NCBI GenBank assembly: GCA_963556145.1
Contig: OY744465.1
Span: 6,014,001-6,078,000 of the forward strand
Length of the DNA stretch: 64,000 nucleotides
Origin: Hygrocybe punicea
Lineage: Eukaryota; Basidiomycota; Agaricomycetes; Agaricales; Hygrophoraceae
Direction: 5' to 3'
Part shown: positions 1-64,000 of the stretch, one piece after another
Numbering within the stretch: the first letter of the stretch is position 1
How the letters are laid out: every line of letters starts with the position of its first letter
The notes under the pieces: generated by a model
Databases searched by the model: none
What the model saw: the letters and a program-made list of their open reading frames with translations, nothing else
Told to the model about the DNA's origin: nothing
Made by a program: the position numbers and the translations under genes

Positions 1-830
1 CAATCAAGTCCAAAGCCGAGGACGACGATGATGGTGAGTTATTGAATTCCGAATATCAAAACGATAATCCAACACATTTATTCATGTATAGACGACGTAA
101 AGATGGAGGAAGACTTAGCCCCGGTAAAGAAGAAGCGGTCCAAGGCTCAAATGCGTACGTTGCTCACGTTGCTATGATTAATGCACTGACATATCGCAGT
201 CGCTGTCGAAATTGGGCCGTCACGCGGATCCAAGAAATCGGAATCCGAAAAATTGACAGTGGAAGTTAAACCACCCATCTCCTCTGAGCCGGTTGATGTT
301 CCACTGGAATCCCCGAAGTTCGATGCTGTAGGAACAGAGTGGGTCGGGTTGTTGGATGTCGATCACGATGCAATCATGCACAACGACGATGGACCTCCCG
401 AACCAAAACAAGAGTCTCTCAGCAGTGATCACGAGGACGGCGAGATAACAAAGAGGAGGAAGCTAGATGTCGCTATGGAGCAAGCGGGCATTATTGCAGA
501 GAAGCTCAAACTGGTGAAGCCACCGAAGAAGTCACTGACTCCGGGTATGTGTTTCAACATCACATGTCTGTATCTATTCCAATTCTGATCTTCTTAACGT
601 CCTAGGATTCCGTCCCAATACGCGTGCATCGTCACGCCACCAATAATCGACCCCTGCGGAGCCCAGCGCTTCATCGATGGACGTGGATTGGAGCAACATC
701 GTTCCACCCGAAATCCTACTCTCGATTCCTCCGAGCCAAACGAGGCCTTCATCTCCCAAGCCGTTGACATCCAAACTGGATCCCGGGCCTTAATTTCGGA
801 GGAGTAAGTCCTTCTTTTTGTGGAGTGTTC
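1..830 (+). pseudogene. 3' part of a lysine/glutamate-rich hypothetical gene, copy 1
   Basis: This is the last exons of a gene whose start lies left of the window. It is a diverged copy of the minus-strand gene at 44220-46130. The best coding stretch (253-546) reads TVEVKPPISSE near its start, then an acidic region and a basic KRRKLD patch. An intron follows, beginning about 545. Compared with the other copy the protein drifts by substitutions and small indels, and exon borders are kept. The product looks disordered and nuclear (basic patches, charged runs), but I recognise no domain. It sits directly upstream of a Helitron in both copies, so it was either captured by the Helitron or belongs to a larger duplicated block. 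Confidence 0.5.
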
Positions 831-1772
831 ATTATATTTGACTAAAAAGACTTTATCCCAGTCGTTGATTTCTGGAAATGTGTGCCCTCAAATGTCCTCC
901 TCATACATCGCTACAGTGTCTATATATGTACTTCTTTTTGCTCTGTTAAAAATGACTTGTGTTACTGTATGACCATAAGAATTGAGCATGATAGTAAGCA
1001 TAGATACAACGTAAGGCATCAATCTTGTTGACTGAAAATCTGTTTGTCTAAAATATATCCTGGTGAATGCATTACTTTCAGTTCAGTTCATAGTACAACT
1101 ACCAACTCACTCAACCTGAGAAGGACAACCTGAGATGACTTAGGTTCGGGCTAACGAAAATTAAAATTGAATATATGTAAGAAACCAGAATCGCGAACTT
1201 TATGGACCTATTAAATGAGGATACAATGATACAAGAGTAACAAAACCCCCTCTTGTAGTGGAAGATATAGCTGTCACTCCAAGGGGAGCTATGACTATTT
1301 GGTACCGGAATAATACAGTATACTTGTGTGGGAATGATACGTACAGCTCCATAAAAATGACAATGTATTTCTGACAAGGATGAAGAGCAATGATAATTTC
1401 CACGAATTACCAAGTAATTGTCAAATATGCACAGTTGTCAAACAGCCTGGTTGTTCAACTTCAATACCTGTTTTGTCTCAGTTGGTTGGATCAATGTCTT
1501 GTCAGCCAGACCCCTAATAAGATCGTAAGGCAGCTATTCATGATACAGATGCATTTTTGGCCTGTATCAAGGCATGTCACAGGAACATAGAATGGAATAA
1601 AAAAAGTAAACACAGATTTCTAAAGATTCAGGCACGCCTTATGGTGTTTTGGGAAAAGCTTACAAATAATATAATGTCATATGATCAATCCCATTGTGTT
1701 AATTGTTATTTATGATCTGAACCACTTGACTAGTTAAATGGGCGGTGTTTCCTCTTACTGTCACAAATCCTC
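831..1772 (+). other. Non-coding part of Helitron copy 1
   Basis: I see no gene here. The stretch aligns with the reverse complement of roughly 43264-44200 but is clearly more diverged than the coding part that follows. It lacks the 202-bp MITE present in the second copy. The short frames it contains are not conserved between the copies. Confidence 0.6.
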
Positions 1773-4700
1773 ATGAATCCCCACAACATCATCCATGTCT
1801 GCATTGCATGTTTGACTTATCTATATTTCCTTGCAAATGCAACATTATTTCCACAACTATGCCAAGACAAACTTATGTATATCTCTCCTGAACCAATTTC
1901 CTGTCCTGTGATATCGACCTTGACCCAAGAATTGGGTGTTTTTCAAAGAAAACTCATAGAACATGAGTTGGCCCCAGATCAGGGCGATGCAACAATATTG
2001 ATGCAAATAAATGCAACACTATATGTAAAGATCATTGGAATAACAAAAGAAACAAAAGATAACTTGACAGTCGATCCATTATTCGTTTGGACTACATTTA
2101 AAAATAGCGCCTTCAAAATGCGAATACGTTCTATTCAATATGCCAGAACATATTTCTTACCTCCTAAATATCTCTTTGCTTTGTATTGTGCTTTGTATTG
2201 TCTTCTCAAACCTATCACTGTCCAATGTCGTTGTAAAATGATCAAAGCATTGCTCATGCGATCGCTATTGAGACGACATGATTTCAAAGCATATTTATTT
2301 CATTGTATTACTAGTTCTCTATCACATGCAACATTGCTGTGGACCACACTATGTTTCATAATACGGCATAGCCGTTCAAACATAATTGTGTTCAATTTGA
2401 ATTTATTTGGACACTTGTTTAAATCTTTATATATAAATTTCGTTCATAGATATGACTACATTGGTGGTGGTAAACGAATACCAACATTCAAGTTTAGCTT
2501 TCTTCAATCTTTTATGCTACCGTCTAATAATATCAACCATGATTCTGACATATTATTCGAATATGTGGGGCATATTGATGAACAAACAGCCAACACTTTA
2601 TATGAAGATAGAAAAACATATGCATGTGTTAAAATGCCTTTACATGAACTTCTGCCAAATTTGACAGTGAAGGATATTGGTGAAATAACAACAATACATG
2701 GTATATATTTGTCAAAGACATTACGAAGATTACATGGACAAGATCTATCTGTGGCATTAATGAGGCATAATTGTTCAGCTTGTGATACTCATGTTTCTAT
2801 TTTTCATGTGCATGATATTAAATCACATAAAGACCTGTGTAAACAGTGGTACAGAAGACAAAAAATGACAGAAACATATGAGTGCAGCAAAGAAGAAACT
2901 CAGGCTCAAATGAAAGAAGAATTGGACAAGTCAGATGAGCAATCATTTCCTCCTCCTCCTCCATCTATTGAATTGAAGGAAACCATAATCAGCAACTGGT
3001 GCAGAGATACATCACCTGAATGTTTCCAAGAAAGTGGGTGTGCTGTATGTGGTCAATTGGTTGCATTGAAAAACATGTCTTTATTGTCAAAGACGAAGGT
3101 TAATCTGAAAATATTAACTAGAGACAATATGGGAATCACAAGATGTGAACGATATCATTGTTCTGATCCAATAGAGGATATCAAAGGTCCAGTGCTAGAT
3201 GACACATGTAAATGGATATGCAAACCATGTGTGCTCAGTCTGAATAAAGGCCAAACTCCCAAATATGCTTTGGTGAATGGACTTTGGATGGGAAGAATTC
3301 CTGCACAACTTCAAAATCTAACATTTGCTGAACAACTTTTGATTGCCCGTGTTCGTCACAACAAATGTATTGTTCGTGTCTCATCTGGGATGCATAAAAT
3401 GAAAGCAAATGCCATCATGTTTCAAAATCCAACACCAAAGATATATCAACGGTTGCCTCCAACAATTAAAGAACTTGATGAAGTGCTAGCCTTCATTTTC
3501 ACGGGTCCTGCCAGACCAACTCCAGAAGACATGGAGCGAATGACTTTATTGGTTCGCCGAAGGTGAGTTTCTGCAGCTTTAGAATGGCTTAAATTGAACC
3601 ACATGGACTACTATGATTTAGACATCTCCTATGAAAATCTAGAACAATATCCAGATCATGGAATTCCTGTTGTGGTTGCATATCGACCAGCAGACACAAA
3701 TAAGGAACCAGAAGCCACTAGTGCATTTGACAATGAAGTGGAAGATGGTGTGGAAGATGGGCCTTGTCCCTTTGTTGTTAGTGGAGTAACTGGCGAAAAT
3801 CTAGATATTACAAGTCCAAAGGCATTGATAGCTAGAGCGACCAAGCACTTGATAGATGACCATGGTGGTGTTCTTGCCATAAGCCATGCTAGAAATCCAG
3901 AATCGTTCTTTAATAATCCTCAGTTATATCCTATGATGTTTCCCTGCCTATTTCCATATGGCTTGGGTGGTATTAGCAGCATAGACAATGATGTTTTAAG
4001 CATCAGTGATATGATGCACAAAAGACATCTCCTGATGTACCATGACAAAAGATTTCAAACCGATCCCTATTTTCCATTGATTGCATTCAATCAAGAACAA
4101 ATCAAGGACAGTACAACCGGAGGATATTTGTTGACTAATAAACATAATTTCAACGATATTGCAGATCGCCTGATGAATATCAATACAGCTGTTTTGGATG
4201 ACCTCTCTAAGAGATTATCTAGAGGTGATAGAGTCAAACCAGATACATCGGAAGAGAAAGCATGCTATAAACTCATTTCTGATCTGGATCACGTAGCTGG
4301 TCAGGTCAAAGGTTCAATTACTAACAAGAAATACATGCGAAATGAGATTTGGTCTCTGATATCCTATATTGGTGCTCCAACTTGGTTTATCACTTTTGCA
4401 CCTGCAGACATCAATCACCCACTATGCTTATATTATGCTGACAACAAAGAAAAGTTTTATCCTAAACTACGTCTACCCCAGGATTGTTACAAACTAATTG
4501 CAAACAATCCAGTTGCTGGAGCCCACTTTTTTCACTTTACTACTGAAATGTTCATCAAACATATATTAGGAATAAATGAATCTCATCCTGGCCTGTATGG
4601 AAACACATCAGGTTATTATGCAACGGTAGAGGAACAAGGACGTCTTACCTTGCATCTTCATATGCTGTTGTGGATAAAGGGATGCCTTACACCTCAGGAA

Positions 4701-6339
4701 ATACGTGACAAAATTAGTGGTGAAAATTCTGACTTTCAGAAAGGATTAGTGGAATATTTGGAAAGTTTGTGTGTAGGACAATTCATGACAGGTTCTAAAG
4801 ATGAGGTATCACAGAAAATGGAACAGACAATGTCGAAACCTGAATATCAACCACCAACATGTGTCATGCCAGATCCACCATCATATAATTGTTCCATGAA
4901 TTGTCAATATCACAACAAAAGATCAACATGGTGGCAAAGGTTTCAAGATGTTGTAGATGATCTTTTATTGTGATTAAATGTACATAACAGGCATGATGGC
5001 AAAAAAAAGCCATACTGTCTTAATTCGAAAGGTGAATGTAAACGACGATTTCCCCGTGATATCTTTCAACAAACTTTTGTAGAACCTAACACTGGTGCTC
5101 TCAACCTCAAGCATGGTGAACCTTGGATGAACACGGTGACACCTGAAGTTACATATATGCTACGATGCAATTCTGATGTGACCAGCTTATTATCAGGTAC
5201 TGCTATAAAGGCCATAGTTGCATACATAACAGATTATATTACAAAATTCTCCTTGAAGACCTATAGCATTTTTGAAGTGATAAAAAGTATTTTTGATAAG
5301 AATTCCGAAATGATTGGTGGCGACCTGAAAAGAAAAGACAAAGTCAGAAAGCTGTTTACACAAATAGTCAATTCACTCACCTCCAAAATGGAAATTGGTG
5401 CTCCAATGGCTTCATTATATGTCCTTGGAAATCCTGATCACTACACCAGTCATAAATTCATGCCATTCTTTTGGAGATCTTATGTTAAAGAGGTTATCAG
5501 TGCATGGTCTGATGAAGAAATTCCTAATATATGTGAAGACCAAAATAATGCACAAAAGGTTGTTATTGGTAAGAATAATGGCGCATACATTGGACTTTCC
5601 AAAGTAAATAATTATATGTTCAGACCCGCCTTGTATAATAATGTATCACTGTATGACTGGATACGTCTTGCCACTATGGAACCAAAGAAAAGACGCACCA
5701 AAACAAAGACCAAAAGGGCCAGAAAAGAACCAGTGCAAAACCAAATTTTTGACAATCTAGGCTGTGATGATTTGTCTGACTCTTGCACTGAACCTACTAA
5801 TGTTGACTATTCCAGTGATGACAACTTGTCTGATGTCGTTGACAATGATATACTCATGGAGATAGATGAAATTCCAAAACCTGATAGTTTGAATAGACAT
5901 ACAGGCACAGAAATAGCTGATAAAACAAATGAAGTTGATCTTAATAAATTGACAAAATTTGAAAATGATTATACTTTACATCCCAATCATCCACAATATC
6001 TTACCCACCATGCCAAAATGAAAGGGAATGATCCTTTCATAGTTCCTAATTTTATTCCAAACACTTTGCCAAGGGCTGACCGTGGTGATCGAGAATATTA
6101 TTGTTGTACAATGTTAACGTTTTTCAAGCCATGGAGAAGTGGCAAAGAACTCAAAAGTAAATTACAAACATGGGATAATGCTTTTATAGACCACGAGTTT
6201 TCTAAAAGAGAACTAGAGATCATGAAATACTTTGGTCTGCGGTATGAATGTTTGGATGCAAGAGATGATTTCTCTGCTAAACGTCAGAAGAATAATACTG
6301 CAAATATAAGGTATTCATGGGCGACCTCAAACGGTCTTG
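1773..6339 (+). pseudogene. Helitron Rep-helicase, truncated copy 1
   Basis: This is the N-terminal two thirds of a fungal Helitron protein. An extended N-terminus is followed by a cysteine-rich DUF6570-like region (CAVCGQLV, then GLWMGRIPAQLQNL). Next comes the Helitron-like N domain and the Rep endonuclease: HUH motif LHLHMLLW near 4650-4680 and paired tyrosines in YITDYITK near 5226-5250. The frame is broken by TGA at 3564-3566 and 4971-4973; the second copy has CGA at both places. Homology to the second copy stops at 6339, before the helicase, and unrelated sequence follows. Rep nicks and joins DNA in rolling-circle transposition. This copy cannot be autonomous. Confidence 0.9.
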
Positions 6340-6536
6340 CTATTGTTATCAGATTGGCCCAAATACAGCATGGCTCTCAGAATGCTAGGATGAGAGCATT
6401 GCTCATCTAATTGGCAGCTGGATGTGGGTGATTGGGGATTTCAACTTTAATCGGCGATGTCAACTTTGATTTCAACTTTACGGCAGGGGAAAACAAGATT
6501 TGTCATAATCGCACGAGAACAGGCAGGTATGATATG

Positions 6537-7990
6537 CTACGCTATCTCACGCTCAGGACCAGCATCGTGTAAAAGACGCATGCATCTCTTCTCCTTGATG
6601 TGGGAAAGCACGCTACCCTTGACAGGCATTTGCGCTTCAAGAGTGGCGTGAGGGAATATCTTCTCATACAAAGACATTAGGATAGTGATAATTAAAAGAC
6701 AAACACTGATCTCTTACCTGTTCCACCAATTGAGGAGATCCTGCACCTCTTCCTTCTCTTCAGGATCATCAAGCAGATCTAAGATGCTATTATAGAAAGT
6801 TTCGGAGTCTGTTACGGAATCCGTATGCAAAAAGGTGATGGAGGAACAGAAGGCAAAGCGGACCTACAACATAATCAGTCATGGCAAGGTTGGTTGTGAT
6901 TGACATGCCTGAGTTGCAATATATGCCAAAGATGCCTTCGTGATGCAGGTCATACCATGAATCCGAGCATTTCCGGACCTTGTGGCCTTCAGTTCATCTT
7001 CATCAACAGAACTTGGCGATGTAAAGACATGCCTAGGCACCTTTAATTAGAAAATTAACAAGCATCTGAATAGGAAACCTGATGGACAGAAACCAGCAGC
7101 TGACTCCTCATCAGCCCATTCCATGGATCTTCAGGATCATACACAAGGTCCGCATATAAAAAAAGTGGCCACTGATTGCCGTGTACATGCATTTCACCAC
7201 TGTGGAGCTTCTCTTTGATGCTGTGGAGCCAATTCATCAACATTTGCCACAACAGTTGGATTCTGCTTACTGGGGTAAATTCCAATCCACCCCAGCGGGA
7301 CAGAGCAACACACCAGTTCTTTTGTGGTGGTATCCGTGCATTGTTTTAATCTTCCAGCTGAGGGGAGGGGTGACTGTCTGCCCAGGGGGGGTAATCCAAT
7401 CAATAATTGCTGATTTCATCGTCTTCATATCATCTGAACAAGCACCATTCATGCCCCTTTGTATCTGAATAAAGAAATTGGTGAGAAAGCAGAAACAATG
7501 GAGAAAACCTACCAAATTGCCAAGGAGCTCCACCTCTTCCTCAGATCCAGTCAAAAGTCATTCCTCAAGGCCTGTACACATTTTCAACAAATCCATGAAT
7601 AAAGAATTTTCACGGTGCTCACTTTGAGGATGTTTGAATAGACATGAGAACAATGTGACCTTCCAACAAATTATCACCTACCGTGACATTTTGAGAGGCA
7701 CTGGATCCTCTTTGGCCATGTGGAGGAGGCCGTTGGTGATAAGAACTTTGATGTTGCGGTACGCATACGAAATTTGTCCAAAATGACGGCCACAGTGAAC
7801 AAGGGGATTGGTGAGAGTGCTATTGATAGATAACAAGTAGTCATGTGGTGATTAAGAAGTAATCAAAAGTAATCAAAAGCTTACACTTTCTTCCAAGGAC
7901 CACTCTGCAGTGTGTCCTGGCACACTCTCCGGCCAGTGGACGTTCCAGTTTCAGACATCAGAGAGGTTTCAAGCTGTGTGTATCCTGTTA
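6537..7990 (-). pseudogene. Agaricomycete-specific hypothetical family member, multi-exon
   Basis: Minus-strand exons read in order: HCGRHFGQISYAYRNIKVL (about 7810-7690), a segment ending DWITPPGQ followed by ERTG-like KRTGVLLCPAGVDW (about 7450-7280), GNQWPLFLYADLVYDPEDPW (about 7180-7110), then TDSVTDSETFYNSILDLLDD and LLNWWN (about 6830-6720), ending in KGSVLSHIKEKR with a stop at 6537-6539. I recognise this motif order from a large family of unknown function in mushroom-forming fungi; it may be the DUF6698 family, which is from memory and unchecked. The exons are short with GT-AG gaps. The N-terminus is not clear and the exon around 7060-6860 looks eroded, so it is probably a relic. Confidence 0.55.
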
Positions 7991-8301
7991 GCAGCTGTTT
8001 GCCTTAAGTATGAGTGCTATGCTGAGTGTGAATTCTGCCAGAGACAGAAATCTAAAGAGCACCTGTGAATTTGGCCAGCTGAGTGTAAAATCGAACATTT
8101 AACCCGATGGAGGTGGGACTGACCAATCACTATGACAGTATTACAAAGATGGCTGAGTATACAACTGGCAACAAGGAACGTTTTTCTCGGGAGGGAAAGG
8201 CCGTCTGGGATTCAAACCAGAATTAGTAGGGTGGCAATTCTCCTGAAATTCGGTGTATTAGCATATTGTTATCATGTCAACTAGTGAAGAGAAATTGAAA
8301 G

Positions 8302-8799
8302 ATGCCAAGTGTTTGGAGGACATCAAAATCATGGTCAGGTATACTCTTTGCACTTTGCACTTCCCAGCTTTCTCGACTTGATACCAATATTAGTTACAGG
8401 ATAGTTGGTGGCAAACAGATGCATAGGACTTCTACCAACTACGATTCTGTTGCGACATGTGCCTGTAGCGGTGAGCAACCATTGAAGGAGGGTGATTTCC
8501 TGATTCTCATACCTTTCATAGAGGAGACTACCATTAAAGATTTGAGGAGGAGTCTTGCGAAAGCGAGAGCCAATCTTGTGATTACACAACACCAGCTACA
8601 GGAGATGTCGGAGCAGGCCTTCCGATACAAAGCTGATCTCAAAATAGAACGGTATATCCATTCCATTGCCTTGGATTACATCCCAGTGGGACACTGTGGA
8701 GAATTTGAGTTGGAATGGCCCAACAGCCAGCTGTTACCCTCCTCACTGGCATGTGAGTTTGGTAGTTATTATGCTATTTATCTTTCTCACCTGTTGTAA
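8302..8799 (+). CDS. Hypothetical protein with short coiled coil (uncertain)
   Basis: A 165-codon frame contains a heptad-like stretch (LRRSLAKARANLVITQHQLQ) followed by a hydrophobic C-terminal part. A preceding exon beginning near 8276 is possible, and a GTGAGT donor lies at about 8756. I recognise no family. An adjacent plus-strand stretch (8870-9009) also reads open, but it is antisense to the minus-strand frame at 8955-9536, so only one of them is likely real. Confidence 0.25.
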   Translation: MPSVWRTSKSWSGILFALCTSQLSRLDTNISYRIVGGKQMHRTSTNYDSVATCACSGEQPLKEGDFLILIPFIEETTIKDLRRSLAKARANLVITQHQLQEMSEQAFRYKADLKIERYIHSIALDYIPVGHCGEFELEWPNSQLLPSSLACEFGSYYAIYLSHLL

Positions 8800-8954
8800 A
8801 AGCCGAAGATGTTGACAAAGAAGAAAACTAATGGTATATAATGGATGTATCTTAATGTACATCTTGCAGAAATTTTGAAAGGCTCAATTTACCAACGGAC
8901 CACAGACTGCATTGTTGAAAGCAAAAAGAAAGTCGACTACAAAATGACTACTCA

Positions 8955-10202
8955 TCAAGACCCGAACAAATTTCTGGCGTTGGCAATCCAAAAGGCTTCC
9001 AGCTGGTAGTATGCTTGAGCGGTGTTCAGTTCCGAGAGAAGTTCCTGGATAATGCAACCGTTTTCATTGTAGATGGTCCACATCGTCGTGAAGGGCTGCC
9101 AAGTCCCGGAAGCCAAATTAATAGCCCAGGTTACCTGCGACAGGAATTTGAATGTGAGTTTAAGATAAATCACAATGCTTACATATGTAGCTGCAAGCTG
9201 AACAGTCGAGATGGGGATTCTGGGATGCTGCAGTAATAATCCATGCCAATGACAGAGGATGGAAGTGGACCCTTGGCCAAGGAAGATGATGGTCATGATA
9301 TCACCCATCAGGACACTGCCATAGGGCAGGAACGGACAGATACGAGGCTGTGGGACCGTCAGATTGGCCCATTCGAATGAGTGACTACTTATGAATAAGG
9401 TTGGCTCATCCAGAGGGGCTTGCTTGAGTGTCTCCAAGTCTCCATACTGATTGGCCATCAGACAGTCAATGATATGAGTCTTGATCATTGCAGTAACTTG
9501 CTTATGGACCGCTGTGTAGCTGCTTGCAACCTGCAAAAGAAAATTAGAGATCAGTGTACATTGCTAGCAGTCCATGACTTGCTTTTTTGACAATGTCGGG
9601 ATGTGGTGCCTCGACTGTGCCAAAGGTGATGAGACATTCGTCAACGGGGTGTGTCGCATCTGTAGGGAGGTGACACAATCAGTTGTATTAACGTGAATAC
9701 TTTGATATCTTACCAAACTCCGGTTCCCAGTACCTGGAACCTCGGAATGACCGGATTCCTTCTGCAACCGAAAATTGTTCTTGACATGCGTGTTCAAGAC
9801 ACTTGGTTTCCGTTCGCCACCAGGGCAGCCTTGGGTGGCAGCTTCACAGAAGCACTTACTCTCGGAACATAACATGGCCCAGTCCGGAGTGAGAGTGTCC
9901 AAGTTGGTTGTCGCATCTGGCACCAATGTCCTGTAAGAAGGGGGCAGGGGGATGGGGTAATAAGCATATTGTGGCTGGATTTGGTTGAGATTGATGGCCG
10001 CTGAAGCAGGTGCTGGAGCTGGAGCCAGAACTGGAGCTGGAGCTGGAGCCATGAGAAGCCAGGGGTCAATTGTGGTGGGAATGGGGGATTGCTCTGTCCT
10101 ATTTATGCGAGGGGCCTGATCCATAGGGTCGATGTAGAGACATGGCAGTGGAATAAATGCCGTGGGGAGCTGGCTTGTGGAGGCAATGGGGGGGGTCTTC
10201 AA
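8955..10202 (-). CDS. Hypothetical proline/alanine-rich protein, spliced (uncertain)
   Basis: The first exon (from about 10202) has a Pro/Ala repeat (APAPVLAPAPAPAS) and a cysteine cluster (CSESKCFCEAATQGC). A good intron, GTAAG to CTACAG, lies at about 9663-9714, and a second frame of 193 codons ends at 8955. I do not recognise the family. It could be a relic or two unrelated frames; the joint at 9536-9564 is not clean. The neighbours are also lineage-specific gene relics. Confidence 0.3.
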
Positions 10203-11059
10203 CCGACAAGTTCAAACCTGAAGGTGGCCCTGCATACGTGCGATCGGCAGAAATCCGAGTTGATTGAAGGAGATTACCTGATAAGAACCACTACAAGAAT
10301 GAGCGTTAACTCAGAAATCAGTGTTGACTTACCCAAGGCATCTCAGTGCTGTCCGAGTCAGCCATGAACAAGGTGTCGAATTCTGAGTCATTGAAGTCGG
10401 ACATGGTGAACCCAGATAACCCTGCCATCGATTTGCCAGAAGGGATGCGCTGTATTCATATTCCCAGTCCGCTTTCGGTGCGGTTGGAACTATTTGGCCA
10501 TACAACAACGTCAGTCTCAGCCATAGTAAGTCAGTAGCAATTCTACATTATGTGTTCTTTTTAGTAACAAAGTAACATTAGTTATTTATTAAAAGTAAAA
10601 CTAAGTTATAATGACATTTGTTACATTCTACTACGTTTTCTAAGATGGTAGCGGAAAAGTGTAGAATTGAAAGTGCTGGTTATTATATATGGGACACTAA
10701 AGTGCAGGTTTATGTAATCACCACGTGATTATGGTGGTGTTTGCTAACTGGCCTGGAAAGGGAATATAACATAATATTAGAAAATAATAATCAGAAACGG
10801 GTGTGGCACATGCCATCTATCAAACCCGCCCTCAAGTGGCATGCTTGTTAGTCTGCATATGGTAATGACTGTTTCGATTTTGCCTACTACCTACTCGTTC
10901 AATCATAAGTAGTTATAGAGATAATATTACATGTACCACGCATAAAATACATACCCAGATCGAATGAAAAGCATGGAACACATCAAAAGACGCAAATTTA
11001 ATGTATGTTATGTTGCAGCATTGTTTACAAGCTCATATTGATCAGTTTTTGCGGTGATT
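10203..11059. other. No confident gene
   Basis: Short plus-strand frames (10089-10367, 10346-10537) may be 5' exons of the Spt5-like gene or of another relic. They show no domain. The rest (10540-11040) is AT-rich and I see nothing in it. Confidence 0.4.
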
Positions 11060-11278
11060 CGTAGCTGGATGTGCTTAGTTTCTTAGATCTACAAGCAGAA
11101 GTTGATGATTTGGGCGAAGAGCGTGGTGGCGACCACTCTGACTCAGAAACCAGTGTTCACAGCAAGTTAACGTGCTCAGTCAGTTCTGTAACGCTCATCG
11201 TGACTGCCTCCATACATTTTAGATTTCATTGACTCGGAAATGGACTTACAATCACTGAATGACAAGAGGGCTGACTTC

Positions 11279-12361
11279 TAAGGCATGACAGGGGTTACCC
11301 CTATATGTTTTTTTCTCAACCCCTACCCATACCTGTGAACACCGTACCCGTACGGTTAGGGATACGGTTTTATCACAGGTAGGCAGGGGTTTTGGTCAAA
11401 ACCCATGGGTACTTGTGGGTTTTAACACGTACGACATAAATAAATTTATTATAAATTTAAATACAACTAAATACATGAGGAACCACCCTCAACTTGCGGT
11501 TGCGAGCGAAGGGGGTGGTGGCAGTGATGTGCTGGCTGTCATGAGAGAAAAGAACAAAGAAACACCCCCCACCTCGCATGTGCAAGTGAGAGGGGGTGGT
11601 GGTGGTGGTGTGGCGGCCGTTGTGAGGGAAAATAATGAAGAAACACCCCCCACCTCGTGTGTGTGAGCAAGAGGGGGTGTTGGTGGTGATGTGGTGGCCG
11701 TTGCAAGAGAAAAGAACAAGGACCCACCCCCACCTCACATGTGCGAGCGAGAGGGGGTGGTGGTGGTGGTGTGGTGGCCATCACGAGGGAAACAAATGAA
11801 GAACCACCCCCACCTCGCATTTGCAAGTGAGAGGGGGTAGCTGTAGTCACCTAGAACGAAACAAGGGACCCCTCCACTCGCATTTGGAGCGAGGGAGGGG
11901 GTAATGGTGTCCGTTGTTGGTCGTTGTCACCTAGAACGAAACAGGAAGACCCTCCACTCGCTTTTGAAGCGAGAGAGGGGTTGGCAGCGGCCGTTGTCGC
12001 CTAGAACAAACAGGAAAACCCTCCGCTCGCTTTTGAAGCGAGGGAGGGGTTGGCAGCGGTCATTGTCAGTCATTGTCACCTAGAACGAATCGGAAGAACC
12101 CTCCACTCGCTTTTGGAGCGAGGGAGGGGTTGGTGGTTGTCGCCCAGAATGAAAGGATGAAAAGTGGTGCCATAAGTCTCGAGTGAATAAACAAGGTCAT
12201 ATGATTACTCACCTGACCGGAATTTTGGTACCCGGATACCCGTAAACCCGTGGAAAAGGGTATGGTTTTGCCCGGGTACAGCGATCCAGAACCCGTACCC
12301 ATACCCGAGCATACCTGTGACCACATTATCACAGGTTTACCCATACCCGTGTCATGCCTTA
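11279..12361. mobile_element. Non-autonomous hAT-type element, 1,083 bp
   Basis: The ends are TAAGGCATGACA and its inverse, and the 8-bp duplication CTGACTTC occurs at 11271-11278 and 12362-12369. An 8-bp TSD with a TAAGG-like end is typical of the hAT superfamily. Subterminal parts are rich in CCCGTACCCG and its complement. No transposase is encoded; the 60-100 codon frames inside are G-rich repeat shadows. Removing the element with one TSD copy rejoins the acidic exon of the Spt5-like gene in frame. Confidence 0.88.
11495..12140. repeat. Two arrays of hairpin-forming G-rich repeats inside the hAT element
   Basis: About four or five units of roughly 85-90 bp (11495-11850) centre on CCCCCACCTCGCATGTG facing GCGAGAGGGGGTGG. 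They are followed by about four units of roughly 70-80 bp (11850-12140) centred on ACTCGCTTTTGAAGCGAG. Each unit can fold into a stem. G-runs such as GGGGGTGGTGGTGG may also form quadruplexes. Confidence 0.75.
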
Positions 12362-14866
12362 CTGACTTCTCAACAGAGTACTTGATTGTTCATCAGCCTG
12401 TTCTCCCATATCTGCATGAAGTTTTCGAATAGGAGGCCCAGGAAATTTGAGAGAGGTATCGACACTGTGACTCCGCAACAAATGAGTTACACATTACTGT
12501 GGATGGTTCGACTGGTCAACCGTGGGCGTTTCTTCAACCAATGCCTGGAGACATGAGTATGTGACTCGTTAATGTCAAGGTGATGTACATCTGTTCAATT
12601 TTGTCTGCGATCCACTCCTCTGATGTTTTATCTTAGCGTGGATTTGAGACTGAATATTTGGACTTCCTCCTTTGCAAAGATCAGAACACTGAAGACTCAC
12701 ATCAGAAGTGGAGTATTGCTTCTGCTTTCATACAGCCATATATTCCGGGAACGATTTATATCAAAGCCCTAAGTCCGAAGGATATTCGGCTTGCTTTCGA
12801 ACGAGTGCACCTTGTACATTTGAATCGTGGGATTACCTTCGTCCGAGCGCATACAACTTCTGACTATGTGGTCTACCAGTGTTGCCAAGGGTGATTGGGT
12901 TCGCATTAGGAAGGGCACATACAAAGGAGATGTTGCTTTCGTCACTGAGATAGACACATATCATTCGAGGGTTAGACTATTGTTGGTGCCTCATCTATCC
13001 TATCTCAAGAAGCCCAATGGACCCAAGTGCCCCTTTCATCGTCCTCTACCAGCACTCTTTGATCCAGAGCAAGCTCATGGAACATTTGGTGATGATGCAG
13101 TGCAGCAATCCAATGCATCTCTCAAATTCCAGGCGATGATTTTTAATGATGGCCTGTTGGAACGCTTGCTCGGCCTGCATGACCTAGTCATCAAAGATGT
13201 TCGTCCTGCTTTTCAAGAGGTTCAGATGTTCAGCCAAAGTCCTGGATGGGATAGGGAAGCTAGGTGCAGATGGGAGGTTGAGGACGCAGCTGCGGCCCTC
13301 TGTATCAACGATTGCGTGGGGATATCTGGAGGGGACTTGAAGGGATTGAAGGGTATCATCACCGACAAGTGTGATAACACCTTCACGGTGCAGGTTCGCC
13401 TGGACAGCAAGGGTGATAGTCATTTGGGTGAAGATCGACTGCTAGACTTCCCTACACCTCCAGTTCGTAAATCGTTCAAAGTTGGAGATTGCATTCAAGT
13501 GTGATGAGGCAACGAGGCCGGCAAGTATGGTCACATAGTAAAAATATCTAATGACGACATGCTGCAAGTCATTGAGTCGAACCACTCTGGCGATTCAGAG
13601 GTGGGTACCACTATTGGCATAGTTCCCAATGCTCACATTATGACGTGACAGGCTTATGAATATCATGCATTTTCCGCACGTCATTTTGAAGTAAATGTTT
13701 TTAGTGTCAATTTTGCTCAAGACTTGGAGGACCACAGACTTTTTGCACAACCCTACGTTATTCAACATCCTGAAACCCACCAGAAGTTCATCGCAGATCC
13801 CGTGATCAGAAAGAAGGTGCTCGTGGTGAACGTGAATCACCACTGTGGGTACCACAGGACCATTGAGTACACCCACGAACATCTAGAGATGTATGGCATC
13901 CGTCTTGAGGCTACCGGTCAGGTTGTGCAATTTAAAGAAGAATTCTTACTTGACATTTTGTAAATCCATGATTCATCTTCCCAGAATGTTCATCTGATGC
14001 TTGATATAGGAAGGGTTTGCCGCTCTATCATTTTCGCAGTCCCCCATCAGTACTTCCAAGTCCCATGCTACAACAGCCTCAAGAGCCGGTTGCACTGTCA
14101 ACACCAATGTGGGACTCCTTGCCATCTGGGGGCAGTACTCCTGTCTGGGATGTCTCCTCTCAGACACTGTGGTGGGAATCAAGTTATGAGCAACATAGTT
14201 TCTCTCCTCCACAGACTACTGTAGACAATACAGAAGAAAAGGAGGCATCTCTACCCCCCGGTATGTCTATACCAGTCCCAGTGCTTGCCTCTTTGCTGAC
14301 TTGTTTGCATAGGTGTCTCAAGACACTGGCTTTCTATAGAATATCTTCATGGAAAATCGATCAAAGTACACATTGTGGGATTCAAGCGCAGTCATGGTGA
14401 CAGTGGCTGGCAAAAACATATTCAAGAAGGCAGCATAGCCTGTACTTTGGGACTACCAGCCGATGGGGATCTGCCCATAATCAAGGTCAAGCAAATGATC
14501 CCTGCTGCGAGTGCCATTTCAATGCCAGTACAATTCCTAGAACCAGTACATCCCTGTGGGGTCAAAGAAAATGTAGTTATTATTGCTGGTAGCAATCTAG
14601 GGAAAGACGCAGAAACCGTGGAAATTGGAAAGGATGTGTGGCAACTGGTACTTTCTGATGGCCTGCAATATGCAGCACCTTGCGAGCATCTGGCGGTTCT
14701 CTCAAGAGTTCGATTCGGATAATGTTCTGCCGTTGACTGCCAGTGTTTATTACAAATTTGAATATATTCTCATCGTTTCATTTCGTGCCTGAAATATTTC
14801 ATATTCGACTACCAAGGTTCAACCAGACTCAATAAAGTAATTGCGGTAGAAAGACATCGAGAATTG

Positions 14867-15235
14867 TCAAACGGAACTATTGGAATCCACAAAACCATCC
14901 CAGCTGCCAGAATCATCCTCATCACTTCCTGAACTACCTGATGAATCGCTATTCAATGCCTGCAATAACAAAAATGCCTCAGGGCTGAAGCGTTTGTAGG
15001 TCCCAGCACCGGTCTCCAGGCAAACAATGAGGTGAAGCGGGTTGATGTTAACACATGGTTCAGCTATCCCACAGGACTTCATCTTCTGCATCATCAGATA
15101 TTCCTTCTCTTTCACGTCTGCAATCAGACTCTCGGTGTGGTGAATTGTGGTCTTGATCTTGGAGAAGTTTTGGCAATATTGTTCATACTCAGGACTTTGG
15201 GGAGAAAAGCCGAAGAGTGGCTGCTGAAATAATCA
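14867..15235 (-). CDS. Hypothetical protein, C-terminal exon
   Basis: The minus-strand frame reads PLFGFSPQSPEYEQYCQNF, a helical stretch with EKEYLMMQKMKSCG, and ends in a Ser/Asp/Gly-rich tail (SSGSSGSDEDDSGSWDGF). An intron is likely at about 15240-15290, with a small upstream exon near 15300-15400. I do not recognise the family. Codon reading is coherent, so it may be real or a recent relic. Confidence 0.35.
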
Positions 15236-15723
15236 AAATATTGGTATATTGAGGCATGAGAAAATTTCTGACCACTTGCCACAGGCCTGGCCATAAACAT
15301 CGAATGACTCCAAATGACAGGATGGGGGTAAGGGGAATTATATACAGAGGGAAGATCGTTGGGGTTCATCGAAAGTTTTAGTAGTCAAGGAAGGCGGTGG
15401 TACCAGCTCACAAGACAAGATCAACTCCGACTCCTCACAGAATCCATTTGTCAGCCTATAACCTGCCCTTAAGAGATTCTAAACTTAAGCTGGAGTTGAG
15501 TCAGCATTTACTCTTTCATGTTCGTCCCAATATACTTTGGAAGTCAAGACAGTACTATGTGGTCCAGTTGCTCTAGTGTAGTAGATTCAGAGGTATCAAA
15601 TTTCAGAATGAAGCTTCTGTTGCCTTTGTGACAATGTTATTTCATTCAAGTTCTAGCCAACAACTCGGAAAATCGGACACTGGAGAACAAGTCGGTATTT
15701 GTAAATGCAAACACTATCCAGCT
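15236..15723. other. No confident gene
   Basis: Possible upstream exon of the minus-strand hypothetical gene and intergenic sequence. Nothing else is recognised. Confidence 0.35.
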
Positions 15724-16479
15724 AATGGTGGTGTGTCAGGGAGTACTAGTGACACAACAAAATTCTGTCGGCCCACCCGAGATCAACTTCTCGAATGCCA
15801 GTGATGACTCCAATGTGTTCCTGATGGCTGTCCTAGCCACTGCCACTGCATTGCAGGCTGTGGACTCTGCCATACTTCCTGCCAATACCCTCTGCCACTC
15901 GGAAGCTCTTGCTTCATAGAAATTTGTTGATGATGCTGCCAGTCGAGTCTCACATTATGAACTGGCGAACACCTTGAGCTCCAGTGAGGAATCCTATCAA
16001 CTTTTCTGTTTATTCTTTGTCTCATGAGTCACGATTCACTTAAGTTCCTCACAAGTTCTTGATGCTTCAAAGTAAGCTACAATCCGACAACAATAACCAA
16101 GAAAAAGATAATACAATGGAACGTGCGGAGTTATTGGCAATGAAATGGCTATCTTCTCAGCAGTTTGCCAAGTTGGCTCAGGAGGAAGGTCTAATCTACC
16201 GAAAGGGCAAGTTCTCAAGGGAAGAAACGCAGTTAGTGCACGCAGCAATCATGTCCTATCAACAAGTGTGTGTGTACTGCTATGTCCATAACTCAAGCTG
16301 AACCTCTGTGCCTTAGCGGAAATCTCTCAATGCTCAGCAATTGGAACAAATCATATTTGACAAGCGAGATGAAGCATTCTGGTCAGAGATATGTGTGTTT
16401 GCCACTTTACCCGGTAGAATCTACTTCCTGAGTGCACACTGCTAGCATTTGCTATCCCAAAGTGCCCCCTGATAGGCAT

Positions 16480-16636
16480 TGTAGTAGTGGTGCCTGGGCT
16501 GTCATGTGACCCAGGTCCCATGGTTGGGTTCCCTTAGGTAGCCATTCCTGTCTTAGTCGATCCATCTATCCCATCCACCTTGACCTTTCCGAGTGATTCC
16601 GTCCCCGATTCTGTGAGGTCCCTCAGACCCACTCCA
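16480..16636 (+). repeat. Left LTR of the TRIM-like element
   Basis: 157 bp, beginning TG and ending CA, nearly identical to 17888-18044 with a handful of transitions. This indicates recent insertion. Confidence 0.88.
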
Positions 16637-17887
16637 TCATGGTGATGAGAGCACGATTCGAGCCATGCCACCGGAGACCACAACATTCCACTTGCACAGA
16701 CCCTTTTTGAGTACAGCAACAGAGATTTTCGAGCACAGAGAACACCCTCGAGAGCCCACCCACACGATTCCACGCAGCACCCCAATGCAAAACCATATAA
16801 AAAACAGTCTCCGAAGGCCCAAGCATTACATCTGAATCGTTCTACATGCCCCGCAACCATCCTCACGACTTTTCGTATTCCCTCATACTTCCACACAGCC
16901 ACTTTGCAAAGCCACGTCACCAGCTTCACTCACCAGAAATCCGACCACCCAAGTGCACCCACAGCACACCACGCTCCTTAGAAGACCCCCACGACATTGC
17001 CAAGCCAGACGACATATCCAACAACGCCGTTGCGCAGCCAGGCACGCCCTCAATATCACTGTCCCCGTGTTTGACTCACCATTTTTCATTCGGACGCCCA
17101 CATGTTCACTACTGGATACACAGACGCTCAAAACCCCCCCACGTCCCACCCATCCATTGCCACGTCACCCAACCGCCACGTCACCAAGTCGATTGGCACA
17201 CCTCGCCCACGTCGGCACCTTCTTCCTCAATCCAATGGGCCCAGCACAACATGCCCACGCCAACTTTCTCGCGTGTACAGAGCTAGCATGGCCCCAACAG
17301 CCCATGCCCACGCGAATGATGTGTCTGGCCCCACCCAGCATGACCAAACGACAAACCAGGCATACACGCACCTGCGAGCACCACGCTGACTTGTTTCACA
17401 GCCCCACACGCCCGTTTCTGGTGCCGTCGACCACCCCCATACATCCACAGGCCATCCCAACTCGAGTGGCACACCCCGCCCCACCATACCCCGTCCACAC
17501 GCATGGCCCCACGTCCCAATCCCCACACATCTACCCACCCCCGCGATGACCTACCCACACGATACGGCCACCCCAATCGTACAGTGGCACCAAGTCCCCT
17601 TGCGTCGGCCTACGCCCAACGACCCACCCGCTGACCCTGCACTGTGCCGTGCTGATTCTGCATTCTACTACCTTTTCTTCATCTTTTTTTCACAATGACC
17701 CACCCTTGTTAGATCCATCTGGAGTAGACTAGTCTACTCTTTATCCTTTTCTCATGCTCTCCCCATTCTCCTTCTGCTTTCTGCTTTTCCTTAGGTTCCT
17801 GCTGTTTCCTTTTTGATCTTTTTGTTCCTTTTGTTCCTTTTGTCTTTTGCTAGCAATGAGGGCATCGCTATGAGAGAGGGGGGCACT

Positions 17888-18044
17888 TGTAGTAGTGGTG
17901 CCTGGGCTGTCACGTGACCCAGGTCCCACAGTTGGGTTCCCTTAGGTAGCCATTCCTGTCTCAGTCGATCCATCTATCCCATCCACCTTGACCTTTCCGA
18001 GTGATTCTGTCCCCGATTCCGTGAGGTCCCTCGGACCCACTCCA
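17888..18044 (+). repeat. Right LTR of the TRIM-like element
   Basis: 157 bp direct repeat of 16480-16636, preceded by the polypurine tract and followed by the GCAT duplication. Confidence 0.88.
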
Positions 18045-18540
18045 GCATTTATCATTTCATCCATAGAGAATATCAACCTTACGGCAAACAGGGCTCTTGG
18101 ACTGCATCCAAAGATTATGAACTAATTCAGTAAGTTTACAATTCTATTTGCTCTGTGATTGGTATCACAAGACATCGCAGGGCTGTTGATCAACACGGTG
18201 AACATTGGAAGATTATCAGCAGCCTGGTTGGAAGGCCTGATAACGACTGCCGGGATCGCTATAGGAATCATCTCAAGAACAGAGACCTCCAAGCTAAGGG
18301 TGTGTGACAGGAGCTTCTGGTTGGGAAACTACTTACATATGGCACATCAGGTCGCTGGATGAAGGCTGAAGAAGCAAAGCTAATCTCTATCATGGTAGAA
18401 ATGGGTAGCGGCGATAATGACTCCAATATTACTTGGGCGGAAGTGAGCAAGAAGTTAGGTTATAGGCAAGGAAGACAGCAATGCAGTGCGAAATGGTCGG
18501 AACTAGCAGCTATCACTATTAAGACATTAAGCTGATTGAC

Positions 18541-19001
18541 AGAAGTGCTGCATTTAGGGCGGGGCTGAAGAAAACCATGAAAATTGGAGATAAACAGTCC
18601 AAGGCTTCAATCGCTACTGCTGGTTTATTACCTGAACATGTGGTGAGCAACCTTCTTCCAATGATATCTTGCCAAGCACTCACTGAATCTTATAGGATTA
18701 GTCGCCATCTCACAAAGATTCCGGGTCAGGTCAAATTACAATTATCATTTATTTAGTTGGCGGCCATGTAGTAGAATAAGGCCTCATTCAATATCAGCCA
18801 CAATCACGATCAATGTGCACGTCTCAGTATCATTTTTTAAACTCAATCAACTACCATACCAAACACTTGCAACAGTGCAATGGTTTACACTAGGGAATCA
18901 CCACGCCGGACACCAGTGAGTGTACTCCACCAATCATCAAAGTATATCTTGACCGTCATTTTCACCACAGGATAGTTTGGATCAATTCCAATAGTCACTA
19001 G
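18541..19001. other. No gene seen; left flank of the Plavaka gene
   Basis: This lies between the Myb relic and the Plavaka start. It probably contains the left end of the Plavaka element, but I could not identify its terminal repeat. Confidence 0.4.
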
Positions 19002-19794
19002 ATGGATTGCGGCTCCGCATTCAACCAGACCTGCTCTTGTGGGAGATTATTTCCAGATCTCCGGGCCTTTAAGAATCACCAGAACAGATGCAAGAAAAGC
19101 AAGGATCATTTGTCCTATGCTTTAGTAAAGGCCAAAGCACATCTAGCTGCTAAAAAGCAGAAAATTACTGCTCCAGAGCATCCCCCAGATATCATTGATG
19201 GCGATGGTCAGGTTGAATCTTTGGAGGATGAGCTTGCCCAGGTATTGAGCAGTTCCTTCCCCCTGAAAAAGTCCAATGATCATTTATTTCTTCAGGCTAC
19301 AGCGGTTCCAATTGTCCAGTTGGATGATGTGAGGCCAACAAAGCGGCACAGACGGCTTCCATCCTGCCTCCTAGGCACTGGTTTGGAGCTCAACGATAAG
19401 AGACTGAGAGACTTTCTTCCCCAGCCACCTCCTGCCCAGCCACCACCTGGTGCTGATATCCTAGACCCCCTTTTACCACCGTCCAATGAGAACTGCAACA
19501 ATAGTTCTGAGGAAACATCTGAGGAAACATCTGCTGGAGTTGGCGCACATGTTTGTCAAATTCTCGGCACTGCTCGCAATTCTTTCGGCATATTTCGACG
19601 ATATTTGGCTGAGAAGTTTCCTTCACATGACCCTGAAGGCGAGATGGCAGCCTCATCATTGTCAAATATTATCAATTCTGACCCAGAACAACAATCGCCA
19701 CCTCCGTCGTTTGGGCCCTTTCAAAACAAGAGCTCTTTTCAACTGGGTGATTGGTACTGGAACCGCGGAACTCAGAAGTCCCAGCAGGACTTTA
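19002..19794 (+). pseudogene. Plavaka-type transposase, segment 1 (N-terminus)
   Basis: The start is the ATG at 19002. A C2H2 finger reads CSCGRLFPDLRAFKNHQNRC (residues about 11-30), followed by a lysine-rich linker, a Pro-rich segment (QPPPAQPPP) and the conserved FGIFRRYLAEKFPSHDPE and FQLGDWYWNRG motifs. These are diagnostic of Plavaka transposases, a group of cut-and-paste elements abundant in Agaricomycetes. The gene is cut after the codons for SQQDF by a TA-targeting element, and the frame resumes at 22440 as KDLLSIIG. Confidence 0.85.
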
Positions 19795-19886
19795 TAGCCA
19801 TTTGAAGGAATCATGGCAGTTCCCGCGGTTTTTTGATGAATTAGGAAAGTGGGACTTAGAATTTTTTTTGTGAACTTGTATCATAT

Positions 19887-20895
19887 ATGTACCATCATAT
19901 CAGTCGGGATGTCAAGATTGCTGCCATCCAGCTATTTGAACGCTGGCTACTCAGCCTTGAAAACATCCTCACCTGTTGTAGCATGTCTGAGCGCACATTT
20001 TACCACATCCTCAAGCTCTGGTGCACCACTGGTGATGTGATCACCCCCACCCCTCACCGTGGCGGCCCACGCAATCTTGATCACGACGATATTCAGTATC
20101 TCCTCCAACTTATTCGAGGAAACCCCAACCATTTTCTGGACGAGCTCCTTCACTTGCTCAAAAGCAACCGCTTCATTTCTGTTCACTATACTACCATCCA
20201 CCAAGAACTCTCTCATGCTGGTGTCAGCTGCAAGTGGCTACAACGCATTGCCTCTGAGCGTAATGAAACTCGGCGTGCCGAATTCATCTCTTGCATGGCG
20301 CAATTTTCCCCAGAAGAACTCGGATTCATAGATGAGATGTCAAAAGATGAGCACACTGTTGGTAGGCGCTATGGGAGGTCAAGACGAGGATGCCGTGTTG
20401 GCAAATCCCAGCCATTTGTTCGCGGAAGACGTACATTGACCGTTGGTGTCTTGACACTTGATGGCTTTGTCTTGGGAACAACAGTGGAGGGTTCATTGAC
20501 GAAAGCCATGTTCTTAGAGTGGTTGGAATTTTCTGTTGTATGTTTCACTGCTGTTGTGGTAGTCTTTTCTGATCTTCCATCAGCTGCCACAATGCAGTCG
20601 TTATCCTGGCCCCCTCAGTGTCCTAGTCCTCGACAATGCCAAGATCCATCATGGAGATGAGATCCTAGAACTCGTTGACTGTTTTGGAGTTCGCCTCATG
20701 TATTTACCACCGTATTCACCAGATCTCAACCCAATCGAGGAATCATTTTCCAAGATCAAGCATTTCATTCGCCGTAACCAAGACTACTATGGAGCTGCGC
20801 ACGGTGACGGGATTTTATATGATATGTATGAGGTTCTTGATATTATTACAGCTGATGATGCTGCTGGTTACTTGGCCCATTCAGGTTATTTTTAG
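19887..20895 (+). CDS. IS630-type DDE transposase
   Basis: Two exons, 19887-20537 and 20584-20895, with a 46-nt GTATGT...CAG intron, give about 320 residues. The N-terminal third is helix-turn-helix (DNA binding). The DDE_3-type catalytic core shows the first Asp in FIDEMSKDEHTVGRRYGRS, the second in SVLVLDNAKIHHGDE and the Glu in YLPPYSPDLNPIEESFSKIK. All three catalytic residues are present, and length and spacing fit IS630/Tc1-mariner enzymes that cut at TA. The start is the first ATG past the left TIR. No stop or frameshift is seen. Confidence 0.9.
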
Positions 20896-20982
20896 TGTAC
20901 AATTGTCCCTTCTGTACTTGTTTTTCTGACGAATCAATTCTATTCTGAAGTAAAGACCGTGTTGCAAACTAACTACCTGAGA

Positions 20983-22333
20983 CTAAATGATGAGGGACCA
21001 ACGTTCAACAGCATCGCGCAATGCAGCAATCTCCCCAAACCTAAACTTCATTTCCTTCAACTCCTCAACTGTCAGAAACCTCAGCATGTGAGCATGTGTA
21101 TACGAATTTTCTTGAACCTTCAGTGCAATCCCCTCACCCAGCTCATACTGCACGCAAAATTCTGCCATTGTCATATCTCCGCCTGGCTTGCGATTGACCT
21201 GAAGTAATGTGGGGCAATGTAGATCGTAGGTGTCCTTTCTGGGGATGGGAGTGGTGGCTGCAACTTTATTGAGTATAACGGGAGCCGGATCCGCTAGTGG
21301 GGGTGCAACAGGCTGGAAGAGCTGGGCCAACTCTGAACCGAAAGTCAAATTGATGATGGGGGCTGGAGCAACCTTGGCATTCTGCACTTCCAAGCGCTGC
21401 TGAAGAACTGGAGTTAGTTTGTTGGTTTTGGGATTGAATAACCGATGATTCGGGGGCCAGTCAATTGTTGCGTGTTCCTCTCCAATTAGCTATGAAAATG
21501 TGAGGAAAACAAGCAGGCGAAGAAGGTAAAACTCACTATAGCTGCGGCCCAGCAATCAAGTCGTTCGTGACTGAGAGGGACATGACTGCCATCCCCATCA
21601 ATGAAGCAGTAGGTGCCTTGGCAAGTAGGCTGCTTCTGTCGACATGTCCAGTGCTTCTGTAGTGCCTTGATCTCGGTCCCCTTCAAGACGTTCCCTGGGA
21701 GTGTCACAGGATCTCGCACAGTCTTCTTCTTCTTCAACTTCCCATTTCCATCCGCTTCGTCGGCATCACACACGTTCTCCTTGTTGCCAAGTATGTCACT
21801 CTGAACAACCACGAGGTTGACAATGGTGTTACCCTTGCCAGATACTTTCTGTAGCAAGATAGAGTAGTCGGGTTCCGTGGCAAGGGGGATACCGGGTTTG
21901 GGGATGACACAAGAGATGTGGAACAGATTTCGTAGTCAGTGAACTCGAGAATGGGGGGGCTGAGTGCTGTGGAGATTTTGGTGAGAATTTGTGCCTTCAA
22001 GGTGTCCCATGGCTCATCGGATTTGAGCTGGAACGAGTAATTCTTGGGAACCCGTTTTGACACTGCTTTCTTCATCTCAACCGCTGCAAAGACCGAGGTG
22101 ACATATGTAACCACAGTTGGGGCTGCATTATCCACAACCACACCTGGAGTCATTGTAGGTTTCTGACGCTTCTTTGGAGGAGATAAAGTAGGTGGGGTAG
22201 AAGTGTGTGTCGACTGAGCTGACTTGGAGCAGTCACTTTCAGTGCCTGTAGCATTGGAAGGGGAAAACCTGTTGTTGGTGTCGGTATCTATGATGCTAGG
22301 TTGCTTGTGGGGCCGTTTCCTGGCCCATCCCAT
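20983..22333 (-). CDS. Accessory protein of the IS630-type element, possible SAM-like C-terminus
   Basis: Three exons fit (22333-21893, 21848-21537, 21489-20983) with introns of 44 and 47 nt, giving about 419 residues in one frame. The N-terminus is basic and Ser/Thr/Pro-rich. A conserved-looking module reads KALQKHWTCRQKQPTCQGTY, then CFIDGDGSHVPLSHERLDCW. The C-terminal 70 residues (MTMAEFCVQYELG to LTVEELKEMKFRFGEIAALR) resemble a SAM-like helical bundle; this is inference. I recall similar cysteine/tryptophan modules in basidiomycete proteins of unknown function. It converges on the transposase, leaving 87 bp between stops, inside the same TIRs. Confidence 0.7.
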
Positions 22334-22439
22334 GATGCCAATAGAGATAGACTAGCAGTTGAGACAAAAAAATTCTAAGTCCCACTTTCCTAATTCATCA
22401 AAAAACCGCGGGAACTGCCATGATTCCTTCAAACGGCTG

Positions 22440-25123
22440 TAAGGATTTACTTAGCATCATTGGTGCTGATAGTTTTCAAGCTGCAGATGTTTGAACAACC
22501 AATTGGGATAAGGTCAACGCCCAGTTAGTGCTCAACGAATGGGATCAGGAAGATTGGATTGACGAGGATGCGGAATGGACAACGTCACCTGTAATAATTT
22601 CAGCACCATTTCACTGCCTCACTGCCAACCCCGGTGCTCACGATTATGAAGTCACAAAACTCCATCACCATCCCTTGGTATCTGTCATCTGGGAGAAAAT
22701 TTTGAACGCCCACGATAATCCTCATTTCCATTATGAACCATATGAGCTTCTCTGGCAGCCCACCGACGAGGAGGCTGAAGTTCACATCCAAGGCGAACTC
22801 TACAGTTCTCCGGCCTTCGTTGAAGCTCACAATTCACTACAATATATGTCTTGTGAACCTGGTTGTGATCTTCTGCGCGTTGTTGTTGCATTGATGTTTT
22901 GGTCTGATCCAACTCATTTGACCAATTTTGGGTGTGCAAAACTGTGGCCCTTATACTTTGGTAATGAGTCGAAGTATTAGTGATGTAAACCTTCTTGCAA
23001 TTCATGTGAACACGTGGCCTATTTTGAAAGTGTATGTCCTTGTCCATGCTGATGAATCACATTTAGCTCCCGGACTCCTTCAAGGATTTTGCCAAAAAGT
23101 ATACCGGTACAAAGAAGCTGAAACAGTCATTCATGACACATTGTCACCACGAATGTATCCATGCTCAGTGGGGAATCATCCTGGATGAAGAATTTCTAGA
23201 AGCATATGAACGTGGCATTGTGATTGAGTGCTGTGACGGGTGTTGCGAAGGTTTTATCCTCGTATATTCACTTATTCAGCAGATTACCCCGAGAAGTAAA
23301 CCTCACCCCATTTCACGCTGTTACATTTTTACATGATATAAATAGGATCCTTATGACCAATTTCTGAAATAGAGGCGGGTGTCCATGTCCACGTTGCACT
23401 ACCCCGTTAACCAAATTGCATCTGGTGGGTACAAAACGAGACAGAAACACTAGGATCCGACTTGCCCACGTCAATGATGAACGATGTAGATTCATGGTCT
23501 CCTGGGCTCGGCATGCCATCTATCAGCAGAATCATGCAGTGGACAGTGCAAATGCCTCCTTAAGCCTCAGTCTCTCGTTCCTACCTCAGTGAGGCAATTC
23601 ATTTGTTAATTTGGGTAGTTTGTGCTCAGGCTTTCTCAGAATGCATTTTTGGAACGATTCCTTAAATTCAGATTTAATTTCTTCCTGTTGTTCCTAATTG
23701 ATCTGATGCACAAGATCGAACTTGGCATGTGGAAAGCCTTATTCATCCAACTTCTTCACATCCTGCAATCAGCTGATGAAAATAATCTGCATGAACTTGA
23801 TCACCGGTAACCTCAACTTGTGTCTAGCTTTGCATGTGTCCTAATGCATGCACAGTTTTTGATTGGTTCCAACCTTTGGGAGGGACATGATCAGACGTTT
23901 CACTTTGAATACCTCAGAATTGAAGAAAATGGCTGCAAGAAATTATGAGGATTTTTTGCAAGTGAGTTAGTCATCACATTATTAACCATACATCCATGAC
24001 GACCTAATCTATTTGCAGTGTATCATACCCGTTTTTGAAGGTCTACTCCCCAAACCACATAATGGATGGATTCTCCGACTTCTTTTCACCTTTGCTCACT
24101 GGCATGGACTAGCCAAGATGAGAATGCACAGTGATACTACCCTTGCTATCCTTGACAATGAAATGACGGCTCTTGGGGAAAGACTCTGTGAATTCCAGTC
24201 TAAAACCTGCTCAGTTTATCAAACATATGAATTGAAACGCGAAAGCAAAGCCAGAAGACACTGCCACAGTGGGAACGCATCTAAAGCCAGACCATTGGCA
24301 CCGAAAAGTAGTACTGAAGAGAATAGTGCCCGATGCCAACCAAAGACTCTAAACTTACAGACTTACAAGGCGCACTCAATTGGGGATTATGTTGATATAA
24401 TCAAAAGATATGGTACTACAGATTCCTACACAACAGAAATAGTAAGTCTTCGTTATTAAGTGCCTAAATATGATAATGATGATACGTTGTGGTAGGGTGA
24501 ACTGGAACACCAGAATCCTAAGGCTCGGTTCAAATGGACCAGCAAAAAGAAGTTCATACAACAACTAGCACAAATCAAGCGGTGACAAGCTTGTATTAGA
24601 CAGATTCGTCAAAAGGTGGCTGGAGAAACTTGTACTTCCACGAAGGAGCACCTATCACAAAATCCCGACACACACCACCAGATTGGACTTGCCCAGAACC
24701 ATCCACACCACATCGGGACCTTTCTGCGGTTGAATGTTGAAGACCCTGCTACCAAGGTAAATGAAAATGTGTCAATTGGAATCAACTGATGATGTGATTT
24801 TTCTCAGGATTTCTTGGTAAAGCTGAGGTTACATCTTTTGCCTCGCATCAAATTATTATTTAAAGCTGAATCTGTCAATGAACCACCCACTGGCATGCAA
24901 GCCTTGGAACTGGACGGTATCCATTTCAAATCTGACTGCCTGTACCAACATAACATCATGAGAATTAATTACACCTCATATGACGTTCGAAGGGCCCAGG
25001 ATACCATAAACCCGAACACAGATCACTGTGATATAATGTTCCTGATGGCTCAAAATGCCAGCTTGCTGGGTCATCAATATATGTATGCCCATGTTCTTGG
25101 CATCTACCACATCAATGTTATAT
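22440..25123 (+). pseudogene. Plavaka-type transposase, segment 2 (central part)
   Basis: The gene continues with the conserved run YEPYELLWQP, VVVALMFWSD, KPSCNSCEHVAYFE, MTHCHHECIHAQW, IDLMHKIELGMWKALF, LLFTFAHWHGLAKMRMHSD, SIGDYVDIIKRYGTTDSY and MRINYTSYDVRRAQD, ending GIYHINVI at 25123. Short introns are visible (for example about 23031-23065, 24442-24495, 24758-24808). Damage includes TGA at 22492-22494, TAG-TGA at 22978-22983 and a frameshift near 23255. Transposase catalysis would need the whole protein; this is a relic. The end is cut by the 30.8-kb element. Confidence 0.85.
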
Positions 25124-26770
25124 CAGTAGACCCAGTCGTTTTGGTTAACCCGATCACAGATATAGTTGCAAAAGGTAGGTACACATAGCACAGTTGCTTG
25201 CTGGGGGGGTAGGTTAACCCAAAAGACAGCACTTGCTGGGGAAATGTGGTGTGGTAGGTTGACCCAGGTACAGCTCTTGCTGGGCAAGGGTGGCTGGTTG
25301 GGTCAACCTGGTGTCAGCTCTGCCATGGAGTCGGTTAACCCAGGGCAGCTATTCCAGGATGGTTGGGTTGACCCAGGCCCAGCTGTTCAAGCCATGTGGG
25401 TTGACCTGGCTGCAGTTATTGTTGCAGCACTGGGTTGACCCCAGTCCAGCTCTTGCTGCAGGCTGGGGTTGACCTAGATGCAGCTGTTGCTGCAGAACTG
25501 GGTTGACTAGGGCCCAGCACTTGCTGGAGAGTGGGGTGACTGGGGTCCAGCGATTGCTGCAGCACTGGGTTGGCCTGGCCCCAGCTCTTGCTGCAGCACC
25601 GGGTCAACCAAGGGCCAGTTATTGCTGCAGCATGGGGTTGACCTGGTCCCAGCTCTTGCTGCAGCACAGGGTCAACCTGGGCCCAGCTATTGCTGCAGCA
25701 TTGGGTTGACCTGGGCCCAGCTATTGTTGCAGCACTGGGTTGACCCGGGTCCAGCACCTGCTGCAGGGCTTGGGTTGACCAGGATCAGCTATTGCTGCAG
25801 CACCAGGTCGACCTGGGCCCAGGTATTGCTGTAGCATTGGGTTGACCCGGGTCCAGCACCTGCTGCAGGGCTTGGGTTGACCGGGATCCAGCTGTTGCTG
25901 CACCACCAGGTCAACCTGGGCCCAGCTATTGCTGCCGCATTGGGTTGACCTGGGCCAGATATTGCTGCAGCATTGGGTCGACCTGGTCCCAGCTCTTGCC
26001 GCAGCACTGGGTCGACCTGGGCCCAGCTCTTGCTGCAGCATTGGGTCAACCCAGTTCCAGCTCTTGTTGCAGCATTGGGTCAACCCAGGTCCAGCACCTG
26101 CTGCAGGGCTTGGGTTGACCGGGATCCAGCTATTGCTGCAGCACTTGGTTGACCCTGGCCCAGCACTTGCTGCAGGGTAGGTTGACCAGGGTCCAGCTAT
26201 TGCTGCAGCACTGGGTTGACCCAGGTCCAGCACTTGCTGCAGGGCTTGCATTGACCGGGAGCCAGCGATTGCTGCAGCACTTGGTGACCCTGGCCCAACA
26301 CTTGCTGCAGGGTAGGTTGACCAGGGTCCAGCTATTGCTGCAGCACTGGGTTGACCCAGGTCCAGCACTTGCTGCAGGATAGGTTTCCAGGGGCACAGCT
26401 CGTTCTGCAGCATTGGGTTGATCCTGGACCCACTGATGGGTCAGGCTTGGGTTCACCAGGGTCTGGCTATTGCTCCAGCACTGTGTTGCCATGCTCAGCT
26501 TTTGCTGCAGAAATGGGTTGACCCTGGCCCAGCTCTCCCTGCAGCTTTGGGTTGACCAGCGTCCAGCTCTTGCTGCAACGTGGGCTCATGTTGGTCGACA
26601 GGCTTGCATCACATCCCACTTTGCCTGCATGTATTTCATGTTCCAAACATTGCCAGAGCCCACACCAGCTCAAGCCAATATTTATTCAGAAACTGCCATA
26701 TAAAGTAATCAAAATTTTTCAACCTGTACATGACATAAATGTACCACGTAATATAATTTGAATGCACTTA
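25124..26770 (+). repeat. Left TIR of the 30.8-kb element, outer part, minisatellite
   Basis: After about 60 bp of unique tip, roughly forty units of about 34 bp follow, of the type GGGTTGACCTGGGCCCAGCT then ATTGCTGCAGCACT. The unit contains GGTTGACC and CTGCAG. Translated frames here (LLLQHWVDPGPALAAG in many variants) are artefacts of the repeat. The inner 33 bp of this TIR lie at 33800-33832, separated by a retroelement insertion. Confidence 0.9.
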
Positions 26771-27395
26771 CTAATCACACAGGTCACTTTTTGAGATGTA
26801 CAAAAAGAGAATAGGAAACGCGACCATGCCCTGAAACAGTGGCGCGGTCCGAAAGATAATGATTCTTTTTTGTTTTTTGTTTTACAATAAAGATCCGTAA
26901 GCGGAAAGGGCGGGTAGAGGTGGGTCATGGAAAACTACGCGTGGCTAACTAAAAGACGAGACAAGGTAAATAAGTGAAAAGAAAGAATGGCGGGACATAC
27001 CTTGGAGACGAGACAAGGGGCTTAAGATGCCCTTGGGGCGTTTCCGAGGTATATGACCCGTGGGCAGAAAGATGTGCTGCAGAGGGGCGTAAGAATTGAC
27101 GTCAAGCGGGGATGGCAAATAGCGGGGCGTCCGCAGGTGACGGCTCCGGTGGGTATGTCAGCTGGTGACAATGATGAATGGTAGTGAGAGAGGATGGGCT
27201 GGGCGTCGAGGAGACAGTGAGTATGTGACCGTGTGATTAGCCAAATGTAAACTAGTTTAAAAAACGTCTAATCACACAGGTCACTTTTGAGATGTAAAAA
27301 AAGAGAATAGGAAATGCAACTGTGCCCTGAAACAGCAGCGCGGTCCGAAAGATAATGATTCTTTTTTGTTTTTTGTTTTACAATAAAGAACCATA
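26771..27395 (-). repeat. B2-A2-B1 repeat block of the YR retrotransposon
   Basis: 26771-26898 and 27268-27395 are copies of each other (both begin CTAATCACACAGGTCACTTT). 26925-27267 repeats 31554-31759 plus 33659-33799. The arrangement lets a circular cDNA be rebuilt from split repeats, the known logic of this class. Confidence 0.85.
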
Positions 27396-28492
27396 AGAGG
27401 CTATGAAGAGGGAGTGGTGGGTGGGAAAAAATTAGAGTGGAAAGAAGAAGGTGGATGGGAATGCATGTAAGAGGAAAAACAAAAACAAACGCGAGAGAAG
27501 AGAGAAGGTTAGAATGGGGCCCGGGGGGCAAGATGCACAGCGAGAAGGATGGGGTGATGACGAATGTATATGCGGAAAGTCTCCGAGGCCCAGCGGCCGA
27601 TAGCCTGAATGTGGTCCAGGGGGACGCTGTCACGAGCGAGGGCAGTTGCGCCACCGGAGCAGAGGGACTGGCCGGCGACTTTGTTGGGGAAATGGTGGCG
27701 CAGGCAGCCGAGAAACCAGGAATGGAGGGGCACGGAACCGTCGTGCCGGAGCCACAGCTCAGGGTGGAGAGGGAAGAGGACGTCATGCGAGGTGAGGTAG
27801 GACTCGAAGGCGGAGACAGGGTCATCACGGTTGGAGAGACGTCAAAGGAGAATAGTGTTGCCTTCAAATAGTCTATTGGCCTTATGCCCAGGCAGGTGGA
27901 AGGAAAAACCTTCCGGCAAAAAGGTGACTGAGTGCCACATGACTATTTTTCAGTAATCGCGCAGGGAAGCGCTATCCGGCGACACCAACTCGCCAAGACG
28001 TGTAAGGGCATGGAAGCCAACGAGAAGGAGGGAAAGGAAAAGCTTATTGTCATGGTCAAAGGAAGGGTGGTAAGTATCGCACAGGGAAACAAGCTCGGAA
28101 TGGAGGAGCGGCCATTTCCGGGTGGTGCCAACGGCGCGCATCTTCTTGCAGCCATGGAGGGTACGGGTGACGAGGGGATGGAGGCAATGGGAATGGACGT
28201 CGGGGTAGAATGGTTCGAGCTGAGTACAGACACCGGATAAGTAGGTGGAAACAGAACTCGGCTTGATGTGGTGGCACATATAAATGGTGAAAAAGCTAAG
28301 GGTTTCGGGAGTGGGGGCGAGGGAAAAGCGGTGAGCGGTGCAGAAAGAAATGTAGGAGCGAAGAGCGGAAGAATACGCGAGCATCGAGGAATGTTCGAGG
28401 GAGAAACCGAGAGCGATGGCCCGTTCATGAACGAGACGCTCGTGGGTCCAGGCAACCCAGATGGGTTGGCGGGACCACCCGAGTGGGTTCAT
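27396..28492 (-). pseudogene. Tyrosine recombinase domain of the YR retrotransposon
   Basis: The N-terminal SAM-like core-binding part reads HERAIALGFSLEHSSMLAYS and SSVSTYLSGVCTQLEPFYP. The catalytic part has the first Arg in HALTRLGELV and the C-terminal IQAIGRWASETFRIYIRHHP with the tyrosine nucleophile. The central HxxR box, usually of the form HSLRSGG, reads GQSLCSGGATALA here, so both His and Arg are lost; Arg to Cys fits a CpG transition. The frame is also interrupted after LRDY (27950) and resumes in another frame. The enzyme would join cDNA circles to the genome. This copy is dead. Confidence 0.85.
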
Positions 28493-28770
28493 TGCAGGCA
28501 GGCCCCCAGCGAAAGACGAGGGGGTATGAAGGGGGAAATAGTGAAATGGGGAAAGGAGGAGAGGATGGAGGCATTGCGGAAATGGGAAAGGGTGTCAGCA
28601 ACGGCGTTGTCAATGCCGGGAACGTGAAAGACGCGAAGCTTGGTGTGGGAGGCAAGCAGGAGGTTGACGGTTGTGATGAGAATGGGGTTGTAAAGCGGTT
28701 GAGCATGTAGAGTATTAAATAGATCGACGGTATTGGTGTTGTCAGTGAAGATGGCAATACAACGAGGAGT

Positions 28771-30306
28771 TCATGAAAAGGTGGTCAGGACCCAGTGAAA
28801 GGTGGAAAGGACGGCGAGAGCCTCCCAGTAGAAAATGCGGTCGAAAGATGGGTCAGGGATCAAGCACTGGAAACCGTGAGACAAGGTAGGGCACCAGAAG
28901 CCGAGGCCGATAAAGGAAGCATCTGCGAAAAGGATGGTGTCAGCAGACGGCACATCCCAGGCAGAAGATTCGATGAGGTGTATGCCAGGCGAAGCTTCAA
29001 GGTGGCCAGCATACCACAGGAGCTCACAGCAAAGTTCCACACTGATCCAGATGAGCTGGTGGGGCTGCGACTTACCAGACATCTTGTGGTAGAGAATGGA
29101 GAGGCCGGGTCGCAGTTTGGGATGAACATTTAATGCCCAGTTCATCCAGCCTGCCAGGCGTTGGAAGTCACGCAGGGGGCAACGATGCCCGGGTCAAGCA
29201 AATTCACGGAGGGCATCGAGGAGGTCCTGACGATAGTCAGGCGACATGGTGAAAGTCATGGCGTTGGGATCGACGTCAAAGCCGATAATGGGCAAGACGG
29301 GACCGGCAAGTTGTTTGGATTCATCATGTGGCAGGCCAATGTTGTCCCATAACATTAGAAGGCGAGCTTGCTTGGCGGATAAGGCTTTATGGAAGGGGGC
29401 ATACCAAAGTACGTTGCCTTCAAAATCCCAGGAGAAGGTGTCGTCGATGTAGGCGAAAAGATCGGCAATGGACTTGATAAAAATGGTGATCCAGAGGACG
29501 AGGCCCATAAAAGCGCCCCAGATACCGCCGGCACCTCTGTTACCAAAATTGTTGCAACGGTCGACATGGCGGAGGCCATCCACTGTGATAATTTGATGAA
29601 GCTGCCAAAGAGGGTGCATAGGGAGGTGTCGATAGGCTTGAGAGACGTCAGACTTGAAAACAACGAGGTGGATGTGTGGGCCATGGGCAGAGCGGACTCA
29701 ACGGAGGGCGTGGCCCAGTTGATGAAGATTATCGAGCGGTATGGTGACCTTGTCCCGAGGAATAAGGGAGTTGAGTGAGAAGGGCTCGGCGCTCTGGTCG
29801 ACGACGAGGCAGAAAGTCGAGGTGCCAGGTTTGGGTACGACTCCGATTTGGATACCGTGCATGCTGGGAAGTAGATGAGGACCAAGCATGGGAGAAAAAC
29901 GACGGAGGGAGACCTCTTTAACCGGACAAAGTCTCATTCCGCTTGATCACGGAGGTTCCGTGCAGAATTGTCCCACGTGAGCGGGCGAGTGGGGTCAAAT
30001 TCGGCCCAGGGCCAAAACCCATCCTGCAGGCCGTGGCAGACAGAATGGATGAGACTCTGGTTGGGATGCGAGCTGAGGAGTTCCCGGAAACGAGGAACAT
30101 TGATGGGCGTGACAATTTCAAAGAGATGTGGATTGTTATTGAGGGTGTGCAACGCTGGTGCGTTGTTGAATTCCTCGAGTGATGGTGAGGGGAGCGGCAA
30201 CATCAGGAGAGTGGCTAAGGAAAGTGTGACATGGTGTGGTTGATCGGAACCATCCCAGATAAAGGTGTGAGCATACTTTGGCCGTTTCGACCATGAATCT
30301 TTTGAA
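28771..30306 (-). pseudogene. Reverse transcriptase-RNase H of the YR retrotransposon
   Basis: The RT region includes GIQIGVVPKPGTSTFCLVVD, the first catalytic Asp in FKSDVSQAYRHLPMHPL and the active-site box LFAYIDDTFSWD (YIDD). The RNase H-like part follows: TILFADASFIGLGFW and FYWEALAVLSTFHWVL. The frame is broken by stops, for example near 29698 (after LGHALR). Upstream residues 29934-30306 encode a linker typical of DIRS-like pol. Part of a relic polyprotein between gag and the recombinase. Confidence 0.85.
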
Positions 30307-31557
30307 CTACTGTTTTTGGAAGACACTGCATTCGACGGATGGATGTTGGGGTGACTGGCATTTAGCACAGATGTGTTTGTAGTCGCAGTTGGAGGCGACA
30401 TTGGGGCAACGCTTGGCATTCCAGCAGCGACAAGGTTCCTTTCGCTTGGCTGAGTCTGACTGAGAGCGTTCGGTTGCTTGGGTGTGACTTGTGCCGGCTC
30501 CGGCGTTTTGGATCCAGAGGATGTGAAGGTCCGTGAAATGGGCAAAGTCCATAAGCTCAACGTCTTGTCATTGGGCAGTGCAGATGCGAGTGGCTCTGTC
30601 ATATTGAATGATGCATTGGTGCATCGGATCAGGGAAAGCGGCGAACAGTTCACTGATGTGTTTTCCGTAGTCTCTTAGTTCAGCGGCTCTGTGGGGAAAA
30701 ACAAAGAGGGTTGCTTCACAAGTTCGTCCCCAGGCGATGACCCACTTTCCGTGCATATCAACGACTCTGGTGGGCTTGACGGCCCCAACGACGAATTCGA
30801 CGCCACCAATTTTTTCTGATCGTTTATCGTCGTGGGTGACGGAGTACCCGCTGGCGAGGACATGATCAAGGTCAACGGCTCGTCCTGCAAGCAAATTGGT
30901 CCATTCCGAGTCGGGAAACTGCAGGCACCGGGCAGAGTTGAGTAGCGACGATTTGGCAACTTTGGGATCCCGGGAGATATTGTCGAGCGTTGAGAGGGTC
31001 TTCTGAAGTGAGATGGACAAACGTGATGGTTCGAGCTCTTCCTGAATGACCCACAGGAGCAATTTGAGGTCGATCTTTGGTTTGGCTGCCCGTTCAAGTT
31101 CGCTGTCATCGCTCGGACTTCACAGATGCTTAGGCGCTCTAGGAGCATGGGTTTCTTTGTCCGGGGCTGTTGAAACAACCGGTGATGGCTTGCGTGACCG
31201 GACCACTGAGGCTTCGCGCTCAGCTGGGTCCTGCAGTGGAGCGGAACTATTGAAAGAGGTTCTGATGTTTCTGGCATCACGGCGTCATCGGTCGATGTTA
31301 TCGAGTATCCGGAGATAGGCGGCGAAGGTGGGCTTGAGGACATGGGAGTCGAGCCTAAGGCTGGTGAGTATGTCTTGGAGTTCGAGTGTAGCCGAGGCCT
31401 TGGAAATGTCTCCAAGTCGGAAATGGTCAGTAACTCGGATACACTCTTTAGCTGTTTCCGAGTTGGTGGTGCCTGTCGGCGCGGATGACGACGACGAGGG
31501 GTCATCTTGAGTACTGGACATGCAGACAGTGCGATTGGAAGAATGACGTGTATTCAT
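30307..31557 (-). pseudogene. Gag-like protein with CCHC zinc knuckle (YR retrotransposon)
   Basis: It starts at the ATG at 31557 inside the end of the A1 repeat. The N-terminus is Ser/Thr-rich, followed by a helical capsid-like region (LELQDILTSLRLDSHVLKP), a central domain (WTNLLAGRAVDLDHVLASG), and at the C-terminus a zinc knuckle of exact CX2CX4HX4C form, CAKCQSPQHPSVEC, ending at 30307. Three in-frame TGA codons (31285-31287, 31120-31122, 30568-30570) break an otherwise single frame. Nucleocapsid role is inferred from the knuckle and position. Confidence 0.75.
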
Positions 31558-31759
31558 GGAAAACTATGCGTGGCTAACTAAAAGACGAGACAAGGTAAAT
31601 AAGTGAAAAGAAAGAACAGTGGGACATACCTCAGAGACGAGACAAGGGGCTTAAGATGCCCTTGGGGCATTTCCAAGGTATATGACCCGTGGGCAGAAAG
31701 ATGTGCCGCAGAGGGGCGTAAGAATTGACGTCAAGCGGGGACGGCAAATAGCGGGGCGT

Positions 31760-33658
31760 TGTTTTGCGTGGGAAGTGTTTGAACAAATCCACACCAAGGT
31801 TTTCCGGAGTGCGTCGTTGATCAGGAAATTACCTTGTTGTCCTTTGGGATCAAGGATTTAGCTCTTTAATAACTCTGGGGTATTCCTGTTGGGTGGTTGG
31901 GTTGTGGTGTGAATCCTATCAAAGGTTAGCTTTGAGGGATACAACAAATACTTGACAATAATATAAGTCAGATGTATGACTTATAGAGGATGAGTGAACA
32001 GTGAGGTCTTCCCTACTGAAGGTAAAGACTTTGAGTGACAAGAGGTATGCGAGAGTATAAGTGGATAATAACTCAAGCAAGTATGGACAGTGTAAGATGA
32101 ACGAGTGTACAACAGTCAAGTATACAAGTAGCAAGTATACAATGAGCAGAGGTACAATAGAGATGAGCAATAGATGATGGACGATGGGCAATAGATGATG
32201 GGCAATGGGTGAGTGTAACAGTAGATGTCAAACAAAAGGGAGGTGTGACAAAATACTATGTACAGAATGAATGAACTGAACAATAGGCAAGTAGAATTGA
32301 TAATCAAGATATCGGACTTTATTCCAAAGCTTCAAACGCACATTGGCTACTAGTGCAGAATAAAGTACTGGGATATCTTTGGTGATGATCAATAGAACTT
32401 GAAAGAAGATGAATGTGACTGTACTACATGACAGAACACAAAGATATATATCAAACAAGTAATAAGGGAGTATCAATAAATCTGAGATTGATATCCTTAA
32501 ACAAATGAATGATGACCTGAACTGCAATTGGTATTTGAAGTAATAGCTACTACCAAAGTAGGTAATACAAACAAACACAGATGGGGTGAATCAGAATCTG
32601 GGAGAGGGACTGTCCTGTGACTGGGCCTGTCAGATTAGGTGACTGGGCCATCTCAAGAAACTGGGCTCTATATATACCTATTCTACAGCAGGAGTCATAC
32701 TGAGTCATAGAATGGTATATCAAATGGAGAGCATAGGATATGACTCATAGGGAGTCATATAGAGGAGAGGCATAGGTTTATGACTCATAAGGAGTCATAA
32801 TGATGAAAGGCATGGGGGGTTATGACTCATAAGGAGTCATAAGAAAGGAAGGCATGGGTTTGTGACTCATACAGAGTCAATTAATGAGTCACATAGGTAT
32901 TATAATCAAAGGAGGGGGCATAATGAGTCAGAAATAGTCAAAATTAGTCATAGGTGGTCATAATGAGTCATGGGGGGTCATGAATATGTCATAAGGGTCA
33001 TAATTTGTCATGGATAGACCAATGAGTCACATTTGATGGGAGTGAGTCATGCTGCTGGTCTAATCTTGGGTGTGTGAATCAAAGGCAAGGGCTGTGCCAG
33101 GGTGTGCTTCTAGAATCATCTTCCTGAGGCTGCGCTTCTTGATCAATTGATGCCATGCCATGTGTGTATCCTTATCAGTTAAGAAAAAGATAAGATCAGG
33201 GCTGGGCTGTATTTGATCAATTGATATGAAATGTGATGTGCTTCTTGATCAGGGAATGATGGGTGGCATGTGTTATCTCTATGATTGGAGATAAGGATGT
33301 GGCTGTGCTGCTTGTGCTTCTTTGGCCTCTGATAAGATGTTTTGGGGGCCTTATCAGTTAAGATAAGGGTATTCCTTCATTTCCTCTGCATAGATAAGGG
33401 TTTTCTTGTATGTCCCTTCTGTAGATAAGGGTTTCCTTGCATGTCCCTTGTTTGGATAAGGGTTTCATGTATGTCCTATGTGCAGATAAGGATTTCCTGT
33501 GTGTCCTATGTGCAGATAAGGGTATTCCTTTCTACTCCATGTGCAGATGGAGGCATTCCAGTATGAATGGTCCTTGTAATGTGATGTGTGCTGTAGGGAT
33601 GGTGACTAGTGACAGCATATTACTATGTTTTGATCCGAATCCTGTTTGGATCATGACA
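31760..33658 (-). mobile_element. Solo LTR-like insertion in the A1 repeat, 1.9 kb
   Basis: The insertion is bounded by TGTTTTGC at 31760 and ATGACA at 33658 (TG...CA), with GCGT on both sides (31756-31759 and 33659-33662). The intact A2 repeat shows the empty site. No coding content. On the minus strand the end GGTGTGGATTTGTTCAAACA resembles the end of the candidate LTR at 57075-57802, so they may belong to one family. The short frames inside are not genes. Confidence 0.8.
32690..33545 (-). promoter_or_regulatory. Clustered TGACTCA and GATAAG sites in the LTR
   Basis: 32690-33060 holds ten or more TGACTCA/TGAGTCA sites, several in palindromic pairs such as TATGACTCATAAGGAGTCAT. 33180-33545 holds eight or more GATAAG sites, partly in tandem units of about 33-40 bp. 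TGACTCA is the Gcn4/AP-1 bZIP consensus and (A/T)GATAAG the GATA-factor consensus. In minus orientation both arrays fall in the upstream (U3) half of the LTR, where enhancers sit. Confidence 0.55.
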
Positions 33659-33799
33659 GCGTCAGCAGGTGACGGCTCTAGTGGGTATGTCAGCTGGTGA
33701 CAATGATGAATGGTAGTGAGAGAGGATGGGCTGGGCGTCGAGGAGACAGTGAGTATGTGACCATGTGATTAGCCAAATGTAAACTAGTTTAAAAAATGA

Positions 33800-33832
33800 T
33801 TAAAAACACAGCAAATAGCAAAATTAAAAAAT
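33800..33832 (+). repeat. Inner end of the left TIR
   Basis: 33 bp matching the reverse complement of 54244-54276 with two substitutions. Its displacement from 26770 by exactly one YR retrotransposon proves that element is a later insertion. Confidence 0.85.
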
Positions 33833-35452
33833 CTGAAATTAATCTAAGGAGTACTTGAATGAGTACTCATTGTGGTACACATAAGTGCCTGATTGTTGGT
33901 GGACCAGGACCTTTGTTTCAGCCAAGCAAATGCACAGAATTGTGCATTGTGGCTGACCCATCAACCAAGTCCGAACTTCAAGTTCAGCTTTACTTTGAAC
34001 CTTTCATTTCTTGGCTACAACAGATTCTGGGACCACCAAGTGCCAGGCACTGATCATCAATACAATAGATACTGTACATAGTAGTTTCACAATTATTCTC
34101 ATATTTTTCAGAGCAATATTGGTAAAGTAGCATTTGAAGGGTCCGAAATTGGCAGGGAGGTATCAATGAATCATGGATATCTCTCTATGTATGCCATAAT
34201 AAAATACAAAATTTGGGGAGGATGTAGTTAGAGGCTAATTCTATCCCTACATGGTCTTAAATGTGCTACACAGTTGTTGTGCTCCATGCAATTACACTGA
34301 GAAAAGTAAGATCTTGGTTACATATAAGGCAACTCGCACCCGTTTGGGCAATCGGCAACCTCCGGCGTGGGTTCAAATCATCGCGTACTCCACGATGCGT
34401 CCACGAGAACAGCAACAGCAGCAAAATCAAGTAGAAGATAAGTATATTTCTCAAAATTTATTACTATTACTATGCTAGCTAATATTATTGTTTTTATGAA
34501 GGACTTTCTCACTGCCACGCCTGGAATTGACCGCAACACGCATGCCTGCGCCATGTCATGTCAATGCCCAACTGAAGGGCCGAAACGGCGGATGGCAGGC
34601 AACGATGAGGACAGAGGCGACGAGGGCACAGACGGCCAGCCAGGGAAGATGACGGGGACGGAGACGGCCAGGGAAGAGACGACAGGACAACGGAGTCGAT
34701 GACCATTCAGGGATCAACGAGGACGATGACGGGGATGGAGATGGGGACGACGACAACGAGGATGACGTTGGGAACGGGGACAACGGGGACAGCCAGCTAG
34801 GGGATGACAGGACGACACAGACGACAACGACCATCCATCGGACGACGAGGACTACGGGAGATGACAATGACAACGACAACGATGACGACGACAAGAGGAA
34901 TGACGGGAACGGGAACGACAGGGACCGGAATGGCATGGACAGGGACGATGGGGACGGGGACAGGAATGAGGGGGATGAGGACGGCGGAGACGTAGACGAA
35001 GATGACGAGGACAACGGGAATGTATGTACAGTCCACTCTCCTCCCTCTCTCCGTCTCCGTCTCCGTCTCTGTCTCTGTCTCTGTCTCTGTCTCTGTCTCC
35101 CTCCCTTCCCTGCTGCCTTCCCACCTTCCCTCTTCTCCCACTCCCACTCCCTTCTCCCACTCCCACCTTCCTCTCACTCCACACCCACCTATCTTCCTCT
35201 CACCTGCCTTCTGCCCTTCACTATTTAATTATGTATTTGGATAAAATAATCATTAACTTTATGTGTCTATTTTAAGTAATAGTGAGGTTATATATATTGA
35301 TTCCAATGGAGAATTGAGCAATATTGAATAGAAAAGCACAATATTCCAAGTGGGGTAAGTTCTGATTTTGTCATAGATTGTCATTGGGGATAAGTAGCTC
35401 CTGTAATGGCTGACTGATAGTAAAAGTAAGAGATTGTGCATTGTCAAAATAA
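33833..35452. other. Cargo segment without a confident gene; low-complexity tracts
   Basis: 33859-34250 contains short coherent frames (SELQVQLYFEPFISWLQQIL) that may be gene scraps. 34610-35020 is a purine-rich GACGGGGAC/GACGACAAC tract, and 35036-35110 is a TCTCCG/TCTCTG microsatellite. Frames across these are repeat artefacts. A perfect tRNA-type B box occurs at about 34370, but no cloverleaf forms. Confidence 0.5.
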
Positions 35453-35484
35453 CTAGTGGGGTGTGGGCCATTGCTTTGCATGGC
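35453..35484 (-). terminator. Helitron 3'-terminal hairpin and CTAG end
   Basis: Arms GCCA/TGGC and TGC/GCA with one bulged base and a TTT loop, then about ten bases, then CTAG-3' followed by host T. This is the rolling-circle transposition terminator, not a transcription terminator. Confidence 0.72.
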
Positions 35485-35521
35485 ATGTTACTCGTCCCTT
35501 TTTTTAGCAAGAGAACAAATA

Positions 35522-38080
35522 TTAAGATTGAGCATATATAAACAGTACAGCATTATTACCATTACATGACAATAAATTAATATTTGAAAAGTCATCTATA
35601 TCACCTTCATTAATACAAATTGATCTGGTTGATATACCATCATGAAACCATACCATACTGTCGATGAATATACGGGCAGTAAAATGTGCATCACCAAAGT
35701 ACACAATTCCTCTCAATGTGAAAGCAGTGGATATGTCATCAATTGACAAGTTTATAATTTGACTAACTATTAAATTCTCAATAGAGTCAAGTGTAAACAT
35801 GATTAGAGGTGGAATTTTGTTAAATGCAATAAATTTAGTAATCTCTCCCCAACATAATTGACATTTGTGCCATTGTCTATTAACTATGATTTGAGCAAGA
35901 CATGCTGAGATTGTTCCAGAAAATGAATATGAACAATGAAAGATGGCATCACATCTATCATTTTCCAGAATGGTTATGTTTTCACAATTCATACATTTAA
36001 GACAAGTTGAAGTCATTGGTTCATTTGCTTTCATTATATAATGGGCCAAATCACTTATGGCAATGCCAACTTGACCATAAGGAAATATTTCGGGTTTATC
36101 TTGATGCAATAAATGTCTGATTGTATTTCTAACTGTTTCTAAATCTGTTGTGTTATTCTTTGATCGTTTGAATCCTAAGCTCAAAATCTTTAATATTTCA
36201 TTGATGCTATTGAATCTTTTTTTCCAACTTGATGGATCTTCATTCCATATTGCTAGTAATATTGTAAAGAGTGAATCATAAGCACAGCTCCAATCTTGCA
36301 CATCCCAAATAAACCCTTTTGGTTCATTTAATTCAATAGTACTTGTTTTTCGTTTTTTTTTCACTATGGAAGATGAACTTACAACTTGTTGTAATTTTCG
36401 TTTGTTATTTTGCAATACATTGGCTGTGGAATTTTTATGAGTGACAGTGATTGGAACAGTTCCTTTTGCAGGAACAAAGTTGAGGTTTCTGAAATCTGCC
36501 TTTTGATTTTTGTTCATAGGTTTAATTAATTGCCATGGAGAGGGCTGTGTTGTGTATTGATTTAGTTGCTCCGTGGCTTTCCATGCGATAGCATGATGAA
36601 TGTTTTTTGGAATATATGACTTTCCTTTCCATTTTCTAAATTGATCAATGATAGAATTTCGCTGATCTCCCTTGACATGGTCTGGTAAGAGTCCTTGATA
36701 TTTCAGTTTGGTAATCTCATCAAGCAGTTCTAATTCTCTGAATTCCTGCCTGAGATATCCAGAAGCACCCCCAGTAATTACTTTAGGATCAAAGCCTTGC
36801 ATGATGATAGTTCCTGCTGCAGAAGCACTTCTTGATAAGCAAGTATAATAGGATTGGTGGTTTCTACAACTACTGAGGTCAACTACATTGTTAGGACGAG
36901 TACGTCCTTGACATGCATAATCAGTCATTGCAAAATTAGGCAGTACCAACACTTGTTCTCTTGACAAAGATATCACATCATCATTCGGTAATGAGCACAT
37001 GGTGGAAGTGACATGTTTTGTAATTGGCACAACATTTTCAGGAAGTCCTTCTATGTTAATTTTTTTTGGAGGATTCAATAATCTGACAAATAAAGTGTCC
37101 AGTACAGTTTGTTGCTCAGGACCTATTGCACTCTGCCAACCCACAACTATGCCCTCTGCTCCTTTGGTAATGCAGCACTCTGTTGCATCATTGTTCCTCA
37201 GCATCACTGGCATGCCTACACATAAGTCCAATCTTCCTGGTATATGATCAGAGGATGATGCATGTGGTTGGCTCCAAAGTAGCTTTTGGAGTGAAGGTTC
37301 CAATATCTTTGTGTGTCGAATAGGATCCAAAATTGTTGACATGTGATGAGATTTTCTTTTGCTATTGGAACTAGTAGGATCATTCCATCTGTCTATGGAA
37401 TAGAATGATGTTAATGGTCTCCTATTTTCAGCAGCAAAACGTTGAATACCAAGTTCATTGATTTTGTCTTTTTGTGCATTCAATGCAGTTATAACTGACA
37501 CATTCCTGAATTTCTTTTGGGCTAATTTTGGATCATTTGGACCTTTTCCTGCAACACAAGTACGAAGAAATGCAATATCTTTGGGAGTACATGCTTTGTA
37601 CCTCATGTTTTCCAAAGCAAGCCTTAGTTGGACATCTTCTTCTGACTGATTGGTTTGTCTCATATTTTCACGTAATATAACAACTGTTGTAATTTGATGC
37701 CAAAGAGCTTTGCCTATAGCCACTTCCTGATTTGCTATAGTTTGACTGGAATTGATTTGGACAACAATGGTTCCAGAGTACAAAGGAGCACCACTCATAG
37801 CCAGTGGAAGTTGGCCAAAATCTCCTGCAAATATCATATTAATGCCACCAAAGGGTTCATCATAAACACCACGTGCTTTTGCACACTGAGCACTGATTTT
37901 ATACATATCTCTGCAAGATAACATTGACACCTCATCAATGAAAATGTAATCTACACCATCAAGATTGGCACGGACTTGTGCAAGGGAACGAGATGATCCT
38001 CCCTGATTAATTCCCAGAATGGAGTGATATGTAGATCCATTTACAAGGGCAGCAGCACCACCAGTTGGTGCAAGAACCAC
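35522..38080 (-). pseudogene. Helitron PIF1-like helicase fused to a ubiquitin-protease-like domain
   Basis: It continues the Rep protein past one TGA (38081-38083). Helicase motifs: Walker B YIFIDEVSML, motif III IFAGDFGQLPL, and a C-terminal TRPNNVVDLSS with CLSRSASA. Walker A (GMAGTGKSQ) lies just upstream near 38140. The last 250 residues begin WDVQDWSCAYDSLFTILLAI, contain CX2C pairs (CLKCMNC, CQLCW) and end with GDAHFTARIFIDSMVWFHDG. This Cys box, zinc fingers and His box resemble USP-type ubiquitin hydrolases. The helicase unwinds the displaced strand; the protease role is unknown. The stretch itself has no stop over 852 codons. Confidence 0.85.
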
Positions 38081-38083
38081 AAA

Positions 38084-41000
38084 TCAATGATTTTCGTTGT
38101 GTTTACCAAAAAAACTAGTCAATGCTTTGATGACTTGTGATTTCCCTGTGCCTGCCATCCCACCAAGATACATGCATAGCTTATCAGAACCGTTAATCAA
38201 GGTAGAGTGATTGGCAATGATATGAAATGCTCTCTTTTGGTCAGTGTTCAAGTTGTAATCATTGATAGTTACATCAATAAGATGACGATCAGTTCTGTTT
38301 GCAGGAATAAACATCTGGTTGATGTATGCTGCATCCACTATCTTGACATCATTATATTGGAAATTTGCCAATTTATCTATGGTTGCTGTGTTTGTTGGTA
38401 AATTTTTATTTCTGTCATCGATGATTTCCTTTTTCTTTGCAAGGACTGCAGCTCTCCAAAATTTTGCTGATTGTACTACAGATGGTTCTATAGATATCAA
38501 TGGTCCTATCTCTGAGGTACCATCAATACAATCATCAAGCCATCCTGACCTTTTCAAAGTTCTTTCAGCTATTAGCATTTGATCCTTCCTCTTTTGTCCT
38601 TTATGACCAAGTTTCAGGAGTATTTCTGTGTCATTATTGTCTTCATCAATGTTGTTGTTGAAGTCATCACCATTAAATGCTAATTCAGTAATGTGCATGT
38701 CATCCAGTTCATCAAGACCGTTTGAAGTCGCCCATGAATACCTTATATCTGCAGTATTATTCTTCTGACGTTTACTAGTAGCAGAGAAATCATCTCTTGC
38801 ATCCAAACAGTCATACCGCAGACCAAAGTATTTCATGATCTCCAGCTCTCTTTTAGAAAAATCATGGTCTATAAAAGCATTATCCCATGTTTGTAATTTA
38901 CATTTGAGTTCTTTGCCACTTCTCCATGGCTTGAAAAACATTAACATTGTACAACAATAATATTCTCGATCACCATGGTCAGCCCTTAGCAAAGTGTTTG
39001 GAATAAAATTAGGAACTATGAAGGGATCATCCCCTTTCATTTTGGCATGGTGGGTAAGATATTGTGGATGATTGGGATGTAAAGTATAATCATTTTCAAT
39101 TTTTGTCAATTTATTGAGATCAACTTCATTTGTTTTATCAGCTATTTCTGAACCTGCATTTCTATTTAAACTATCAGGTTTTGGAATTTCATCTATCTCC
39201 ATGAGTATATCATTGTCAACGACATCAGACAAGTTGTCATCACTGGAATATTCAACATTAGTAGGTTCAGTGAAAGAGTCAGACAAATCATCACAGCCTA
39301 AATTGTCAAAAATATGGTTTTGCACTGGTTCTTTTCTGGCCCTTTTGGTCTTTGTTTTGGTGCATCTTTTATTTGGTTCCATAGTGGCAAGACATATCCA
39401 GTCATACAGTGATACATTATCATACAAGGCTGGTCTAAACATATAATTATTTACTTTGGAAAGTCCAATGTATGCACCATTATTCTTACCAATAACAACC
39501 TTTGTGTATTATTTTGGTCTTCACATATATTAGCAATTTCTTCATCAGACCATGCACTGGTAACCTCTTTAACATAAGATCTCCAAAAGAATGGCACGAA
39601 TTTATGACTGGTGTAGTGATCAGGATTTCCAAGGACATATAATGAAGCCATTGGAGCACCAATTTCCATTTTGGAGGTGAGTGAATTGACTATTTGTGTA
39701 AACAGTTTTCTGACTTTGTCTTTTCTTTTCAGGTCGCCACCAATCATTTCGAAATTCTTATCAAAAATACTTTTTATTACTTCAAAAATGCTATAGGTCT
39801 TCAAGGAGAATTTTGTAATATAATCTGTTATGTATGCAACTATGGCCTTTATAGCAGTACCTGATAATAAGCTGGTCACATCAGAATTGCATCGTAGCAT
39901 ATATGTAACTTCAGGTGTCACTGTGTTCATCCAAGGTTCACCATGCTTGAGGTTAAGAGCACCAGTGTTAGGTTCTACAAAAGTTTGTTGAAAGATATCA
40001 CGGGGCAATCGTCGTTTACATTCACCTTTCGAATTAAGACAGTATGGCTTTTTTTTGCTGTCATGCCTGTTATGTACATTTAATCGCAATAAAAGATCAT
40101 CTACAACATCTTGAAACCTTTGCCACCATGTTGATCTTTTGTTGTGATATTGACAATTCATGGAACAATTATATGATGGTGGATCTGGCATGACACATGT
40201 TGGTGGTTGATATTCAGGTTTCGACATTGTCTGTTCCATTTTCTGTGATACCTCATCTTTAGAACCTGTCATGAATTGTCCTACACACAAACTTTCCAAG
40301 TATTCCACTAATCTTTTCTGAAAGTCGGAATTTTCACCCATAATTTTGTCACGTATTTCCTGAGGTGTAAGGCATCCCTTTATCCACAACAGCATATGAA
40401 GATGCAAGGTAAGACATCCTTGTTCCTATACCGTGGCATAATAACCTGATGTGTTTCCATACAGGCCAGGATGAGATTCATTTATTCCTAATATATGTTT
40501 GATGAACATTTCAGTAGTAAAGTGAAAGAAGCGGGCTCCAGCAACTGCATTGTTTGCAATTAGTTTGTAACACTCCTGGGGTAGACGTAGTTTAGGATAA
40601 AACTTTTCTTTGTTGTCAGCATAATATAAGCATAGTGGGTGATTGATGTCTGCAGGTGCAAAAGTGATAAACCAAGTTGGAGCACCAATATAGGATATCA
40701 GAGACCAAATCTCATTTCGCATGTATTTCTTGTTAGTAATTGAACCTTTGACCTGACCAGCTATGTGATCCAGATCAGAAATGAGTTTATAGCACGCTTT
40801 CTCTTCCGATGTATCTGGTTTGACTCTATCACCTCTAGATAATCTTTTAGAGAGGTCATCCAAAACAGCTGTATTGATATTCATCAGGCGATCTGCAATA
40901 TCGTTGAAATTATGTTTATTAGTCAACAAATATCCTCCAGTTGTACTGTCTTTAATCTGTTCCTGATTAAATGCAATCAGTGGGAAATAGGGATCGGTTT

Positions 41001-43263
41001 GAAATCTTTTGTCATGGTACATCAGAAGATGCCTTTTATGCATCATATCACTGATGCTTAAAATATCTTTGTCAATGCTGCTAATACCACCCAAGCCATA
41101 TGGAAATAGGCAGGGGAACATCATAGGATATAATTGAGGATTATTAAAGAACAATTCTGGATTTCTAGGATGGCTTATGGCAAGAACACCACCATGGTCA
41201 TCTATCAAGTGCTTTGTTGCTCTAGCTATTAATGCCTTTGGACTTGTAATATCTAGATTTTCGCCAGTTACTCCACTAACAACAAAGGGACAAGGCCCAT
41301 CTTCCACACCATCTTCCTCTTCATTGTCAAATGCACTAGTGGCTTCCGGTTCCTTATTTGTGTCTGCTAGTCGATATGCAACCACAACAGGAATTCCATG
41401 ATCTGGATATTGTGCTAGATTTTCATAGGAGATATCTAAATCATAGTAATCCATGTGATTCAATTTCAGCCATTCTAAAGCTGCAGAAACTCGCCTTCGG
41501 TGAACCAATAAAGGCGTTCGCGCCATGTCTTCCGGAGTTGGTCTGGCAGGACCAGTGAAAATGAAGGCTAGCACTTCATCAAGTTCTTTAATTGTTGGAG
41601 GCAACCGTTGATATATCTTTGATGTTGGGTTTTGAAACATGATGGCATTTGCACTCATTTTATGCATCCCAGATGACACACGAACAATACATTTGTTGTG
41701 ACGAACACGGGCAATCAAAAGTTGTTCAGCAAATGTTAGATTTTGAAGTTGTGCAGGAATTCTTCCCATCCAAAGTCCATTTGCCAAAGCATATTTGGGA
41801 GTTTGGCCTTTATTCAGACTGAGCACACATGGTTTGTATATCCATTTACATATGTTATCTAGCACTGGACCTTTGATATCCTCCATTGGATCAGAACAAT
41901 GATATCGTTCACATCTTGTGATTCCCATATTGTCTCTAGTGAATATTTTCAGATTAACCTTCGTCTTTGACAATAAAGTCATGTTTTTCAATGCAACCAA
42001 TTGACCACATACAGCACACCCACTTTCTTGGAAACATTCAGGTGATGTATCTCTGCACCAGTTGCTGATTATGGTTTCCTTCAATTCAATAGATGGTGGA
42101 GGAGGAGGAAATGATTGCTCATCTGACTTGTCCAAATCTTCTTTCATTTTAGTCTGAGATTCTTCTTTTCTAGACTTAGATGTTTCTGTCATTTGTTGTC
42201 TTTTGTACCACTGTTTACACAGATCCTTATGTGATTTAATATCATGCACATGAAAAATAGAAACATGAGTATCACAAGCTGAACAATTATGCCTCATTAA
42301 TGCCACAGATAGATCTTGTCCATGTAATCTTCGTAATGTCTTTGACAAATATATACCATGTATTGTTGTTATTTCACCAATATCCTTCACCGTCAACTTT
42401 GGCAGAAGTTCATGTAAAGGCATTTTAACACATGCATATTTTTTTCTATCTTCATATAAAGTGTTGGCTGTTTGTTCATCAATATGCCCCACATATTCGA
42501 ATAATATGTCAGAATCATGGTTGATATTATTAGACGGTAGCATGAAAGATTGAAGAAAGCTAAACTTGAATGTTGGTATTTGTTTACCACCACCAATGTA
42601 GTCATATCTATGAACGGAATTTATATATAAAGATTTAAACAAGTTTCTGAATAAATTCAAATTGAACACAATTATGTTTGAACGGCTATGCCGTATTATG
42701 AAACATAGTGTGGTCCACAGCAATGTTGCATGTGTTAGAGAACTAGTAATACAATGAAATAAATATGATCTGAAATCATGTCATCTCAATAGCGATCGCA
42801 TGAGCAATGCCTTGATCATTTTACAACGACATTGGACAGTGATAGGTTTGAGAAGACAATACAAAGCAAAGAGATATTTACAAGGTAAGAAATATGTTCT
42901 GGCATATTGAATAGAATGTAATTGCATATTGAACGTGCTATCTTCAAATGTAGTCCAAGCGAATAATGCATTGAGTGTCAAAGTATTCTTTGTTATTTTA
43001 TTGAATTTTACACATTGTGTTGCATTTATTTGCATCAGTATTGTTGCATCGCCCTGATCTGGGGCAAACTCATGTTCTATGAGTTTTCTTTGAAAAACAC
43101 CCAATTTTTGGGCCAAGGTCGATATCAAAGGAGCGGAAATTGGTTCAAGAGATATATACATAAGTTGGTCTTGGCATAGTTGTGGAAATATGGTTGCGTT
43201 TGCAAGGAGATGTAGATAAGTCAAAACCGCAATGCAGACATGTATGATATTGTGGAGATTCAT
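38084..43263 (-). pseudogene. Helitron Rep region, copy 2
   Basis: The order is as in copy 1: N-terminal region (43263-42781), DUF6570-like part with CAVCGQLV and GLWMGRIPAQLQNL, HUH motif LHLHMLLW near 40400, tyrosine motif YITDYITK near 39820, then an acidic linker and Walker A near 38140. Damage: TAG at about 40423-40425 (GAG in copy 1), a one-base deletion in an A run near 39500 that shifts frame, and TGA at 38081-38083. The two stops that break copy 1 are absent here, so the copies were inactivated independently. Confidence 0.88.
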
Positions 43264-43556
43264 GTGGATTGGTGATAGTAAGAGGAAGCACCATCCATGT
43301 ATCTATTTAACTAGTTAAGTGGTTCGGATCATGAACAACAATTAACACAATTGGATTGATCATATGACATTATCTCATTTGTAAGCTCTTCCAAAAACAT
43401 CATAAGGTGTGCCTGAAGCTTTACAATCTTTTTATTCAATTGAATGTTTTCGTAACATACCTAATATTCTGGTACTGAATAGTCATAGCTTTCCTTGGAG
43501 TGATGGTTATGCTTGCCACCACACGAGGGGGATTTGTTACAGTTGTCACAGGGGAT

Positions 43557-43758
43557 GGATGAGAAATTTATCATCAAATAATATTGAGATATCCACTCAA
43601 ATATTAAAATTATTTTTGTTGTTATCATATGTCCGAAAACGTTGTAAAAAGTGGATAACGATATGTTTTCGACATTTTTGGACTTATGATAGCAACAAAA
43701 TAATTTCAATATTTGAGTGGATATTTCAATATTATTTGATGGCCAAAATTCCTCATCC
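43557..43758. mobile_element. Palindromic MITE, 202 bp
   Basis: Inverted arms of about 80 bp (GGATGAGAAATTTATCATCA and GGATGAGGAATTTTGGCCAT at the tips, then near-identical) enclose about 40 bp. The MITE is absent from the matching position in Helitron copy 1 (around 1235-1250), so it inserted after the copies separated. Superfamily unassigned. Confidence 0.75.
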
Positions 43759-44219
43759 GTCTCCTATGTGTATCCCCACTTAATTGGTCCATAAAGTTGG
43801 CAGTTCTGGTTTATTACATATATTCAATTTGAATGTTCATTAGCTTGAGTCATAGTAATCCAAGGTTGTCCTTCTCATGTTACCTGTGGTGGCTGTACTA
43901 TGATAAACGTGAACTGAAATTAATACATTTAATTTAGACAAACAGATTTTCAGTCACCAAGATTGATGTCTTATGTGATATCTGTGTATGCTTATTATCT
44001 TGCTCAATTGTTATGGTCATAGGAAAATAACACAAGCCATTTTCAATAGAGCAAAAAAATAAATGTACAGATATTGTACAAATGTAAAGAATGGCGGTAG
44101 AGGAGGACATTGAGGGCACAGATTATCAACAGATTACCAGAAATCAACGACTGAGATAAAAGTGTCTTTAGTCAAATATAATTAATACTCCACAAAAAGA
44201 GGACTTACAGCACCTGAAA

Positions 44220-46130
44220 TTAAGGCCCTGTGTCCAGTTTGGATGTCGACGCCTTGGGAGATGAAGACCTCATTTGGCTTGGAGGAATCGAGATTAGGAT
44301 ATTGGGAGGAATGATATTGCTCCAATCTACATCCATTAATAAACCGCCTGGCTCCGCAGGGGTCAATGACTGATGGCGTGATGATGCACACGTATTGGGA
44401 CAGAATCCTAGGATATTGACATGATCAGATGTGAAATCTATATAAAGTGTGATGTACATACCTGGAGTTGGAGACTTCTTCGGAGGCTTCACTGGCTGGA
44501 GCGTTTCTGCAATAATGCCCGCTTGCTCCAATGCCAGATCCAGCTTCCTCCTCTTTGCTGTCTCGCCGTCCTCGTGATCGCCGCTGAGAGACTCCTGTAT
44601 GGGTTCGGGAGGTCCATTGTTGTCGTGCATGATTATATCGTCATCAGAAATCATCAACCTGCCCCATTCTGGCAAGTCCAACTTTGCGGATTCCAGTGGC
44701 TCATCATCTGCCTCGGAGGAGATGGGTGGTTTAACTTCCACTGTCAATTTTTCGGATTCCGATTTCTTGGATCCGCACAACGGCCCAATTTCGACAGCGA
44801 CTGCGACATGTCAGTGCATTATTCAGAGCAAAGTGAGTAACATATGCATTTGAGCCTTGGATCGTTTCTTCTTTACGGGGCTAAGTCCTCCTCCATCTTG
44901 ATATTGTCTATACATGAATAAATGTGTTGGATTATCGTTTTGATATTCGGAATTCAATAACTCACCCTCATCGTCGTCCTCGGCTTTGGACTTCATTGTG
45001 CGTTCTGCCACGGTGAAGGGTTTGCATGTATGACGATCACAGACAATGAAAGTACTTACTGGACTTGGGCTTGGGCTTGGGCTTCTTTTTGTCCTTCTCG
45101 GATGAATTGTCTGCGCCACCTGAATATTCAATACATCTATACACCGCTATGGTTGAAAAGTTATATAAACCAGCAGCAGATGCCTTCTTTTTTTTGACTG
45201 ATTTTGACTTGGCTTTTCACTTCCCCTTGCCCTGGGGAACCGGCTCCTCTGTGCAAATGTATTATATCATTAGCACAATCACACATGTAAATTCTAGATC
45301 ACACCTTCATCATCGTCCGCCACATCGACATTGACGAGGATACTATGTCCTTTACACCAAGCAATAACCTGACCGATGATTTCGAGCTTTGTGGCGTCCG
45401 GAAGCCCACCGAACGACCAATTTGCCGATGTTCTGCTGTGCCATGCTGGCACGGATTCATCGTATTTTGCCCAATCTATGATGCCAGACGTGAGAATTCG
45501 TTTGGCCAGAAATGCATATATATACTCACCTAGGTCCTCGGGCTTGATCTTGGTGTTCACGGTGCCATGTTGAATCAAAGCCGATGGAGAATGTTTTCCG
45601 ACATAAAATTCTTTCAGGAGCCAATCATCGAAGATGTTGCTTCGCAAGTCACGGGTAACCTCATTGGCCCGTTTTGCGACCAGAACCTCTGCCCATATTT
45701 CGTCCATGATGATGTCCGTATATTTGAGGTAGTCATGCAGTGTATCGGTTCCTTCCTTATCGTTTTTGACGTAGTCCGGCGAGTAGTGGGGTGCTTTGTT
45801 GTATGCCACTGCCGCTGTCGCGTAGATGTACAAGTCCATCTGGTAAATCAATCGATGCAATGGTTCCTCGTATCGTTCGGGCATTTCGTGCCATAACTCG
45901 CCTCGGGCGGTGGCATTGTGAGGGTGAGTGTTCAGTACATAGAGATTACCAGAGAAGACGGGAATGGTGCTGGATTCCTTGTTGGGTGCCGGAATCTTGG
46001 GCGGGACCATGTACTGGATTTGGAAAATGCGATGCAGCTCCTGCTGCCTTTTGGGCGGCGCATCAGGCCAGTATTTGAAAGCCGCAGGATTGACAGTGGG
46101 AGTCGAGGTTTTGACGACTGGCAAGGACAT
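44220..46130 (-). pseudogene. Hypothetical conserved gene a (Lys/Glu-rich C-terminus)
   Basis: Exon 1 (46130-45305) encodes about 275 residues beginning MSLPVVKTSTPTVNPAAFKY, with a mostly helical middle (RLIYQMDLYIYATAAVAYNK, FLAKRILTSGIIDWAKYDE). Short exons follow with a KSKSVKKKKAS basic stretch, KKKPKPKPKSS, and the acidic/basic tail shared with the window's first 830 bases. An in-frame TGA (45217-45219) interrupts a lysine-rich run where arginine would fit. No domain recognised; nuclear location is likely from the basic patches. It is divergent from gene b (46703) across a palindrome-containing spacer. Confidence 0.6.
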
Positions 46131-46479
46131 GGTAGATGTAGTAGAATCTTTTTGGTGGGTGTCTGAGGGGAAAAATGAGGGGAACAGAAAACGTTGGAAG
46201 TCAGGGTCGATGCCCTAGCTTATGAAGCAACTGGCCAGGTCAGATGACCTGTCAACGACACATGTTCAGCATTGCATACATTGATCGGACACGTGGTGTA
46301 CAAATAACATATAACCAAACAGGGTTTACTTGATTCTGAAGTTGTGCCATAATACATCCTTAAAATGACGATAAGCGCTATTTGTCATGTAGCTATACAA
46401 ATATATATTCTTAACTTATGACACGTCGAACAGGTCAAATATGCTTGATGTTAATATACATAATGGTATGGTTATTAAC

Positions 46480-46692
46480 ATAGATAATGAATTATCGAAC
46501 ACTTGTCGAACACTTGTCGAACAGGCCGAACACTGTTTGACAAGTGTTCGACAAGTCAATGCTACGTCAATGAATTAAGTGTAATATATATTAACGTAGC
46601 AATGTCTTGTTGAACACTTGTCGAACAGTGTTCAGCCTGTTTGACAAGTGTTCGACAAACCATTGCTACATTAATATATATTACACTTAATT
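46480..46692. repeat. Palindromic repeats upstream of gene b
   Basis: Two stems built on ACTTGTCGAACA facing GACAAGTGTTCGACAAGT lie at about 46500-46560 and 46610-46660. The second is itself flanked by a 32-bp inverted repeat (46571-46602 against 46660-46692, AATTAAGTGTAATATATATT). The core is the same as in the tandem repeats at 52929-53640. Confidence 0.8.
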
Positions 46693-46702
46693 TATTAACA
46701 AT

Positions 46703-48520
46703 ATGCCCAAATCTCGCAAGGAAGTTGGCTATAAAGTGTGCTGCCACATCTGTCCAGGACGAAACTGCCTCTCAATGCAGACGCAAACTCTCCTTTGGAA
46801 AAAGGAAGGAAGTTCCTGTCAGTGCCATTGTGGATCCGCCAGCAAGCATCCAAATTGCATCGCATCCGGTACCTGTCCTCTATCCAGCTGTATTGGATGG
46901 AAGGGCACAGAAAATTCCATGGGTGTTCGAAATGCTACTGAAGAGGAACTCGCGTTGTTGCCATCGATGGCGTCCAATACACCAGATCCCACTTCCGATG
47001 TAGAGATGGAGGATGCAGCCATGAGCACAATTACACAGTCCGTCAGGACCAATCCCATTTTCAACATAATCTTTGTTCTTGATCCCACCACCCGTATTAC
47101 AAGTAAAGCTGCTGCAACCAATGATCTTGCATTCATCAACGTTACGATTTCACAAGACGAATACGAAACCGTCTCGCACCTCGATGGTTATATTCACAAT
47201 ATCAAGGCGCACAAGACGCGATATTTTGTTTGCATGCAGGAATGGGTTCGTATATTTTAAAAATGTATGGAGAATTATCGCTAAAGAATACTTTCCAATT
47301 CCAGGTTTATGTTGCTATGCGAATGCACCACTGGCGGTGTGATGAACCCAACGGTGCAATACGCCGCTTCAATGTTGAATACATGTTTTGGCCGGAGTTC
47401 ACCCATGCCATGCTCAAATCACCGGGGTCAAATATAACATGGAACAAGTTCAAAGCCACCAATTGCGTATTTGGTGGTGTGGACATGGGAATGTCCTATA
47501 TGTGAGCGTGTCAAACATTTTTGTCAATTTTCCTTTTTTTTAATTCAGTTAATTCGAATATCATCTATAGTGGTAATCAATATGGTATAATGGTTGAAAA
47601 TGTGTCGACATTCTTGGCCGGAATTGATGAGCTGTGTCGAACAGTTCAAGTGTGGCCACCACCAAAACAAATGAACACGGTGCATTCGAAATGGACGCAG
47701 ATGCAAAACCTGCTCCATGTTGCATTGTCAACAACACACATGATGCGACCACAATCGAGGCTGCTGAAGGACGGTGAACCGTTTCCACCGAACATTGTTT
47801 TGAAGCGAACGCATAGTGACACCAGTCACCATGTGTTGTTCCTGGGCGATCCAAGGCGGAATTGGGACTATATGTGCCTGAACTGCGAGGTCCCTGGTTC
47901 ACGTTGGTTTGGTCAAACCTATGTTGAGCCGCTGGCCAAGATCGGAGAATGGCGAGTGTTTTTGTTAGGTGGAAGGGACATTTACACAGTCCATACACAT
48001 TACAACAAAGAGAGCAAATCGTGGAGGTGGGATATTGTGACGACCTTCTATACTTTAGAGGAATTGAGGTAGGCAGATGCCCTCCATCTCGCATTACATG
48101 TTCACGAGTTTTTGGCATTTTCCAAGATCGTTCCAAGCACAGGGAATGCTCATGAAGACCGATGTTTGCAATCCGGATCACGGCTCCATTGTAATTCGAG
48201 ATCAAGCAAGACAGCAATTCTTCAGCTTCATATGAGACACCTACGAGGGGCTGTATGCCATAGAGTCGATGTTGATTGGTGGGAAACCTTCAATGAGTGT
48301 ATTTTGGCGCATGGACATTTCGCTCATTGTTGATTCAAACACCAACAATGTCAATTACTTCGTGAACGAGATCGAATGGTATCACACCTGCAGCTTGTGG
48401 TCCAACATGAAGCAAGGCATGAAATCCGCTTGGGCACCAATCGGATCTTTTGCGGACACATTTTCGGCGGTATTTTATAAATGGCTTGTAGACATTACAA
48501 ATGCATACTCCTATTTTTGA
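46703..48520 (+). pseudogene. Gene b: hypothetical protein, possibly ATP-grasp-like
   Basis: Exons 46703-47245, 47305-47501, 47571-48068 and about 48120-48520 join in frame. Conserved-looking segments are TISQDEYETVSHLDGYIHNI, AMRMHHWRCDEP, FGQTYVEPLAKIGEWRVFLL, GGRDIYTVHTHY, then MSVFWRMDISLIVDSNTNNV and YFVNEIE. The pattern EWRVF..GG followed by an Asp-containing strand and a final N-E pair recalls ATP-grasp ligases; this is tentative. I recall homologs across Agaricomycetes with no known function. One TGA (48233-48235) interrupts exon 4 where family members have arginine; otherwise the gene is whole. Confidence 0.6.
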
Positions 48521-48695
48521 ACTTCACTTGTACATTAGTCAACTTTAAATGTCACAAATTGGATCTCATGTCTGAGAGGCATGAAACACTTTGATTTCAA
48601 TGGTAGGTACATTACAAATTCAAGGCAACATAAAGAGAATTGGCAATAGGCCATGCTGCATGGCACACTAGTTTCATGACGAGAAAGACGACAAG

Positions 48696-50730
48696 TTAAT
48701 GAGAGACACCCAATACCATCACCCACTGCACATTTAGGGAAATACTCTTCAACAAATCATCAGAGCGTTTGAAGGTATTGATCGTGTGGCCGACCACAAT
48801 GCAGGATTCTGCAGGAACATCGCCTGGAAAGTGGGGGAGTTGCTGAAGTATTTTGAGGGTGTCGGTAAAGTCCGTTTTAACTTTCCGGGCATCATAGATT
48901 GGGACTATGAATACAAGCATCAAAAACAAAACCAAGGACCTTGTGTGAGAGAGAATAAAACTAACCAATGTCATGGAATGACAGCGCAGTCTTTTGGTAA
49001 GATGGAGCGGGACGTCGAGTAAAAGGACTAGACTGCATGAATTTCGAGGAGGAAGCTTCTATTGAATATGAGTAAGGATTGACAAGAGAGCATTGAGTGG
49101 TATACTCACTGCTAGGAAATGCATCCATCCCACTTGCCGCTGTCGTCGAGAAGGACAGAAAGTCCTTATATAGTTGTGCACGAAATTCCGCCTCACCAGT
49201 GACCATTCCAATGGTGCCAACATACCGCTCCCATTCTCTTGAAAAGAAAGCCCCTTGGATAACTTTGATCGGTTTCGTGTTCCCACCAACTTTTGGCTCA
49301 TCAAGGAAGCATGAATCAACTAGAATGACAGAAGTGAAGATCGTTGGGATGGCACCAGCAACGGAGTGGAAGAAACTACGCCCAAATGCTCCAGTAGAGA
49401 TATTGGCGGGATCGTCACGAGAAAGATTCGAGTACTTGCCAGATCGAACAAAGGTCACTGCGGAGAACAACAAACTGTTATGCAATGTGAATTGTCTTTA
49501 ACCGTCAAGTCCTAGTTGACAGCTTACTTTTGGTTGACCTTGCGAATGTTGCTGATGACATCGCTATATTGAGGATTTCCATTCCCTATGACACTAGACC
49601 AAGATACCATGGCCGCTGCCCTATTCAATATTTAACATTGATTCAGAAGATAAAACTGAATAGTTACTTAATGTTGACACAGTCCTTATATGTATCGACC
49701 AACTGAGGGTCTCTTGTACCAATGTCAGACTCATCCATGTTTGGAGAGCGTATACTAAAGCAAGGGCATCAATTAAAAAAATAATAGAGACATGTAATGT
49801 ACCTGGTGATTTGGTGTTGTGCATATGTCATAGCTCCATCATCGCTACTGGAAACATTGTCGTCACTGATATCACGAAGACAGGTAGTCTTTGTGACTTT
49901 GGAGGAAATCACCTTCATGGTTTTGATGGATGTATCAGAGTTGCTGATCATTCATTAATATATGAAGGACAAGAATCATATGAAGTATCATACCGAAGAC
50001 CATTATCTGCATTTGATTTCTTAGAACCGAATTCGAGTTTTGTGATAGGCCTATGACATGTCTAACATATGACCAATTAATCAATTTCCAACTCACATGA
50101 ATGTTTCATCGCTGTCGTCATCCTCATCATGTAATTGATGCTGGTTTGACTTTGTCTTCTTTGATGGAGAAGAGAATTTACTATATAAAATGATTAAAGA
50201 ATACACAAATATAAAAGACATTATTTAGAGCTACTGACCTATCTTCGTCTTCCTCTGAAGCATGCCGCCTTTTCCTGCTGAATATAAAGAATATTAGATG
50301 GCATGAACAGTATAAATTGAACTTGCAAACCTTGCTCTATTGGTGGTCTTCCTGGACCACCTATATTACTGAAGTAAATCAATAGTATCTGAAAATATAA
50401 TTTATGAGACACAGGTTTGGCAATGCTAGTGATGCTATGAACACTAATAACGTCTTCGTCTTCGGAGTTGGAAATACTACTGACGGTTTAGTCGTGGTGG
50501 ATGAATCAGAATATTGGAATAGACACGTACACTTCTTCATCAACAAGCTTGGTGGTTGTGACCTTCTTACCCTTCCTGGAAACAACAGTATGACCTTTGT
50601 TCAGAACGAACAGCAATACATGAAAATAAATATACATATGAAACGGCGCTTGATCGAGCTTTGGACTGAGTCTTCACGTTCACAGACTTCTTAGGAGCCA
50701 TTGCAAAGATAAGAGCTTTAAGGTGAGCAA
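48696..50730 (-). CDS. Gene c: hypothetical nuclear-type protein, multi-exon
   Basis: It begins MAPKKSVNVKTQSKAR (50730). Small exons carry basic/acidic patches (RKRRHASEEDED, SPSKKTKSNQHQ), then SDTSIKTMKVISSKV, DESDIGTRDPQLVDTYKDCV and GNGNPQYSDVISNIRKVNQK. The main exon (about 49460-48985) reads VTFVRSGKYSNLSRDDPANI, FGRSFFHSVAGAIPTIF and REWERYVGTIGMVTGEAEF; the last exon (48915-48696) reads VPIYDARKVKTDFTDTL and AESCIVVGHTINTF. I recall this as a widespread Agaricomycete family without function. Some 5' exon joints are uncertain. It is convergent with gene b and divergent from gene d. Confidence 0.55.
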
Positions 50731-50829
50731 CGAATCTGTGCGAGATATTATAGATGAATGAGGGGTCAGATGTGGACGATACCATTGGACTCTCATCGCT
50801 ATTTAAGTATACTGAGACAGATCAAAAAC

Positions 50830-52667
50830 AATAAAAAAGTCGTTTATAGATATCACACTGACAGGTACGAAAACCACATCTGCTGATGGTTTGAAGGAGA
50901 ACTATTCGGACCATAGTGCCATAAAAATGCAAAAAATCAGGGACATTCCCCATGATGTAGAACTGATGATTGACCAGCTGTTATGCTCAGCGTCATCCAA
51001 CAACATGGATATGGATTACTGGTATGCAGAATAATCAAACACTAAATCTAATTAGGGTTTGGGAATGTAGAACAGCTATCACCACATGGAGCTGATCATA
51101 AGATCATAACACCGCCAAATCGAACATGGAAATTTATGTGACATATATATTCATTTCCAAACAAATACAAACATCGGATCAACTATACCGACACTTGCAT
51201 CGGAACAAACATTCTGAATGGATAGGGGTTTCCTTTCAATGCTGTACAATAAGGAGGTCAAGCATTGCCGATAGGTGTGGATGTATATCCTGTCCTATGA
51301 AAATGGAAGAAAACAATAGGAATCTATTGAGAAGATCTGCAAAATAAAAATGCAAACACCATACAAACATCACAAGTTCATGGAGAATGAACATGATGCA
51401 CTGTCATAATATCAATAACGATCGAAAACAATTCATGATAAAACAGTCGGAAATGGTGCATGAATTATACCCCCTAATTCCCACTTCGCAAATGGACACC
51501 TATTACGATTTCAAAACAGCATGTCAGTACATATTATATTGAAGGAATTCATATATTCAACTCTACTGTACAGCTGAATGTTTAAGCAATCTCATATCTA
51601 CACGGATGGACAATGATGACAGCCAACTTGCCAATTCTACAAATGTATGTTCAATTCTTATGATGTACACTGTGTTTCATTACATTTGCAGATTTCGAAT
51701 ATCAATGTAGTGCGTAATGACTCACCGGATTGCTGGAAACTTACACGGCCGAGCACCGATACCACTGAGCATGAAGAGCTTGTCTTAAGCTTACAGGCGA
51801 TATTGGTGGCCAAAGACCTACCACCGATCATCAGCAGGTAGATTATATCATCATCTAGAATCATAAACAATTAATTTACATATGTTTTTCAGACCGCCCG
51901 AATGTCAAACACCGTTTCTCCGTCAAAGCATCCTTATCACAGGCCTCAACATACCATTATTCGAATCATATATTGACAACCTCCGAATCTTACACCAGAA
52001 ACTTGGTCGTCACTTCCCAGAATGTGCAATGCTGGACTTCATGTCAACCACCTATATTGAATACACTGCATTATCTATTGGCACCCAATATTTCACTGAC
52101 CGCTGACATGACAAAGTTTCATACAATATTCCATTCGAACACAATGTCGATCCCAAAGGCATACTGTCATCCATGAGCAATACTCGATACTTCCATGGGA
52201 CAGACAATGAGGTCCTTTATTTCAAGTTGACGTCAGAAGGAGGACGGCATTGGTGAGTGCTCAGCACAACAATAGCTTGGCTATTAATAATGACATAGAT
52301 CATAGCTTTGTACCTGCCAGTCCGACTTGCTTCAGGATTGGTGACATTGTAGAAGTCCAGATAACGGTATCGGCGGTTCCAGTTAAGAATGACAAATTCA
52401 AGATGATTCTGAATCTGCGCTCATTAGCGCTGGTCGACAGCGAGTTTACTGAGGTAACAGACATATCTAATAATACAATGAATAATAACTAATGTACATC
52501 CAGAATGCGACGATAAGTCGAAACAAAGCATCTCAACCTTCTTGCAATACAATGACGAGGATTAATATCAAACGTAATGTGGGATATGTCCAGTTGGCTG
52601 ATGATGGTGAAGATGTCATAGAAACCCATAGACGTTTGACCAACCTCAGGATGAATGAAGCCGATTG
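50830..52667 (+). pseudogene. Gene d: hypothetical protein, possible OB-like fold
   Basis: The 5' exons are unclear (50880-51030 reads KMQKIRDIPHDVELMIDQLL). Clear exons follow: 51691-51837 (DSPDCWKLTRP, LQAILVAKDLPPIISR), 51893-52250 (QSILITGLNIPLFESYIDNL, YIEYTALSIGTQYFTD, IPFEHNVDPKG), about 52320-52455 (CFRIGDIVEVQITVSAVPVK, LRSLALVD) and 52503-52667 ending RRLTNLRMNEAD. GDIVEVQ and the beta-rich C-terminal part suggest an OB-like barrel, as inference only. TGA at 52104-52106 interrupts exon 2. I recall homologs in many Agaricomycete genomes. Confidence 0.5.
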
Positions 52668-52928
52668 AGATCTATTATAATTACATTGTACGGTCACATA
52701 CGAACATCAATTTTATATAATATTATTTTCTGCAATACATTCACAAGTGAAATAACAACACAAATAGTTTCATAAAGTGACGGGACATCTGAGTATTATT
52801 TAATTGTAAAAGGTCCTCATCACTTTCCTGTGAATATAACTATTCATACTGATATGGTATTTCTCGTTCAATGGTCCGGCGTAACATCCATGGACATGTG
52901 TTCGGTACATTTCAAAAAACTTCAATTA

Positions 52929-53640
52929 ATCAATTTCAATGATTGAAATGAAGCTTGAGACAGTTGTAGAACAGCTTGTCAAACACTGTTTGGCCTGTTC
53001 AACAAGTGTTCGACAAGCCCATCATTAATAATACAATGCACATTGCAAACTTAGCTAAATGCCATATAATGGAAATACGGCTTTTGTTATATTTTCAATG
53101 ATTGAAACGAAGCTTGAGACACTTGTACAGTGGCTTGTCGAACACTGTTCAGCCTGTTCAACAAGTGTTCGACAAGCCCATCATTAATAATACAATGCAC
53201 ATTGTAAACTTAGCGAAATGCCATATAATGGAAATACTGCTTTCATTACATTTTCAATGAATCAATTTCAATGATTGAAATGAAGCTTGAGACAGTTGTA
53301 GAACAGCTTGTCGAACACTGTTCGGCCTGTTCAACAAGTGTTCGACAAGCACATCATTAATAATACAATGCGCATCGTAAACTTAGCTAAATGCCATATA
53401 ATGGACATACTGCTTTTGTTACGTTTTCAATGATTGAAATGAAGCTGCAGATACTTGTAGAGGGGCTTGTCGAACACTGTTCGGCCTGTTCAACAAGTGT
53501 TCGACAAGCACATTATTATTAATACAATGCACATTGTAAACTTAGCCAAATCATTTTCAATGATTGCAATGAAGCTTGAGACAGTTGTAGAACAGCTTGT
53601 CACACACCGTTTGGCCTGTTCAACAAGTATTCAATATTTA
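52929..53640. repeat. Five tandem repeats of about 130-175 bp with a palindromic core
   Basis: Each unit contains CTTGTCGAACACT, a short spacer and AGTGTTCGACAAG (cores begin at about 52974, 53132, 53308, 53466, 53597), preceded by GATTGAAATGAAGCTTGAGA and followed by CATCATTAATAATACAATGC. The fifth unit is degraded. The 13-bp arms are perfect inverted repeats in the best units. Confidence 0.88.
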
Positions 53641-54243
53641 CCTTATCAATACTTCTACTGCACATAGCACATGTATCTATATTACCGCAACATTTGACAC
53701 AGTTGTTTGTGCAATCGCAACCACCCAGATCACAAACAGTTTCCATGCACACAGTGAAGTATACATATCTTTAGATGCACAGTTCACATAAAGGTCATCA
53801 TATGTCCATTGCATGGGACATTCCTCAGCATACTGCTGTGACACTGGTTGAACACTTCACAGCGCACTGTTTCGCGCATTGAACTCATATATACTTCTTC
53901 AGGGGTGCATCACACTACCAATGCCTTTGAATATTATAACAAAGCTCTCCAGCATTTATGGATTGCTATTGCAATACAAACACGCTATAACAGTACCTAT
54001 TCCCAAATTGGTAGCTGTGATCTAGACACCTGTGATCCGGCTCCCTTATTGTTCTTGCTCATTGGGACAACAAATTCTCACGGTTACAATGTCGGCAATC
54101 ACATGGTTTCATAATTATTCCCAGGGCTTCAAAATTGTTCCCACAGTTTGCCAACATTGTTCTCATGGCTTGGCAAATTAGAGTCTGACCCTGAGTTGAG
54201 GAATCCACCGTATAGAACGATTCCCTTATAGGGACTCGTAATA
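53641..54243. other. No gene seen; spacer between palindromic array and right TIR
   Basis: Only short frames without recognisable motifs. It ends where the right TIR begins. Confidence 0.5.
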
Positions 54244-55923
54244 ATTTTTTAATTTTGCTATTCCCTGTGTTTTTAATAAGTGCATTCAAATTATATTACG
54301 TGGTACATTTATGTCATGTACAGGTTGAAAAATTTTGATTACTTTATATGGCAGTTTCTGAATAAATATTGGCTTGAGCTGGTGTGGGCTCTGGCAATGT
54401 TTGGAACATGAAATACATGCAGGCAAAGTGAGATGTGGTGCAAGCCTGTCGACCAACATGAGCCCACGTTGCAGCAAGAGCTGGACGCTGGTCAACCCAA
54501 AGCTGCAGGGAGAGCTGGGCCAGGGTCAACCCATTTCTGCAGCAAAAGCTGGGCATGGCAACACAGTGCTGGAGCAATAGCCAGACCCTGGTGAACCCAA
54601 GCCTGACCCATCAGTGGGTCCAGGATCAACCCAATGCTGCAGAACGAGCTGTGCCCCTGGAAACCTATCCTGCAGCAAGTGCTGGACCTGGGTCAACCCA
54701 GTGCTGCAGCAATAGCTGGACCCTGGTCAACCTACCCTGCAGCAAGTGTTGGGCCAGGGTCAACCAAGTGCTGTAGCAATCGCTGGCTCCCGGTCAATGC
54801 AAGCCCTGCAGCAAGTGCTGGACCTGGGTCAACCCAGTGCTGCAGCAATAGCTGGACCCTGGTCAACCTACCCTGCAGCAAGTGCTGGGCCAGGGTTAAC
54901 CAAGTGCTGCAGCAATAGCTGGATCCCGGTCAACCCAAGCCCTGCAGCAGGTGCTGGACCTGGGTTGACCCAATGCTGCAACAAGAGCTGGAACTGGGTT
55001 GACCCAATGCTGCAGCAAGAGCTGGGCCCAGGTCGACCCAGTGCTGCGGCAAGAGCTGGGACCAGGTCAACCCAATGCTGCAGCAAGAGCTGGGACCAGG
55101 TCGACCCAATGCTGCAGCAATATCTGGCCCAGGTCAACCCAATGCAACAGCAATAGCTGGGCCCAGGTTGACCTGGTGGTGCAGCAACAGCTGGATCCCG
55201 GTCAACCCAAGCCCTGCAGCAGGTGCTGGACCCGGGTCAACCCAATGCTACAGCAATACCTGGGCCCAGGTCGACCTGGTGCTGCAGCAATAGCTGATCC
55301 TGGTCAACCCAAGCCCTGCAGCAGGTGCTGGACCCGGGTCAACCCAGTACTGCAACAATAGCTGGGCCCAGGTCAACCCAATGCTGCAGCAATAGCTGGG
55401 CCCAGGTTGACCCTGTGCTGCAGCAAGAGCTGGGACCAGGTCAACCCCATGCTGCAGCAATAACTGGCCCTTGGTTGACCGGTGCTGCAGCAATCGCTGG
55501 ACCCCAGTCACCCCACTCTCCAGCAAGTGCTGGGCCCTAGTCAACCCAGTTCTGCAGCAACAGCTGCATCTAGGTCAACCCCAGCCTGCAGCAAGAGCTG
55601 GACTGGGGTCAACCCAGTGCTGCAACAATAACTGCAGCCAGGTCAACCCACATGGCTTGAACAGCTGGGCCTGGGTCAACCCAACCATCCTGGAATAGCT
55701 GCCCTGGGTTAACCAACTCCATGGCAGAGCTGACACCAGGTTGACCCAACCAGCCACCCTTGACCAGCAAGAGCTGTACCTGGGTCAACCTACCACACCA
55801 CATTTCCCCAGCAAGTGCTGTCTTTTGGGTTAACCTACCCCCCCAGCAAGCAACTGTGCTATGTGTACCTACCTTTTGCAACTATATCTGTGATTGGGTT
55901 AACCAAAACGACTGGGTCTACTG
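54244..55923 (-). repeat. Right TIR of the 30.8-kb element, minisatellite
   Basis: Inverted copy of the left TIR, 1,680 bp, uninterrupted. The same roughly 34-bp units appear as reverse complement (CTGCAGCAATAGCTGG and similar). Scattered substitutions distinguish it from the left TIR, with no net insertion or deletion at any of several checked points. Confidence 0.9.
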
Positions 55924-56656
55924 GTTATATATACCGGACCTGGCATGTTGGATTATCGGGCTCAGCGGATGGAGTTCCTGTGGGTAAGGTGGTTCGAGAA
56001 CTTGGACGACATACCGGTGCAGACCAGCTGGAAAAGAGCGCAGCTGGATCGCCTGCAGTTTCCACCCATGTGCAAGGATGATGCATTCGGTTTTGTGGAC
56101 CCCGCAAACATGTTACAAGGCTGCCGTTTGATCCAGTCATTTGCAGTAGGAAAGCAGCATGTGGATGATGAAATGGGTATCTCAGCATGTGCTCAGAATT
56201 CCAAGGATTGGTGTCAATATTATGTTAATAGGTATGTTGTCTACAATCTGCCTTTCCCATCCTAATTTTATTTCCAGATTTGTTGACTGAGATATGCTTA
56301 TGTGATACCATTGGGGTCTCGCAGTTGGACATGTATATGGTCACGACTCTTCCCAACAACGCAACGGAAATGATGCACTGGCATTACATTCCAGCAACAC
56401 TGACCCAGAATCCGAGGGTGTCGAGGACGTAGGACTTGAAGATGACAGTGCAGAAACTGCCCAAATTGGAGATGCTGGGCTTGAAGATGGCGACTCTGAT
56501 GGCGACTCCGACTATAATGATGACACAGAACGTGACAGCAAGAATAATTCCACTTCCGAGGGTAGTGATTTTGAGGAAGGCTGGGAGGATGAGGTGGAGT
56601 TCTTAGCAATGGATGAAATGTACGGTGATAGTCGAGATGTTGAAATGTATGAGTAA
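55924..56656 (+). pseudogene. Plavaka-type transposase, segment 3 (C-terminus)
   Basis: Starting inside the second copy of the 7-bp duplication, the frame reads YTGPGMLDYRAQRMEFLWVR, then FGFVDPANMLQGCRLI and WCQYYVNR, an intron at about 56231-56278, FVD-stop-DMLM-stop-YHWGL, and an acidic tail ending VEMYE at 56656. It joins exactly in frame to the codons ending at 25123 once one GTTATAT copy and the 30.8-kb insert are removed. Stops at 56288-56290 and 56303-56305 are TGA where the family has arginine. Confidence 0.85.
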
Positions 56657-56800
56657 TGCAAGCACTTTTCTGTATTACTTTGGGGGGAATAACCTAAGGA
56701 TCACATGATGGAGGTTAAAGATATTGATGCAAGCACTTGTCTGTATTACTTTGGGGGGATTAACCTAAGGATTACATGATGGAGGTTAAAGATATTGATG
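56657..56800 (+). repeat. Tandem duplication of about 71 bp after the Plavaka stop
   Basis: Two copies of a unit beginning GCAAGCACTT and ending GGTTAAAGATATTGAT, with two or three differences. It may be part of the Plavaka 3' untranslated region or subterminal sequence. Confidence 0.8.
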
Positions 56801-57074
56801 TTATCGGTGATGACCATTTCCACAAGTGGGCAGAAGTGGTAGCATAATGTCATGGATCTGATAGGTAATACCTGGTGAGGATGGGTGTAGCTAACCAATG
56901 CACTGATACTCATCGTTACATTGCTACAAATTCATCACTATGATAATTCTAGGCATAACATGAGCATCAAACCCCCTTCTGACACTGTACGATAATGGTA
57001 GGTCCTGAGTAGCAGTGGAGTCTATCTGCTGATGAACTCTGCCAATGCCTATCAGCCACCAAACGATTTCCTGA

Positions 57075-57802
57075 TGTAGGGCCCCCAAATTCCAGTAGTC
57101 AGTAGGATTTCCCCCCTCACCAATCAGTAGTCAGTCTTAGTCTGGGTTCACACAGTGTGTTCCCTCATTCTATTAGTACTAGTAGTTACTCACTGTAGTA
57201 GCTAGTGCTTGCAATCCAGTCCAGTGCACTCTCATTCCATCATTCTCTGAGTTCCCCTTGTCAATTAAGGAGAATTCACTCAGTTCATTCAGTCCAATCA
57301 GTCCATTAGTCAGCTTTGGTCAGCTTTAGTCAGCTAGATATATTTCTAAGGTTAAGGTTTCATCCTAAACAAAACAGAGTATTCAAAAGGTATTAAAGAT
57401 ATCCCTGAACTAGCAGCCAATGTGCATTTGAAGCTTCAGATTTATGTCAGATATTATAATACCCAGAGATACTCTTGATTGAATAGGCCCTGTAACCAAA
57501 ACAATTCATATTAAATTGGTGAATATTGCTATCAGTATTCATTAATCCACATTTTATATTCCAGTAGTAAATATATATTATTTCAGTACATCACACTTAT
57601 CAACCATCATCCACACCCACTCAAAGTCTCACTTCTTAATTGAAGAGACCTCACTATTACATTCTATTGACTCATACAGTACATATACCTACAAACCCCT
57701 TCCTGATAGGTTATTTAGATATTAGAAACCCATGAACAACAAGAAGGTACCTGAACAAAGTCAACTCCGGTAATTCTTGGTGAAACAAACATTCACATAA
57801 CA
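57075..57802 (+). mobile_element. Candidate solo LTR, about 730 bp
   Basis: It begins TGTAGGGCCCCC and ends CACATAACA. The 3' end (CTCCGGTAATTCTTGGTGAA) resembles the end of the LTR inserted at 31760-33658. Flanks (CCTGA and GTGAA) do not give a clean target duplication, so the borders are tentative. No coding content. Confidence 0.4.
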
Positions 57803-58830
57803 GTGAAAGGTCACTAAGTCAGTGGGTGTCAAGAAAATAATTCCATTTGTGAGGGTAATCAGGAAGGGGAGGCAGGTAGTGATTTCCATGTGGGCTGCAA
57901 ATAAAACATTTTTCATTTATATTTTCACCTGATAGAGCCTTTGTTGTTTACTTTAATATATTTCAAGACAATATCATTATACAGAAGGACATACATGGAT
58001 CCCACAGAATTGACATTCTCTATTCCAGGAAAGTGATCAAGGTGATATAGACATGCATTTATTAAGAATCAAAAACTTATACCAACAATGTTCTTTCAAG
58101 GAGGGGTGAATTTGATGGCAATGGTGATGGCAGCTGATGGTATCTTTTGCACGAATTTTGGCTGATTGTTGAGGTGAAAGATGAGCTCATTGCATCCACC
58201 ATTGCAGGGACTTTGGTTTGAGCGCACAGTCTGTTGCATGACAAAGACAGGAAGAAGGGAGCCAACAATAGTGAAGTGTCTGCCATGGAAATAAGACAGA
58301 CATTGTAGTAGGGACTAGAGTCCCTACTAGGTGTCTCAGAGGTCTCGGATGGTGTGACAAGCTCAAGTCTCGTATCCTAAGACATCGTGTAATCCTACGG
58401 AACGATCATGTGATCTATTAGTAGTAGTGGACACTATCTACTACTACAATGTCAAGAATGATGATGACATGGTATTGGAAACGTGATTATTAAACCAGAG
58501 AATCCTGAAACCACTCACATCAGTCTATGGCACTCCATTGTCAATGCAACAGTTCACACCTTTGCAAATAAATGAGACATGGGTGATGATGACAGTACAG
58601 GGTAAAGAATGAAACAAGAGTAAACAGGAAACTAAGAATGTTGATGATGGGCGTGGTTGAGGTGAGGGACAACACTCTCAGTATTGTCAAATCTGGGCAA
58701 ATTGTTGATGAAACATTCAGAGGCTATTATTATCAGCAACAGGAAGAGGAGGAAGGGAAAGGCCAGACCAAAAGGTGTCAAGATTATGAATGACATCAGA
58801 AAGACATTGGATTGTATATCTGAAAGTAGT
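57803..58830. other. No confident gene
   Basis: Several frames of 60-70 codons occur without motifs or splice support. I see nothing further. Confidence 0.45.
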
Positions 58831-58834
58831 GTTT

Positions 58835-61040
58835 TAAAGTCCGGTCAGGTCCGGTTTTTTGCCTTTTTTGGAAGTTAACCAGGACTGGACCAGTTGCCTA
58901 ACATTCCAAAAATGAAAAAAACCGGACCGGACTGACAGAAACCGGTTGCCATCGGTTTTTTTCGGTCCACTAACCAGTTTAAACCGGTTTTAACCTGAAC
59001 CAGTTAATAACCAGTCCAGACTGGTTTTGCACCAGGTCTGGACCGGTTTATACTATTCAAAGCTTAGAATATTGAATTGTAATTGTAAGTGTGACTTCTC
59101 ACATCACATAAGTGACACTACCTCAACTCCGAGTCTCCGACCACAACGTCAAGTAGAAGGGTTCGCAATCACGAACCCTTCTGCTCAAGGTAAGTCTTCT
59201 GTTTTTTGTTGTACTGTGTATATTTCACTAACATTTTACCTTTCTCATGTAGATATTCACCATGACATCGGTCAGCACAATGATGATGACAGTGTAGAGA
59301 CTCAACATCCCTCTGAGTCGGTATCCTCGATATATCACGAATCCAGACAAACCCGATGCCTCTATTCAACTCGCATTCGAACCTGACATAACCCGACGCA
59401 ACCCGACGTGACGTGACGTGATGTGACGTGACGTGACGTGATGTGACGTGACCCGACGTGACCAATGTAACCCGACACATGCCGCTTTGTCACAGCCGCT
59501 TTCGGACCAAATCCAGCAGCCTCAGAAGCCCCAGAGTTTCAATTATAGAAGATGGATCTCATCAGACTCGATCCCCGACGTCGGACTTACCCAATATACG
59601 CATCCCCTCATCCTTTTGGAGATATGTAGGACATTTTAGATCTTTTCCTTGCATATTCGTTTTCCCCTCCATTTTCCTGTCTTCGTCGCATTGCAACCCC
59701 CCTTTCCACATCTCCATTCCATCTTTTCTTTGTAGTTTCTATCGGCCAAAGTAGACATGTCTGAAAGTAGCTACACACACATGTACTATAAAAACGGTCC
59801 CCGACGACCGTACAAAAAGAGATACCATTAGTCCCCGTTTCCCTATAGTCAGAATCGCCTTTTAATCCCTTCAAATGCTCGTCCACGTAGACCCTTAGCT
59901 TTTTATAGTCCACTTCGTCGTCTTTACCGTTGTTCCCGTATATTCATTCATTGTTTCTGACCCGACCCGACCCGACCCGACCCGACCCGCCGTACCCGAC
60001 ATCGTCGGCATCGTCGGGTTCTTCATTATTTGTCCGTTCATCGCCGGATTCGTTGTTATTTGTTTAGTTTTTATGCGGCGGCTTTATATTTTACTTACAT
60101 TCCCTTACTTTTACTACTACTCCCCACACTGACTTATCCACTGTCACTTCTACGCTGACACCCCTTTGGTTAGGATAATTATTTCTTTATATTGCTCCGA
60201 AGCCACCAAGAACCCGCATCTACAATGGCTGTCACAACCATGACACAACAACAAACACAGCAAGAACAACAGCACCGGCAACGATGACAACGAACAACAC
60301 AACCCACCACCATCTCCCACCATCTCCCCATCTCCCACATCCTCTCACATATCCCACAGGAACCACGGACTTCGGACCACAGAAAGGCGCACGACGACAC
60401 GACCATGACCACTACCAACACCCACATCACAACAAGACGATGACGACGATGACAGGAAAGTTGAAGGCTGGGAGGGTGGTGTGCCCACCTACCAGCCCAG
60501 GTATGTATGCCAGCTTTATCTCATTGACATCTTGCTAACCACACACCTCGCAAACACAGGCTGACACGTCAACAGACGCGCAGACGTTGTTTGCAAGGAA
60601 TTTGGCATGGCAACGATGAAGAAGGATGCGGAAAGGGCCAACAACGGCCAGCTCCATTGGACACCAACAGCCCAACCAACGATGGCCCCACATCCAACGA
60701 GGATGGCTGTGAGGATGGCCCCCCATCTACCTTGCGAGGGTGACAACCGTGTCAATCGACGCGCGTCTAGCCCACACAAGGTATGTGGTGCCCCAAGTCA
60801 TGGAAACCGGCAGGTTAAGGGCCATGGCCTCACATGCATCTACCTCGTGAGGGTGAAAGCTGCATCATTGGTGCCAACAAGAATTGGGCAGGGCAGGGCA
60901 AAGTGCCGTGCCCTCTATTATACATAATTTGTCCCTTAGTTTTATTATCTACATACACAGGATTGCAACCCCAAAAAATATACAATTTACCTATCTACGA
61001 GGTGAACCAAAAAGTCCGGTTGTAACCGGTTGCGGCTGGT
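58835..61040. repeat. CCGGTT-rich and pentanucleotide repeat region
   Basis: 58835-59055 has many ACCGGTT/AACCGG motifs, and 61010-61040 shows the same motif again. 59395-59465 is a (GTGAC)n-like tract and 59959-60000 a (CCCGA)n tract. A degenerate hAT-like element is possible because of AAAGTCCGG at the left, but no matching inverted end or target duplication was found. No supported gene. Confidence 0.5.
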
Positions 61041-61358
61041 TGCCCCACACAGAAAGGGTCACTGTAAATGCCACCCACAGCTTGTATAACACTTGAGAAA
61101 CAGATTCGAGAGGCAGCTCACATACACATTCTCACAGCTCCATGGAGAAGTGAGACACCTGAAGGGGAAGAAATGGAGTTTGTAGTGATGGTGTTCAAAG
61201 CAGAACTGATATGTGTGAAAGGCCAGGAATAGTTGGTGATGGAGATACACAATGGACAGTGGACGAATGGAATGTTATTGATGACAATGGAGGTAGGATG
61301 ACAGATGGTGAGGGTTGAAAATGGGGATGGACAAAAAGAAGGTGATGGGGTGTGCATA

Positions 61359-61555
61359 GTGTTGCCTCAACTCAGCTGGTCAGAAAAAGCTGATCTTGGT
61401 CCTGCATTTTTGGTGCACAACCAGGTTGCTCATAGGCCTATAATTGGAAGCTATAGGCCATAGTTTCCAATTATAGGCATTCAAGAAACCTGGTTGTGCA
61501 CCAGAAATACAGGACCAGGATCAGCTTTTTCTGACCAGCTGAGTTGAGGCAACAC
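61359..61555. mobile_element. Tc1/mariner-type MITE, 197 bp
   Basis: Near-perfect inverted arms (GTGTTGCCTCAACTCAGCTG continuing about 70 bp) flank a small centre, with TA on both sides (61357-61358 and 61556-61557). It encodes nothing and folds into a long hairpin. Confidence 0.88.
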
Positions 61556-61559
61556 TAGG

Positions 61560-62798
61560 TGTGCATGGGATGAAGCTTGATGAAGTTGGGGAGGGAGCCA
61601 GTGATGAAAAGGATTTTAATAATCATGTAAGAGTGTAAAAAGGGCGACAGACATGGACAATTTTAAAAAGGGTCTGATATATTGTTATCTGCACATGGCT
61701 GATGCTGTCATGAGCCTACTGGACCCTTAACTGAGGTTCCTCCAGCAAATCTTCCAGGTCATTTTGAGCCCACCTATTGTGTTCAAGAGACAAGCATCAG
61801 CAAAATAGCTGAGGGTGAAATTGGTATATACTAGTTTATACCAGTTTATACCAGCCATGCTCTGAGTCAGTTAAGGTAGCCGCAACTCATGTACATCTAA
61901 TGCCACATGACCAACCGTGATAAAGCATGACAAAACATGAAGAAATCAAGATGCCAATTAATTAAGACATTCTGCTCAAATTGTGCTTGCAACAGAATTT
62001 TAGATTATCTTAATCAAAAATATGGGTGCGGATGAAATGTTGATACCACATCTGGGCAAGCTGGCATCTAGTTTTGAGGCCAGAGAGAATTTTGCATGAT
62101 TTCCCAAATTGGGTAGACACAAGTTAGCATGAGTGAAAAAAACAACCTCCAACTCCATCAATGGAGAAACCAAGCAAATGTTTCATGTATATTAAACACA
62201 GGTATAAGTTAACCAGTCATTATTTGCCTGCTATTGACACAAGGAAAGTAACAAGCTTTGTGGTGCACTTAACAAAAAATGCTAACTTCAATGGTCACAA
62301 CAATGTCACAGCACATGACATTGGATGTGCATGGATTACGGCTACCTTATGTTCCTTGAAGGAAAACTTGAACCAAGTGCAAGTCATATATAACCTACTC
62401 TCTCATCCAGATCCCATCCTAAGTAGCCAACCACATATACTCCCTAGAAAGTTGAAAGAACAAGACATCGTACAACCAGAAAAACATATTTCAGGAATGT
62501 CATTCATATCACCAAACCCACCAGAACTGCGGTTATCAATGTCATCGGTATACACCGATCATGGAAAACATACTCTCTCCTTGCCAACTACGGGCACTTG
62601 AAGTACAGTTAAAAGTGCTGGAGACATTGGCAGAGAAGGTAGATCCACAAGAGACAAATGTAGAATCATAGCCAATGACACTAAACGGTTGATTTGATAT
62701 CAGGGGGAATACCTGACTGAAATTGATCACAAATTAGTCCCAATGGAATGGTGGAAACCTATATACACCACGAAAGGTTCCTTACCCGTTCTCAATGT
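61560..62798. other. No confident gene
   Basis: One 146-codon plus-strand frame (62161-62601) has no recognised motif and could be an exon or chance. The rest shows nothing. Confidence 0.35.
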
Positions 62799-63945
62799 TT
62801 ATGGTCCCCTGCGTCTGCTTGTATGACACATTTGCAACCAATGCTCCCTGGCAAGCAAACATCCATAATTGGATTGTAGGAGGAGGTAACACACAATTTG
62901 TCCAGATAGGATCGTGATCTCAATAGATTGTGACTGCTCAGTGGTTGTTGTCCGGGTCCAACTGGAACTAAATCCTGATGTTATGCCCAGTTCCCCAAAT
63001 GAAATCCCAATGGATGAGGATAAGCTCCATGCATCTGAGAGACTGATCTTTCCTGTGATCGTATCCATATTGGTGTAGTCGCATGCGGATCACAATTGTA
63101 GACGGGTGACCCGACAATTAGATCAAAAATCATGCTCAACAAGTTGCCCTATGAAAATAAACAGCATCACATGCAATGTGCATGTCAGACCAAAGCATGA
63201 CGTACCTCGGGAGTGAAGGTGCATTTGCTGGTGCCGCATGGCTGGCAGTGCAGCAACTGTGAGAGCACCACAGAATCTGACGGTAAGGCAGAGGGAGATA
63301 GGGATGTGGATGTTGGGCCTAAGCTACCGGAATCTGACGGTAAGGTCAAGGAAGATTGGGATGCGGATGTCGTGCTTGTCGGACTAGTATCAGAAGTGAC
63401 GATGGAAGCATTTTTGCACGAATCCAAGACAAAGGTCAGGCATTCTCCTCCACCTCCACAAGGATCACCTAGAAAATTGCATCCTACCATTTCCCAGTAA
63501 GTCCCCAGCCACGAGTAGATGCCACTGCAATCGACAATGCACGAAATTCCAGTATATCCAACTCCACACTTGGATGTTAGGTAGTTATCAGCTATGTTTG
63601 CACATCCTGGAGTCAAATCCGTCCGATACACTGCTGCGAGGCCAGAGCTTTCTTTACATAGATAATTGATGCAGTACCCAGTGAGTGGAGGGGAAACACG
63701 AGGAACATAAAGATGAGGAAAGCATGTTGAAGGAAAGATAAACGAGTCCCTGGCAATCATGAACGTATCCAATGATGATCACAATGGCAAAAGGTGCAGA
63801 ATTTTCCTTACTGTGGGAGGTTTGGTATTGTGTCTGCAAGCGGTGGGCACTATTATTGATCTTAATTTCAAGGCAGTTACATTGATTGGTGCGGAGTACG
63901 CTGGAAAACTCCTCCTGCAAAGGAAATTACCAGAAGACTGAGGAA
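62799..63945 (-). CDS. Cysteine-rich, probably secreted protein, 5' end missing
   Basis: The first visible exon begins near 63938 just after a TTTGCAG acceptor, so earlier exons (and any signal peptide) lie upstream near or beyond the window end. It joins by a 60-nt intron to a cysteine-rich domain (SGLAAVYRTDLTPGCANIAD, CGVGYTGISCIVDCSGIYSW, GTYWEMVGC), a Ser/Thr/Pro-rich stretch, CQPCGTSKCTFTP, another intron (about 63200-63140), and a C-terminal beta-rich part with SDAWSLSSSIGISFGELGIT and SSWTRTTTTEQSQSIEITIL. I recall this layout from fungal extracellular proteins of unknown function. A TGA and frame change near 63095 may mark damage or a missed intron. Confidence 0.5.
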
Positions 63946-64000
63946 TGATCTTCGATGTGCCACTCACAACTATGTCACCCTTGATTCGTTGTCTGAATCC

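Follow-up and report, generated by a model that had tools for sequence, protein, structure and literature searches.

Precise insertion into a multicopy host gene

Does the 30.8-kb block that interrupts a gene of the mushroom Hygrocybe punicea represent one giant transposon that carried its contents into place as a unit, or an ordinary transposon in which other mobile elements have settled? The block lies within a stretch of 64,000 nucleotides of contig OY744465.1 (hereafter, the window), and a preliminary description had presented it as a foldback-type element with about 27 kb of cargo. Our analysis led us with high confidence to the second answer, namely that the block is an ordinary foldback copy of about 5 kb with separate DIRS-like and Helitron insertions, and not a cargo-carrying giant. 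The features of the locus are listed in Table 1.

Table 1. Features of the host gene, the foldback copy, and the nested insertions (positions in the window)
Feature	Position	Strand	Details
Host gene, part left of the insertion (multicopy)	24793..25123	+	
Target-site duplication, left	25117..25123	.	GTTATAT; read directly
Left arm of the foldback element	25124..26770	+	tip CAGTAGACCC; 34-bp tandem repeats; 32 GGTYRACC; uninterrupted in ordinary copies
Nested insertion 1, DIRS-like	26771..33799	-	split direct repeats by self-comparison
LTR-like insertion of 1.9 kb within nested insertion 1	31760..33658	.	TG...CA; possible 4-bp GCGT duplication
Foldback core	33800..35452	.	low-complexity; no transposase found; 33827-35452 matches ordinary copies
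Nested insertion 2, Helitron	35453..54241	-	18,789 bp; 3' end CTAG at 35453, between A and T
Helitron helicase part	35522..38083	-	PIF1, E 3.8e-11 (Pfam)
Helitron Rep part	40426..42780	-	Helitron_like_N, E 6.1e-24; DUF6570 (Pfam)
Right arm of the foldback element	54242..55923	-	34 GGTYRACC
Target-site duplication, right	55924..55930	.	GTTATAT; read directly
Host gene, part right of the insertion	55931..56265	+	

The tips of the block, CAGTAGACCCAGTCGTTTTGGTTAACC, were read directly from the sequence and begin at 25124 on the plus strand and at 55923 on the minus strand. The CAG...CTG ends were exact at both positions and GTTATAT was present on either side, as the preliminary description had it. 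When the insert and one GTTATAT were deleted, the reading frame of the host closed to ...YHINVIYTGPG..., which reproduced the frame closure reported earlier. A 333-nt query of the joined flanks was covered over all 333 bases at five other loci with an identity of 90-96%, where four of the five were exactly 333 bases long, and the empty insertion site was also spanned in more distant copies of the host gene. The host gene is therefore multicopy, with five paralogues across the joined site in addition to the more distant copies, and empty counterparts of the occupied site exist in the same genome. Because the frame closes and the paralogues span the joined site, the insertion was precise and not a product of chance. 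The preliminary description called the host gene Plavaka, a putative name given by resemblance; Pfam matched no Plavaka domain, either when nine pieces of the gene were translated or when the 221 amino acids of the joined sequence were used.

Structure of the foldback element

The block had been described as bounded by 1,680-bp inverted repeats. The inverted arms were present, while their lengths were 1,647 bp on the left and 1,682 bp on the right. An alignment of the two arms occupied 1,717 columns, with 1,600 matches, 12 mismatches (11 of which were transitions), and 105 gap columns, amounting to an ungapped identity of 99.26%. In each outer arm, a 34-bp unit that bears the palindrome GGTYRACC is repeated in an array. 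Besides the 32 and 34 palindromes of the two arms, none was found in the core and only two in the other 59 kb of the window, and in a first-order Markov control for the left arm, the mean count was 0.06 and the maximum one over 500 sequences. Among all 15 copies fetched from elsewhere in the genome, a half-element contained 22-68 palindromes, the outermost of which was always at base 20. When 12 ordinary copies were compared with themselves, the two arms folded back over 1.3-3.0 kb per single alignment, mostly over more than 2 kb.

A comparison of the window copy with four ordinary copies confined the matches to 25124-26783, 33827-35452, and 54239-55923. The sequence of the window that belongs to the foldback element is thus limited to the two arms and the core (25124-26770, 33800-35452, and 54242-55923), a total of 4,982 bp. 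One ordinary copy, L019, covers all 15 fetched copies except for N runs in L009 and L051-L053. About 1.4 kb adjoining the left arm in L019 is absent from the window copy, a deletion for which we have no explanation. No Pfam domain above the cut-off was identified in the seven longest inner open reading frames (ORFs) of L019, where a hit to Rrn6_K-rich remained below threshold. In addition, the core was without a match in the plasmid collection, and Rfam identified nothing in the window at the gathering score.

Distribution of the foldback family

A search for the 28-base tip with up to three mismatches identified 351 places in the 92-Mb genome, including 179 forward and 172 reverse, while a control with the reversed pattern identified none in either orientation. 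The 100 places listed, all without mismatch and none past 5.54 Mb of contig C7, included 37 neighboring inverted pairs. Of these, 32 were 5,219-9,970 bp in length, and the five others, all longer than 11 kb, measured 17.9, 21.2, 29.9, 38.8, and 49.3 kb. Copies of 9.4-10 kb were merely longer versions of the ordinary ones, and in the 17.9-kb copy, the arm gives way to unrelated repeats from position 1311 of its inner 9.9 kb (L067) onward. The inner 1.5 kb at 29 other tip loci consisted of ordinary arm sequence, while an unpaired tip (L025) enclosed a small palindromic insert that is not a gene.

Exact 7-bp duplications were found at 13 of the 15 fetched pairs, with matching flanks absent from L010 and L052, and at all 11 pairs of tip loci, five of which repeat fetched pairs. 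With the window copy included, 20 of 22 unique pairs were exactly duplicated, as is expected of the P superfamily and of Galileo; no strong consensus was observed among the duplicated sequences. The family thus combines very long inverted arms of tandem repeats with multiple copies, constant tips, arms of variable length, and target-site duplications, all of which characterize foldback-type elements. These many other copies share the tips of the window copy, and they bear out the earlier view of the block as a DNA transposon of the foldback type, whose long arms are internally repetitive and whose target site is duplicated over 7 bp.

The nested Helitron insertion

The larger of the two nested insertions (35453-54241) has the Rep/helicase coding capacity, the CTRR 3' end, and the insertion between A and T that define a Helitron. 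Its coding strand ends in CTAG, and the preceding base of the plus strand was also A at five other loci. Rep/helicase ORFs, a CTAG 3' end, and insertion between A and T without a duplication are shared with the Helitrons of other fungi, although a Helitron of about 19 kb is longer than usual. In ordinary foldback copies, the same site is uninterrupted: 13 of the 15 fetched copies read GTCAAAATAATAA, which is the window sequence minus 35453-54241 joined between A and T, while L052 carried a diverged form and L009 gave no match.

Matches to probes for the two ends and the middle of the Helitron were drawn from 40 scored candidates, and their counts are lower bounds. The 3' end of the Helitron had at least 41 further matches, 40 of which began at query positions 18-23 (the junction being at 23) and one of which was an inner piece. 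Similarly, the 5' end had at least 39 others, where 37 stopped between query positions 342 (the junction) and 347 and the remaining two at 331 and 353. The middle probe recurred at no fewer than 39 other places with an identity of 96-99%. Among the 26 plus-strand middle places listed, a 5' end was found 3.8-14.1 kb away on the expected side at 15 (4.3 kb in the window) and a 3' end 14.7-21.8 kb away on the expected other side at eight (14.2 kb in the window). Both ends were at their expected sides at three places (C7:2637601, C1:2144397, and C1:6067037). As the ends lie at the expected sides of a recurring middle, 35453-54241 behaves as a single Helitron of about 19 kb.

The nested DIRS-like insertion

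The smaller insertion (26771-33799) probably represents a DIRS-like retroelement. It contains split direct repeats, with 26771-26904 repeated at 27268-27400 and 26925-27279 repeated at 31554-31759 plus 33659-33811, and its minus-strand ORFs are presumably those of a tyrosine recombinase and a reverse transcriptase, which they resemble. The assignment is a qualified one because the sole Pfam hit, RVT_thumb, was below the cut-off; no recombinase or reverse transcriptase domain exceeded it in the ORFs of 26771-33799. Among the matches listed, those that reached the left end of the insertion started at query positions 22-32, which correspond to 26761-26771. In 14 of the 15 fetched foldback copies, the site reads through as ...GCACTTATTAAAAACACAGG... 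or a close variant, and L009 again gave no match. The insertion point was also partly identical to the junction of the repeats within the element (TTAAAAACACAG against CTAATCACACAG), as would be expected for integration by a tyrosine recombinase.

The DIRS-like insertion was itself interrupted by the LTR-like sequence at 31760-33658, which may be a solo LTR; its right end matched 35 other loci with an identity of 97-100%.

One unit or nested elements

The separate origin of the two insertions follows from their termini, from the uninterrupted sites in ordinary copies, and from the recurrence of both insertions elsewhere in the genome. The foldback copy entered the multicopy gene by cut-and-paste with a 7-bp duplication, as the duplications and the paralogous empty sites show. 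The DIRS-like element, with its LTR-like insert, and the 19-kb Helitron are separate insertions inside it. In the simplest order of events, both arrived after the foldback copy had landed in the host gene.

The earlier proposal, in which about 27 kb travelled as one unit, carried either by a giant P- or Galileo-like element or by a composite that has foldback ends, draws on the tips, arms, and GTTATAT duplication that enclose the entire block, as well as on the 29.9-kb pair, which is known from its ends and is also flanked by an exact duplication (TGATATT). It is nevertheless very improbable. The supposed cargo resolved into two nested insertions, each with its own ends that recur elsewhere, and ordinary copies continue uninterrupted through both insertion points. 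Moreover, if the match of the window to itself is set aside, none of the listed matches extended more than 12 bases beyond any of the four junctions, so that no second copy of a junction was identified among them. The composite hence appears only once here, with no sign of movement as a unit. The 29.9-kb pair did not include any of the listed insert places either. On the contigs with listed tips, none of the 21 places of the Helitron 3' end, the 18 places of its middle, or the 20 DIRS-like places fell within any of the 37 listed tip pairs.

It is less probable still that the 30.8-kb form is ancestral and autonomous and that the copies of 5-10 kb are derived from it by internal deletion. Both inserts do lie near the borders between the arms and the core, and the 15 fetched copies are without a recognizable transposase. 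However, at the joins, ordinary copies have the very sequences expected before the insertion of the Helitron (A^T) and the DIRS-like element, both inserts recur outside of the listed tip pairs, and all Pfam matches above the cut-off within the block fall in ORFs of the Helitron. Equally hard to credit is an assembly chimera, to which repetitive arms can give rise, given the exact duplication, the matching paralogous empty site, the A^T site of the Helitron, which is bordered on either side by the ordinary sequence, and the position of the block in a 7.4-Mb contig.

With the false giant removed, the locus also illustrates that nested repeats, when read from tip to tip, can give the impression of cargo where there is none.

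Candidate transposases and relation to known systems

A transposase was found neither in the ORFs of four copies nor in the 15 fetched copies outside of their N runs, and the family would thus consist of non-autonomous foldback elements, which a transposase with its gene elsewhere would move in trans. The GGTYRACC palindromes, which occur about every 34 bp, are most likely the multiplied binding sites of such a transposase. This putative role is proposed by analogy with Galileo, for which the consulted part of one report describes tandem THAP-binding sites in the arms (PMC3688188).

The literature searched on foldback elements in fungi and basidiomycetes, as far as its accessible text extends, yielded no description of such a family, and non-autonomous fungal foldback elements with arms of GGTYRACC palindromes may be undescribed. 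Present in high copy number, the family offers many natural variants of arm length in which the effect of multiplied binding sites on transposition can be tested, and it could add one more transposase superfamily to those associated with foldback structures.

Galileo and Foldback of Drosophila resemble the Hygrocybe family in their long inverted arms, which are internally repetitive and vary in the number of repeats, and Galileo also shares the 7-bp duplications. The differences include the fungal host, the palindrome GGTYRACC, and the tips, which are unlike those of Galileo and Foldback; in addition, neither a P-type transposase nor an autonomous copy was found in the copies examined here.

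Searches of the genome with transposase profiles identified 186 matches to KDZ and 152 to hAT. Of those listed on contigs C1, C2, C3, C6, and C7, none of the 62 KDZ matches and none of the 60 hAT matches was inside any of the 37 listed tip pairs. At L066, a 7-kb KDZ locus that bears CxC2, GGTYRACC was absent and no tip was convincing. The P-type profile PF21787 had no match in the genome, in a search that ran without a positive control, as the controls gave none either.

A Kyakuja-type KDZ transposase is perhaps the best candidate for the mover, an attribution that is weaker than the others made here. Two Kyakuja families of Laccaria bicolor have 7-bp duplications and CA..TG ends, and in the part of the source consulted they are described as without terminal inverted repeats (PMC12730594). 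The Hygrocybe family, in contrast, has long inverted arms, but it shows the same duplications and CA..TG ends, which appear to fit the fungal Kyakuja at least as well as P or Galileo, and KDZ matches are abundant in this genome. We tentatively suggest, as a possibility and not yet a probability, a fungal foldback family of up to about 175 elements, with arms that are expanding and shrinking arrays of GGTYRACC as a palindromic transposase binding site. A KDZ (Kyakuja) transposase would act on it in trans, and the lineage would lie outside of the P and Mutator superfamilies.

Movement by a P/Galileo-type (THAP) transposase, which would make this a fungal foldback family of the P superfamily, is unlikely. 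The 7-bp duplication, the long repetitive arms, and the many internal repeats resemble those of Galileo as portrayed in the accessible parts of two reports (PMC3688188 and PMC3573991). Nonetheless, the search with PF21787, run without a positive control, was empty, whereas KDZ and hAT matches were many.

After KDZ, a hAT transposase that generates 7-bp duplications would be the next candidate. The CAG tips of the Hygrocybe family resemble those of hAT elements. Duplications of 7 bp are also shared with the hAT7 families, which the consulted part of the source describes from rust fungi (Pucciniomycotina) (PMC12730594).

Foldback arms and tip pairs

Transitions accounted for 11 of the 12 mismatches in the arm-to-arm alignment of the foldback copy, a pattern compatible with cytosine deamination. 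Among the 15 tip pairs of the family that were retrieved, the 7-bp flanks did not match in L010 and L052. Element ends are joined through recombination between copies in Galileo inversions, and by analogy the ends at these two loci were possibly brought together in the same way. In a 17.9-kb foldback copy elsewhere in the genome (inner part, L067), a 0.9-kb part of each of two long direct repeats was approximately 80% identical to window positions 59293-60224.

Additional repeats and mobile elements

Self-comparison of the window aligned the second Helitron with the nested one at 95% identity (1618-6339 against 43426-38713) and at 81% identity (1-1225 against 44998-43769). The ORF within 19792-22442 had HTH and DDE_3 matches, both sub-threshold, and the region is perhaps a Tc1/mariner-like element.

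Coordinates of repeat features (window positions unless L067 is named)
Feature	Position	Strand	Description
Second Helitron	1-6410	+	Same family as nested Helitron (35453-54241)
Tandem repeats	11478-12133		Repeat periods ~80 bp and 69-149 bp; similarity between copies roughly 73-84%
Inverted repeat enclosing an ORF	19792-22442		77-bp repeat, 97% alike
Left foldback arm	25124-26770		
Right foldback arm	54242-55923		
Tandem array	52921-53682		159-bp repeat, near 5' end of nested Helitron
Long direct repeats	L067:1309-9901		Two, spacing 4,938 bases
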